A DNA stretch of 64,000 nucleotides, from the NCBI GenBank assembly GCA_029448655.1, contig JACCLO010000011.1, positions 1,674,001 through 1,738,000 on the forward strand, given 5' to 3'. Every line of letters begins with the position of its first letter. The first letter of the stretch is position 1. A program made the translations under genes and the position numbers. The notes under the pieces were generated by a model, which was given only the letters and a program-made list of their open reading frames with translations, did not search any database and was not told the DNA's origin. The stretch comes from Wolfiporia cocos. Taxonomy: Eukaryota; Basidiomycota; Agaricomycetes; Polyporales; Phaeolaceae. Shown here one piece after another: positions 1 to 64,000 of the stretch.

Positions 1-1859
1 TGATGCAACTTGCAACTGAAGCTTGAGCCTCCGGTGTAGAAATAGGTAGTATTGGCTGTGGTAGCGGTTGCCTCGGCTCGCCTGAGCTCTCAACTGCATA
101 GGAAAACCGCAGAGCCTCACTGCAATCTAAAGGGGTGTCATTGCCTGCTCATGTACCATGATTCTCGGCAGTCGACAGGTGGGAAGTGATTCCACAGCAC
201 GCGCCCGTGGCATGTACTATCCCCTTGGTGGCGTCAGACTCTTCTCCTGCACGATATCGCGCAAAAGGATCTTTCACTTCTACTCCAATCCTTGCAAGCT
301 GCCGAAAAGCGTCTCATAGAATAACATATATGTTTATGCAAGCAAGCATAGGAACCACCTACCAAGTGTACATGTCCAAGAACGCGTCTGAGAACCCGAT
401 GCATGTGGAAGTCTGTGAAAAACTCAATTCCCCATTCAGGTTAAATATTCACGTTCGAAGCCGACCAATTTCACCATCGTAAAAGAAAGCAGACAGTGCT
501 ACCATGGAAGATATAGCGTGCGCCTTTATTCCACGGATAGCTAGCTCTCATCTGTTCACCGTTTCCGTGAGAGACATCTTTGGGGCTCAGCAGAGCGCTG
601 AATGCGCGAAAGGTAGCAGCCTTGCCCTTTGTCCGAAGCTAGGAGTGATCGCAGTTAGATCTGACGCCTGAGAAGGTGTTGCAAGGCGATTATAGAAGGG
701 AATTAGTCATCCGCCAGCGATGGTAGTGACGCGGCAGCCTGAGAAGTGCATGATGAAGATGTAGCAGCACGTTGTGGGAGGTTAAGTTGCTGGGCTGGGA
801 CTTACTTCGCAAGCTATATCCCCTGCCCGTCGCTTCCCGAAGATCACCATCTGGAAATCATCAACGCGGATAATGCCACCGCACGGCGCCATGCATTTTC
901 GTTCAGATCTGGATGTGGCGGGAACGGGACTCCTTGAAATGTCAATACAATGCCGGAGGATATCAGTCACCCACATTGACGGAGATGGTCAGAAAGAGAA
1001 TGGTGCTCACGAGTCTCGACTGGACGAATCAGGCACATTGTGATATTGCGCTCGGGTCTGATTTTGCAATAACCAGATTTATGCCATTCGCAGGCTGTGG
1101 CCCATTAGAAACATAGCGAACGTTCGTGATCATCGCAATACGACACAGATGCCCAGAACAGTCGCGGAGCGCCTCCATACACGTTATCTGTGCAAATGCA
1201 CAGGAAAGCTGTTCCGAACAGTGGATGCTCATATGGAACGAGAATGAGCAATCTATGCTAATGAATGCTGCTGTACACTGCATTGGTCTGATGGTGGATA
1301 TGAAGGCCGTGTATCTGGACATATCGATAATCTGAATGCCAAACTAGGATTACGGGAGAAGCCTTGAGGCAGGGAAGATCTAGCCGATGTTGATGTCAGC
1401 CACATACCTAAATTGCATTGTTTACCCGGATAATAATCTTCCGAGTGCGACAGTCTGATGAACATGTGGATAACTAGTTGTGGTCGTCCCCCGCGCTGAT
1501 TGTAGGCTTGTAGTCCGGGAGACGAGCTGTAGAGACCATCAAAGATTGACGCAGATAGGATACCAGCGGCCAGGGGCCGGGCGGCGGCACGTTGCACGCT
1601 CACACCCGCCAGGGAACTTCCGTGAGCAGCTAGCAGTTGGCAGTGTCCTATTCACTAGGTTCATCCGATTATCGGCTTCTGTTGGCCGCGCGCCGATTTG
1701 TAAATTTGGTTACGTTGCCCCATGAGTGCATGAGCGGCGGTGTCAGAAGCTACGCGGCGTCTTGCCGCCTGCTATATAATCCTTTCGGTTGCACCGTGAT
1801 CTCTCAGACTCATTGCACTCACTAGCCTACGTGTCCACTACCCATCTCATCACATCACA
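1..1859. other. Intergenic, no supported gene
   Basis: Several short open frames exist, the longest about 116 codons on the minus strand near 1253-1603. None shows a recognisable domain, plausible exon structure or low-complexity pattern typical of a real protein. A TATA-like site near the right edge belongs to the next gene. Confidence 0.5.
1773..1780 (+). promoter_or_regulatory. TATA box of the small gene at 1860
   Basis: The sequence TATATAAT lies about 80 bp upstream of the ATG at 1860, a normal distance for a fungal TATA element followed by a short 5' UTR. Confidence 0.5.
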
Positions 1860-2106
1860 ATGTCTGGCTTCATCGACGCTGTAGAGGACTTCGTCGACGG
1901 TGGTGACTCTACTGGTGTGTTTCGCCATCGATAGAGCGATAAATCATGCGATCTCATGCATGGTTGCAACAGTCTACCAGGACACGACCACCACGACATA
2001 CGAGCAGAGCGACTACGTCGAGGAGACGCCATACGGCGAGGAGGTCGTCGACCAGACCACCGAGGTGCAAACTACAGATGTCCAATATGAGGAAAGCTCC
2101 TGGTGA
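1860..2106 (+). CDS. Small acidic hypothetical protein (62 aa)
   Basis: Two exons: 1860-1914 and 1973-2106, separated by a 58-nt GT-AG intron (phase 1). The spliced product is about 62 residues, starting MSGFIDAVEDFVDGGDST and continuing with Thr runs, Glu/Asp and Tyr, ending YEESSW. It has no membrane segment, signal peptide or recognised domain. The good start context, upstream TATA box, canonical intron and strongly biased acidic/Tyr/Thr composition support a real gene over chance. Function is unknown. It could be a small intrinsically disordered protein. Nothing nearby suggests a partner. Confidence 0.6.
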
Positions 2107-3206
2107 AGAGTCAAATGTCCGATGTATGTAATGCTGCGTCAGGTCGGTGCTTCGTTGCACGGGTTCTCAATTCAGTGAACTGACTAAATGCCCGATGTGC
2201 AGACTGTTCTCGAGTGCTCATACTGACGTTATCGGGAAGTTGAATGTGACTGTAATACTATACCATTGGCGTGCAATGACGAACTGTTCCGAAAACACTT
2301 GATTGATTGGTATTGAAGCAAATCGAGCAGTTAGCGATGGCAGCTCCGGCCCTGCCGCTGTCATGACTCACAACGATTGGGCGTATGCGCAAGCAGCTAC
2401 GTTACAGTCTTCTAGTTGTTCTATATGAGTGCTGTGCTCGTGCTGCATTGTGCATTGAGCGCGCGTCCACAAGGCCGCCCAGGTACCTTGGCTGCCAATA
2501 TAGCCAAAGCTGTACTGTAACTTCAGCAGCTGGCAGAATGATCAGATGCATCGTGTGAGCGATCAGACTTGTCTGCTCGGTCAGCCCCCTTAGGCCCGTT
2601 CATTTGCATTAGCGCACCTCACGGATCCGTGTGCTTCGCAAGTCCCTGCCTAGTTTTTCGGCAGAATTAGAAGTTGATTTTGTCAGGTATTCCATGCAAC
2701 CACCCAATAGAACGCACCTCCGACCACTAAGGGATTTCATGGACACATTTCCGCGGAGCACGAGGAAAGCTTCTGAGCACCATCTTTTAGCGCACGGGCT
2801 TAAGAGACATCCGCAACAACGTGATATAGATGTTCTGAGACAAAAGTTCCGAGTCCTCGAAGCGCTCTATGTATATGACAAGTGAGCACAGGTGGTGCGG
2901 CTTCCATCTTGCCTCATCTGCTCGGGCGTCCGGCCATCTGCGGGCGCACGTATGCAGGTTGTCCAGCGTTGCGGTCCTTGGGAAGGTCCCTCTACTTTAC
3001 TTCCTACCACCACTGCCCGCTTACCTCTCGGTGCCGCCCCGAGGAGTACAAATACAAAGCATCGCTCGCCGTTCTCCGAGTCCTCGCATTTACTACCGCG
3101 TTGCACGCCGCAGAGTCGCCAGTTGCTTATCATCGCAGAAACATCGTCGGTATGTCTTGCAGCCTTTGCAGTGAATGAGCACAGTTGACGCGAATTTTAA
3201 GCGTAT
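2107..3206. other. Intergenic, unclear content
   Basis: An open frame of about 85 codons at 2631-2885 starts at GTG and has no recognisable motif. It might be a 5' exon of the gene at 3207, but no convincing splice join was found. Otherwise nothing is visible. Confidence 0.35.
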
Positions 3207-3620
3207 ATGTCACATCAGGACGCAGTATACATTGCCCGCGACGAGTTGTCAGATCAAGGGGAATCACAGACGACTGTAGAGATGGAGGATCCCCGTTATC
3301 CTGTTGGGCTGCAAGACCTGAGACCAATGCAGGTAGCATTGGACGACGACATCAGGGAGAACTTGGCGAGGATAACCATCGAGAGGAGAAAAGGAGACAC
3401 AGAGGAGGACGATGACGACAGTGCATTTGACGAAGGTCGAAATCGATGGGATGGCGTCGCCAATGATCCACTGTACGACGTCCCGGCGGAGATATTGGGT
3501 GACGACGAATACTCATCGGAGGAGGATGACGAAGAGGAGGAATTCGACTTCAGGGATAGTAAAACGGACCTGCGCTTGGAGGTACGCGTCGATGTGCATG
3601 TTGAGGTCGAATATTCGTGA
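3207..3620 (+). CDS. Acidic hypothetical protein (137 aa)
   Basis: Uninterrupted frame of 137 codons from the ATG at 3207. The product is strongly acidic, with Asp/Glu runs at about residues 68-75 (EEDDDD) and 104-116 (SSEEDDEEEEFDF), and no hydrophobic segment. It contains no domain I recognise. The last residues (LEVRVDVHVEVEYS) may be intron read-through, because GTACGC after codon LRLE is a possible donor. The true C-terminus could therefore differ. The composition suggests a disordered nuclear or chromatin-type protein, but this is inference only. Confidence 0.45.
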   Translation: MSHQDAVYIARDELSDQGESQTTVEMEDPRYPVGLQDLRPMQVALDDDIRENLARITIERRKGDTEEDDDDSAFDEGRNRWDGVANDPLYDVPAEILGDDEYSSEEDDEEEEFDFRDSKTDLRLEVRVDVHVEVEYS

Positions 3621-4613
3621 GGGGATTGTGTAGCGCAACTGTCGCAAGGAATTGTCGATTACCATATTATTATTGTATACCCATCAGTCTATTCTTCCCT
3701 GACGTCGCCATTGATTGGCACGAGTAGCACGCATGCAAATAAAATACCATTTATCGACAGCTCCCAGCACGCTGAGCGAGCGGGCGTGTTGCAGGTGACC
3801 CCTCGTCCCACAAGTTGGTCAAACTCATGATCCGAGAAACTTTAAGTTCGATCGCATCTCGCGCTGACATGATCTTGATACGATGAACACGATGAGTAAT
3901 GTTGAATGATCGAGGCGTCCTTCCGTGCGTTAGAGATGTGCGCCACTAAATTCATTGCCCGCAATGGGGCAAGTAGTACATGATGGCAGACGAGGATTCG
4001 CAAGGCGTGTAGTGGACAATAGGACCACCAGCACGTGACTCGACCAGAAACGAAGCACTCACTGGAGCAGCCGTGAGCAACAGAGAGCTTGTCATTGACG
4101 ATGTGTCATTTGCTATGCTCCATTTAATCTGGCGACTTCACCGGAGCAGGCACAACGGCAGGCGAGAGCTCGTAAGCAAAGCATGTAATTGATGGCAGCC
4201 ACTCGGGGATGAAACCTGCAAGAACAGCCTCCGATCGACAGAGGTTTTGCGGTCAACAAACCCAGGAAACAGAAAGATGAAAACTCAACAGCATTCGAGC
4301 CGCCGCCAACGTCAGCCATGCGCTAGCCGGCGTCAGTTCTGAGCAGCGTCGGAGAGGATTGGCAAAGTAATATCATCTTCATTGGCATCGATCTGATCAA
4401 ATATGCGACTCACGACACAACCTGAGCACAAATATCATCCCTCCACCGCCTCTTCCGGCCCTCGAGCAGCAGCACGCAGTACAGTACCATATGTCGCCGT
4501 GGCAATCTTTTACATCTTAGCAGAGAATACCTGAATCTACTCAAACGCACCTGCCCCAATCATGGAGGCTGTCTCCCAAGTCCGTAGCAATCCGCCTAAT
4601 CCATGAGAGTAGT
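3621..4613. other. Intergenic, no supported gene
   Basis: About 1 kb with no convincing coding frame on either strand. The right part is the 3' flank of the minus-strand gene ending at 4614. Confidence 0.5.
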
Positions 4614-7077
4614 TCAATCGACCAACATTCTCTCGGTGTGAAGGCCTTCTCCGTATGCCACACTTTCAAAGATGATCTGTCGCCAAATGCTGATCGTGAA
4701 CTCGACCGCTTCTTCTTCAAGAACCTATTGTCACAGGGTTTTTCAGCAATGAACAACAACAGTGCCTGCGGTTGTTTAGAACAGAGATTTAATTGAAGAC
4801 GCACCGGCTCGAGGCCTTCGATTAGCTTCTGCGGGCCCTTGTGATCCTTGAGATGTTCGAGCACAAACATGACGAGATCATCATCTTCGAGTTCGCCAAG
4901 GTATTTGGTCATCTGACGCTTGACGAATGGCTCCAACTTGCGATCAATCACAACCTGGAAGGAACGGATGAGCTTCATCAGATCCATCAGACAGACACAA
5001 GGAGCAATTCGACGTACATCTGACAGACCGTCCCACCGGACCTTCGCTTTGAACAGTGTCTCCTTATCGCGGGGCACTGTCTCCTTGATCTTCTCCAGCC
5101 TCTCCTTAGCTTTCTCGCCGCCCTCAGCCAGGTCAAGCTTCGGCAACGGCGCCTTGCGCTTCCTAATGTCCTCCTCTTCCTCCTCCTCCTGCTCGAACAC
5201 CGTCGCCTTCTCCTTCGGGACAGCTTCCTGCTTGGGCGCAGCGGCAGCTGTAAGCAATACGTTGAGCTTGACGGGCGCACCGTCGTCGAGCAGCATGCCC
5301 GCCTTGCGCTGCTCCTCCTGCAGCGCCTGCATCTCGTCCATCTGGCGCGCGAGGAACGCCTCGGACTCGCGGCGCAGGTTCTCTGCCTCCCGCTCCTCGT
5401 ACAATCGCGACTCCTCGTCGGCCGCCTGCTCCGCAGCCAGTCTGCGCGCGCGGAGCGTCCGCCAGCGGACTCTGCATGCGATGTGAGACATCCGTCGACT
5501 GTGCGGGCGACCTTCTCACCTGTCAGTGTAGAACAGCTCGTCGCTCTCGTCGTCGTCCCAGATGGCTAGGCGAGATCGCATCTCGATACGATCGCGCTCC
5601 TCTGCTTCCTTCGTCGCGCGCTCCCGGAGGATGGCACGCTCGAGCCCCTGGATCCTCGCACGCTCTCGGGGCTCATATCGTCGTTCACGCTGAGGCACAA
5701 AACGTCAGCGATGACGCATACAAGGCCGTCGAATCGCTACTTACGTCTCTGAAGGAGGTCTCCTCGTCCCGTCGTCTCGCCTCCTTCCGCTCCGCCTCCA
5801 GCTCCTCGTCGGTCTTCCCTGGCCTGACCGACGTACTGCGGCCGCTCTCCGGAACAGGGGACATGGAGCCCTCCTCAGCTTTGACAAACCCAACCGGCTT
5901 GCTGTATCCCTGAGCACCCTTGCCGTATCCTTGGGAGCCCTTAGCACCTGGCGGCGACTGCTGTCCCGGCAGCTGTGGCTTGCCCCATTCTCTCTGCTTC
6001 GGCCCGCTAGGCGCACCGAGCACCGCCGGGACGGCCTCGCGGACGTCGCGCATCTTCTCGCGCTCTCGCTTCGCCGCGCGTTCGCGGAACTGCGCGATTT
6101 CGGTCATGACGAGGCCGCGCTGTGTCTCGGGCAGGTCTGCCTCCTGCAGGTCGTGCAGGTGCGGAGGGATCACATATTTCTCCTTGTCAATGAGTCCATT
6201 GCTCGCCGCTTCTTGGGATTGCTTGTTGATGTCGGTGAGAAGCTCGGCAACTTTGGCTTTTGAGCGGCGCAGCTGTTCCTCATCGACCTGCTGGCGCTGT
6301 CAGCGATCGTGTGACAGGCAATTGCAATTGGGACACGCACATTTGTGACCATTTTCTGCGCATGGTAGGCATCCAGGAACATCTTGGTCTTCTCGTCTGC
6401 CTTCACCTGTCCGTCCGACGTAGGCATGATCTGATATGGACAAAATACGGCACACGCACCAGGAGCTTTTTGTTGACGCAACCGTCCTCCAGGGCTGGTA
6501 ACTCTACGTTGTTGAGCAATGCCATAGCTCGCAACGCACCATCAGGATCCTGGAATTCTGCAAATCCAAACCCTTGTGGCTTGTTCGCTGGTGTGATCAA
6601 GCGTTTGAAGGAGGAGATAGGGCCGCATGCCTGCACCATAGATACAACCTGTCAGCACCCAGTACTTTGGCGAACCATAGGAGTGGAATGAGAAAACCAC
6701 GTTTCCATGAACCACATAACATCAGATTGCGGCCACATTTAGAAACTTGACCGTTGCATGCAGACTCGGTGACAGGGCATGAGCTGGATGCGTGCAGCAC
6801 TCAGGTACCGATGTACGTATAATACGAGTCCACTATTCTACTGATGAATACATCGCGAACAATCACTCACCCCGAGCAGCTGGTTCAAGAACGCATCCGT
6901 GATGCCCCCGGAAATCGAGCCGATAAACAGAGTCGTGGAGCGCGGCTGTGGCGGGACGAATGTAGGCTGGTGAAGCATCGACTGCTGCTGTGCGAGAGCC
7001 GACATTGAGGGACCCTGGCCGTACGAAGGCAGAGGGGGACGAAGACCAAGTCCTAACCGGTTTGGCATGGGCTGCAT
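4614..7077 (-). CDS. RBM25-like splicing factor (RRM + PWI)
   Basis: Multi-exon minus-strand gene. The N-terminus (MQPMPNRLGLGLRPPLP) leads into an RRM: RNP2 is TTLFIGSI and RNP1 is GFGFAEF, with the join LLG|ACGPISSFKRL across an intron at about 6870-6630. The linker KADEKTKMFLDAY follows, then a long Arg/Glu-rich central region (about 6170-5000, RE/RD dipeptides, predicted helical). The C-terminus is a PWI domain (KLEPFVKRQMTKYLGELED...LVMFVLEHL) whose last exon reads EEEAVEFTISIWRQIIFESVAYGEGLHTERMLVD before the stop at 4614-4616. The RRM - RE-rich - PWI order is that of RBM25 (yeast Snu71 relative), a U1 snRNP-associated regulator of 5' splice-site choice in the nucleus. Several introns of about 50-70 nt. 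Diverges from the epsin gene across about 310 bp. Confidence 0.88.
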
Positions 7078-7389
7078 CTTGGCTCAATGCTATGCTTTTA
7101 CTCGTTGTATATGTGTATCTCGACGCGGATGAGAGCAAACGGCAGTTAGCGGCGGTGAGTAGCAGAGAAAGAGAATGCGTCGGAGCAGGCAGCATGAGCA
7201 GGCCAAAGCGTGTTGCCACCCAAAGGCAAACAAACAGCGGCCTGTCACGGTCACGCGAAACACGCGCTCGTGACGCTGAGGTCACCGCCTCCGTCCGGGC
7301 GTGGTGTTAGTCGTTACACCCGGTCTTGCCCTCACGCTCACACATCCGCTCATCGCAAGCTACACCTCCCGTCAGCACCGCAGCCCGCC
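7078..7389. promoter_or_regulatory. Divergent promoter region, RBM25-like / Ent3-like
   Basis: A 312-bp interval separates two head-to-head start codons, so it must hold both promoters and 5' leaders. No clear TATA box was seen. Confidence 0.5.
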
Positions 7390-9502
7390 ATGGACCGGAT
7401 CGAGTCCCTCTCGAACACGCTCTCGCAGATCACGATGTACGACATCAAGAGCATGTACAACCAGGTGCGCGCGCGTGTCAATGCACTCGGATGTAGCCCG
7501 ATGACTGTCCGTCGCTAACGGAGACGCGCGCAGGCTAAGAATGTCGTATTCAATGTGAGCGAGATGGAGGCGAAGGTGCGCGAGGCGACGAACGACGAGC
7601 CATGGTAAGCCCCGTCGTATTATGTTGATGTCCGCGGGTGGATTGATCAGTTGGTCTGGATGCGCAGGGGCGCGAGCTCGACCTTGATGCAGGAGATCGC
7701 GCAAGGGTAGGTCCCATCCGTACCGCGCTACCTTAGGGATGACTGAATTGCTGGTGCGTGAGTACAGGACGTTCAACTTGTGAGTGGAGCATACAGCCTT
7801 ATCACGCGTGCGTCGTGAGCTAAGGACACGTAGCCAAAACTTCAACGAGATCATGCCCGCGATTTATGCCCGTTTCATGGAGAAGGAGGCGCGTCAGTGG
7901 CGACAGATCTACAAGGTGTGTGTTGATTGACCGTTCATTTCCGAGGGAAAGGAACAACTCATGCATCGGATCAGGCACTCCAATTGCTTGAATACCTCGT
8001 TAAGAACGGCAGTGAGCGTGTCGTAGACGATGCACGCTCGCACGTTGCCACTATCAAGATGCTCCGCAATTTCTATTACATAGACGACAAGGGAAAGGAT
8101 CAGGGACTCAATGGTGCGCATGGCGCTCTTCTACAATGCGATCTCACTTAAGTTACGTCCCGGCAGTACGAAACAGGTCGCGCGAGTTGGTCGACTTGCT
8201 GAGCGACGTCGAGAAAATCCGCACAGAACGGCGTAAGGCCAAAGCGAACAAGAACAAGTACACCGGTGTAGGTAACGACCCAATGAGCTTCACGTCTGGC
8301 GGCAGCAGGTACGGAGGGTTTGGAAGCGACAGCCTCGGATATGGCGGTGGATACAGCGGGAGCAGTAGTGGAGGAGACTACAGTAGCCGAGGTGAGCAGC
8401 TGCCTTTTGCCCAGTTGTCTGCGGCTCGATTCTGAGGTCTACGGAAGACTACGGAGGCAGTTACTCTGGAGGAGGAAGCAGCGGGTTCAGGGACGAGACG
8501 CCAAGGCGCGGGTACCAGGAGTACGATGCGGGTGATGACGAGGAGCTCCCGAGGCGGTCGAACTCCATCAACAACGGCAGGTCGCCAGCACCTGCGCAAC
8601 GTTCGACCACCAGTCCTGCTCCATCCACTCCCACTACCGCCAAAGCTCCAGAGCCCGCGCCGGTTGTTGACCTGCTGGGCATGGATGACGATGATTTCGG
8701 GAGCACCAGCAACACCGCTACCGCACCGGCGGTCAATACGGCGATGGCAACGAACAAGGCTCTGCCTACGGTTACCTCTCCCATCGCCGCAGAAGGTGTG
8801 AAACATGTGCTAAAAGCTTGATGTGGTCTCACATGCCTTCCAGCTGATGACGACTTTGACGACTTCCAAACCGCCCCGACCTCTGCTCCTCTGGCTCCAG
8901 CGATTCCCGCCACGCAGCCCGCAAAACCGCTCTCCCCACCGCTCTTCCAGGCCCAGGCGCCACTCAAGGCGGTCAGCCCGCCGCTGCAGGTGATGAGTTC
9001 GCCCATGCAGTCAATGACGCCGCCTATCCAGCCGATGAACCCGACGATGCAGCCAATGGCGATGCACCGCGCGAGCGGGAGCTTTGGCTCGCTCAGCGCA
9101 GCGCTCACCCCGAGCGCCGCACGGGCGTCGTACATGTCGCCCATGCAGAACCCGATGTTCCCTTCGCAGCCCGCGCTCACGCCGCAGCCCGTGCGCTCGA
9201 ACACGTCCCCGCCCGTCGCGGGCACGCAGGCCCAGGCAAAGCCCGCGTCGTCGGCGAACTTCGACGACCTGTGGTCGATGTCGCTCGGGTCGGCGGCGGC
9301 GAAGCCCGCGGCGAGCCCTGCGCCGGCCAAGTCGATCAAGGAGATCGAGAAGGAAAAGGCGCAGGCGGGGATTTGGGGCGCGGGCCAGGGCAGGCCGCCC
9401 ATGGGCGGGGGATTTGGCTCGTTTGGCAATGCCGCCAGTACCCCCGCGGCGGCCGCGCCCCCGTCGTCCTCTGGCAATGGACTGGACGACCTGTTGTTCT
9501 GA
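7390..9502 (+). CDS. ENTH-domain epsin-like adaptor (Ent3 type)
   Basis: Starts MDRIESLSNTLSQITMYDIK and proceeds through several short introns. The first about 150 residues form an ENTH domain: NVSEMEAKVREATNDEPWGAS, TLMQEIAQGTFNFQNFNEIMP, YLVKNGSERVVDDARSH, then RELVDLLSDVEKIRTERRKAKANK. The ENTH domain binds phosphoinositides and bends Golgi/endosome membranes. The rest is disordered: a Gly/Ser/Tyr-rich stretch (about 8280-8480), then Pro/Ala/Met/Gln-rich sequence with clathrin/adaptor-type short motifs (DLLGMDDDDFG, DDFDDFQT, FDDLWSMSLG, GLDDLLF at the C-terminus). The KNKYTGVGND motif after ENTH and the DxF/DLL motifs fit Ent3/Ent4-type adaptors for clathrin traffic between trans-Golgi and endosomes rather than endocytic epsin. 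No ubiquitin-interacting motif was seen. Confidence 0.88.
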
Positions 9503-10162
9503 GCGCGGTGCAGACCGGATGGTGATGGACTCGGTTGGGTATCTATGATAGTACTTCTATCTTTACGGTTTGAACATGGTTGGCGGATCGACCACGCGTG
9601 TGCGCTATGTGATTTCCTTCTGATAGGCGCTGAGAAAGCCGAGACGCCACCGACGCGTTTCGCCGACGCGTCGCGCGTGCGGACGCGTCTGTCACACCTA
9701 TTGTCACATGCCCTTATTACGTTGGATGCAAATCTTTGAACTTTACGGCATCAGTCGCCAGTCGTCTCGCAGTGCAAGCCTCCTATTTTCTCCCCGAATA
9801 GCCCTGCACTCGAGCTATTCTTGAGGTCGATGTCTCTCCATCAGAAGATCGCGCCCGTGAGGATGAACCTGGTCGATATCGCTTACATACCGCTACCCGA
9901 TATGGGAGTTCTCGTTCTAGTGGCACTTCTTGACTTTTGGGCCCGAACATACTCAGCCCAATCTCCCACCGAGATTGTTCCCGTCTTCAACCTGTATGCT
10001 GCACTCGACGACTCACGACTCACGGCACTCACGAAAACGAAACGCGCGCGAACTCTCCGGGCGGACTGACTTTAAGACGTTCTGAGCCCGGATACTACCA
10101 CCCGTGAGTGCGCCGGCGCAGTACTCGCCAGGAGTACGCTGAGACAGCCGAGCGCGCAGTAT
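9503..10162. other. Intergenic / upstream region of the serine-rich gene
   Basis: 660 bp with no coding frame supported. The left half contains the MluI-box cluster described separately. The right half is the leader of the gene starting at 10163. Confidence 0.5.
9594..9688. promoter_or_regulatory. Cluster of four ACGCGT (MCB-type) sites
   Basis: ACGCGT occurs at 9594, 9653, 9666 and 9683. The hexamer is the MluI cell-cycle box bound by the fungal MBF (Mbp1/Swi6) complex. It lies about 475-570 bp upstream of the gene at 10163 and just beyond the epsin stop. Function is inferred only. Confidence 0.35.
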
Positions 10163-11589
10163 ATGCACTCCATTCTCTCTCGCCTGCGTGGGCGCATCGC
10201 TAGCCCACCCGCTGAGGGCTCTGGCGCCGATACGACGAGTCCGAACGAGCGCTCCCCGACGCCTCCCGCTCCTGGGGCCGCCACACTCCCGACCGCCTAC
10301 CCGGTGTCCCGCCAGATCCTCCCGGACATCGCAAGCCTGTTCGAGAACTACTCCGCGGACGAATCACCATCAACGGGCCTGAAGCCACCGCGCCGCTCGC
10401 GACGGCGAGCCCCGGTGGTGCACCCCGCGCTCGTCGACGAACCGGCGTCCGAGCCGCCCGCCAACTTCCCGCAGCTGGAGGCCGGGCCGCCGGCAGATGC
10501 GGGGGCTCACCAGTCTACCTCACAGACACCCCAGCACCAGCCCTACCGTCCGGAGAACAGGACGACCCCCGAGCATGCGGCGAGGGCGAGCGTGACGCCG
10601 TCGCAACGCTCGACCAGGAGCCGTCTCTCGCGCCTGTCGCGGCAGCTCGCGTCGACCTCGCCGTGGGCCACCTTCGGGCGGAGCAACGAACAGCGCTCCC
10701 CGGACCACTCGACGCCCGCGCACCCGCCTTCTGCCTGGCCCTCGGGTAGCACGGACTCCCTGGGACAGCGCTATGCCTCCTACAGCAGGAAGAGGCGCGT
10801 ACACTCGAAGCAGGGCTCAATCGCCTCCGTCGCACGCTACGGGTCCGGCGCCCCGTCGCGCGCGTCGTCGGAGGGGTATCCCGCCCAGCTGACGCGCAGG
10901 AGCTCGCTCTCCCGCCTTAATGACGATAACGACAGCGACGACACGCACGCATACACGCCCGACACTCCCCAGCAGACGAACTCGAGCTTGAATCCGTCCC
11001 CGCATGACTCTGTACCATCTACGAATTCACGACCGAACATGACGCATTCAGCCGGCTCCACGCCCTCCCATTCCATTATTGGCCATACGCTCGCACTGCG
11101 GACGAACGTGTCCATGGCAGACTCTCCGCATACATTCGGTATACCTTCTCCGCTGCCGCACTCGCGCTCCCGTCATTCGCGACTGCTGACCTCTTCATCC
11201 TCACCCCCGCCGCCCCTGCCCCCGCTCGACCACCCCGAGCTCCTCCTCGCGCTGTCTTCCTTCTCCCGCGTCAACCTCCCGCTCGACGAGGCTGCCACAG
11301 CCGCAATCAGCATCGACAAGCCGAGCAAGTGGGCACTGGGCTTGCACGCGCGGACGTACCCGCCCCGCCGGCGGCACAAAACCGACGGGAGCGTAGCCGA
11401 CCCAGAAAATGTCGACCCGAGGCCGGGCGCGGATGCAGACATTACCCCGTCGCGACAGCTCCGCAGGTACGCGAGCTTGCCGCGCGTATTCCGGGGTTCA
11501 TACGCATCCTCGGGACGGCCCAGTCGCGCGCAGACGCAGCGCCGGGCGCAGACAGACTCGGGGCGGCCGCTCAGTGCGGACTGGAACGC

Positions 11590-11626
<37 letters not shown>

Positions 11627-13304
11627 ACGAGCGCGCTGCTTCCGAGCGAGTTCGGGCAGCTCGCCCGGCAGTCCTTCGCGAGCGGGGAGGGCACTATGAC
11701 GGGCGCTTCCCCCGCGACCACGGGCGCCTTGCTTGGTTCGGGGGATGCCGAGCCTCGTGTCTCCCAGGTGGTGCCTTGCCAGTCCGAATCACAATGGCTT
11801 TCTTACCCAGCACTTATACCCACCCGATCTGGTTCCTCCCCCGCGCCGGCGACCGCGCAGGGAGGCGAGGAGAACCCTCACCACGACCACCCCAGGGGGA
11901 CCGAGACCGAGACCAAGCGCGGCAAGAGCGCCGACATCGCGACAGCCACTCCGCCGCAAGAACGAGCCACACCCGCGATGGCCACACCTGTCCCCGGGGC
12001 CGTGACGGTGCAGACGCGCAGCCGCGACGACGTAGAGAGCAGCGTGCACGCCCGGCGGGACGCGCAGGACACGTTGAGGCGGGACACGCTGCGTCGGAGC
12101 GTGAGTGCGTCTGTGAGGACTGGTGCGAGTGCGAGCGAGAAGGGCCGCGAGCGGCGTACGTCCTACAGGAGCGCCTCTGATACCTATATACCGCCCTCGT
12201 CGACGCCGCCGCGCACGCCGCCACGTAATCTGGTCCCGAGTACGCCACCTGTCGCGAAGAACAGGATATCGAGCATCTCGTCGCATGCGAGCGAAGGGCT
12301 GCATGCCGTCCCGGAGACGCCCACCGTGACGACGGGGAAGCGGAAGGCAGAAGACTCGGAGATCGATGCGTCCGCCGATACAAAGAGCGCACAACACGCC
12401 ACATTTCTGCTCCCAGAGGGCGGCCACCGTGAGTGCTACCATCAGTGCCTCTTGTTTCTCGATGTGGGCTGAGCGTGGCCTTATCGCGACCGTGGCTGTG
12501 GCGCAGGCACCCATAAACTGTCCGAGGCGTCCGCCGCGAGCTACTTCCCCTCTGAACGCAAACGCGCACGGTTGTCGAGCACCACGCCGCAGTCGTCGCG
12601 CCCCAACTCGGCGCTCTCCGCCAGCAACATGTCGTCCTGGCCCTCGCGCACGGGCCCGCCGCCCTCGCTCCTCGGCACGCCGCCGCGGGCGCCGTCTGCG
12701 GTCTCGCGGCACGACGACTCGGCGCGCCACTCGCGGCACGACAGCTCGGTGCGCCACTCGCGGCGCGAGTCGACGGCGGACCGGCGCTCGGAGCGCGAGC
12801 GCGGGAAGGAGAAGGAGCGGGAGCACGAGCGGCGGCGGAGCGTGTCGGAGGCGTCGATCCCGATCAGCGCGATTGTGCGCCCGCACGCGCCGTCCATCGC
12901 GCGCTCGAGCATGTACCACATGCGCGACCCGCGCCGGCTGCATGTGCGCCGGACGGAGTGGGTGCCGCGCCTGGCGTCGGAGGAGGAGGGCGCGTCGCCG
13001 CTGCATGCATGGGCGTTCTTCGTCGGGTTCGTGCTCTTCCCCCTGTGGTGGCTCGCGGCGGTGTGGCCGGTCCCGCGGACGAGGGAGGTCGGAGGGTCGG
13101 ACACGGAGAAGGCGGTCACGCTGGATGACCCGCAGGTTGAGCATGGTGCGTCGTTCTCTCTGAGCTAGCGTGAGCGGAACTGAAAGAAGGTGCAAAGATG
13201 CTCGGACGTGGCGCAAGCGGTGCCGCGTCATGTCCGTGATATCCGTCCTCACTTATATCCCTTTCATCGTCCTCGTAGCAATTTTCGTCCCGCGACACAC
13301 CTGA
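10163..13304 (+). CDS. Serine-rich membrane-anchored protein
   Basis: Exons: 10163 to about 12430, about 12508-13145, and about 13199-13304; the two introns have GT-AG borders and keep the frame (phase 1 each). The product is about 1,000 residues. Roughly the first 900 are disordered, rich in Ser, Pro, Arg and Thr, and include an 11-Gln run. The C-terminus is ordered: a basic motif (HMRDPRRLHVRRTEWVPRL), a hydrophobic helix (LHAWAFFVGFVLFPLWWLAAVW), then, across the last intron, DARTWRKRCRVMSVISV and a second hydrophobic helix (LTYIPFIVLVAIFV). This layout matches fungal proteins usually annotated only as serine-rich protein. The hairpin suggests a membrane anchor with a large cytosolic tail. 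Molecular function is unknown. It is convergent with RPC17. Confidence 0.75.
11591..11623 (+). repeat. CAG triplet repeat encoding polyglutamine
   Basis: Eleven uninterrupted CAG triplets in frame inside the serine-rich protein give an 11-residue Gln run. Purity makes it likely to vary in length among strains. Confidence 0.85.
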
Positions 13305-13567
13305 AGCCCAAGTTGACAATCGCTATCACGATCACATCATAGACTGTTATCGAGACACTCAGTACCCAGCACTCGTTCTGCTCTCACATTCGTTCCAGGC
13401 TCTACTCTCCATGCTCTGTTGTATGGTCGCTGTCGGGCTATGGACCCTGGCTGTGTGCAGTGTTAGTAGTATACCCTCGACATAATTTCATTCGCGTCTC
13501 CAGTGTATGGTACCTAGACACATCATGTTGTTGCAACAGGGTAATTATGCCATCACCGCTGCGTGCC

Positions 13568-14301
13568 TCAGTCGTCGTCGACGTCCAGGTCGCCCTCGAC
13601 GCCGGCGCCCTCGCCCGTGTCGTCGAACACGACATCGTTGGCGTCGTAGTCATACTCCTCTTCGTAGTACTCTTGCGTGTCGTCCGCGGCGGAGTAGACG
13701 AATTGCTCTTGGGCAGCGTCTTCGCCTCCGGGCGCCCCGTCTGCCGGTGTCTCCGAGAGCGACGCACGGACCGTGTTCAGGATGTCTTCCATTTTATCAC
13801 CAAAGCGGTCTTCCAGCTCTTCCACGATGACATAGAGTTCGACGGGCTCGGTGGGAGCCAGGTTGACGATCTGCAGCTTTTCGGCCTTCGTGAGCTCGTA
13901 GGCGGCGAGACTGCGGGTGAGGCGCGCGATGCCCGCCTCGGACTGCGCGTGGGTGGGCTGGAAATCCGCGGAGAGGTGCTGAATGGCCTGTGAACGGCGC
14001 AGACAGCGACTCAATTGCGTGTGAGAGGTCAGGGCGGGCGCTGTGCGCACCTCGACTTCGATCGTCCTGAGATTCTCGCAGATGTCCTCGGCGGGCGCGT
14101 GGTACTTTGCTGCGGGGTTCCCGGCGGCCTCCTCCTCCTTCTTGATGCGCAGCGCGGTCTTTGTGCGCGCGAGGTGGTCGCTCTCGAGCTCCTTCAGCAG
14201 CGTGAGGACCTCATAGTTGGAGAGCAGGGCGGAGCGGGCGTCCAGGACCTGCCGGATTTGCAGCGGCGATCAGCAGCACTGGCAAATGAACGCACCTCCA
14301 T
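13568..14301 (-). CDS. RNA polymerase III subunit RPC17 (RPC9/CGRP-RCP type)
   Basis: The first exon is only six bases (ATG GAG), followed by an intron and then VLDARSALLSNYEVLTLLKE. The spliced protein starts MEVLDARSALLSNYEVL, continues ...LRTIEVE|AIQHLSADFQPTHAQ across a second intron near 13988-14050, and includes LTKAEKLQIVNLAPTEPVEL and VIVEELEDRFGDKMEDIL. This is the Rpb4/RPC9 (HRDC-like) fold of the Pol III stalk subunit Rpc17, which pairs with Rpc25 and contacts initiation factors. The C-terminal tail (about 60 residues) is very acidic and Tyr-rich, ending GDLDVDDD. The family is normally 120-160 residues and this one is somewhat longer because of the tail. It shares a 257-bp divergent region with NOT2. 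Confidence 0.87.
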
Positions 14302-14558
14302 GGGATGTTTCTAGAGACGGGCTGCACCGTCTTGCTGTGGGACAGAGCTCAGCGGGCAGGACATGGCGGGAGGAGAGCAGCGCGGAGGCGATAAGCTCCG
14401 ACAACCCCTTAGATTACGCAAAACTGTAGTGCTAACCGAGTTGCATCGGAATAATTGGGCAGTAATCCCAGCCACCGACTGCCACCAGGACGATCTGCCG
14501 CGCTCGTCCCTGCCGCCAACTGTGTTCTCTATCTGGTCCTGTTCGCCGTTGAAAAGCC
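14302..14558. promoter_or_regulatory. Divergent promoter region, RPC17 / NOT2
   Basis: A 257-bp interval between two head-to-head start codons of general transcription genes. No TATA box is evident. Confidence 0.5.
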
Positions 14559-16631
14559 ATGAACCGACCAGGTAACAGCCGCTGGAATACGAGAGAGTCC
14601 GCGCAGTTGCTCAATTCGCGTGCAGGTCAACCCCCGCAACGACCACCGAGCCTCGCGCCCAACCCCGCCCTCGGTGGTCCCTTCCGCGGCGGCCCATATC
14701 CCGGCTACGGCCTCCCACCGAGGACCGTCATTCCCGGGTACCCTCCCCTCCCAAATCACCGCTCCGCGCAGACAATGGTCCCCCAGCCCTCTCCGAACTT
14801 TATCCAGCAGCGCGGGCAGAGCAATTTCCCGTTCAGCCCCGGCCTGCAGCAGTCGCAGCAGGCGCAGACACAGCACAGCGCACAGACACCCATGCCGCAT
14901 ACGCCGCACCAGCCGCAGACGCAGCAGGCGGGCGCGGCCGCGGGCCTGCCCCCGCACCTGGCGCAGACGACCACGCCGAGCCTGGGCACCGCGCCATCAG
15001 TCTCATCGGCAAGCGAGGTGGGCCTTGACCCGAACGACTTTCCCGCATTGGGCGCGATGCCCACGAACAACTCCAATCCCGTGACGAGCAATAACGCGAC
15101 GAGCTATGCAAGCCAGGCGGGGACCGGCGTGCAGCTGGGCGGCGCGGCAGGGAGCGGGGCACAGGCGGCGGCGAATACATCAGCATCGAATCAGCCGCGA
15201 GACTTTACGCCGGACGACTTCCCCGCGCTGGGAGGGCAGAGCCAGACTGCTCACCACCACCAACAGCAGCAACAACAACAAGGGCAGCAGCAAAATCCAG
15301 AATCTCATCCACCAGGGCTGAACGGATTCCAGCAGCAAGGCGAGCAGCACCGGCAGAGCCTGCTGGGGAACCTGACCGGCGGCGCGCAGACTCCTTCGTT
15401 AGCGAGCGGGCAGCAGCAGCCGGGCGTGCTGAACCTCGGACAGGCGCGGAATGTGCACCCAGGGTTTCAGGCTGATGCAGAAAAGCAGCGGGTGCGTCGG
15501 GCCCGCAGCAGAGGACGACTTCCCGGTCCGAGCTAACGTCTGCATGGCCACAGAACTACGCGCTCAAGCTGAACCAGAACCACGCGGCCGCTGCGGCGTG
15601 GGGCTCGCCCAACGCGAACCCGAGCGCACAGGCGGCAGGCAGCTTCCCGGCGCCGGCAGCGCCGAACGGGAATCACACCGCGACGCAGCAGCTGAACGCG
15701 CCTCCGGGCGTGCCTCCGCCCGCATCGTTCTCCCAGCAGCAAACACAGGCACACACGAGCGCGGCGCTAGCGGGCACACAACAGACGCCATACGTCGGTA
15801 ACGGGACGACAGGGGGCGACACCGCACACCATCCCTCGCAGGGCCCCGGGCACGCGACGAGCGCCGTTCCTCAGACTCCTGCACAGCAAGTACTCATGTC
15901 ACCGGCGGACAGATGGGGGCTGCTCGGCCTGTTGGCGATGATCAAGAGCGCAGACCCAGATCAGAACCTGCTGTCGGTGGGGACCGATCTGGGGACGATG
16001 GGGCTGGACATGCAGACACAGGGGTTAGTCTCTCGCATGTCGTGTGTTTGGGTACCATTTTGATGCACGTAGCGGGTTCAGGGACTTGTATCCCGCGTTC
16101 ATCACCCCGTGGGCAGACTCGTCCGCCGCGCATTCTGTTGAGCCCGACTTTCACCTACCGCAGTGCTACACCGTGACCACCGCGCCCCCCAACGCAAGTA
16201 AAGCGGGCGCGTTCAGCGACGAGACGCTCTTCTTCATGTTTTATGCGTCGCCGCGCGACATGCTCCAGGAGATTGCGGCGCAGGAACTGTCCGTGCCTCT
16301 GGCCCTTCACGTTTGTCCGAAGCTGATCTGCTCCCACAGGTTCAACCGCAACTGGCGGTTCCACAAGGAGCTCCGGCTGTGGCTTACGAAGGAGACCGCG
16401 AGCACGCCCTCCCAGAAGGTTCCCGGCGGCGAGCATGGCACATATGCATACTGGGACCCAGAGAACTGGGAGCGAAACCGGAAAGAGATGACTGTGCTTT
16501 ACTCCGACCTTGAAGAAAAGGGTCTCTATGTTCAGCCAGGCCAGGCCATCCAGCCTAACACGATCCAGCCCGCACAGGCCGCGCAGCGCGCTGTCGGTGC
16601 GCTGCAGGGCATGGGCATGGCCGCGATGTGA
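14559..16631 (+). CDS. NOT2: CCR4-NOT complex subunit NOT2
   Basis: Starts MNRPGNSRWNTRESAQLL. The first two thirds are Gln/Pro/Ala-rich and disordered, with two short repeats of the form DPNDFPALGA and TPDDFPALGG, conserved in NOT2 N-termini. After introns near 15500-15555, 16024-16074 and 16288-16338, the C-terminal NOT2/3/5 (NOT box) domain is clear: PADRWGLLGLLAMIKSADPDQ, LGTMGLDMQ, FRDLYPAFITPWADS, DETLFFMFYASPRDMLQEIAAQEL|FNRNWRFHKELRLWLTKE, YAYWDPENWERNRKEM. NOT2 scaffolds the CCR4-NOT deadenylase with NOT1 and NOT3/5 in mRNA decay and transcription control. The 3' end faces the Trk gene. Confidence 0.92.
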
Positions 16632-16943
16632 TGATCCCCTCGATGAGTATTGTATATGGACGGACTCTGAATCCACGCTGTAGCCCCCGTCCGCTCTGCT
16701 CGCCTCACCATCATTCACTTGCATTTGCGTTCCGTTTCATAATTTTGGTACCGCTCAGTGTCCAGACTCTATCGTCCGCTATCATAGTACGCTTGTATCT
16801 CTAAGGCACGTTGTTCTGTCAATCATACCATTCTACTGCCGTTGTCACTGTACAGGCTGAAAGCTCCCTGCGTGGCGTGAGCTCGAGCCGAAGAGTGGCT
16901 TGTGATCGTAGCGCGATATTATACAAGGTTCTGACGCGGACGT
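16632..16943. other. Convergent intergenic region
   Basis: 312 bp between the stops of NOT2 (+) and the Trk transporter (-). It must hold both 3' UTRs. No gene seen. Confidence 0.5.
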
Positions 16944-19900
16944 TCAAACAGGAGGACTACGTTCAACCGCTCGGCCCACTTCCTCCAGCTCGGGGATCTT
17001 GTCAATGATACGAACCGCCCCTGCAGTCTCCTTCATCCCATCCACAGCAAAACTGAGTGACCTACTGCGGCTCGTCGTCGTCGTCGCTCCGGCCGTGCAC
17101 AAATCCAGTTGCTTTTCCTCTGCTCGCGGTATTGGCATCTCCGGCGCACCAGCACTGGGCGGTGCTGGATCGTCTTCATGGCGTCGTAAATGGTGCGGGA
17201 GCAGCACCGCGCGATCGAGTGCCACAGGCAGCCCGCGATGTCTCCCGCGGATCATTACTGCGCAGATGATCAGCTTCGACAGGGTGTGCAGAGCACCGGA
17301 GAAGGAGTAGTTCGCCTTGAAGGAGCCTTGTGAGCTAAGCGAGGACTCGGGCTTGTACGAAACTCACGTAGGGGACGCCAAGTGATAGCCCCACAGTCCC
17401 ATATGCAGAGACGAGCTCGAAGACTGAGGTAGATGTTATAATGCGTTTGTCGGCGCAGGAGGAAACAAATGGGCGTACTGAGGGCAAAGACATTGAACCA
17501 TGAATCGTTGTCTGTCTTCATCAAGCCATCTCGCTGGGGGTAAGTGCTGACAGTCAAAATTTGGACCATTTCGATCCCGTCCCACTTGGCTCACCTCGAT
17601 GATGCACAGAAGGAACAAAGACAACGCGAGCCACCACATATCTGACGGATGGCTAGTCAGAGGGTGGCCCAGCTGGATGCTTTTGGTAATGCACCATATG
17701 AGAGCTGTTTTCTGGCGTGCCGCATCAGGTCCTTGCCCCAGATTGCGACGCGCGATTCCGCGCCAGATCTCCACTGTTGCTCAAGTTCGTCGGGGTCGAT
17801 GAAGGGCTTCTCTTTGTCAGCTTCGTAAATTCCAAGCGCCTTGTCTTCGTATACGTTCGTCGAGCGGACGCTATACCAACGTCAGGGGAGATTGCCTTAA
17901 AATATGAGATCAACCGACCTGAGAGCGATTGGGTAGATATTGATGTACATCAGAATCGTATATAGAACTCTGTGGAGTGCGGGTCAGATGTTTACATAAA
18001 CGTGCTACATGAGCTTACTGGACAGCAGGGACAAGTGTGGAGATAGGGATCGACTGGAACCCAGAACTGCGTACAGCCACTGCTGCGAGAACAGCATTGA
18101 TTACGCGGACACCCCCAGAAATCGTGCCCATGACTGGGTTGCCCAAGTCGAGAATCAAAGTCGCGATACATGAAGTCAAGCTGGAAAGCGTCATGAGCAA
18201 TTAATATTTGCAAGGCATTTGAGGTACGCACTCAATGCCAATCTGAATGCTGAACAGCAGCCAAGTCTGACTGGATGGAAAGAGGTAGATGAAACAACGG
18301 CGGGGATGGTCCAGGAGAAATGCCAGTGTCTGCTCTGTGTGAGACTTCTCGGGAGATAGCTTTAGTAGAATCCAGCTGTCAACGGTGATTTGTCAAACTA
18401 TGCACGCTCTGCACGGTGGAGTGTCTTACATCATGAAGCGTAAACTGAAGAAGATAACGCAAGTAAGTATCTATGCGCCACAACAAGGGCGAGTATGTGA
18501 CTTACAATACAGGCTGCAAAAAAGTAAATAAATGCAGAAACCCAACGATAGAGGGAGAGGGACTTACGAACAGAGAATTCCCGGCCAAAACGCAGATTAC
18601 GAGGAAGATTATCATTGGATATGCCGTACGAAACGGAATCATGTTCTGGTCGACTAGAGACATTCCTGTGTTAGCCCATGCTCCAACTACTTGGAAGGCA
18701 GAGAACCTGAACAAGGGATCGTTTGGTATAAATTCGGGATGAATGCAGATGATCGCATACCAAATCGAATTGATGTTGCGATGCTGCTGAGGGACCACGA
18801 AGTTGTATTGCCATCGGGATAGTGCCATGTACGGGGCGATCACAATGAAGGATATTACAAGCAGTCCGAAGTAGTACTGCATTCTGATTATCAGTAGAAA
18901 CTTGAATTTCATAAAATACCAGCCCACCAATGGCACGATCCACAGCAATGCAGTAAGAGCACGGTACTCCATCCCTCCAAGCTCCTCAGCTTGGTCAGCA
19001 GTCAACCCATGGAATGTCGAGTTCCGCCCGACGGTTGCACGAAACGGCAAGTACGAGACCTCTTCTACGGAAACAGGGGACGGTGGCTGGGCACTGCTAT
19101 TGCCCATATCGCCCACGCGCGGGATGAGCGTCTTCGTCCTGGGCATCGTCACAGTCCTTCGGATCCGCCGATGCAAGCGGGGAAACATGACATGCAGTGT
19201 GCGCGACACCATCTGCGGTACACTTGGGAAGCCGCCATTATCGTCATCGTCCCCAGTGAGTGCAGCCTCGCGATCGGGGAACCGCACGCGGGCGGCGTTC
19301 GCCCCTCTGCTGTCGCTGAGCGAGAGACGCATGGCGGAGGGAGATCGCGCGACCGCCGTGGCGCGGGAGTCGTGCGACGCGGTGCGCGTGGGAGTGCCCA
19401 TGGGGTTGATCTTGAGCGGCTCGACGTCCACTCTGCGCACCATGTCGGAGCTAATTATTGGCGGATGGCGCTTGGATTTTGGTGCGATCCCGCTCCATGG
19501 GGGCTTATTGCTTGAGCCTGTCATTGCACCACAGACCACTTGGAATGTTGGCACTGCAGGTACACTTCGGGTGTGCGCAGGCCGCTTTTCCAGCTGAGCC
19601 GCTACTATAAATTCAAGACGGTTGAGGAAGTATCGTCTGAAGGATTCATGAGATGTGCGTCATTGCTGCGGAACAGCAGAAGGGCGAACCTCCGGATGTA
19701 TACCACAATCCAAGAGACAAACACCTGGACGTCGATTGTAACTTTGTGCGTGAATAAGCTGTTTCCTGACTTACCGGATTACCAGTGATCTCAAGAATCG
19801 CCAATATCACCTGCTGCCAAGTTGTTGTGCTACTGAGATCAATTGTCGTGAGGCCTGTTCCGGTGGAACCGCTGACGAAGACAAATAGCAAATCGATGTA

Positions 19901-20104
19901 GTGTATCTTGAACTCCCCATTTGAAGCGTAAGCGATTGCTGACAGGACGAGTGGACAGAAGACGCTATTGGAAAATATAAGACACTCCTTCTCAATAATG
20001 CCGTGGCAAGTATCCTACAAGAGGAAGAGATGGATGCGATAAAAGTTGATGTTTGACTTCACGAGTGACCAAAACGCCCGAGGATTGTGGTGTTGAGCAA
20101 GCAT
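16944..20104 (-). CDS. Trk-type potassium transporter, complete copy
   Basis: Many-exon gene from ATG at 20104-20102 (MLAQHHNPRAFWSLVKSN, then INFYRIHLFLF) to a TGA at 16946-16944. Recognised pieces in order: VLSAIAYASNGEF and the first pore loop SGSTGTGLTTIDLSSTTTWQQ; VFVSWIVVYIRRRYFLNRLEF; a long charged cytosolic loop (about 19550-19000); EYRALTALLWIVPLVGWYF; the second pore FSAFQVVGAWANTGMSLVDQ; DHPRRCFIYLFPSSQTW; the third pore VRSSGFQSIPISTLVPAVQ; VLYTILMYINIYPIAL; VRSTNVYEDKALGIYE; DMWWLALSLFLLCIIE; FALIFELVSAYGTVGLSLG. This is the fungal Trk1/TrkH plasma-membrane high-affinity K+ uptake family. All joins tried keep the frame, so it looks functional. A second full-type copy begins at 62990, and four broken copies lie elsewhere in the window. 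Confidence 0.87.
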
Positions 20105-21739
20105 GCCGTGGTGCGTATGTATAGGATGCAGTACGGTAGCAATTTTCGGTTGCATTGCCAGAGAACAAAGACTGATGAATACAATCGGTGAGGAGTGAGT
20201 CCTTGAGGAGCTGGGGCTCCTTATAGTCGTAAGACCGCTGATGGAACTGTTTCATAACGGCATTAATAGAGCATGTAAGTGCAGCGCGGACGGATGTAGG
20301 GACGAATGGCAGAATGCGAGCAGGACTTCGGTTGAGAACGATAAGCTACCTGCGGTGAATCGCCTGTTCCAGGACATGATCCGTTCAGCAAGCAGGCGCT
20401 CAATATATTCTATGGAGCCTGGCCTGAGCAGCCGCAAATGATATATAAAGTGTCCCGGCTCACTGCGACTTAGTACGCCTGTGTCATATGGTGATGGTCG
20501 TGACCTATTGTGGCATTTCTGTGATGCCAAGTCTGACTCGCCCCTGCTGTCCGAGGCAATGAGCTCGTACAGCTAGTCACCCGACTAGATGATATATTCC
20601 ATGAAGGTTTCGAAAGCGGGTGTGGCGGACTCGACGATGCACGTGACCATGTATTAACGTCGAGATGGCGGGATAGAAAGTGCCATCCTCACTTTGCTAC
20701 TTCCTCATAAGCTTTCTTGCGTATTATATTCGCATCTCACATTTATCTGAGCTTAACTGACGAGAAGTGCTCATAGTCATGACAGTCATGTCACCGCCAC
20801 GTTCTGTCACGATGGTGGGGATGATACCGTGAGAGCACATGTAAAATGCCACAATCGGTATATTAATTTGCTATCGCGAAGTCGCAAGAAAGTGTCCATG
20901 ACAGCTACTCTGAGCTCCGAACGCACGTTCTACTAGGGCAGCTCTACTTGCACCTGCCGCGACATGAAAAACGGCGTCTACAGCATGTATAAAGTCATCG
21001 CTGGATGGCTGTGAGGCGGTGACGGCGTGGAGAGTTCAAACCCTGAGCCCTCATGCCTCGAGACACAAGGTCGGCCTTTAAGATTTTCTCCGTAGCGAGG
21101 AATAGTCGGATATGGGAGAAGCGACAACGGCGAGGCGGTACTTACTATACGTGAAGAAGACTCCATTGCCAGCTTCTTCAAAGCGACCCGATCGCTGATC
21201 CGCAGCATTTCGTGGCCAATCGATAGGTGCAAGTAAATCGTAGACGTTATCAGACGATTGGCACGGAAATGAATCGCTGTCTTCATATTGTGTGCTACCA
21301 TCGCATGCTAGCCGACCGCGTATCAGATGTCGAAATCCGTTGCAAGAGATCTAAGAATTACATGATTGTTGTTGTATTGTGCAAAGGATATATGATCTGT
21401 CTAATTGCCTGTGTCAGTGTCGGGTTCGCGTCGATCTCTGATCGATCTAGCAAGATCCAATCAAGGTGCCAGAGCAAGTGTGATTGGACCTCGACTGCGA
21501 AGTGGTCACTCAGGCATAAATAATCACGTAGTGTAAGCAACGGGAATCAAGATAATGGTCGCTGATCCTTAAGTAGTAGGGATTGTAAGACCCATTTGCA
21601 ATTACTGTCTGCTCCGATTCGACCATAAAATTGCTGTACAGTACGCTGCACTTAAAGTCCAGATGTGGCAATGTTGGAGCAAGAACGCGTTCGTGACAGC
21701 AACCATTCTGTCACGGAGTGATGGCGCCGTGTGCACGCT
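20105..21739. other. Upstream of Trk; no gene seen
   Basis: The first about 160 bp (20105-20265) resembles the leader of the second Trk copy (62810-62985), so it is probably conserved 5' UTR or promoter. A TATATA motif lies near 20440. The rest shows only short frames. Confidence 0.45.
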
Positions 21740-22260
21740 GTGACTGCGTGTCCACCGCTTCTCCAGCTCAGCTGCCACTATGAAATTGAGGTGATTGAGG
21801 AAGTATTGTCTGAGAAAATTATGAGATGGGTGTCAATGTCGATATCAAGAAGCAAAAAGATACCTCCGGCAATATACCACAACCAAGGAGACGAATACCT
21901 AGACATCGGCTATGATCTCAAGCGTGAGAAAGCAATCCTTGATACTTGCCTGATTACCCGCGAACTGCGAGATTACCATGGCCCGTAGTATCTGCTGTCA
22001 GGTCGTCGTGCTGCTGAGGTCGATTGTGGTGAGGCCAGTTCCAGTGGCCCCGCTGATGAAGACAAATAACAGGTCAGCATATTTGATTCTGAATTGGCCA
22101 TTTGAAGCATATGCGATCGCAGACAAGATAAGGGGGCTGACGACTCTACAAAAGGCGTAAGGCATGAAACCCCTAGAAGGCGATGGTGGATAACTCCTAC
22201 AGGAAGAAGAGATGAATGCGATAGAAATCCAGATTTGACGTTACGTGTGACCACATCGTG
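21740..22260 (-). pseudogene. Broken Trk fragment (N-terminal exons)
   Basis: The minus strand encodes ILSAIAYASNGQFRIKYADL, then LFVFISGATGTGLTTIDLSS, clearly the first pore region of the Trk genes, followed by remnants of the next exons down to about 21740. After LSSTTT an in-frame TGA replaces the Trp codon that the intact copies have in the WQQ motif. Everything beyond the N-terminal quarter is missing. It is a decayed partial duplicate of the neighbouring gene in the same orientation, about 1.6 kb upstream of it. Confidence 0.8.
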
Positions 22261-23499
22261 TCAGAATCGACGGCCGCATGCCATTGTGCCACAACAGAAC
22301 AGGGTCGCGTGGGTGTTAACCACAGCTGTGTGTTAAGCTGGAGTGAGCAGCCAGCCCAGCTGTTATCGGATATAGATAGCGACGGTCGAGATCTTCATAA
22401 AGAAGGCAGCATAGCTGATTAAAGACAGGTGATATTACAGTTCGATGTCGGAATGAGCTATATTCGCTGCTTGCGACGCAGACAAGCCTGAGTGAGTGTG
22501 CTACCCAGATGAACGCTTACTATCGAGTGTCTCATCGCCGATGTTCGTGTACGCCGCCGTCGTCACATATATCTCCCCGTATTGGTGCCATGGCGGTATG
22601 TATGTGAGCTTTACTAGCTGTCGTCGCGAGTCCGTCACGAAAGTAATCGCCGTGGATTCACTCACTAGAGAGAAGTTAAATCCCACACGAGTTGCATCGC
22701 AGATGGTGCGCCACTGCTGTGGTCGAGCGCAAATGGACACAGGCAATACTTAGATCTGCGCGATCGGGCATGGAATGGGCAAGTTACATGATCCTGTATG
22801 TTTGAATGCTATGAATAATGCGATAAGATTTATATGATTAGGGTAATGATGGGTTTCTGGCTGCGTTACCAGAGAGGGCGCCCTAGCGGCGTAAGTGCGA
22901 CCGACGTGGAAAGAAATTGACGGGGACAATCTAGAGCGTCCTGAGCTGGATAGCCGAGCTATCCGTAGCTAAGTGGATACTCCTCTTGATAGCGAGGGTA
23001 GTAGAGGCGAGTTGTGAGAAGAAACAAGCAGAGTCAGCACAAGAAAATACCCAACGACTGCCAGCCTGCGCGAAGTACTGATATTGTGTTGCCTCTTCGA
23101 GTGATGCACGATTGCGCCAATCCCTCCTGTGCGCGCACCACTATTCTCAAATATTATCGGCCTCGTGACTCATTGCACAAAACGCCGCGCACAGCGGGCG
23201 AACGCAAGTCTGGCTCGCCCGCAGGCGCCCGCAGAACCAGCGTTGGAATTTGAATTCCATTGAAAACTACGGTCAGGCGCCGTCAGCGCTGATCTGGGCG
23301 AGCCATCCGAATCAGGTACAACAAGTCTCAGTCAATCTCATCAATTAATATTTCCGCCCGTCCAGACTGGCTCAGGTTCCGCCAACTCCTCGCATTTTTA
23401 AAGCTTTCTTCCCATGTATATAGATGTAGATGAATAACATGCTCTAGCAAATTTGGCGAGCACCTATTGAACTTGTCCGTAATCTGTTCGCCCGGCCAA
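22261..23499. other. Gene-poor island DNA
   Basis: No coding frame with recognisable content. Short frames on both strands overlap without codon bias. Probably decayed repeat sequence. Confidence 0.45.
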
Positions 23500-24213
23500 A
23501 TCGACGACATGACGTCATGCACACTTGCAGTCTCGTTTCAGCTGCCTCCTCCTCCTTACTCTCATCTTACCTCATTGCGTCTTTACTATGGACCTAAGTA
23601 TGAATCTCAGAATGCTTCCTGCTCCTCGGTATATCAGTACATCTCGCTCACAACCAGTCATTCCAGATTCTTTTCAGAACTTACATCGTCCACGCACATT
23701 TTCGGAGAATTTGAGCACATTTTTCATGCCTACATCTGCTTTCACTCTTCCTGATATCCGCTCACTTCCCAACCTCTCTATCGCATCCCCTAGCCTCAGT
23801 GTCGCTCATGGATTGCTGACGCCCATCACTGCGCACGGCTGCTGTTTTTATTGAAGTTCACACACGCCAAGCCGGGCAAGCGACAGGGAAGCCTCGAGAC
23901 GCGACTTCAAGGAACAGGGACCAAGGTAAGTAGGTTTGGTTACAAATCGGCGAGGCGACTGTGCGCTTGCCGCACTGCTTATATACATGTACAGGTAAGC
24001 AGGGACTGCGCGAAAACGGTACGTTGGGGTCCCCCGTATCGTACGATAGACTATGCCTCCTCGCACCGTGATGCCGGCTGTCGCACGCCATTGTCGGCCT
24101 ACTCCCAACAGTTTTTGAGTCTGGAACCAGAACCACGGCAAAGTAAGTCCTCGCGTTTTAAACAATACGACATGCTTTGACCCACATAGGACATTTGCGG
24201 TCACGTATAGTGT

Positions 24214-24460
24214 ATGACGCACACCAGCGTGACCAAGTACACCCTTGGATTGTACTGGAAAGGCTTGACAAATGAAGAGAAAGACGTAAGTTCCAAGTTC
24301 TAATGACTGTATGCGCTACAACTGACACTTACCTGCTTCCTAGATGTGGAAAACTAAGGCCAAGGGTCTTCCTGCCGAGGTATGTTGTGTAGGCTATCGC
24401 GCATATGAGTGCTCACACGTTCAATACAGTGGCATCTTCAACCCAGTGCTGTCATTCTGG
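24214..24460 (+). pseudogene. Possible HMG-box remnant (three short exons)
   Basis: Three consecutive phase-0 exons, 24214-24285, 24344-24379 and 24431-24460, join at GT-AG borders. They read YTLGLYWKGLTNEEKDMWK then TKAKGLPAEWHLQPS. The pattern LGxxWKxLTxEEKxxWxxxAK matches the second and third helices of an HMG box as in fungal MAT-HMG/ROX1-type regulators. The first HMG helix (PRPxNAFxxYR) was not found upstream, where a Ser/Pro-rich frame (about 23588-23854) could be an N-terminal exon. It may be an incomplete gene model or a relic. Function is not established. Confidence 0.35.
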
Positions 24461-24499
24461 TGCGTAACGTACTACGTTGCGCTTCTTTTGCTAACGTTA

Positions 24500-25493
24500 G
24501 TCGGTCAGGAATACATCAAATAACTTAACGCATTGATGTCGACGACGCAATACTGCATGAACAGCTGCATAAACGTACCTGGGGGGCCGGGCGAGGATAT
24601 CAGATTTGTATGTTTTTAGAGCTGTGTATACCTGATTCAGCCTGTATCGGAATAAAATAATGTAAATATCTCCCTGTCTGGACATGGTCCTGCCTGTATT
24701 GTAGATGGCCCAAGGCTGTTTCAGCCTGTGTTGTAGTGGATGGAATTTAAATAAAATTGTGTACAAGTGTCGTTACATGGATACAGGAGGTTGAGAAATT
24801 TTGACAAATCGGCGTGGGCCACCCCAGCCCAAGGCAAGGGGTCACGGCGGCTCAGGCCGTCAGAAACTGGGTGAGCGAGTCAGGAAAGTTATCTTTTGTC
24901 CAGGCTCACACAGGTAAACTCGGCTGTTGGAGTGGCTTGTCTCTCCCTTGACGAGCCTGTCGGCAGCCGACCGTAGTTTTCACTGGGAATTTGAATACCA
25001 GCGCTACAAATGCGGACATCCAATCCCTAATTCATGCAGCGCGATCCTCCAGCTCTTATTCTTCTGTGAGGCGGGACAGCACTTCCCGGGTCCAGCAGGC
25101 CATCAAACAGCACTTGTGTGCTGACATCAAGCGGAATGTTCGAGGTCTGGTCCTCTACCAATAGTGGTATTGGTATTGGGTAATGGCCTACGGCCTTAGG
25201 AGGCTTGGATCACATCAGGTAGGTGCGTAATATGGCATTGCATTATGGCCAGATGGTCTCCCAGCGATCAAGTGCTTACCGTATTGTAGGTTGGCCTCAT
25301 CTGGCTTGGACGTCGAGGCTTACTTGTGCGGTTCTGGTGCGGCCATGGTGCGGCCACGATGTGGAATGGACATGTACTGCTGTGCTAGTAATGTACAGTA
25401 CGACTACGATATAAAGACGAGAGCGAGACATTGCTGCCTCCAGAGCTTTGCTGCCTCTCCCTGCGCCAGCATCCTCTATCTCTACTCTCCATT
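24500..25493. other. Gene-poor island DNA
   Basis: About 1 kb with no supported gene. The last 100 bp is the presumed leader of the repeat-family copy starting at 25494. Confidence 0.4.
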
Positions 25494-27059
25494 ATGGAGC
25501 GCGACAGCTTTCCTATACAACATCGATTGTGTGTCTGGAATGTGTCCGCAATCGACTGACCTCACCTTATTGGCTGGAGTAGCGATAACGTCCGCGATCT
25601 CCTGGTCATTGCTGGGGATGACCTCATAATCCGCATTGAACCATCCTCCCTCGGACATCCGAGGGGTCATGCACATGTCTCTGTCCTTCATGGCGCAGCC
25701 TCCAGGCTTCCTAGTATGATATACTCCTCCTTTAAATGCTGGACACTGATGGCAGCACATATACATACAGTAACCCGCAAAAGTATTTGGGCAGTGGTGT
25801 TCACACTTTCGGTTCAGTATCTTGGCATATTCTGGATGCTATGGATTGTCTTTTTGCATATTGTACATGTGCTTGTTGGCGAATTCATACCATAAATAAT
25901 ATTGCAGGAGAGTGGGTCTTCGAGGAGAATTTGAGATATAGTTTGACAATACTTGAAGAAGCATAAAACATCAGCAATAGCGCAAGCTCCGTATATATTT
26001 ACTGTCTACTTTTCGGCACAGCATATACTCTATGATCCCCTTAGCAAGTATCCTTGATATCATTGTTCTGTCTCTGTCCGTTTTGTATATAGTGGGCAAG
26101 CGAATCGACCTACGGTTTTGCCGTGTCGTAACAGACATTCACTGTATCAAGATGTAAAAATTGATAATGGACTCATAATTTGCAAGAACAGCGAGTATGA
26201 CGCTCATATCACATATTACAATGCACTTGGCTTTTGTAATCTAGGTTAGAGAATGGCCCCTCACCGAAGCCCATGCTAAATTCCTTGCGAAAATCTCACC
26301 CCTCCGTGGATGATCTCCAATCATTCAGCAGAAGAACTTATAATGGCTGAAAATAGACCTCTGAGGTGCTTACAACAGTACTCAGTGTGCTCATCTCATC
26401 AGTGGTTTGATTCAGAATGCTGAACTGCGTTATGTAAACCCTAAATTAGTTGTGAAATGATTACCCAGTTTTCTCAAGAATCAGAGTCAGTCTATCTGCT
26501 ATTACATGCTGTAGTTGATGACGTATAGACACACTAACTCTACGTAAAAAGAGCTGAGCTGGAAGCCAGTGCCCACTGGAGCAGGCAAGCATTAATGTTA
26601 GAGGCTGGTGCCCAAATACTTTTGCGGGTTACTGTATATTTCAACCAGTGTCATTGCAGGATGCGGCGTACAGGAACATGGTGCATATGAGAGATATAAC
26701 TGATGCTCTCGCTTCTTGTACGTTTAGCACTCTGTCACTAGCAATTCCCGAATGCTGAATGCCATGTTCGTCATACAGTAGGGGTGGATGTACAGCCTAT
26801 TCGCAGTGACCTCGCCTGACTCAAGTCGATCCTGATAGGCCCCAGGTGTGCGTTAAGCTCATACATCTAATCATTTGCGACATTCACATCTCATACAGCT
26901 GATGTGTCAGGACGGCTCGTGCATATCCGCGCAGAGTATGCGATCATTATGAGGGACATCCGTGCCAAGCTAGCTAATGTGCACACCAACATTATGACCT
27001 TCCATAATGTCATGTCCACGATACTTGCTGATATTGATGCTGCAGCGCAGCAAACATAG
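25494..27059 (+). pseudogene. Hypothetical repeat-family gene, copy 2 (split by a transposon)
   Basis: Homologous to loci at 28696-29373 (+) and 59569-60541 (-). It starts MERDSFPIQHR, has a second exon reading SDNVRDLLVIAGDDLIIRIE, a third with YRNMVHMRDITDALAS, and ends with IRAEYAIIMRDIRAKLANVH and a stop at 27057-27059. An 867-bp Tc1/mariner-type element sits between the second and third exons. A one-base length difference relative to copy 1 near 26880 leaves the reading frame of the last part unresolved. No known domain; the C-terminal part looks helical. Best treated as a decayed copy of an unknown gene. Confidence 0.55.
25768..26634. mobile_element. Non-autonomous Tc1/mariner-type element
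   Basis: The two ends are perfect 26-bp inverted repeats that begin CAGTAACCCGCAAAAGTATT and end in GGGCA, flanked on both sides by TA (25766-25767 and 26635-26636). The CAGT...ACTG ends and TA target duplication are diagnostic of Tc1/mariner transposons. The 867-bp interior has no transposase-sized frame, so it is probably an internally deleted derivative moved by an enzyme elsewhere. Comparison with the paralogous locus near 28950 shows sequence continuity across the insertion point. Confidence 0.85.
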
Positions 27060-27375
27060 GATGGGTGGATCCAAATGTGCGAGCAAACACTGAACTTTAC
27101 ATAATTGGAGCCACTACATATGCTATGCTTGGACAGTTAGCTATCGCAATAGCTCACATCTTCCAATCTGCTCTGACTCTACGTCTACATAGATAGGCAT
27201 GACATGACCAGTTTATTACGGAGATACGCCTCTATTGCATTTCTGTCGTAGAGTTTCAGTCAACTATCTTAATCTGCCAACTGCCCTTCGCTTAAGAAAT
27301 CGCAGTTGCGAGCTAGGTTTGCACGCAGATTAATCTGCTAGCGGTTGGCAGATTAATCTACTGTGATAATAAAAT

Positions 27376-27460
27376 GGTACATCCAGGATTTGAACCAAGG
27401 ACCTTAGCACAGATGAGAATAACAGCATTGCAGCATAATTAGCCAACTGAGCCATAGTGA
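27376..27460 (-). repeat. tRNA-like Pol III unit, left arm of element A
   Basis: Read on the minus strand it has a box A-like TGGCTCAGTTGGCTAA and a box B GGTTCAAATCC about 50 nt later, then TACCATTTTATT with a T-run terminator. The acceptor stem does not pair well, so it is tRNA-derived rather than a functional tRNA gene. Confidence 0.6.
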
Positions 27461-27761
27461 CAACAATTACCTTTGACCAATCAAAATATATATAACGCAG
27501 ATTTTGCACACAATTTCCACAAATCATCAAGGCAACTAACTGCTACAACAAGCATAAAGAAATCAATGATAGTGGTAGCTTGATTTACCATGCCTGACCT
27601 GGAGCAACTCACCATGGGAAAGCTGAATACACTGGAATCACAGGTCTTTAGAGGCAGATTCATTTGTATTTGTGTTATGGAAGATGTTAAACTGCGAAAA
27701 TGAAGTTTACAAAATACTCTATATATTGCTTAATAGTGTGCAGGCAGTAGTTGGCAAGTTG

Positions 27762-27850
27762 CACTGTAGCGCAGTTGGCTAATGTATGCTGTGCTGCTCT
27801 TATCCTCATCTGTGCTAAGGTCCTTGGTTCGAATCGTGGATGTACCATTT
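27762..27850 (+). repeat. tRNA-like Pol III unit, right arm of element A
   Basis: Box A-like sequence (AGCGCAGTTGGCTAA) and box B GGTTCGAATCG, followed by TACCATTTTATT. It is the inverted partner of the unit at 27376-27460 and reads outward to the right. Confidence 0.6.
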
Positions 27851-28184
27851 TATTATCACAGTAGATTAATCTGCCACAGCTAGCAGATTGATCTGCGTGC
27901 AAACCTAGCTCACAACTGCCATTTCTTAAGCGAAGGGCAGTTGGCAGATTAAGATAGTTGACTGAAGTCCCTCTTCTGTTATGCGCCCAGTACAGCAATG
28001 TCATATCTACTGATTTCCTAGATGCACCACCCAATCTCATATATCATGCTCATGGAGCTCATTACGTACAAAGCGGCCACGGAAAAGCTGACCATCTATG
28101 GCGGCCAGACTGTACATTGCAGTGCAGCACTAGAGTTATCAGCATAAAGATAGAGCTATCATTAATTAGACTCGAATCTCTGCT

Positions 28185-28386
28185 TCACCGCGCCCTACAC
28201 GAGAAGCTTGCAATTGGCGCTTTGCCAGTTTCTGCTCACTACTTTGGGTTTGTAGCTCTGTATACTTTGGGTCCGTAGCTCTGTATAGTCACAGACAGAG
28301 CTCGCGCTGACAACATTTCATAGCTCGCGGGCGATATCTCTATATGGCGAACGTAGTAGTACCCAAGGCCTATGGTGTGTCTCTCG
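28185..28386 (+). pseudogene. Fragment of the WDR7-like gene
   Basis: The plus strand reads HEKLAIGALPVSAHYFG, identical to an exon of the WDR7-like gene (minus strand, about 34020-34085), then an intron ending TTTCATAG, then the next exon start (GRYLYMANVV-type, disrupted). The intron is retained, so this is a DNA-level duplication, not a retrocopy. The intron carries an extra tandem duplication of about 23 bp. The fragment ends abruptly near 28386. Confidence 0.8.
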
Positions 28387-28695
28387 GCAGCGCCGCTCCC
28401 ATGCTGCGCTGTGGGCGGCGATAGTCCGGGGTGCACCAATGTTCTCAGCGCACTAATGTTCTCAGCACTGAGTTTTCTTGTCATTAGTACCAGCCGGAAC
28501 TGTCGCCGCCCACAGCATGCCGCTGCCGATCTGTTCACCCCGGGACCCCCGCGTCTCATCAAGATCCACTATCACATCGACGATATACTCCCCTCGAACA
28601 TTATATACGGTATGACCGCGTTATATAACACGCGAGCGAGCCCTTGCTAGCTTCAGGGATTTGACTCCTCCTGTGCTGGCATTCCTTCTACCGAC

Positions 28696-29373
28696 ATGGA
28701 ATGCAATTACTCTCCTATACAACTTCTATCGTATGTCTGGGATGCGTCCTCGGGTGGCCTGCCCTCATCCATTGATCCATGGACTGGAGTAGCGATGGCG
28801 ACCTTTTTGTCGCTGCTGGTGGTCACTTCCCCACCTCCATCGAATCATCCTCAATCGAAGGGAGTCGTGGTCCTAGTAACAATGCAATCTCAAATTTTCC
28901 AGGTAGGATACTCCTTCAGACACTCATGTTATTGGATGCTGATGGCAGCACGTGCATATTGATCAGCAGTGCCGCAGGACGTGTTGTACAGATACATGGT
29001 ACAGCTCAGAGATGTAACGAACGCCCTTGCTCCCGGTGCGTTAAGCTTCTTGACACTAGCGAAATTTCAATGCTGAGTACCGTGTTGATCATATAGTGAT
29101 GGATGTTCAGCCTATTCTCAGCGATTTTGGGCGGCTCGAGTCAATCTTGATGGGCCCCAGGCATGCGTAGAGCTCGTGCATCTTTTCATTCGTGAGACTT
29201 ACATCCATGCAGCTGATATACCAGAAGAGGTCAGACATGTCCACGCGGAGTATGCGAACGTGATGAGGGACATACGTGCTAAGCTGGCTAATTTGCTCAC
29301 TAATATCATGGCCGTCCATAACAACTTGTCCACCGTACTCGATGCGATCGATGCTACAGCGCAGCCGGTGTAG
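28696..29373 (+). CDS. Hypothetical repeat-family gene, copy 1
   Basis: The best-preserved of three related loci. The start MECNYSPIQLL is followed by an intron (GTATGT...GGAG) and an exon reading SDGDLFVAAGGHFPTSIESS. A further intron leads to VPQDVLYRYMVQLRDVTNAL, and the last part reads AEYANVMRDIRAKLANLL...VLDAIDATAQPV with a stop at 29371-29373. Substitutions between copies are mostly conservative in this frame (I/V, L/M), which argues for past coding function. The phase of the last junction is unresolved. No known domain; the C-terminus is probably a helical or coiled-coil segment. Not interrupted by any transposon, unlike the other two copies. Confidence 0.45.
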
Positions 29374-29938
29374 GATGGATGGACCTACTATGCGTTGGCG
29401 GATACTGAAGAGTCTGTTTACAAGTTGTGCCGAGTCCGATAGCAATCAAATTCCACAGTTCATATTCTCACATCTGCTCCGGTGCTTGAATACGCGAAAT
29501 GAAAATGTACACAACCAGTCCATCAGCCGATCTTGTTATGCCTGGGGTGATCGACAGGTATTCTGATTGGTTCAAGCGGGCGCCACACACAGCCTATATC
29601 GTATGTTACGCCACCCGCACATCCAATTGCCTCCGATACAGCAATGATAGATTTACTGGGTTGGTGGATTATGTCACCTTATCCCATAGACTAAGCTCGT
29701 TACTCACAGCGTCTAGGCGAGTTACAGTAGGTTTCTCTGACAATGTCGCAATGTCAGCTTGAACGGTAAGCGCGTCATTTCCAAAGACAGCACCTACGAC
29801 ATTGCCAATATGCAGACGTGGCCAGTCCACAAGTGGTGCTAGATAACCTTCCGGGCAGGGTGGCCCCTACCAATTGTCGCCTCTATGAACCACGTTCGGG
29901 AGATGATGGAACCGTCAGGAACCGGCTGGTTCTGCGTT
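29374..29938. other. Island DNA, no gene seen
   Basis: About 565 bp between the repeat-family copy and element B. Only short frames without recognisable content. Confidence 0.4.
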
Positions 29939-30128
29939 GTAGAGTTTCAGTCAATTATCTTAATCTGCCAACTGCCCTTCGCTTAAGAAATCGCAGTTGC
30001 GAGCTAGGTTTGCACGCAGATTAATCTGCTAAGTGCGGCAGATTAATCTGCGTGCAAACCTAGCTCGCAACTGCGATTTCTTAAGCGAAGGGCAGTTGGC
30101 AGATTAAGATAATTGACTGAAGTCCCTC
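29939..30128. mobile_element. Minimal hairpin element B (190 bp)
   Basis: Same ends as elements A and C (GTAGAGTTTCAGTCAA ... TTGACTGAAGTCCCTC) flanked by a perfect 7-bp duplication CTGCGTT (29932-29938 and 30129-30135). It consists of almost nothing but two arms of about 90 bp that pair nearly perfectly around a short centre. The tRNA-like units and the core of A and C are absent. It is either a deletion derivative or the minimal mobile unit. Confidence 0.85.
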
Positions 30129-30189
30129 CTGCGTTCACACCGTCAATCTCATGAAGCGCTCTGATTATAAGGTGGCTAGCACGATAGCA

Positions 30190-30965
30190 TCATACGGGAC
30201 GAAACCCAATCTCTTCACTTCCTTCCTCCAGCACTGGGATCTGGCCGATGGCGGAAACCAATCCCATCTCCTTCACTTCATCTCCAGCAAAACTGAGCGT
30301 CCTACTGCGACCCGCGATCGTCATCGCCCTGCCCGCGCCCATATCATGCTTATCCCCTGCTGGAAACAGCGACGTCTCTAGCGTGGCAATATTACGTGGC
30401 GCGGGGTCGTTCTCCTGGCGCTGCAGCTCGCGCGGGAGCAGCACTGCACGATCCAGCGCCACGGGCAAATTGTGATGCCTGCGGCGGATCATCACCGCAC
30501 AGATGATCAGCTTCGATAGGGTGTGTAGCGCGCCTGAGAGGCAGTAATTGGCTTGGGAGTGGCCTCGTGATCAGGGCGAGTATACAGGTAACGGGAGAGA
30601 GCCTCACATAGGGGGTGCCGAGCGACAGCCCGACTATCCCATATGCGGATACGACCTCGAAGACTGGCGGAGTGGTGTCAAAACGCGTTTGTTGGTTCCG
30701 GAGCAAAGCAGGAGGAACATATGAGAAAATATTGAGTCATGAAGCGTTGTCCGTGTTCATCAAGCTGTCACGCTGAGTGAATAACGAGATCCTTGAGTCA
30801 CCACAATTTCACTTGGACAGCCCATCGCAATCACCTCAATGATACACAGGAGAAAAAGAGACAACGCCAGCCACCACATATCTTTGAAGCGGCCTGTGAC
30901 CCGATAATTGATCAGTGAGATCGCAGCACCATATGACAGCTGTTTTTTCGCATGACACAGCAGTT
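30190..30965 (-). pseudogene. Broken Trk copy, C-terminal part
   Basis: The minus strand retains MWWLALSLFLLCIIE, VVSAYGIVGLSLGTPY, LSGALHTLSKLIICAVMIRR, VALDRAVLLPRELQRQEND and a stop at 30190-30192, all colinear with the C-terminal exons of the complete gene at 16944. The N-terminal two thirds are missing: at about 30965 the sequence jumps from the coding exon (remnant of HARKQLSYG) straight into the upstream block also found before the second Trk gene. A stop codon replaces the Trp after the DN.S motif. It is therefore a deleted, non-functional copy. Confidence 0.82.
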
Positions 30966-30969
30966 TGAC

Positions 30970-31500
30970 AGTGTAAATGCAACTGTTACTTCACTAGGGC
31001 CTTGAGTTCCCGATTGGCGCCCGTATTGGATCGCTTTTTTGTCACAGGGTAGAGCATGGCGCTCTACACACTGCTGGAGACAGTACTAGTGTGGGTTGAG
31101 CCACGGAAAACCCACCATTTCGAATACGAAACGAACGTGGGGATCCGCGCTGAATTGAAACCTGGTATGACTTGGTCTGAACTCTGAAGGAGTCGACAGA
31201 TATGCTCTTCGGGTGCCCAAAAAGGATGCTGATCAATCGTCGTAGAGTCTTAGCTGGGTAGCGGCCACACGCCAGCACTGAAGATCGCACAGAATCTGTG
31301 TCCCACAAATTCGGGCTGTCAGTAAGGCCCAATCAAATGCGTAGTCTTCGCGAGTAAATGTACAATTTAAATCTGACATTTGGCAGACGTGGCCAGCTTA
31401 TATTCTGGACTACTGTGTGGGACCTGTGCAGCAAGCCTTGTCCTCGACCTCCCGATGGAGGTCGAGACCCATTGGATCTAGAGATCCTTTCCGGCCGACA
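30970..31500 (-). repeat. Duplicated Trk-upstream block, arm 1
   Basis: Read on the minus strand, this block matches 62110-62700 on the plus strand in order. Shared stretches include GATCAGCATCCTTTT, GCATATCTGTCGACTCC, GTCCAGAATATAAGCTGG and GGCGCCAATCGGGAACT. In both places it lies directly upstream of Trk sequence, so it is probably the ancestral Trk promoter and upstream DNA. Confidence 0.75.
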
Positions 31501-31639
31501 AGTCTATATGTAATGTATATAGTTGGACTCGGACACCGGACAGTTGCAGCATCCCATGTCCTGGTCAAACTCGGCTCAAAGTCAATTATGTAATTCCGCG
31601 TTCATTCATTCTTCCTTGCGAGGTGAACCGGCCATCAGA

Positions 31640-31800
31640 ATGTTGTGTCTCTTCCAATCATTTGTTTATCTGCATTAGCGGCGTCGCTGGAACAGGTCTT
31701 ACAACGAATGAACTCAGTGCCATGAGTTAGCCGTTTCTCCAGATCACTGGCGATCATTTGAAATGTCCTTGACTCTCGAAGCCAAACACACGAACAAAAG
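31640..31800 (+). pseudogene. Trk pore-region relic
   Basis: The plus strand reads SGVAGTGLTTNELSAM followed by a stop, a degraded first pore loop of Trk. It is colinear with the relic at 61640-62050 (minus) and belongs to the inverted duplication arm. Confidence 0.65.
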
Positions 31801-31969
31801 CCACTTCCTCTACGATAAAGACGATACCCCCAGAATCACCCCAAGTTCGTCGTCACGCTGGGCTAGACATATGTCCGGCGCGCCATAACAAATTTCACAG
31901 TTCAACGTCCAACCAGCATTGACTGCACACTGTGTGACGCTCTTTATGTGCTGACTCGACAGGCAGAAT

Positions 31970-32130
31970 AGCTCTTCTGTACAATGGAAGCATATTGAAG
32001 TCAGGGGAGGAGCACGATTGCGCCCGACTTCCAAGCATGCGCGAGCTCGCCTTGCAGCAGATTCCAATTCTAACACTATTTGCTGGTGCCATGAACGTGA
32101 CACTGGGGCGCATCCCTGTGAGAGCATAGA
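31970..32130 (+). repeat. Duplicated unknown fragment, arm 1
   Basis: The plus strand reads SGEEHDCARLPSMRELALQQ then IPILTLFAGAMNVTLGRIP. The same peptide pattern (SGEEHDCARLPGMHKLALQQ, ILVPALFGGFVNMT) is encoded on the minus strand at 61480-61610. The source gene was not recognised. It marks the outer end of the duplicated arm. Confidence 0.65.
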
Positions 32131-32260
32131 CGTTAAAATACCTGGTATAATTGATACATCTTAAGGGTATATGCAATAGTCAGCTTAGGTACAATGGAGA
32201 GAGGTGCCAAAGTCGGAATGCACGACAAAGAATTTCGTTGACGCACGCAGGACGTATCGC

Positions 32261-35200
32261 TTAAGTGCTAAAGGTAAGCGTACTCTCCCTGATCTTTAGC
32301 CTCACACTTCGATCCGCCGGCCACTCGAATCGGACATTTCCGAGGGTGGCCGCCAGCGTCATTCGGCCTCGGAGAATGTCAGAAATGAACTAATGCGAGT
32401 GCCAGCAAGTCGCACTCACCTTCGTCACCAACATTGAAGCTCAGCGTCTTGAACGGATCAGATCCGCTATGCCCCTGCCGCGGCGGCGCACCCGGCATGA
32501 AGAAGCTCGAGAAGCTCGAGCCGACTTTCCAGACAAGCACCACAGATTCCTCGAGGGACACGGTCACCAATCGGCGTCCGTCGGGAGAAAAGCTGCACGC
32601 AGTCGTGCGCTTCTTGTGGCCTTCGAGCACGTAGAGCCGTGTCGCCGTCTTCAGGTCGTACATGACAACCGCTCCCTCGGATGTGCCCACCGCGAGTCGT
32701 TGTGTCGGCATGTGGAAGTCCACCGTGGGGAATCTGGGGGTGTGCGGTCAGTGTCGAAGAAGCAACTGCTAAGAGACGCTCACGTCTGCACGACATGACC
32801 CAATATGTCAGTTGCAGAGTCCAGGACGGCATCTCGGTTCGCAGTCGAGTTGGGATCGAGCGATTTGACAACAGCTTCGACCAGCCGAGGCAAGTTGCTG
32901 TACAGTACTAATGGCTTCTGAAGGCATATTCACGACCGGGGAGTATTCACACAGACTGCGCGCTCACCTTGCGAATCAAGAAGATGACAAGCTGCATCAC
33001 AGATTTCCTATGCTGCACGTTACGCGGCTGCAGAATGTCGATGGTCAACGTGGTCATGAACAACGGCGTATTCGTGGACGCGATGTGCAACACTGCGGTC
33101 CGTGCTTGTGCGCCAATGTTGTGCGGAGAGACCGCCTCCTTACGGGAGGTGGTGGCGAGCGTGAAGAGTGCGCGCAGCATCTCGACCGCGTCGACATATT
33201 GTTGCCACACTTGGAAGCCACGAGAACATAGATCGATCGCGAGTGCTCGGTGTGGAGAGTATTCGTCGTGCAGGTACAGCGCGACGGATTTCGCGATATC
33301 CGTTAGTACACTGGAATTATCCGCGTCAATAAGTAAGCAAGAGTGGTTTAAGCTAGAATTATTCTCTGTGCGTACCCAGTGGATAGGAGTGTGTATTTCT
33401 CGATAGCAACAGAGCCACAGATTGCGATAGAAGTCGCGCCACGAACCAACTGGCGTTGCGATTCAGGCACATTGGAAGGTACTGCGGTATAGAGAGTGAG
33501 CTGGATCTTCGCAGTGTACGTGAATACTAACGGTATTGGTGCCAGTGTTGCACGAGCTGAGCCGTTTCCTCATCGGTGAGCCGTGCTACTCCGGCGTCAA
33601 AAAGTAACCGCGAGGCATGTCGGACCTCAGGGACTGAGCTGATGAGCACGATACAATACGTTCGAGGGTGAGGCTATAGTCACCGGCGGTACGAAGCCAA
33701 GCTCTGGCGAGGAAGGGCAGACTGGGTGACCTGTACAAAGGCCCTGTGACTTCCGTTAGAGATGCTGCGTAGAAGGTCATCACGGTCGTTGCATCGGCAG
33801 CAAGCTCTATTCCCGCGTCAGAACCAAGAGTGTTTCAATTGATATAGGCACACCTTCATGATGCGCGAGAGCTTGCAGCAGGGATATCAATGCCAGAGCG
33901 CGCAAGGCCGATACATCAGGAGAGACACTCCATAGGCCTTGAGTACTACGTTCGCCATATAGAGATATCGCTCGCGAGCTATGAAATATTGTAAGCGCGA
34001 GCTCCGTCTACTATACCGAACTACAAACCCAAAGTAGTGAGCAGAAACCGGCAAAGCGCCAATTGCAAGCTTCTCGTGGCAGATGCGGTCAATCTCGCTA
34101 CTGAGCCCAAATGTCAACAGCCCGGCGAGTACGCATCGGAGCTGTTCAAGTTTGTGTTTCAGAATAGTATCAGACTTGGCTGACTCGGTAGCCGGTGGAT
34201 TGCTAGAATGTTGCTTGATGAGCGCCTCCACGTCGAGCTGCAACGTCGATGCTGCAAGGAATATGGATATGATAAGCTGCACCGCCTAGCAAAGCAAATG
34301 CTCTGTACGAACCTGTATTGGCTCCACACTCGCCGGGTATGCTTGACAATACACTGAATGATGGAGAAGCCATGGATTCTACATCCCTTCAGGATCATTG
34401 AGTATCGACTGCGCCATGATCGTTTGAACATACCATCCGACCCAGGCACCTTGACTGAGCATCTCATCAGCCTTGGCCGCGGTCATCGAGCGCCAGAATT
34501 CCCTCGTCTTGGTGTCCCACAATCTAGCCCGACCATCTGCGTACAAAAGAAGTAGATTGTCTCCTGAGATGTTGACCTTCTGGAGTGGAGCGGCGGCGGT
34601 AGGTATAAGGCATATACTGGCACGATGCACCTTAGAATCGCGTAGAAGCAAAGAACATGGAACGAGAAGTGTACTTACAACTGGTGCCCATCGATTGTGA
34701 TCACCGCAATCGTGCCATCCTGTGATATGCACAGCACACACCCCTTCAGCCGCCCGACATCCTCGCCATTCACGTGTATAACATATGCCAGCGGGGCCGT
34801 GAAGACCGTCCACCGCGCCAGCAGCGCCAGCGACCTGCGCACGCGCCGCGTCAGCCATCACACCGCTCGAAACCCCCGTTTCTGTACTTACCGACAAGAC
34901 CAGATCGCAACCGACCCGTCATCTGCGCCGCCAACGATGTACAGCTCCTTCGTCCGCTCGTCCACAACCCTATGCAGGGCAACGACGTATCCTCCCAGCG
35001 ACACATCGGACGTCCTCACCTCCGAGCCGTCAACGCTGCCTCGAGCCCAGTCCACGAGGCTGGTCCGGCGCAACCGGCCGTCGCCTGCACAAGCTACAGT
35101 CAGCTGGACCATGGTATGGTATATCGAGCGCAAACGCACTGCATCCTAGGATAATCTCGTCAAGGTCGACGGGGAGCGCCGCGGTGATCCTAGCCCCGGA

Positions 35201-37439
35201 CTCGGACTCGGATGCAGGCGCGCTAGTGCGTGATTTCCACAGCGTGCATGCGTGCCCCGAGTCGAGGGCAGCGATCCGGAGGCGGCGGCGACCGTCCTTA
35301 ATGTCGGTGCTGTAGACATGTGTGCCACCCGGTGCGAGATACTGGCAGTCAGCGTGGGGCAGGGGGATTGACCGTGCTATTGTCGGGCTGGAAGAATAGT
35401 GCGTCAACAAAATGTGCAAACGACTGAGGACCGTGACTAACCGGAGACGTCGGGAGGACGGGGAAGACGTAGTGTCGACGGCATCGTTGTCGGCTGTCAC
35501 TTCTATGATCGAATACGTGTCCGCATGATCCTGCATGACCATGAGTGAAGCGTAGTGAGATGAGCATTGAGGGTCGTACAGGATGCAACACAGTGAACGA
35601 TTCAGCGTGCAACCATTCCACATCTCGCGTATCCGACAACGGCTCGGTAAACAAGACGCGTGCACGGTGATCATGATACTCGAGCACCTAAACACTTTCC
35701 TCAGCAGCCAGAACCATAAGCTCTAGAACCATGCTTACCGAAAAGTACGCATCGCTCCACACTGCGACCCGCACGCCGCCACCACCATCAATAGCCTGCG
35801 CGCCACACATGCGCCCGCGCACGGGCACGTCCCCCAGATCGTTCGCCTCCCCGAGCCACGCGCGCGCCGCCACACCGTCCGTCTCCGCCTCCATCTCTGC
35901 TACGCGCTCCCGCGAGAGCGCCTGTAGCGCCTGCAACGCCTTGAACGGGTTCGGTATCGGCAGCGGCGTGCTCGACTCCGCGTCCTTCTCCCCGTCGCTG
36001 TCCGACGAGGGTGACGCATGCGGTGCAGAGAGGGACAGCGTGCGCGCGACGAGGCGGCGCGCGGCGCTGTAGAGCAGCGTGAGCGTGCCTATGCGCGCAG
36101 CGTCAGACGTGCGCGGGGCTTAAATGCAATATAGCGGTTACCGTCTGTCTCGCGGCATAGTGCGACTGAATCCGCGCAGCCGGCGGCCTCCCAGTCGCCC
36201 AGCAGCGACAGGGCCAGCTCGAGCCCGTCGTCGTGCACCTCGTACGCCACCAGCCGGACGCGTCCCTCGGAATCCGAGTCGGCCGAGTCAGCCGCGCCGC
36301 TCCCATCCTGCGCGTCGCTCGTTGCGCACACAATCAATATATTCATCTGTGACGTAGCGTACATGTTGGTATGAGACATGGGGATACAAAGCCCAGACCG
36401 CACCTCGCCCAGTACCTCCACATGCAGGCCCCGCCACGTCCACAGCGTTGGCGCGTACGCCGTCGCGCTCAGTGGGTTGCGTGCGAGACTGACGGACTGC
36501 GCGGGGACGGTGGTCGACGCCAGAGATCTCCCGTCGACGGTGGCAAACACGGATATGTCTCTGTATGCTAGGTCGATCAGGAGGCGTTGCGTAACGACCA
36601 AAGGACGAGGGGTGGCCTCACCCTGTTTCCTGGAGGCTGATGAGGGACCTGCCTTGGTCGTAGGATTTCAAGGCTGCCACCGGGTGCGCAGAACCGCGCC
36701 GCGGTGGCAGTACGTGGCAGGTCAGCAGCAACGACGACGAGGCTGCACTCTCACCGATTTGGCTGTTAAATGCAGTGGCAGGAGAGAGAGGAGACGGTGA
36801 GGACGCGGAAGACCTGGAGGGTGGCGTGAGGGACGACACCCGCACCCTGCTCACGCTTGTAGCGGGCGAGGGCTTGTCGCGCTCGCGCTCGTTGCCCGCG
36901 TCCGAGGTCGGTACAGACGACAGGGCACCACTGAACGAGTTCCGGTTCTCCTTGATAGGCTTGCCCTTCAGGAATCCCTTCAGCTTGTCTGGCTCCTGCT
37001 CGTAGTCGACGTAGTTCTTTGGCGCTTCGACCTGCTCTGCGGAGACGGAGGAGACTACGCGCGAGCGCGTGACGCTGAACGGTGCCGAATTGGACTTTAT
37101 GGACGACGGAGAGGCAGAGCGTGAGTGCCCACGCACGAGGCTGGAGTGGCGCGCTGCATGCGCGTGTCGCACGGGAGACGTAGGTAGGCCTGAGTCGACG
37201 GGGCTGCCCTTCGGACGGGCCTCAGGAGTTGGCGGGCCAAAGAGGACGATCGTGCCGTCGTCGCTGCCTATCGCCGCGCCGCAAGCAGAGCCGTCAGTAT
37301 ATGGTGCTGCCCAAGTAGCGAGACAGGTTGGAGATCCTGATAAGTAGCTCTGTTCAACAAGCGAGTCCGCTGGGCCCTTCACCTCCCAAGGGAGAATTGG
37401 CGGGAAAGTGAGCGGTACAGTCAGAGATCCCGAAGCCAT
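32261..37439 (-). CDS. WDR7/rabconnectin-3-beta-like WD40 protein
   Basis: Large multi-exon minus-strand gene. It starts MASGSLTVPLTFPPILPWEV (ATG 37439-37437). The N-terminal part has WD-like units (ACGAAIGSDDGTIVLFG) interrupted by a Ser/Arg/Pro-rich linker (about 37200-36750). The middle is a poorly conserved helical region (LAASTLQLDVEALIKQ, HEKLAIGALPVSAHYFG). The C-terminus is diagnostic: QRLAVGTSEGAVVMYDLKTA, VLEGHKKRTTACSFSPDGRR, VWKVGSSFSSFF and PPRQGHSGSDPFKTLSFNVG, then a last exon RMTLAATLGNVRFEWPADRS to the TAA at 32261. This is the WDR7/rabconnectin-3-beta family, which in animals partners DMXL proteins to regulate V-ATPase assembly. A fungal role in V-ATPase control is inferred. 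A piece of it is duplicated at 28185-28386. Confidence 0.82.
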
Positions 37440-38927
37440 GATGAGTCTAAAGTGCTTAAAGCACAGTAATGGTCGTGTCCAAGTTGAGACTGGGTTCCAG
37501 AGCGATATAGGTACATCCACAACCACTGGGCCTCAAGTGCATACACCGGCTATCGGCGCATAAGCAAAAGCCACGTACAGCGCAGAGCGTCGAGACCAGT
37601 ATTTAGGCGTTGCAGCCTACAGCCGCAGCTTAAGACTTATAAGCACGGTGCAGTGCTAATGTATGCTTCCCAACTGAAACAGCGATAACCAGAGTAGCCA
37701 GAGAGCGGAGAGCGGAGAGCGGAAGCCCAAGAGGCGCCGGTAGCAGCCACAGCGTGATCGATGCGTTGATCGATCAAGATGAACCCAAACCATCACTCTA
37801 CCGATATCTCTCTGCTGCTGAAGCCACCTTGTGTAGCTGGAACGGCCTTGCTTCGTACAATGCCGTCAGGCAACAACGGCTGCTCTCCCTTGCGACAACA
37901 CCATCACTCAGGGAAGCATCTCGGGTTCGAGACTCGCTAAAGGTTAACAAGGACTCTCGGATAGCCTTTTGTACTTCGAGAACCGAAAGAATGTTTTGAT
38001 GCTTGACAGTGCTACGGTTTTGAGCCTGGAGGAATGGCTTTCCATGTTTCTTAACACATGTCATCTGTCTGTGTTATCACTTCGAAGGCAGCAGCACTTG
38101 GCTGGGCTCTAGCGCATGTCACCCAAGGTGGCTGTGTCGATAGCTTTCGCTCCGGCGGCTCAACGTGCGCATGAAGTGACCGTGCAGGGCTTACGACATC
38201 CCATGGCAATACTCTTGCTGGATCCCGAGGTGCCCGCATTCCACGAAGGTAATACTTTCCATTCTTCTGTTTGTGAAGACATTCACACGGCGCTTCCATC
38301 CAAGTAGGCGCATGTCTGTCTGAAACGTCCTCGAACGCTACCGCATTTGCGCAGTATCATTGCCTCTACCGAACATCTTCTTCAATTTGGGTGAACCCAC
38401 TTTACGCTTGACTCATCCCATCCGGTGCTTCCTTTTCGCACTCTGTGTCTTGGCTCGCGCTCTCAAGATATCCTCTCATGTGCTCCATGTTCTTTATGCT
38501 CTTCGAGCCGCGGACACAACCGAAGGCAGCCGCAGATGCGCTCTTTTAGCCCAATTGGCAACTCTGGCGGAGGTTCGCAGTCTCCATAGTTCGTCTATTA
38601 TGTATTCTCTGCGACTACCCTTGCTTGGCGGAGTGGAAGACACAAGTCGCACGCCTTCTCGCGATAGAGATGGGCGTGTGCATCACCTGCCGATGACGCG
38701 TTCCCGCACGCCGGCCTCCGCCATCGGGCCAAGCACTTCTGACGACGGCACTTCCCATCAACCCTGCATAACTCCGTCCATTCTCGAAAACCCTTACGGT
38801 CTCCGCAGCGGCCAAGCGTTCCTCTATGTAAGTGCGCACAATGCCCACCTTCGCTGCCGCCCGCGCCCGTCCTTCGTTTGTACCAACTCGCCGCGCATAC
38901 GCGCTGCATCCCATATCCATATACCAA
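37440..38927. other. Intergenic region with a dispersed repeat
   Basis: 1.49 kb between divergent genes. 37695-37730 contains a short GAGAGCGG-type tandem tract. 37940-38420 is a dispersed repeat listed separately. An open frame of 225 codons covers 38360-39037. Its part from 38600 on (MYSLRLPLLGGVEDTSR) could be an upstream exon of the next gene, but no in-phase join was found. Confidence 0.4.
37940..38420 (-). repeat. Dispersed repeat, copy 1
   Basis: About 480 bp that matches 57870-58370 in the opposite orientation. On the minus strand it has a frame reading LHKQKNGKYYLRGMRAPRDP then ARVLPWDVVSPARSLHA, nearly identical to the other copy. Both frames end at the same stop. Whether this frame is the coding one is unknown. 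No known family recognised. Confidence 0.75.
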
Positions 38928-40008
38928 ATGGCAGCGACACCGGTCGTGCGCGCCACGGCGCCGAGCGGGACCGCACAAGCGGGCTCGTCCAAAGTGGCCA
39001 CAGGCACAATGGCGGCGATGGTCTTCGGCGTTTGTGAGTCCAGCCAGTGTGCCCAGCAGCGCGAAGGATCTGACACGCCCCTCGCCATCGTCGCGTCGAT
39101 CTGCAGTGTGCCTGTTCGGCCTCGTCCTGACCTATCAGCTCGTCCCCCGCCTCCACCGCCGGACCCCCGCGGCCCAGGCGCGACTCGCCGCCGCGGCACG
39201 CCCGCCCGCCGACCGCGGCAACCGGTTGACCCGCCCCATCCGCCGCCTGCTCTCCAGGCTCTCCACGCTCCTTTCACCATCCACACCGAAAACCGACGCG
39301 GGCGCGGCCCCACACGCGGCGCAGACGCACCCCAGCCTCCGCCCGCTCCACCTCCAAAGCGTCAACTCCGTCCCGCGCACGCCCCGCGCGCGGCGCAAGC
39401 CCAGGACGCCCCTCCGGCTCAACATCCCGCACCCGCGCCTGTCCGACCTGCTCGCGACGCCCTCCGCGACGCCCACGCCGTCCCGGAAGCACTTCCGGCC
39501 GCTCGACGACAGCCTCTACCCGGACCCCGACCCCGCCGGGAACGCGGTGTACCTCACCGAGAAGCCGCCGCCCGCGCGCGTGTCGCCGTGGTCCCCGCGC
39601 GAGGCAGACTTCCCCTACCCGACCACGCCCACTCCGACGCAGTGGGGTGGGTCGGGGCTGAGCGGAGGGTGGGAGGTCTTCGAGTCCCCGCCGCCGTTCT
39701 CGCCGCCGCCGGCGTATGTGCCTGGCACGCCGCGGCGGTGGGGGTGGGTGGGGCAGCCCAGCCCACCGGTCTCTCCGGGCGTCATTAAGAAAGAGGAGAA
39801 TGTGGCGCCGACTGAGCAAGGCGCCCGGGCTGAAGAGAAGATAGATCTCTCTGAGATCGTCGTGTGCAACCACCAGGCATCCGATGTTGACGCCGCGCGC
39901 GAGGCGGCCGCGTCTGCTTTCGTGATCGCAGACGATGACGATGTCCTCAGCGATACCGCTAGCGTCTCGAGCACTTGGTCATCCGGCACCAACATGAACG
40001 CGTTGTAA
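38928..40008 (+). CDS. Single-pass membrane protein, Pro/Arg-rich
   Basis: Model: ATG at 38928 (MAATPVVRATAPSGTAQAGS), an intron from GTGAGT near 39031 to CTGCAG near 39098, then LCLFGLVLTYQLVPRLHRRT and one long exon to the TAA at 40006-40008. The join creates a single hydrophobic helix (MAAMVFGVLCLFGLVLTYQL) followed by Arg-rich residues, so it is likely a type III/IV anchored protein with a cytosolic tail of about 290 residues. The tail is rich in Pro, Arg and Ser, with SPWSPREADFPYPTTP and SPPPFSPPPAYVPG, and an acidic C-terminal part with a Ser-rich end. No domain recognised. A different, longer N-terminus using upstream exons is possible. Confidence 0.6.
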
Positions 40009-40415
40009 ATTGTACAGTATTGTGGCGCAGATCTCTCTTGTACATTGTCGGGGCGGCGTGGCATATGTGCCTTGCAATTAGCTTCGACAGTGAAGTCTGT
40101 CGATGTAGAATCGCCTCGATTATGCAGGCTTACCTGCAACTGTGCCAGTAGGCGGTAAATCATCGAGATTGAAGAAAATTGGCTAAATGCGATTGGCGGG
40201 CTCAAGGACGCGCGCGACGCGGTCTGACGCGTGCAGTCACAAGCGTGTCACGCGTATCTGTCACGTGTGGCGTAGCGCGAACGTGGCCCGGGCAGCGGAG
40301 TCGTGTAGGTTTCCTCCGCCAATCAGCCAACAGCCTACGAACCCATCTGCTCTTAATATTGCGAAGCATACACACACGTCTGTCTGAGAGAGTACTAAAG
40401 CTACTTGTGGGCAAA
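40009..40415 (+). promoter_or_regulatory. Upstream region of the ALG11 gene
   Basis: 407 bp between same-strand genes. It contains two ACGCGT sites (40227, 40250) and a CACGTG E-box (40262), all within 45 bp, about 150-190 bp upstream of the ATG. Their use is inferred only. Confidence 0.35.
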
Positions 40416-42372
40416 ATGTCCGTCTTTGCCTGGCTCGTGGTGGGCATCTTCGGGTACTACATGCTCGCTCGTCTCCGGGAGCTCCGGGGCGGGAAGGTGC
40501 ACGAGGATGACCGCAATCACGCCATATTGGCTGAGCTAAAGGTCGCGGAGGTAGCGGGGAAGAAGACAGTCGGGTTCTTCCATCCGTACTGGTGAGTCCC
40601 GACTTTCCCGGCCTGGCGAAATGTGCATCTAATCTCACGTAGCTTCGCTCCAGCAATGCAGGCGGCGGCGGCGAACGTGTTCTGTGGACTGCCATTGCGA
40701 GCACACAGCGGAACGAGCCGGATGTCATCAGCATTGTGTACACCGGGGATGTCGACGCCACCAAGGACGAGATCATAGCGAAAGTGAAGGTGTGTGGCGG
40801 TCCGTTGCGTCGTGTGCCCGAGACTCATGGACCTAAGGCAAGATTTGATATCGAGCTCTCGCCGGCGAGTCTGCAGTTCGTCTTCTTGAAGTCGCGGTAT
40901 CTCGTCGAGGACTCCACATGGCCACGCTTCACCCTCCTAGGGCAGAGCCTTGGTTCCATGTACCTCGTATGGGAGGCGGTGTCGGAATACGTGCCCGATC
41001 TGTTCATTGGTGAGGACTTGCTATCCTCGACACGCGTACAGACACCTCACGAAGCGCAGACACTATGGGATACGCGTTCACGTTTCATATTGTCCGACTA
41101 TTCGGAAGGATTCCTGTAGGAGCCTACGTGCACTACCCGACGATCAGCACGGACATGCTAGAACGGGTCAGGTCTCGCAAGAAGTGGCACACAAACTCAG
41201 ATACCATCTCATCTTCACCATTTTTGAGCAAGGCCAAGCTATTGTTCGTATATCTAACGTCTCGTGGTGAATCTCCGCTGACTTTGAAGCCAGATATTAC
41301 CGTCTCTTCATGTACTACTATGCCAACTCCCTCAGACAAGCATCGTTCATCATGGTCAACTCCTCGTGGACGAAGAACCACGTCGACTCCATCCTGCAGC
41401 ATTCCGACCCGCTACTAGATTTTCTGCATCTATGCTCCCCGTTCCTGCTGCTCCAGCTGCTCTACCCTGCACACCCAGATCCTCCACGGTCAGCACGCAT
41501 CGTATACCCTCCATGCGACACGCGCGAGATGGCCAAGTTCCCGCTCGAGGGCCGTGAACGCGTGGTCCTCAGTGTCGCTCAGTTCCGGTAAGTGCGCTCG
41601 TATGTGAGCGGCTGTGTATGACGATGCTCAGTCACCACAAGGCCGGAGAAGGACCACCCTGCGCAGGTCTACTCCTTCCACAAGCTGTTGGAGGCGCATC
41701 CCGAGTACAAGGCGCCTGGGTCGCAAGCGAAGCTGGTCCTCTTGGGCGGCAGCCGTAACGCCGAGGACGCGGAGCGCGTGTCGAGTCTCCGCGCCCTTGC
41801 AAAGACCCTCGGCGTCGAAGTCAGTCTGCGACGTTTCGTTGGCTACATCCCACTGATCCAAATGGTTCTGTAGGAATATGTCGAGTTTGTGGTCAACGCA
41901 CCATATCCAGAGATGCTGGGGTGGCTGTCGAGAGCGAGCATTGGCTTGAACACGATGGTTGACGAGCACTTTGGGATCAACGTCGTCGAGTACATGGTGC
42001 GTGGAGGGTCTCCCTGAAAGTACGTGTGCGGCCGGGGGATGTAACAGTGTCTCTATAGGCTGCTGGCGTTGTTCCAGTGGCGCACGCATCGGGAGGGCCC
42101 CTCAATGATATTGTTGTGCCATACAATGGCGAACCAACAGGTACGACGATGACATCGGGCTCATTCAGTAGCTCACACGATCCTCAGGCTTCCACGCGAC
42201 AACTCCAAAGGCGTTCGCGGATGCGTTCCACAAAGTATTCACTCTGACCCGCGAAGAGGACGTCGCACTACGCCAGCGCGCCCGAAAGTGGGCCGTCCAG
42301 CGGTTCTCAGAAGAGGAGTTTGAAAAGGGCTGGAACGAGAGCGGGTGGAAGAGGTGGCTGCCGCGTGAATGA
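40416..42372 (+). CDS. ALG11: ALG11-type alpha-1,2-mannosyltransferase
   Basis: Starts [20 protein letters not shown], an N-terminal membrane anchor. The first intron joins FFHPY to [12 protein letters not shown], the conserved glycine-rich motif of ALG11. Later exons give [82 protein letters not shown] and [13 protein letters not shown]. The GT4 C-terminal half follows: [34 protein letters not shown] and [20 protein letters not shown], carrying the EX7E-type nucleotide-sugar site. It ends WKRWLPRE at 42370-42372. ALG11 adds the fourth and fifth mannoses to Man3GlcNAc2-PP-dolichol on the cytosolic face of the ER for N-glycosylation. It is convergent with the next gene. Confidence 0.93.
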
Positions 42373-42632
42373 CTTGCGCGCTGAGGTCGGTAATCGGAAG
42401 ACTGCTTTTGCTTGTCTGTTCGGCACCCATGGACCAATGACATTTTGGGCTTCTGCCATTGATGAGATGATGATCATGGTTCCTTCAGATCGTGTGCATG
42501 CGTGAGTGCTGTCTATTGGTCTATACATAATTTTACATTCCGGGCTTCGTTTGGCGCGGACGGCGTCCCATGTGTACCCGACCCACCAACAATGACGAGC
42601 TGAGCGTCGCATACTGCTAACTAACTTCGGCC

Positions 42633-44268
42633 TCAATCTCTCACTAGGATCTTGTCCGCTTTGTGGTAGATCTCGGAGAGGTTCTTGAAGCCGCTCAACC
42701 CGAGGGATACGTCAAAGTCGGCAAGAACGGATCTCAGCTGGGTCTCCACGCCCTCCTGGCCTCCGACCGTCAAGGCGTACATGAAGGGTCGTCCGTCTGC
42801 ATGCAAAATCAGTCGTTGTCCACAAGGCGTTATCCAATGGGTGAGACGCTTACACAAGACACCTTGTGCACCGAGTGCAATGGCTTTGATGATGTCGCTA
42901 CCGGTACGAATGCCGGAGTCGATGAGGACGGTGAGTCGCCCGCTCGCTTGCGCCTCCCGGACCTTGGGGCTCTGCATGATCATGTAGAGCGCGTACAGGG
43001 TCGAGAGCGACCCGTCGACCTGCCGGCCACCTGTGGATCACATGAGCGGGCGACGCGGTGTACCCTCGTATCGACGCGGCTTACCGTGGTTGGAGACGAC
43101 GATCCCGTCCACACCGTAATCAATGGCCTGCTCGGCGTCCTGGAGGCGAAACGTCATCACTCGGGCTCGAAATCCCGGGCCCGGAGGCACGCACCTCGGC
43201 GCACATGATCCCCTTGAGGATCAGCGGGCCCTCCCAGTGCTGCTTGAGGAAGGCGAGCTGGTCCCACGTCTTGAAGACGCCCGAGGTGACCTCGCGGATC
43301 CACTCCTTCCCGAGGAACGCGCGCTGCGTCGCGTCCTCGTCGCCGTTCCTGATCAGCTCGGCCTGGCGCGCGGGGACGTACGGCCACGACGGGACGTTGT
43401 CCGTCGGGTACGGCGCGAGGCCGAAGCGGGCCATGAACGCGGGGTCGGTGAGGCCGACGTGCACGCCGACGCCGTGGAAGAAGGGCAGGTACGCGGTCTC
43501 GATGTCGTGCGGCCGCCAGCCGAGCAGCATCGTGTCCAGGGTGACGACGAGCGCGCTGAACCCTGCCTTCTTGATGCGCGACAGCAGCGAGAGGGTGACC
43601 TCGTCGTGTGCGGGCCTGTGCGTCGGTGAGATGGCGGTGCCATGTGATGAGGATGTGCCACACACCAGTACAGCTGATACCATCGCTGGCCGTCGCCGTT
43701 GGCTTCCGCGATCGCCTCGATGGAGCGCGTCGATGCCGTGCTCATGATGTATGGGACGCCCACTTTCGCCGCCGCCGCAGCGGTGGCAGTCTCCCCATCA
43801 GAGTGGACGATTCCCTGCACGCCTATCGGAGCAAGGAGGAGCGGAGAGCTGTACTTCACGCCGAAGAGGGTGGTCTGGCAGACATATCACAGCTCGGTCA
43901 TCCGCCGCGAGACGACTGGGGGCGCGCCTACCTCGACATTGCGGTGCGTGACGTCGCGCAGCATGCGCGGGATGATCTTCCATCGGTTGAACTCGCTGAT
44001 GTTGTGGTCGTGCGTCGAGCACGTCCCCGCGCTGCCAAAGACATACAGGAACGCCTCTGCGCGGACGGGTCAGCGGCGGCAGTCCGAGCGGGCCGCGGCG
44101 ATCGAGATGCGCACCTTTCCGATCCTTGAGTTTCTCGCGTGCGGCATCCTCGAGCTTGGCGATGTCGACCGTGCCGAGGGCACTCGGGGGCTCGTGGTTG
44201 TCGTACAGCGCACGCATGTACGCCGACCAGGTGGACGTGGACACGGCATTGTTCTCGGCGATGGTCAT
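42633..44268 (-). CDS. FMN-dependent 2-hydroxy-acid dehydrogenase/oxidase
   Basis: Starts MTIAENNAVSTSTWSAYMRA. Family signatures in order: FNRWKIIPRMLRDVTHRNVE; SSPLLLAPIGVQGIVHSDGE; PYIMSTASTRSIEAIAEANG with RWYQLYW; LSLLSRIKKAGFSALVVTLD; LKGIMCAE; the active-site block VVSNHG|GRQVDG (catalytic His and substrate-binding Arg, joined across an intron); LIDSGIRTGSDIIKAIALGA; and GVLYGRPFMYALTVGG, where an intron near 42855-42790 splits the Tyr codon. There is no cytochrome b5 domain or obvious mitochondrial presequence, so it resembles lactate 2-monooxygenase/lactate oxidase-like fungal proteins rather than cytochrome b2. It probably oxidises L-lactate or a related 2-hydroxy acid. Exact substrate cannot be read from sequence. 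Confidence 0.88.
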
Positions 44269-45526
44269 GGTGTTGGGCAGGACAGGGGATGGCAGCGGAC
44301 TGGTGGGGATGGGTGGAGATGGAGGCCCCTCGGAGGCCCGCTCTTATAGCGTACCCGTCATGGGCCATGAAGAGTAGATGTAAGGTACGCTCTGGTGATC
44401 TACACTTTTTCCGACAAGGACCCTGAGCACGAACCGAAGTCCATACCAAACCGCAAGCGCCGCAGAAGACGAGACCGGACACCAAGGCGGTCTCAAAGCG
44501 GCAAGGGCACCACGAACACTGATTGATGCCATGGTTGCTGAGCACAACTCAATGTTGTGACGCCGCGCCCAGGCGCGCCCGTCAAGTCAGACAAAATCAG
44601 ATCACATCGCGCTCAAACTGTTCCGCTCATCGGCCCTCTGAATCGATCATACGGAGCAATGTTGTTGCAGCTTGCTCAGTGCACCGTCTCCCCAACGCGA
44701 AGCCCCTCCAGACATGAAACGCCTTCGCGCGCCACTACGAAGATATGATAACGGGGCGCGGCCCAGATTGCTTCGCCGATGGGAGCTCCGCCGCCTCGGA
44801 GCCGCTTGTCACCTCTGGGATCAACGCGCGTCCAGCAATATGGAAGGCAGGCGTGTATACCAGCCGCTCGGACACATCAGGCTGATTGTGCCGGTGAGCA
44901 TTCGCCCATTATAGCTAGAGCGGGCCCGCGTTGCTGCAGCGAACACGCAACGCGGGCGACTGAACGTGTATGGGAGGGTCCAAGATCCATGCAGCGCTCG
45001 TCGGTTGCTCCGCAGAACCCTTCCTACAGCGCGAGCGGTCGGGAATATATACCGCCCGAGTGGGGGGTTTGAGGGGGGTGCAGTATTTGTCGTCGCGTAG
45101 GCACAGCGGGGAGCCGTCCTAGGCGGCTGCTTCAGACCTGAATGAGTCAGTTCAGGCAGGGTCAATCTTACCCTGTCAAAGGTAGCTCGCCGGGCCAACC
45201 AGCGTCAGATCGCCGGATTTGCTAGAGAAGTTGAACGTCGTCGATTGGAGCAAAATGTCCGAGTGCAACAATCAATCTTCTCCAATACCTGCGCTCCGTG
45301 TAAGAGCGGCGGCGGGAAGGTAGAGTCTGATACGTATCGCACGCAGAGTCCGATAGCGCAACGGGTGAGGGCGATCGCGTGAGCCACTGTAATCTCCTGA
45401 CCATGATCGTACATATGGGGAAGCTCAGCAACGCCGCTCTGCCGCTTGACATTCGCATGGAAGAATACAATAGAGTACATACGACGATACGAGCTCTTGC
45501 CGACCAGCGCAGCGCGCTGTGGTGCG
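44269..45526. other. Intergenic, no supported gene
   Basis: About 1.26 kb upstream of the FMN enzyme and downstream of the CCDC25-like gene. Frames of up to 151 codons near 45205-45660 overlap the 3' end of the neighbour and lack recognisable content. A TATATA motif lies near 45053. Confidence 0.45.
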
Positions 45527-47132
45527 TCACATGAAGTCCTCCTCCAGTTCCCGGACCGACTTTTTCGGCGCGTCCGCAAGATAGTCGTCCCCCGCCTCTT
45601 CCTCCTGCTGTGCGAAGAGCGTGTCATACGACCGCGCCTGCTTCTCCGCCTCCCGCGCACGTGCGAGCTCCGCGTCCGCCTTCTTCTGCAGGGTCCAGCA
45701 CAGCGTCCGCAGTGTGAGAACGGATCGCCCGCGCGCGGGGAGCGGTGCAGGTGTGGAGAACGTCATCGTGAGCACACCTGTCGCCGGGGAGACGCGCGCA
45801 CGCACCTTCTGCGCGGCCGCCGCGCGGCGCGCCGCGTTCTCCGTCTTGATGCGCTCGACGCGCTCCTGCTCGTGGTCGACCTGCCGCTCGGCCTTCGTCT
45901 TGTTCAGCCGGTTCACGATCGCGTTCTCGCGCCGCGCGACGTGCACTGCCGCCACGCAACACACGCCGCACAATCACCGCCCTGCGCTGTGAGCCGCGGC
46001 CGGCCGCGCGCGCGCACGGGGAGACACGTACCCCGCTTTACCTGCGGGCGGGGCGGGGTGAGCGCGGACCGGGGCGCGCGCAGGCGGGACGCACCCGCTT
46101 ATCACTGTGGAAGGACACCTGGCCGACGGCCATGTCGCCCGTTTTCTACACGCGGGTCTGTCGGCGTCGCCGGGCAGCGCGGACGCGGGCACGCACCTTC
46201 AGGTTGTCCGCGGGCGTGTAGATGATCGTCAGGTTGTCCTTCTTGTTGCCTGGCCCCTGCATGTGTTAGTCTATTTGCGGGGTCGGAGGTTATGAATAGG
46301 CCAGTGCTTCGCTGCCACCCCGTGTGCGAGAAACAGAGTGGGGGATTAGAGATTTGCATATTAGGGCGATCTGATGACCTCAGTATAGGACGGGTATGCG
46401 TGAGCTTGTGCTGATCCATATCCGTCCTAGGCCAGGATCGCGGACACCAGGGTTGCTCTGAGGAGCGGCCAAGAACAGTCGACAGAGTCTGACAGAAGGG
46501 ACCCGCACAAAAAGTGACATGGGGCAGTGCCCACGGCTGGTGACGCAGTATGGACAAGCTAACGGCCGCCAAGAACCGCGCACCCCGTAGTCTAGCAGCA
46601 AAAAATCAACAGCCGGCGGAAGACCGCGGGGAGAGGCGTAAGGCATCGCCATCTGCACAACGGTAGGTATACTCGAGCCTCCGAGATGAACAGATCCCGC
46701 CACCTCAACACCCAGCCCCTCCGCCCGCGTACCCAGGGCCGCCTACAGCCGCGACAGACCAGACAAAGCGACATATAGGCACGACCCACCTTCGATCGAG
46801 TTCGCCTTCACGAGCTGCGCGCAGTCGACGAGGAGCGGCTCGGGGATCGCGTCCCACGCCATGCCGTCGGGCATGCGGAGGTAGACGTGCGCGGACGAGA
46901 GCTTGTCGACGTGGAACCACACGTCCTGCGGCCACGCGTACCTGATCAGGTCCTCGTCTGGCGGGCGCGGCCTCAGCGCGCGCGCGGCGGTGCAGGCGGA
47001 GATACGCACTCTCGACCTTGTCCTTGCCCATGTAGACCACTGCGGGCGGGTCCGCCGCTGCCCGGCGGGTGAGGGCGACGCTCGTCCGCACGGATGTCGG
47101 GGCTCACCTGTTGACGTGAAAAACAGCACCAT
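45527..47132 (-). CDS. CCDC25/Jlp2-like NFACT-R domain protein
   Basis: Starts MVLFFTST, then after an intron [10 protein letters not shown], then [20 protein letters not shown] and [20 protein letters not shown] with [16 protein letters not shown], which define the NFACT-R (DUF814) domain of CCDC25 and yeast Jlp2. After a long intron come [33 protein letters not shown], then a charged coiled-coil ([46 protein letters not shown]) and the acidic end VRELEEDFM, stop at 45527-45529. Domain order and length (about 215 residues) match CCDC25. Its role in fungi is poorly known; the domain is related to the RNA/ribosome-binding part of the NEMF/Rqc2 family. The intron around 46265-46790 is unusually long. 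Confidence 0.88.
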
Positions 47133-47864
47133 CTGAATAGCGTGCGCTTGGGGTATGCAGGTACCACAGGAAGTTGCTGCTACAAAGGATACCGGGCGAA
47201 TAGCTGGCTAGCACAGAGTAGTTAGATGAGAGAGCAGCTCAGTCTAACCAGACGGATGTCGAGTGCCCAGAACTCCAGCAGCCCAGACCGACAACGTCAG
47301 CGGAACCTTTCTGATGTTCGAGAGACAATTAGCACGCGGCCGTGCACAGGTACAATGAAATAAAGGCTGTGCTGTGTGCACAGTGCGGCTCGCGGCACTA
47401 GAGCAGGCGGTGCAAGTGGGTGCAGCTTTGCACAGCCTGCTAGCGCCGGGCGCAATTTCATGCAGTCGCGAAAAAGGCAAGTGTAGTCTTCCGGAGCTCT
47501 GGCTTTGGTAAGATAATGTGCTTGAATGCCATGGACGGGAACACGTTAGACCAGACGATAGATTGCAGTGTGTACGAGTGCATGCAAGTGGTATAGTAAT
47601 GCGATGCGGATACATTGCTCGAGCATGCGGGGGTATAGACTGCAAGTGGATAGAGCGCAATGTGGAGGATGACGACGAGAACGGATACACGGCATAGGAA
47701 TTCGTAAGGTACATTGAGTGCTCGATACGGATATGAAGCAAGATGCAAAACGATGCCTGCGTTCTGGATCAGGTTGCATGGCAGAGGCGAAACCGGTATG
47801 AATCGAGCGGCCGATAGAGATAGATGGGTACTCGAAAGCCACCACGGCGCCTTGCACATATATG
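47133..47864. other. Intergenic, no supported gene
   Basis: About 730 bp between two minus-strand genes. No recognisable coding frame. Confidence 0.45.
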
Positions 47865-48505
47865 TTATTGCAGCTCGTAAGCGCTGTAGTAGGGCGCAGC
47901 GTCCGCATGGCGGGGGTCGCTGACAAAATACGCCGCTGGTGGAGCGGACACGGTGGCGTAGACGCGCCGGCTCTCGCGTTCATTGGCGTAGTGGGTGTGC
48001 CACGCGTGCGGCGGGCGCAGGCTGTGATCGAGGCGCGAGAGCGACGTGGAGCGTCGCAATCCCTCGCGCGGAGGGGGGATGTCTGCACTGCCCAGTTGGA
48101 GCGGTGCGATGCGGGGGCGGGTGAAGACCTGCGCGGTGGGGAGCGTGCGCCGCCACTGGACGACACGCTCGACGGTCGACCGACGGAGCAGCACGGGGCT
48201 GGCAGGGTTGTTGGGACACTGCCGCGGGGGCGGGGAGCGGGTGTCACGCCTGTACGCCACTACCATCATTGCGAGGAGAACGAGAAGGAAGAGCGCTGCA
48301 CACGTGGATGATATCAAGACGACATAAGCTTATGACATGGATCCCCAGGAACGAAGCCGCAGTCATTACGGACTATGTATTCACCTGTGAAAATCCCAAT
48401 CGTGATGCGCGTGCGCGGAGACACATAATCAGAATCATGATGATCTGCAATACCCGCCGTCGCATTGTGCGCACCGGCACTGGAGAAGGTCCGGATCGCG
48501 ACCAT
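47865..48505 (-). CDS. Small single-pass membrane protein
   Basis: Two exons. Exon 1 starts MVAIRTFSSAGAHNATAGIA and ends TRITIGIFT; an intron from GTGAAT to GTGCAG (about 48385-48286) joins it in phase 1 to ALFLLVLLAMMVVAYRRDTR. The join completes one transmembrane helix (ITIGIFTALFLLVLLAMMVV) followed by basic residues, giving an outside N-terminus of about 35 residues with one NxT site (NAT) and a cytosolic tail of about 140 residues rich in Arg, Ser and Pro, ending APYYSAYELQ. The layout resembles fungal small stress-sensor or Skg6-type anchors, but no family was identified. The helix created only by splicing is good evidence for the model. Confidence 0.65.
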
Positions 48506-50036
48506 CGCTCTTTACAGCCTCCAGTCTGCGCAATGGGTGAGTCAAGTAGTTCTGCGTGGGGAGCCGCAGACGGCCGACTCACAATGACGAGGGGTGGAAT
48601 ATAGCGGGCCCGCTGGTGAGAGGAAGAGAGAAGAAAGAGTGCGGCCGTGGTTTACAACGCCAAAGTACCCTCGACTTTGGAGCAAGCTGTGCCCTTCTTG
48701 GGAGGCTGTGATGAACTCACGAGGCAGGCCGACTGTCGCTGAGCACCGCGGGGGTGCGATAACAAGGGAGAGAGAGCAGCGGCCAGGACGATCCAGCTTA
48801 TAAGCATGTCGGGCAGAGTCGTCATAACTGATCGAGGGATTTCTGCAGAGGGTCCACACAGATGGACGGTATGTATGCGCAGCCATGATCTCGCTGGGCG
48901 CGTATGACGGAGCCCAAGTTGAGTTGCGCGCGCCGTCGGCTAAGCTCGGCAGGCAAGCGCGTCTGCCACCTACCAGAAATCGCCGGACCGGTTCACGGAG
49001 GGAGTCGGAGGCGCCCGCAATGGTGGCTGTGTGGCGTACTGCCAGAGTTGGGTCTCGTCCAAGCAAAGAGAGGAATATGACGAATGAGCAGCTAGAAAGT
49101 AGTCCCAGTCTTGGGATTGGAGCGCAAGGGTCGCAGGGATTGGCTGCCTTTGTCCGTTGACTCGGCTGTTGGGACCCCCACAGTCGCACACAAAGCCCAA
49201 GCCACTGCGTGGCACTTGGGGTTAATTTTTGAAGCCCCGCACATCACGTGAAGGCGGGCCCGACATTCACTGACTCTGCTGCTTAGTAATGCCTCCTGAT
49301 GGTCCTGCTTCTATCATTTTTGATGAGTATGACGAAAAAGATGTGCCACAGCTGAATGTGCAAAGCACTGCGGCGCGCCCCACTCACATACTGAGTTCGG
49401 CAGTGTCATGAATAGCTGTAACTCCAAGTGCGTGGCGTAGAAAACTCTCGGCAGCAGTCGGCGGACGAGTTAGTGGCGAAAGGTCGGACTTTGCGTAACA
49501 AATCTGGCTGGCGCCCTGCAGATAAAGAAGTTGTATGGTGCATTTCGATATGGGCGACGCGCAGTCGTCCGTGAGGCTGTGGCAAGGGCCATTATTGCAA
49601 TATGTTCACAAGGAAGGCTGAAAATTTTCTTCAAGTCAAGCACGCAGATAGAAGGCCTTGGGCATGGTGTGTGAATTCACCGATACCGTGACTGATGAGC
49701 GCAGCCGCAAGATCAAAGACGTTTGAGGCCGCCCAATTTGGACCGAGCTCCGCATCGAACAACAGATTTGACCCCACTCACCGCCGCACATGCATCTGAC
49801 GTTGCAGAGATGCCTTACCTCCCTGCCCGCCTCACGAACGGATATGCAGAGTGTCCAGTACGCTGTGCGGATTTTCGAGGAACGGCGGGCGGCCAATCGG
49901 GAGTCTGGGATATTTGATTCACCACTAGACTCCGTGCCAGACTATCCATCTCGCGCGCCAGCCACCTCGACCGCGATTTCTCAAGCGTTCCCACTCGTTC
50001 CCCTCTCGCTCCTTACGCCCCCCTCTCGCGCAAGAC
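48506..50036. other. Divergent intergenic region
   Basis: About 1.5 kb between head-to-head genes. A 215-codon minus-strand frame at 48542-49189 begins at GTG and has no recognisable content. TCACGTGA occurs near 49243. No other feature seen. Confidence 0.4.
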
Positions 50037-51419
50037 ATGGACTACGACCGCCGCTCAGCAGTATCCTCATTCTACGGCGGACGCAAGTCCTCCGACGCCC
50101 TGAATGCGGACTTCCCACCGGGCGCGGCGCCGCCGCGACGACCTGCCGTCGACTCGGCCTCCTCGTTCTACGGCCCGGACCGTGCGTCGCGCGCAGGGTC
50201 TGCGATGCTCGGCAGGCCTGGCGCGGGGTACAATCGCTCGTCGTACTTCTACGCCGGGCGGGAGGAGCCCGTGAAGGGCGGCGTGGACGAGGAGAGCATG
50301 CTCTCGCAGCGCAACGACAACTTCGACATCTACGCGGACTTCAACAACCAGGGCCCGCGCTATTCGAACGTGCTCGTGAACGACAACGGGTGAGTGCGCG
50401 CGGCCTCTGCGGGGGGGGGGGGGGGGGGCGTCCCGGCGCTGATCCCGCGCCGTGCAGGTATCGCCCGGTGCCCGAGCCCGCGCCGACGAAGGAGTACCAG
50501 CCCGCGACGCCGAACCAGGTCGAGCTCGTCACCGTGCCTGCGCTCGGGCCTGAGTGGAAGGCGTCCGAGATGCGCGACATGACGAAGGCGGCGAAGCGCG
50601 AGCGGGCGATGGAGTCGTTTGCGGAGAAGTGGAATGCCTGGAACCGCGGCGAGCGGGGCATATGCGGGCAGCACTTTACGCGGCGGACGGTGGTCTACAT
50701 CCTCTTCGGGCTGTGTGTGGCGTGAGTTCCCTTCGTCGTCAGCGCATGACCGCATGACCGATCTCCAGCCATTCGTAAAGCATCGGACTCGTGCTCGCAT
50801 TCACGATACCTCGCGTGCCCGATGTCTCGTTCCCCTCGTCGAATCCGCTCTCCAAGGCGACGGAGCCTTTTAATGAGACGGTGCCCGTCATCTTTTCGCG
50901 CTCCCCCGCGAACTTCAGCTTCCCCGCCCAGGTCGGGCTGGAAATCGACACGAACAGCAATTACTTGCCGCTCATTATCTCCAAAATGGAGGCGACGGTG
51001 ACTGACCTGACGACCGGGGCCCAAGTTGCGACTGGCAGCCGTGGCAAGACGACTCTGCCTGCAAAAGCATTCCCCGTCATCCAGATTCCACTGAACTTCA
51101 CGTATATCGCACCGAACGACTCGGATATTACATGTACGTCGAGGCAAACAACTCTATGCTCCTTGAGTTGCTTGACATCGCATTCTCTACAGGGCTCGAT
51201 TACTACGACGCATGCCGGAATCCCGCGGCGAACGCAAACAACTCACGACCAGGTGCGTATAGAGGCTTGCAGTAGGCACAATCTCTGATCGCCGCTTCAG
51301 TACTGCAATTCAACCTCGATTTCGATATGTGGATCGTGGGCCTCGTTGGCAAGCGCAGTAACTCCGCGACCGTGACGGAGGCGGAGTGCCCGATCACACT
51401 ATCGCTATCGGCTGTATGA
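50037..51419 (+). CDS. Type II membrane protein with LEA2-like lumenal domain
   Basis: Starts MDYDRRSAVSSFYGGRKSSD. The first about 210 residues are cytosolic and disordered, with the repeated SSFYG motif. A basic segment (GQHFTRRTVVYILFGLCVA|IGLVLAFTIPRVP) forms the single membrane helix across an intron. The exported part includes NETVPVIFSRSPANFSFPAQ then VGLEIDTNSNYLPLIISKME, NFTYIAPNDSD, and, after further introns, VLQFNLDFDMWIVGLVGKRS, ending ITLSLSAV at 51417-51419. The order helix - beta-rich domain with NxS/T sites resembles LEA2/NDR1-HIN1-like membrane proteins (inference). Function unknown. One intron contains an 18-G run. Same strand as the tetraspanin downstream. Confidence 0.7.
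50411..50428 (+). repeat. 18-G homopolymer in an intron
   Basis: Eighteen consecutive G lie in a short intron between GTGAGTGCGC and GTGCAG of the gene at 50037. The length may be approximate, since homopolymers are error-prone in sequencing. On the transcript it is a strong G-quadruplex candidate. Confidence 0.8.
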
Positions 51420-51905
51420 TCGGCCTGTTCTTCGTTCCTCTTTGCTCTTGTCTTCTTAGGATGTTTGGACTCGTTTCGAAAACATTGTTGGACTATAGCT
51501 GGACTTATCATCTCATTTAGTGTGTAATTGGTCGTACCTACGCACTCGCCCGTCATCTGCTCATGCGCGTACTGCGACATTGTTTCGAGATCCGTACACT
51601 AATCAATCGCTTGCTCGAACACTCTTCTATGACTGTCTGCATCTACTGCGTGCGGTCCTCCGATTGGTACGTCTGGGATGCATTGATGCCATCTTCTTCC
51701 AGCTCTATATATGCCGCTCAATTGGCAGCGTTCCAACAATATAGATGGGTACGTCATGCGATTCAATCTCATTTTGCTAGGCTCGATCTTAATCCCGTAA
51801 ACAGGCTGACCATTGTGATCCTCACCATTGCAGTTTAGACCACTAAACGCACCGTACAAGATCCCGCAAGACTACGCACGGCGCGCGAGTCTCCCGCCAA
51901 GCGCC

Positions 51906-53761
51906 ATGATGGACCGCCGCCACCCATCCTCGTCCTCGGCCCTCGACCGCCGCGCGTCCATCCGCCGCCGCTCCGGCGCGCACAGCCCGCGCCCGCAGAC
52001 AGGGTCCGCTCCGCACTCTCGGGCCCAGCGCTGTCCCTCCCTTCGCGAAGGCGCACGGGCCTCCGGGCAGACCCTGACGGTGCAGGTCGAAGACGCCGAC
52101 GCTATAGGCAGCGAGCCGACGATCCTGCTCGTGCGCCCGACGCGCCCGGTCGCGGAAGTGCGCACGCCGCCGCTGCCCGTCTTCGCCCGCGACGCGCTGG
52201 GGGTCCCGCCGCGAGAAGACGCGCCGCGGCAGCTGGGATGCTTGTCGCCACGCGCGGGAGAGGACTTGCAAGAGGACGGATGCTGTGGATCCGAGGCGGC
52301 GCATTTTAGCCCGGTGCCGCTCACCCCGCGCCCGCCGCAGCCATCGCGAGACCCCTCTGCGGCCTCTATTGCGACAACTCAGACGTGCACGTCGCACGAC
52401 TCGCGTCTGCCCACTCCTGATTTCGGTGCGCGCGCGGGAGACGCTGTGCGCTCATATTTTCCGCGGCTATTCTCGTTCGTGGGCGGGCAGAGTCGTCCCA
52501 ATGACGAAGCCCAGTGTCCCCCGAGCGTACGCAGCAACTCCAGACACAGCGCGTCCTCCAGCATGTCGGGTGACAGCACCGCCGTGTCGGATACATCCTC
52601 GAGCGCTGCACGCTCAATTACGCCAATAGACATGCACAGGATGGAGAGCACCGGTGCGCAACGCCCGGTGCTTCTGCCGTCGTTCAGCACGACTACTAAA
52701 TTCACGAAGAAATTCCCCCGCCCGCGCTCAGTGAAAAATCTGAGCTATACCAATGGGCGGAAGGCGGCATTTGCAGCGACAATGCTGGAAGAGGGCGAGG
52801 GCCTCGGCGTGGAGAAGGTGGACCGGTGGACAACGCACAAGTGGTGCTTGCTATCATCCGTGTGCACCGTGCTTGTCTACGGTGTAGCAGGACTTATCTG
52901 TGCATTTATGACATGGTTTCGGAGTAAGCTTCCTTCTTTGCATACTACATGCTCTACTGACAATTCCGCGCTGCAGCCTGGGAGAATGCAGACGTAATGT
53001 ACGTCGCCGACTACGACATCCTGATGCTCATCACATTGGCCTCTTCGATTCTCCTCATCACCTTTCTCGTGGGGATCAGCGGCACGCTGCTCAACTCACG
53101 CCCCATCCTCGCCGTGTACGCGCTCCTTCTCTGGCCGGCCTTCATCGCGATCCTCTCCATCGGCTACACGGGCTACAAGCGGTATGCGTTCGCTCTCGAC
53201 CGGAAGCTCAACCTCGCCTGGAGCCAGTGGTACACGCCTGTCGGCCGGCTCACGATCCAGAACGCGCTGCGCTGCTGTGGCTATTACGACGCGCTGCACG
53301 AGGCGACGGCGAGCACGCAGTGCTACCCGCGCACCCCTCTGCCCGGGTGCAAGGGCAAGCTGTACCGCTTCGAGCACGAGAACCTCGCGACGATCTGGTC
53401 CGCGGCGTTCGCGCTCGTGCCCCTGCACATCGCCAATATTGTCGTGTCTTTGCTGTGCGCCAATCATGTAACGCGGACGTTTGGGAAGGGCATCATGCCG
53501 AAGCGGTACTGGCTGAGTGGCGCAGACGTTAGGGCAGACGCGGAGAGGCTCATGCGCACGTTTCCGGACGGGCGACCGGTGGTGAGGCCGGGATCGACGC
53601 GGCCTCCATCGAGCAGCCTGTTCCGAGAAGACAAAGAGGAAACCGCGTCGCTGCTGGAGAACGACTGGAATAGCACGGCCAGCAATGGATTGCGGCTTGT
53701 TCCGCAAGACGTTAACGAGCAGGCCTTATGTATCGTTCCATTGCTGCACAGCTCGAGATAA
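51906..53761 (+). CDS. Tetraspanin (Tsp2-like)
   Basis: Starts MMDRRHPSSSSALDRRASIR with a cytosolic N-terminal region of about 310 residues rich in Ser, Arg and Pro. Membrane helices: KWCLLSSVCTVLVYGVAGLI; then, after one intron (52923-52978), MLITLASSILLITFLVGISG; ILAVYALLLWPAFIAILSIG; and, after the large extracellular loop, IWSAAFALVPLHIANIVVSL. The loop has the tetraspanin signature CCG (NALRCCGYYDALHEAT) plus further cysteines (TQCYPRTPLPGCKG). Four helices plus CCG identify a tetraspanin; the long N-terminus is typical of basidiomycete Tsp2, which acts in plasma-membrane microdomains and morphogenesis. The C-terminal tail has about 80 residues. It ends 108 bp from the convergent thioredoxin reductase stop. 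Confidence 0.88.
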
Positions 53762-53868
53762 GGAAATTGATAACTTTGCGTGTCAGACCTAGATAATGTG
53801 AAAGTACAATCTAACAAGACAACCAGTGAAATAGACGATATGCTATAAGTCTATAGATACGAGCAGCT

Positions 53869-55473
<1,605 letters not shown>

Positions 55474-55585
55474 TGGTAAGAAGCGGGATACGCCGGGAAT
55501 GGATGCAGCCGCGAGGAGTAGTGCTCGTTGACGAGCAAAGAGAGATGGTAAATGCAGTTTGGAGGACCGACAAGGGATGGCAGAC

Positions 55586-55592
55586 TTTATAA
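55586..55592 (-). promoter_or_regulatory. TATA box of the thioredoxin reductase gene
   Basis: On the minus strand the sequence is TTATAAAG, 114 bp upstream of the annotated ATG. If used, transcription would start about 30-60 bp downstream, inside the open frame that precedes the ATG. Confidence 0.5.
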
Positions 55593-55643
55593 CTCGGAGG
55601 AGGGCGGTAGTCACACCAGAATTACTCTATCAAGTGATAAATC

Positions 55644-55657
55644 GCATCACGTGATGC
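55644..55657. promoter_or_regulatory. 14-bp palindrome with CACGTG core
   Basis: GCATCACGTGATGC is a perfect palindrome about 171 bp upstream of the thioredoxin reductase ATG and just outside its TATA box. CACGTG is the site of bHLH factors such as Cbf1/USF types. The extended symmetry suggests a dimer-binding operator. Confidence 0.45.
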
Positions 55658-56302
55658 TTACGCGCCCTCCGCACGCGTCCCTCGCTGGCCCATGTCAAGC
55701 GCAGATTGCTTTCCAATCGTGCATGATCAAAAACCGCGTCTAGCGCAACAGAAACACGGCATCCGCTCACCATATCGGCCGGTCGTCCTGTGCCGGCCTC
55801 GGAGAGGTATAGTCGCGCCTCTAGAGGGGGACACGAATACCTTGGTCGGACGGACAGCGTCTCGAACCAGGATTTCACTAGCGAAGACACAACTTCATCA
55901 GCCCATTCACCTGTCACTTGAGACAAAGCGGCTTGTTAATCTTGCCTGTCTGGTCACCGTCCTGCAGGGACCGCGGTCATTATGCGCGTCCATTAAGGCG
56001 TGGATTGTGAAATGCGCGAGCAGGTCGCTTCACCGTCTGCTCATAACCTGAGTTGTTGAGCTAAGTCTGGCCCAGTGGCTAGACGCAGCCAGACGCTTAC
56101 GGAGTTGCCTTATTCCGGGACGGAGTTTCGGCGTGTGCCGAAGAGAAGAGATGAGGTTCGATCTCCGCTCAAATATCCCGGAGCACGTGCTCTCTCGGAA
56201 CGGAGACTACGAACGCGTCTGTCCACGACGTCGACGACAGCGGCCGCGCCTTGAGCATTCCCGACTACCAGCGTCCTACAATTCACACATTCGACCTCCA
56301 TA

Positions 56303-57175
56303 ATGTCTGATCTCTGTCCCGTGTATGCGCCTTTCTTTGGTGCGATGGTGAGCACGGGTATTGCTGTAGGTCGCGCAATGCTGACACGAGACGTCAGGGT
56401 TGCACCAGCGCCATCGTCTTCACTTGTGAGTGTCTCGCGTGCACAGCCTCATTGCTGTAGTCGTTGACGGTACGCCGTACCTCGTGGGTGACCAGGCATT
56501 GGTGCGAGGTGAGTGCGCACGATGTATTCACCTCCCGCAGTAAAGCTGAGCGCAGTCGCAGTTATGGCACCGCCAAGTCGGGCGTCGGCATTTCCGCCAT
56601 GTCGGTCCTCCGACCAGACCTGATGATGAAGTGTGTCATCCCCGTCATCATGGCTGGTATCATTGCTGTGAGTGCATTGCGTGTATTGTATAGTCCGCCT
56701 GCGCCGACCCTCGGTGACGTAACAGATCTACGGCCTTGTCGTCTCGGTGTTGATCTCGGGAGACCGTGAGTGTTCCATGGGCTAAAGCATTGGCGAGACT
56801 GAGACTGTGCAGTGACGGTGCAAATGACGCTGTTCCAGGGCTTCGTGCAGCTGGGTGCCGGGCTCTCGGTCGGGCTGGCGGGTCTTGCCGCCGGTTTCGC
56901 GATCGGTATTGTTGGTGATGCTGGCGTGCGGGGAACGGCGCAACAGCCACGGCTCTTCGTCGGAATGGTATGCCGTGACTCGACTACACACTCAAATGCT
57001 CTGACAATTCCGCTGTAGATTCTCATTCTCATCTTCGCCGAAGTGTTGGGTCTATACGGTCTCATTGTTGCTCTCATCATGAACTCCAGGGCTGCTGATG
57101 CAGCCGGTATGGTGAGTACCGATGTCTACCTATCCGCTATGCGCTCGTTGAATAGTCCTCTAGTGCTTGCTATAA
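56303..57175 (+). CDS. VMA3: V-type ATPase proteolipid subunit c
   Basis: Exons 56303-56347, 56398-56425, a 13-nt microexon 56496-56508, 56562 onward, and more. The spliced start is [20 protein letters not shown] then [20 protein letters not shown]. It continues [75 protein letters not shown] and [20 protein letters not shown] with the essential glutamate of helix 4. Four helices, about 165 residues: the vacuolar proton-translocating ring subunit. The final intron is ambiguous. GTGAGT joined to the acceptor at 57163 gives a stop at 57173-57175; an earlier acceptor would extend the frame to 57257 with an atypical tail. Confidence 0.93.
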
Positions 57176-57869
57176 GCGCGACGCAGCACTAGACAAGATC
57201 AGACAAAAGGAGCGGGTAAGGCCCTCCGCGCCTGCTCGGGAACTCGCCGCGGACTAGTTCAAACATTGTCTATCACGTCGCCACCATCTGTCCGTGACGC
57301 TTTCGCGCACGTTGTTCAATCACAATTGCCATGTTGTTTCAATGTTCCTGTGCCGTCAATATATCATATCCTGGACCTCGGATGCAATGCGCTGTGATGT
57401 ACGTTGTGCGTACGTGGGCACAGGCGCCCTGCAAAGCTGGGAGTGCACTGTGGACTGGCCAGGTCGCCGATTAGCAGGAGCAAGGCCTGCAGCCTATCCA
57501 TGTCGACAGAGCGTCGCCTCGATTATGGCTGCTATTTTCCGCTGCCGCTACTGACCTTATATCTTATTCGCCGCCTGTAATAGGTTCATTGCCGGGGACC
57601 CCGGAGTCACCGGCGCCTCGAGACTTCCAAGCTCCTCGCGATATGAAGTTGAAGTTGACTGTGGCAATTGTTTCATAGTAGCGTTGCGAAGATTGCCACC
57701 AGATTGCATGGTCACGAAGATCATGGAGTGCATGATTGAATCCACTTTGGACCATGACTGTCATCGTCGCGGGCCGTTTGGGTGCTGGGACTGATGTGTG
57801 TGCATGTCTATGCATAGTATCCTCGAAGCCGCTACTGCCTCTAACCAAGACACAGAGTGCGAAAAGGAT
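57176..57869. other. Intergenic, no supported gene
   Basis: Nearly 700 bp downstream of VMA3. A minus-strand frame near 57564-57848 (HALHDLRDHAIWWQSSQRYY) looks somewhat protein-like but matches nothing known. Confidence 0.4.
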
Positions 57870-58370
57870 GCATTGAATGGGATGAAATCAGCGTAAAGTA
57901 GGTTCACCCAAACTGAAGAAGATGTTCGGTAGAGGCAATATTGATGCCGCGCAAATGCGGTAGCGTTCAAAAACGATTCAGGCAGACATGCGCCTACTTG
58001 GATGGAAGCGCCTAAATGTCGGTGTGAATGTCTTCACAGACAGAAGAATGGAAAGTATTACCTCCGTGAAATGCGGGCACCTCGGGATCCAGCAAGAGTA
58101 TTGCCATGGGATGTCGTAAGCCCTGCTCGGTCACTTCATGCGCTCGTTGAGCCGCCGGAGCGAAAGCTATCGACACAGCCACCTCGGGTAACATGCGTTA
58201 GAGCCCAGCCAAGTGCCACTACCTTTGAAGTGATAAAACAGACAAATGACATTTGTTAAGAAATATAGAAAGCCATTCCTCCAAGTTCAAAGCCGTGGCA
58301 CTGTCAAGCATCAAAACATTCTTTCCGAGTTCTCGAAGTACAAAAGCTTAGAGTCTCTGCTGATAGGTTC
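57870..58370 (+). repeat. Dispersed repeat, copy 2
   Basis: Matches 37940-38420 in inverted orientation. The plus strand frame reads LHRQKNGKYYLREMRAPRDP then ARVLPWDVVSPARSLHA and stops at the same place as the other copy. By eye the two differ at roughly one base in ten. Confidence 0.75.
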
Positions 58371-58796
58371 GGGTATTTTCTGCTAGTCGCAAACAAAGAA
58401 TGTGAGGGGATTCGGGGACGGATTCCGATGGACTTTGGTATTTTTTGATACGACGCAAAACCTGCATCGAAATGTGCTGTGTATGTTCCAGTAGCCTCCG
58501 ATAGTTTTCTGCAGCTCAGAAAATGATTTTTGGTATTTATTTATACGTTCTGATTGAATGAAGAGCGAAGGCCTCTAGGTATGAGTATAATCTGATAATT
58601 TTGGGTCCAACGCCCCCAGGTATTTTGCGGTAGCCTCCCAGTATGCTGGAAAAATATTATGTATAATGAGGTATAAAATGTTACATATCAAACTCTACTC
58701 TGATAGCTATGGGTATCGTACAGTAGCTATTGCTAGGATGCCGGGCGCTTAAAATCATACCCAGAGCTATCAACCGTTCGGTTTTGTATCAGATCG
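58371..58796. other. AT-rich island DNA
   Basis: About 425 bp of AT-rich sequence without coding frame or recognisable repeat, up to the 7-bp target duplication of element C. Confidence 0.45.
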
Positions 58797-58925
58797 GTAG
58801 AGTTTCAGTCAATTATCTTAATCTGCCAACTGCCCTTCGCTTAAGAAATCGCAGTTGCGAGCTAGGTTTGCACGCAGATTAATCTGCTAACTGCGGCAGA
58901 TTAATCTACTGTGACAATAAAATGG

Positions 58926-59012
58926 CACCTCCCAGATTCGAACCAAGGACCTTAGCACAGATGAGAATAACAGCATCGCAGCATAATCAGCCAACTGAGC
59001 TACAGTGCAACT
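58926..59012 (-). repeat. tRNA-like Pol III unit, left arm of element C
   Basis: On the minus strand: box A-like sequence TAGCTCAGTTGGCTGA, box B GGTTCGAATCT, then a T-run within TGCCATTTTATT. It reads outward to the left. Confidence 0.65.
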
Positions 59013-59299
59013 GGTGTTACCCCCATTTTAAGCAATATATAGAGTATTTTGTAAACTTCATTTTCGCAGTTTAACATCTTCCATAACACAAATACAAATG
59101 AATCTGCCTCTAAAGACCTGTGATTCCAGTATATTCAGCTTTCCCATGGTGAGTTGCTCCAGGTCAAGCATGGTAAATCAACCTACCACTATCATTGATT
59201 TCTGTATGCTTGTTGGAGCAGTTAGTTGCCTTGATGATTTGCGAAAATTGTGTGTAAAATTTGCGTTATATATATTTTAATTGGTCAATAGTACCTGTT

Positions 59300-59388
59300 G
59301 CCGCAATGGCTCAGTTGGCTAATTATGCTGTGATGCTGTTATTCTCATCTGCGCTAAGGTCCTTGGTTCGAATCCGGGATGTACCATT
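59300..59388 (+). repeat. tRNA-like Pol III unit, right arm of element C
   Basis: Box A TGGCTCAGTTGG at 59307-59318 and box B GGTTCGAATCC at 59365-59375 both match the eukaryotic tRNA promoter consensus exactly. A T-run (CCATTTTATT) follows. The T-stem can form with G-U pairs. The acceptor stem does not pair, so it is tRNA-derived. Confidence 0.7.
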
Positions 59389-59568
59389 TTATTGTCACAG
59401 TAGATTAATCTGCCGCAGTTAGCAGATTAATCTGCGTGCAAACCTAGCTCGCAACTGCGATTTCTTAAGTGAAGTGCAGTTGGCAGATTAAGATAATTGA
59501 CTGAAGTCCCTCCAGATCGTACCCATTATCTTCTGATAGGCCCTGATACGAGGTACTTTCACTGGGAC

Positions 59569-60541
59569 TCAGACTCCATCGAGGACGGTGGACAAGATGT
59601 TATGGGCCTCCATGGTATTGATGATGAGATTGGTCAATTTAGCACGTATGTCCCTCATCACATTTGCATACTCCGCGTGGATATGCCCGAGCTGTTCTGG
59701 TATATCAGCTGTATGAGATGTAAGTCTCACAAACGAAAAGATGCACGAGCTCTATGCACGCCTGGGACCCATCAGGATTGACCTGAGCCGCACGAATTCG
59801 CCGAGAATAGGCTGAACATCCATTACTATATGATTAAGACGGTACTCAACATTCAAATGTCACTGGTGTCAAGAAGCTTAACGCACTGGAAGCGAGGGCG
59901 TTCGTTACATCTCTGAGCTGCATCATGTGTCTGTACATTACATCCCGTGGCGCCGCTGGTAGAGACACACGTGCTGCCATCAGCACCCAGCAACGTGAGT
60001 GTCTGAAGGAGTATCCTGCCTGGAAAATTTGAGATTGCATTGTTACTAGGACCACGACTCCCTTCTGTAAAACCTAGACAGCCTGTTAGCCTATCTCAGT
60101 CGCAGGGATGGTATAACGACTTTATTGTAGTACCTAGACAGCCTGTTAGCCTATCTACGCACACTACATGTGAGTATATGCGGGGTAACAGCGTATCGTA
60201 GAATGGGAAACATACCTCAGTCGCAGGGATGGTATAACGACTGAGGAAAGGAGAAAACAGCAAGAGAGAGAGGTATTTGAACACAGCTACACGTGACTCT
60301 GACAGAACTCCACAACGATGATGACATGACGTATATGGTAAGTAGTGTAACATATATGGTAACAACACCTTCAATTGAGGACGGTTCAATAGAGATGGCA
60401 GAGTGACCACCAGCAGCGAACAGGAGGATAAAAAGGTCATCATCGCTACTCCGGTCAATGGATCATGGATGACGGCAGGCCAATCGAGGACGCATCTCAG
60501 ACGTACAATGGAAGTTGTATAGGAGAGTTATTGCGCTCCAT
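59569..60541 (-). pseudogene. Hypothetical repeat-family gene, copy 3 (transposon-riddled)
   Basis: The minus strand starts MERNNSPIQLP, has an exon reading SDDDLFILLFAAGGHSAISI, and later MQLRDVTNALAS-type sequence and AEYANVMRDIRAKLTNLIIN, ending VLDGV with a stop at 59569-59571. A 302-bp solo LTR splits the second exon, element D sits about 94 bp upstream of the start and element C about 57 bp downstream of the stop. The last junction has the same unresolved phase as in copy 2. Non-functional as it stands. Confidence 0.55.
60066..60367. mobile_element. Solo LTR (302 bp)
   Basis: Begins TGTAAAACC and ends GGTAACAACA (TG...CA), flanked by a 5-bp duplication CCTTC (60061-60065 and 60368-60372). 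The paralogous locus near 28858 carries the uninterrupted sequence with one CCTTC equivalent (GAAGG). Terminal TG/CA and a 5-bp duplication are diagnostic of LTR retrotransposons. No internal region remains, so it is a solo LTR. The minus strand has an AATAAA motif. It contains an internal partial duplication with an intron-like 61-nt difference (see findings). Confidence 0.82.
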
Positions 60542-60774
60542 GTCGGTAGAAGAAATGCCAGCACGGGAGGAGTCAAAGCCCTGAAGCTAGCAAAGGCTCA
60601 CCCAGGTGTTATATACCACGGTCATACCGTATATGAGGGACTTCAGTGCCGGAGATGCATCTTTAGAGACACCGCAGATGCATCTGGGGCACTCTATGCA
60701 ATATTAACGCCCAAGTGTGCTGCATAGATGTATCTGAATAAAATAAGATGCATCTGCGCAAGAAATACCTGTGC

Positions 60775-60860
60775 AGGGTTCGAACACTTGACCTGGGATC
60801 AGCGAAGTTGCAACCTGTACCACTTCACCAAACGGTCTTGGTAACCAAGTCACATACTCG
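60775..60860 (-). repeat. tRNA-like Pol III unit, left arm of element D
   Basis: On the minus strand: box A-like TTGGTGAAGTGG (about 60820-60833) and box B-like TGTTCGAACCC (about 60776-60786). It reads outward. Sequence differs from the tRNA-like units of A and C, so it came from another tRNA type. Confidence 0.55.
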
Positions 60861-61124
60861 TTAATATGATCCATTTAATGTCCTTTCATCGCCGTAGCTG
60901 TTGATTGTCAAGTCACACCTTAGTGCAATGTTCCTGAAGGTAATTTATGACAGCATACTTACCTCATTGCAGATACATATGGGTTGTGGGATGCATCAAT
61001 AAAGAGATGCATTCTGAGTTCAACCTAATGAGCTTACTGACATATGAGTAGAATGTTAAATTTTATTACAACCGTTATTATATTGACTACTGACTATATA
61101 TTTGCGCAACATCTCCCTCTCACC

Positions 61125-61205
61125 AACTGCTTTAGCTGAGTGGTTTCAGTTGCTGTTTCGCTGAGATCTCGCGGTTCCTGGTTCGAATCCCGGCTTGTGA
61201 GGCTT
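61125..61205 (+). repeat. tRNA-like Pol III unit, right arm of element D
   Basis: Box A TAGCTGAGTGG (61133-61143) and box B GGTTCGAATCC (61180-61190) match consensus, followed by TTTATTTT as terminator. CTCACCA upstream and TTGTGAG downstream can pair at six of seven positions, an acceptor-like stem. Resembles a Ser/Leu-type tRNA but with insertions. Confidence 0.6.
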
Positions 61206-61479
61206 TATTTTGGTACTAACGCGCGCCTAATTTCGATGATTAGAGTGCCCCAGATGCATCTGCGGTGTCTCTAAAGATGCATCTGTGGCACTGAAACTCT
61301 AGCGTATATAATGTTCGAAGGGCGTATATCGTCGATGTGGTAATGGATCTTGATGTCCGCGGTAGGCGCCGTACCGTGGGCGACACGCGCACACTTTTCA
61401 CATGTCAGTTTCAACGCTAGAAGCTTTAGATTGTTCTTGGGGTTCGTGCGCTCATAAGGACGCGCTCCAGTCGTCATGT

Positions 61480-61610
61480 TTACGAAACCCCCAAATAGTG
61501 CTGGAACTAGGATTTGCTGCAGGGCGAGCTTGTGCATGCCTGGAAGTCGGGCGCAATCGTGCTCCTCCCCTGACGTGAATCTGCTTCCATTGTACATGAG
61601 AGCTATTTCT
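61480..61610 (-). repeat. Duplicated unknown fragment, arm 2
   Basis: The minus strand reads SGEEHDCARLPGMHKLALQQ then ILVPALFGGFVNMT, homologous to 31970-32130 (+). Source gene not recognised. It marks the outer end of the second duplicated arm. Confidence 0.65.
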
Positions 61611-61639
61611 GCCCTCTGAGCAGTCTATAAAGAGCGTCG

Positions 61640-62050
61640 CGGAGATTCTTGGTAGGATGCTGACTTGTGGATTTGTCGTGGCGCGCCGGCCGTCTGTCCA
61701 GCTCAGCGTGACGGCGAATTGAGGTGATTAAGGAAATATCGACAAGAAAGTGGCTTTTAGGTGTGGGTTTGGCTTCGGAAGGCATAGAAGACGCACCTCC
61801 GCACATATACTACAACCAAGGAGACGCAACCTAAGTAATCAATACCGTAATATCTCAAATGAGTATACTGGATTGACAGTGATCTGAAGAAACACTAGTA
61901 GTACTTGTTGCCACGGTCGGCTTCATGGCACCGAGTTCAATTGTCGTAAGACCTGTTCCAGTGACACCGCTAACGCAGAAGAAAAGCAGGTCTATGCACT
62001 TAATGTGACATTCCTGTGAGACGTGACGCGGTTGAACGACCAGGACGTGG
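61640..62050 (-). pseudogene. Trk pore-region relic, arm 2
   Basis: The minus strand reads IKCIDLLFFCVSGVTGTGLT then TIELGAMK, a degraded first pore region of Trk, soon frameshifted and stopped. Colinear with the relic at 31640-31800. Confidence 0.68.
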
Positions 62051-62109
62051 GTACGAGAATCTGTCACGCATGTCCGCCCCAGTCTGGGGTAAGTTGAGAT
62101 CGAGTGTGT

Positions 62110-62700
62110 TAGACCTGTCCTGTCAATCGGGAAGGATATCTAGATCTGGGTCTCGATCTCCATCGGGGGAGGACGAGGACGAGTGCACAAAGTGGTCCAG
62201 AATATAAGCTGGCTGCGCTCCCGTCGTCTGCCAAACGCTGGACTCATACTGTACATTTAGTCACGACGACTAATGCAAAACAACCCCATGCAGCAGCCCG
62301 AATTCTTGACCCATTGACACGCAGATTCGGTGCGATTGTCAATGCTGGCGTGGACCGCTACCCAGCCTGGGAGCGATTCGGATCAGCATCCTTTTCCGGC
62401 ATCCAAAATTGCATATCTGTCGACTCCTCCGGACCGAGAGCTGTCCCCTATTAGGTTTCATTTCAGTGTAGATCCCCACGTCACTCACTTGAAATCTCCA
62501 ACGAGGACGCGCGGATGTGGCTCCACTCACACTGTCCTAAACAGCGAGCTGGACTGAGTAGGGTACCATGCCCGGGGCAACTTTGGGCGCTAATAGTCTT
62601 TTAAGGCACGCGCCAACGAGAGGCGCGGCGCTTGGCGCCAATCGGGAACTGAGGTAAACGCCCCTGGGTACCTAAAATCATAATTGCATTTACAGGTCGC
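62110..62700 (+). repeat. Duplicated Trk-upstream block, arm 2
   Basis: Matches 31500-30970 (minus strand) in order, up to and including GCATTTACA at the junction with Trk sequence. Here it leads into the leader of the intact second Trk gene, so it is probably that gene's upstream and promoter region. Confidence 0.75.
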
Positions 62701-62989
62701 ACTTGCCTCGAATACTAGTGAACCGCTCTCAACTATCTATCTCTGCGCTCGCGCTTTCGCTATTCTCCTTTGCAGTCGACGGCACAGGCTCCATATGCTT
62801 CAATAACGCTCCCATGAAAGAATTCCATCAGCGATTTTACGATTATAAGGAACTACCCGCTCCTTACTTCAGGCCCGACTGCGGTCATTATCAACAATCC
62901 CTATTCTCTGGTGGCGCAAACGGAAGCGAACAACGCACACCATCTTCTGAACACACCTCACGGACGCGTCCTACGCGAATACTTCTACC

Positions 62990-64000
62990 ATGTTGTGGTC
63001 CTACGTCAAGTCCAACCTGAATTTTTACCGCATCCATCTCTTCTTCTTGTAAGTTCAATGCGCCACAATTCGTAGTCATAGTCTCTCATGTGCTTTACAG
63101 CGTAATAACTCCCATAATTCTGTCCGCGATTGCATATGCCTCAAACGGAGAGTTCAAGTTACATTATATCGATCTGTTATTTGTATTCGTCAGCGGTGCC
63201 ACTGGCACCGGCCTTACGACAATCGATCTTAGCAGCACGACACCCTGGCAGCAAGTACTACTGGTGATTATCGAAATCATTGGTAACCAGGCAAGTACTC
63301 ATGAAGCCTCTCCATGCTTGATATTCCGACCATTCCTCAGGTATTCGTTTCCTGGGTGGTGGTGTATTTCCGGAGGTCCGTGTCAAATCTTCCCTTCGAC
63401 TATGATGTTGTTGCTGAATGCCCCACAGACGATACTTCCTCAGCCACCTCAAATACATCGTCGCGGCCGAGAACGAAAAGCGTCCTGCACATGCTCAGGG
63501 CTTGCACACGGCACTGTCACTACAGACGGTCCGCGATGCAATGCTTCACCGGCAGGAGGCAGATGAGAATCCTATATCTCCTTGGTGTGGAGCTGCCGCA
63601 AGGCCCAAACGCGGCCCTCCAAAAATCAGCTCGGACATGGTGCGCAGAGTCGACGTCGAGCCGCAACGGATCAACCCGATGGGCGGGCCCTCACGCACCG
63701 CGTCCTGCGACGGCCACTCCTCTGCAGTCCCCCATCCCGCCGCTGCCCAGCGCCTCTCCCACAGCGACGCGAGGGCGACGAGCGCGCCCCGAGCCGGGTC
63801 CCCGAGATCACTCGCGCGCGGGGACGACGACAACGGCGGCTTCCCGAGCGTGCCGCAGATGGTGGTGCGAACGCTGCGCACCGCGTTCCCCCGCCTGCAC
63901 CGGCGGCTCAGGAAGACGGTGACGATGCCCAGGACGGAGACGCTGGTCCCTCGCGCGGGCCGCGCGGGCACGCAGCAGCCAGCGTCGTCCGGTTCGGTCA
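62990..64000 (+). CDS. Second Trk-type potassium transporter, cut by window end
   Basis: Starts MLWSYVKSNLNFYRIHLFFF (ATG 62990-62992); the first intron joins to VITPIILSAIAYASNGEFKL, then HYIDLLFVFVSGATGTGLTT and IDLSSTTPWQQ (first pore, Trp intact), and across a GC-AG intron (63289-63350) VFVSWVVVYFRR|RYFLSHLKYIVAAENEKRPA. The long charged loop follows (SSDMVRRVDVEPQRINPMGG, DDDNGGFPSVPQM, FPRLHRRLRKTVTMPR) and stays open to the window edge. No stop or frameshift appears in about 1 kb, so it looks functional. Homologous to the copy at 16944-20104 but in opposite orientation. The remaining exons lie beyond 64000. Confidence 0.85.

Follow-up and report, generated by a model that had tools for sequence, protein, structure and literature searches.

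Elements and promoter units at the locus

Four short elements were located in the window, the whole 64,000-nucleotide stretch of DNA analysed here. Element A (27248..27973, + strand, 726 bp) is flanked by TTCTGTC (27241-27247) and TTCTGTT (27974-27980). It forms a family, named AC, with element C (58797..59512, + strand, 716 bp), which has CAGATCG on both flanks. The spacer of C lies in the orientation opposite to that of A, the interior of A being the inverted form of the interior of C. Element D (60635..61302, - strand, 668 bp), with CGTATAT on both flanks, represents a second family. Element B (29939..30128, + strand, 190 bp) consists of AC arms fused to each other, without promoter units or spacer, and carries CTGCGTT on both flanks. 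When the sequence was read again, the positions, ends and 7-bp duplications of A, C and D were as an earlier note on this DNA had given them; element B, the inversion between the A and C interiors and the homology between the two arms of D were absent from that note.

As had been described, A, C and D carry in either arm an outward-reading unit composed of box A, box B and a T-run, the left T-run of D being imperfect. The left Pol III-type unit of A (27371..27454, - strand) has box A at 27443-27454, box B at 27386-27396 and a T-run at 27371-27374, and its right unit (27767..27851, + strand) has these signals at 27767-27778, 27826-27836 and 27848-27851. In C, the left unit (58919..59002, - strand) comprises box A at 58991-59002, box B at 58934-58944 and a T-run at 58919-58922, and the right unit (59307..59390, + strand) comprises box A at 59307-59318, box B at 59365-59375 and a T-run at 59387-59390. 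The left unit of D (60760..60830, - strand) has box A at 60819-60830, box B at 60776-60786 and a weak, imperfect terminator, TTTCTT, at 60760-60765; its right unit (61133..61211, + strand) has box A at 61133-61144, box B at 61180-61190 and a T-run at 61204-61211. Paired subterminal palindromes (AGATTAATCT) were also found, one among several such pairs lying in the left arm of A (27327..27359, no strand assigned). Sixteen of the 17 AGATNNATCT sites in the window fall inside A, B, C or D.

The arms are terminal inverted repeats (TIRs). With the outer 7 bases excluded, which are unlike between the two ends of an element, they are about 200 bp long and 92-96% identical in the AC family, 55 bp and 96% identical in the D family, and 62 bp and 92% identical in a third family, E (L077). 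The spacers of AC, D and E are unrelated, though all three families retain the units. In D and in E, the alignment of one arm with the other runs through the unit (0/500 shuffles each). Since the paired units are homologous even in these two families, the unit appears to have been part of an ancestral long inverted repeat. The central observation of the earlier note, paired outward Pol III-type units common to otherwise diverged families of mobile DNA that makes 7-bp duplications, thus holds for AC, D and E.

Ends, target duplications and insertion sites

A, C and D are members of repeat families in the 64.4 Mb genome, and they have end types in common as well as 7-bp target duplications. The end GAGGGACTTCAGT has 267 + 288 genome occurrences, and its backwards-read pattern 1 + 1; for TAGAGTTTCAGT the corresponding numbers are 305 + 299 and 6 + 10. 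Spacing was evaluated in a position-based sample, the first 100 listed places of each end, not picked by element type, from which 13 of 100 GAGGGACTTCAGT places (beyond C3:1070681) were omitted, the other list ending there. Among these listed places, 59 of 70 end pairs were spaced by 587-722 bp and none was shorter. Of the 94 end pairs compared, 77 were flanked by a 7-bp duplication with no more than one mismatch; mispaired flanks gave such a match in 23 of 8742 cases. Loci L001-L060 are the best-scoring copies, and statistics on them are biased towards well-preserved elements. No 7-bp duplication was found at L069 and L070, which have the identical end type on both sides.

A C-type copy nested in a D copy (L021) is bounded by the duplication GCATCTG, and 40 matches among the fetched sequences span the rejoined site. 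The central junction of the unit-less element B has exactly one occurrence in the genome. Loss of the paired units or of the 7-bp duplication from most copies had been named earlier as the outcome that would speak against the proposal; among the copies examined, most retain both. The DNA-transposon nature and the anatomy of the A, C, D and E-type elements can be regarded as practically certain.

Miniature inverted-repeat elements (MITEs) with long TIRs are short and non-coding, generate duplications of fixed length and reach many copies. The elements described here match them in shortness, lack of coding sequence, TIRs, fixed duplication length and high copy number, and differ from MITEs in general in that each arm carries a Pol III promoter unit, which is kept across families. 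The designation as a new class is therefore not upheld: the structure is that of non-autonomous TIR elements with an unusual arm cargo.

The tRNA-like parts had also been proposed to steer insertion, with Dada transposons as the group to compare. According to the consulted part of PMC3706591, Dada elements share with the present ones the 6-7-bp duplications and a connection with small RNA genes; as described there, they lack TIRs, have subterminal repeats in some families only and sit in RNA genes, whereas the elements here have TIRs, no target motif and tRNA-like parts that are internal. No clear motif emerged across the 77 duplications, and the L021 copy had entered a D element, not an RNA gene. 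On contig C1, the median distance from a tRNA gene to the nearest end was equal to or longer than that in 43% of random draws, a comparison based on 8 C1 tRNA genes from a partial list (63 of 2530 candidates scored) and on 55 of the 88 listed C1 end places. One sampled end (C1:2265326) does lie 234 bp from a tRNA gene (C1:2265560). Dada-like guidance of insertion towards genes transcribed by Pol III, those for tRNAs included, whether by the units or by the transposase, is nevertheless highly improbable; the TIRs, the absence of a clear duplication motif (n = 77) and the lack of an excess near C1 tRNA genes leave both the Dada comparison and the steering role unsupported.

Conservation and possible role of the promoter units

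Boxes were accepted with at most one mismatch to TRGYNNARNNGG (box A) or to GGTTCGANNCC (box B). An outward pair of units did not arise in any of 400 dinucleotide shuffles of each of the AC consensus, the D consensus and one E copy, even at two mismatches per box. Both units were retained in 17 of 32 D copies and in neither of the 2 E copies at one mismatch per box, and in 29 of 32 and 2 of 2, respectively, at two. Transcription from the units is predicted to terminate about 90-130 bp short of the element ends.

The boxes, and the terminators with them, have diverged less than the sequence between them. When AC was compared with L069, a diverged relative, 58 of 62 positions were kept in boxes and terminators and 82 of 136 in the between-box body (P = 5e-7; for the units taken singly, P = 4e-4 and 1e-3). 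A similar result was obtained with the L082 fragment (28/31 against 41/68, P = 0.002). These tests rest on two diverged single-copy relatives, and the paired units of one element are non-independent. No box effect was detected between AC and A (58/62 vs 118/135, P = 0.22). For D the box result was weak, since rare variants within this family were also somewhat scarcer in the boxes. It is quite probable that the boxes are under selection.

A product acting in trans, with the Pol III transcript serving the element or the host as a tRNA-like or decoy RNA, would account for the joint presence of a predicted promoter and a terminator, and one D unit RNA folded better than 196 of 200 shuffles. The other three of the four unit RNAs folded no better than shuffles. 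In the window, ARAGORN returned no tRNA genes and Rfam no tRNA matches, and there was no tRNA among the weak Rfam matches for C, D, L077, L074 and L069. The body of the unit diverged like the spacer in the comparison with L069 (82/136 vs 176/288), and it diverged faster than the spacer in that with L082 (41/68 vs 215/249). Such an RNA function is improbable. Judged from sequence, the AC, D and E units look like conserved promoter signals around an intervening RNA that is not conserved. A role of outward Pol III transcripts in mobilisation, suggested in the earlier note, is possible; the position of the predicted terminators well inside the ends and the unconserved transcribed body speak against it.

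Alternatively, the arms of an ancestor may by chance have captured a piece of tRNA-like or SINE sequence, the units being useless and persisting through a few recent masters. The AC copies are young and alike, with a mean identity of 97.9% to their own consensus (32 copies; the alignment took 32 of 43, in a single spacer orientation, while that of D was built from 31 copies of 640-695 bp), so the shared units may merely reflect few masters. The absence of a box effect between AC and A agrees with this explanation, as does element B, which has no units and yet shows a complete duplication; a deletion in an already inserted copy would look alike. Against it, boxes and terminators are far better kept than the remaining unit in relation to L069 and L082, and units are retained in three families with unrelated spacers. 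Chance capture of a useless passenger is on this evidence somewhat unlikely.

The preferred interpretation is that the elements are MITEs whose arms carry Pol III promoters, which probably act in cis. They would be non-autonomous cut-and-paste elements that make 7-bp duplications and terminate in GAGGGACTTCAGT and (G,C)TAGAGTTTCAGT; each of their inverted arms contains subterminal AGATNNATCT palindromes and an outward tRNA-derived unit of box A, box B and terminator. This unit would have belonged to the inverted repeat of an ancestor shared by three or more families, and may have been kept as promoter DNA, not as RNA. From the anatomy, a transposase supplied in trans would cut at the ends. The units would then most probably act in cis: TFIIIC, TFIIIB and Pol III on both arms may hold the ends open, and arms so bound may be shielded from silent chromatin, leaving the ends reachable by the transposase. 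Taken as a whole, the proposal of MITEs whose ancestral arm units are kept as promoter DNA with a cis role is a tentative reading of sequence patterns, with somewhat less than an even chance of being right. It is a credible, speculative idea that a DNA-transposon lineage depends on its own Pol III promoter DNA, with end-bound TFIIIC and Pol III as chromatin opener or insulator and with selection on the boxes, not on the RNA.

Candidate transposases and related elements

In the genome parts read, no transposase gene was found between GAGGGACTTCAGT and TAGAGTTTCAGT ends. Some members of the E family are interrupted internally, one of them (C34:5035958-5038297) by an insert of about 1.7 kb at query position 450. 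The hAT copies read (L064, L081-L083, L085 and L087-L093) have other ends; the genome holds 48 hAT matches, several of them outside this set. Five loci were considered as the autonomous partner and rejected. L083 is a 4559-bp A-type element with hAT fragments, but the hAT is a separate nested transposon with ends CAGGGTTGGGC..GCCCAACCCTG and the 8-bp duplication GATTAATC; the similarity of another copy, L085, ends at or near its borders. L082 contains a truncated hAT, next to which lie a piece resembling an LTR and a fragment resembling AC. L081 contains a lone end fragment and a hAT that has a 3' end of its own, ..GGCAACACTA, shared with L091 and L092. L064 proved to be a D copy carrying nested insertions, among them a hAT flanked by an 8-bp duplication. 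L047, also a D copy, was struck by a small MITE, whose end matches the L093 hAT and which has an 8-bp duplication.

Membership in a hAT family with 7-bp duplications, mobilised by a hAT transposase, would fit whatever role the units have. Such hAT7 families occur in rust fungi, according to the part of PMC12730594 consulted, and the likeness to them lies in duplication length and basidiomycete hosts; no hAT gene with the present ends was found. The 7-bp duplications seen here fit this assignment, though they are unspecific to hAT7, and hAT domain matches are nearer to the ends sampled than expected by chance (P = 0.003), 5 of 9 being no more than 5 kb away. Conversely, the readable hAT copies have other ends, their duplications, where visible, are of 8 bp (L083, L064 and the L047 MITE), and the hATs of L081, L091 and L092, as well as that of L089, end differently from the present elements on the 3' side. 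A hAT7-like identity with a hAT transposase is a credible but tentative possibility. Kyakuja elements (KDZ) likewise combine 7-bp duplications with hosts in Agaricomycotina, and differ by CA..TG ends and a lack of TIRs in the same portion of PMC12730594, against other ends and TIRs here. The stretch that was sampled has 19 KDZ matches, none of which lay within 5 kb of a listed end. None of the 62 MULE matches in the genome was on C1 or C2, hence none is near the ends sampled there. As for the possibility, raised earlier, that the ends belong to a known family with a described partner, no described partner with these ends was found in the sequence and literature covered.

Retroelements are known to have Pol III promoters, their transcript being the template from which new copies are made. 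Cut-and-paste DNA transposons can do without an RNA template, and conserved Pol III boxes in the arms of one would therefore indicate use of TFIIIC by the transposon at the DNA level. Among titles and abstract openings in the open-licence literature, no TIR element whose arms contain Pol III promoters was recognised. The nearest described analogue is Helenus/TRIMp3, non-autonomous LTR retrotransposons with tRNA-like LTRs. In the consulted part of PMC10886601, these are short, have a tRNA-derived Pol III promoter in each terminal repeat, keep the promoter motifs and not the tRNA structure, and have hosts that include fungi. They possess direct LTRs, a primer-binding site, a polypurine tract and, in fungi, 5-bp duplications (PMC10886601, same part), whereas the elements here have inverted repeats, 7-bp duplications and DNA-transposon-type ends. 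If the proposed reading is true, the latter would be the DNA-transposon counterpart of TRIMp3.

Such elements spread tRNA-like signals over the genome, and annotation may mistake these for SINEs or tRNA genes. The promoter of tRNA-derived SINEs is of the tRNA type, with box A and box B, and both boxes are shared by the present elements. Unlike SINEs, the elements read have no 3' tail; their duplications are of a constant 7 bp, their repeats are inverted and their units come in pairs.

Element ends and target duplications

The assembly containing the window comprises 64.4 Mb in 76 contigs. The positions, ends and 7-bp duplications that the earlier note claimed for elements A (27248-27973), C (58797-59512) and D (60635-61302) were borne out by the sequence. 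A fourth element, B (29939-30128, duplication CTGCGTT), consists of arms of the AC family, that of A and C, without either promoter unit. As an exact match, the junction at its centre is unique in the genome to B; allowing up to 2 mismatches gives 31 places, a minority of which were inspected. A tetraspanin and a NOT2/3/5 C-terminus are among the genes of the window, as is a fragment of an FMN-dependent dehydrogenase with organism-named relatives from Suillus, Mycena and Trametes. The genome has 129 KDZ domain matches, which makes a basidiomycete the likely source. By eye, 28900-29430 and 59540-60020 are apparently diverged inverted copies, forming a longer repeat that adjoins B and C, and at 60040-60250 cctagacagcctgttagcctatct and cagtcgcagggatggtataacgact are each present twice inside ~210 bp.

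The end GAGGGACTTCAGT occurs 555 times in the genome versus 2 for its backward control, and TAGAGTTTCAGT 604 times versus 16. First-look candidates numbered 529 (C), 171 (D) and 92 (E, a third family, represented by locus L077); as 40 of each were scored, the copy numbers are inexact. Across contigs C1 and C2 plus the initial 1.07 Mb of C3, 87 and 100 ends formed 70 pairs, leaving 17 and 30 without a partner. Fifty-nine pairs span 587-722 bp, none is shorter, and 11 exceed 1 kb. Among these long pairs, L064 and L047 contain nested elements, and L068, which accounts for two of the 11, is a D copy with an AC copy inside. The E copy at L063 has taken up a large insert that includes a C-type copy, and the AC copy at L067 is interrupted by an insert.

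Insertion is of the DNA type, with a 7-bp duplication. Duplications with at most one mismatch were present at 77 of 94 end pairs from the window and 80 loci (AC 43/47, D 31/39, E 2/3, other 1/5), the remainder being partly false outer pairs. When left and right flanks were taken from different insertions, 23/8742 passed as 7-bp duplications. No clear target motif was found in the duplications. At L021, where a D copy hosts a C-type copy (duplication GCATCTG), the rejoined site was spanned by 40 matches; at L068 it was spanned by 41, with flanks that agree only after a one-base shift, and for the C-type copy of L063 by 0 of 4. Two AC-related elements (L069:39-724 and L070:41-756) carry the GTAGAGTTTCAGT end at both sides with no visible target duplication, and may be recombinants.

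Paired promoter units and their origin

Box A has the form TRGYNNARNNGG and box B the form GGTTCGANNCC. Both were searched, with mismatches, on the consensus sequences of AC and D and on one copy of E. In all three, the left half carries a unit on the minus strand and the right half one on the plus strand, and each unit is followed by a T-run. Such a pair appeared in 0/400 dinucleotide shuffles of each sequence, even at 2 mismatches per box. In copies up to 730 bp, both units were present at 1 mismatch per box in 40/44 AC, 17/32 D and 0/2 E, and at 2 mismatches in 41/44, 29/32 and 2/2, respectively. Promoter boxes lie in both arms of three families. The predicted transcripts run outward and end ~90-130 bp short of the element ends. 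No tRNA was detected in the units by ARAGORN or Rfam. Of four unit RNAs, one (a D unit) folded better than its shuffles and three did not.

The AC arms form a single inverted repeat of ~200 bp (92-96%) that includes the unit. In D and E the strong match between arms is now confined to the outer 55-62 bp; the arms nonetheless align across the unit (0/500 simple shuffles each). The unit was therefore part of a long inverted repeat in the ancestor, and the two divergent cassettes are a single cassette present twice. The three families have ends and AGATNNATCT palindromes in common (four in AC, six in D, two in E; paired ones 20-23 bp apart), and 16 of the 17 AGATNNATCT sites in the window fall inside A-D. 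The AC spacer lies one way relative to the ends in 32 of 43 copies, the other way in 10 and unclearly in 1, the pattern expected from recombination between arms.

Conservation of the boxes

The boxes are better conserved than the transcribed body against two relatives, L069 and L082, each a single copy compared at box positions defined on the AC consensus. Parts of L069 are 61-86% identical to that consensus, with 58/62 box and terminator, 82/136 inter-box and 176/288 spacer positions kept (P = 5e-7; unit 1, P = 4e-4; unit 2, P = 1e-3). In the L082 fragment, 28/31 box, 41/68 inter-box and 215/249 spacer positions were kept (box versus inter-box, P = 0.002), the body changing faster than the spacer. 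Against A, no box signal was seen (P = 0.22). Among 31 D copies, variants common to at least 5 occupied 3/54 box versus 20/127 inter-box columns; the D family lends weak support, because rare variants too are fewer in boxes (14/54 versus 48/127). That the units are passengers, less likely than not, is a serious rival view. In the favoured mechanism, a transposase would be supplied in trans, TFIIIC/Pol III would bind the units, and the bound units could bring a benefit in cis, for instance by keeping chromatin open or by forming a barrier at the ends. In yeasts, TFIIIC sites and tRNA genes serve as chromatin barriers.

Candidate partners and known systems

hAT matches close to element ends suggested a hAT partner. 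The hAT of L083, convincing at first, was rejected when it proved nested. The hAT copies that were read carry ends other than those of AC, D or E. Even so, hAT matches were nearer to sampled ends than random (5/9 within 5 kb, P = 0.003). In the copies read, nesting or patchwork accounts for the proximity; C1:2275937 and C1:2301543 are among the matches outside the set read at both ends. KDZ matches (129 domain matches genome-wide) and MULE matches gave no partner lead within the sampled stretch. Several dozen of the small contigs carry MULE domain matches with equal scores, ~78-83 kb apart where there are two (for example C21:42956 and 120934, C26:42191 and 121163, C28:42183 and 125333), perhaps reflecting a giant element or tandem repetition of a large unit.

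Dada elements lack TIRs and insert into RNA genes (PMC3706591), Kyakuja (KDZ) has 7-bp duplications and no TIRs, and hAT7 has 7-bp duplications (both PMC12730594). The nearest idea is Helenus (TRIMp3), with tRNA-like LTRs; its author comes to a similar view, that the promoter motifs are retained and a tRNA function is unlikely (PMC10886601). The present elements look like its DNA-transposon mirror image.

Within the diverged AC-like fragment of L082, a 431-bp insert (L082:5197-5627, TGTCACAG..TTTGTGTCA) has CCTAG 5-bp flanks on both sides and box A- and box B-like sites on one strand. The insert is similar to a solo LTR from an element of the Helenus kind, and the genome may therefore host Pol III carriers of both types. 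A lone TAGAGTTTCAGT end (C1:2265326-2265337) lies 234 bp from a good tRNA match (57 bits) on the opposite strand (C1:2265560-2265633); the proximity may be coincidental, or the end may belong to an element whose tRNA is intact.
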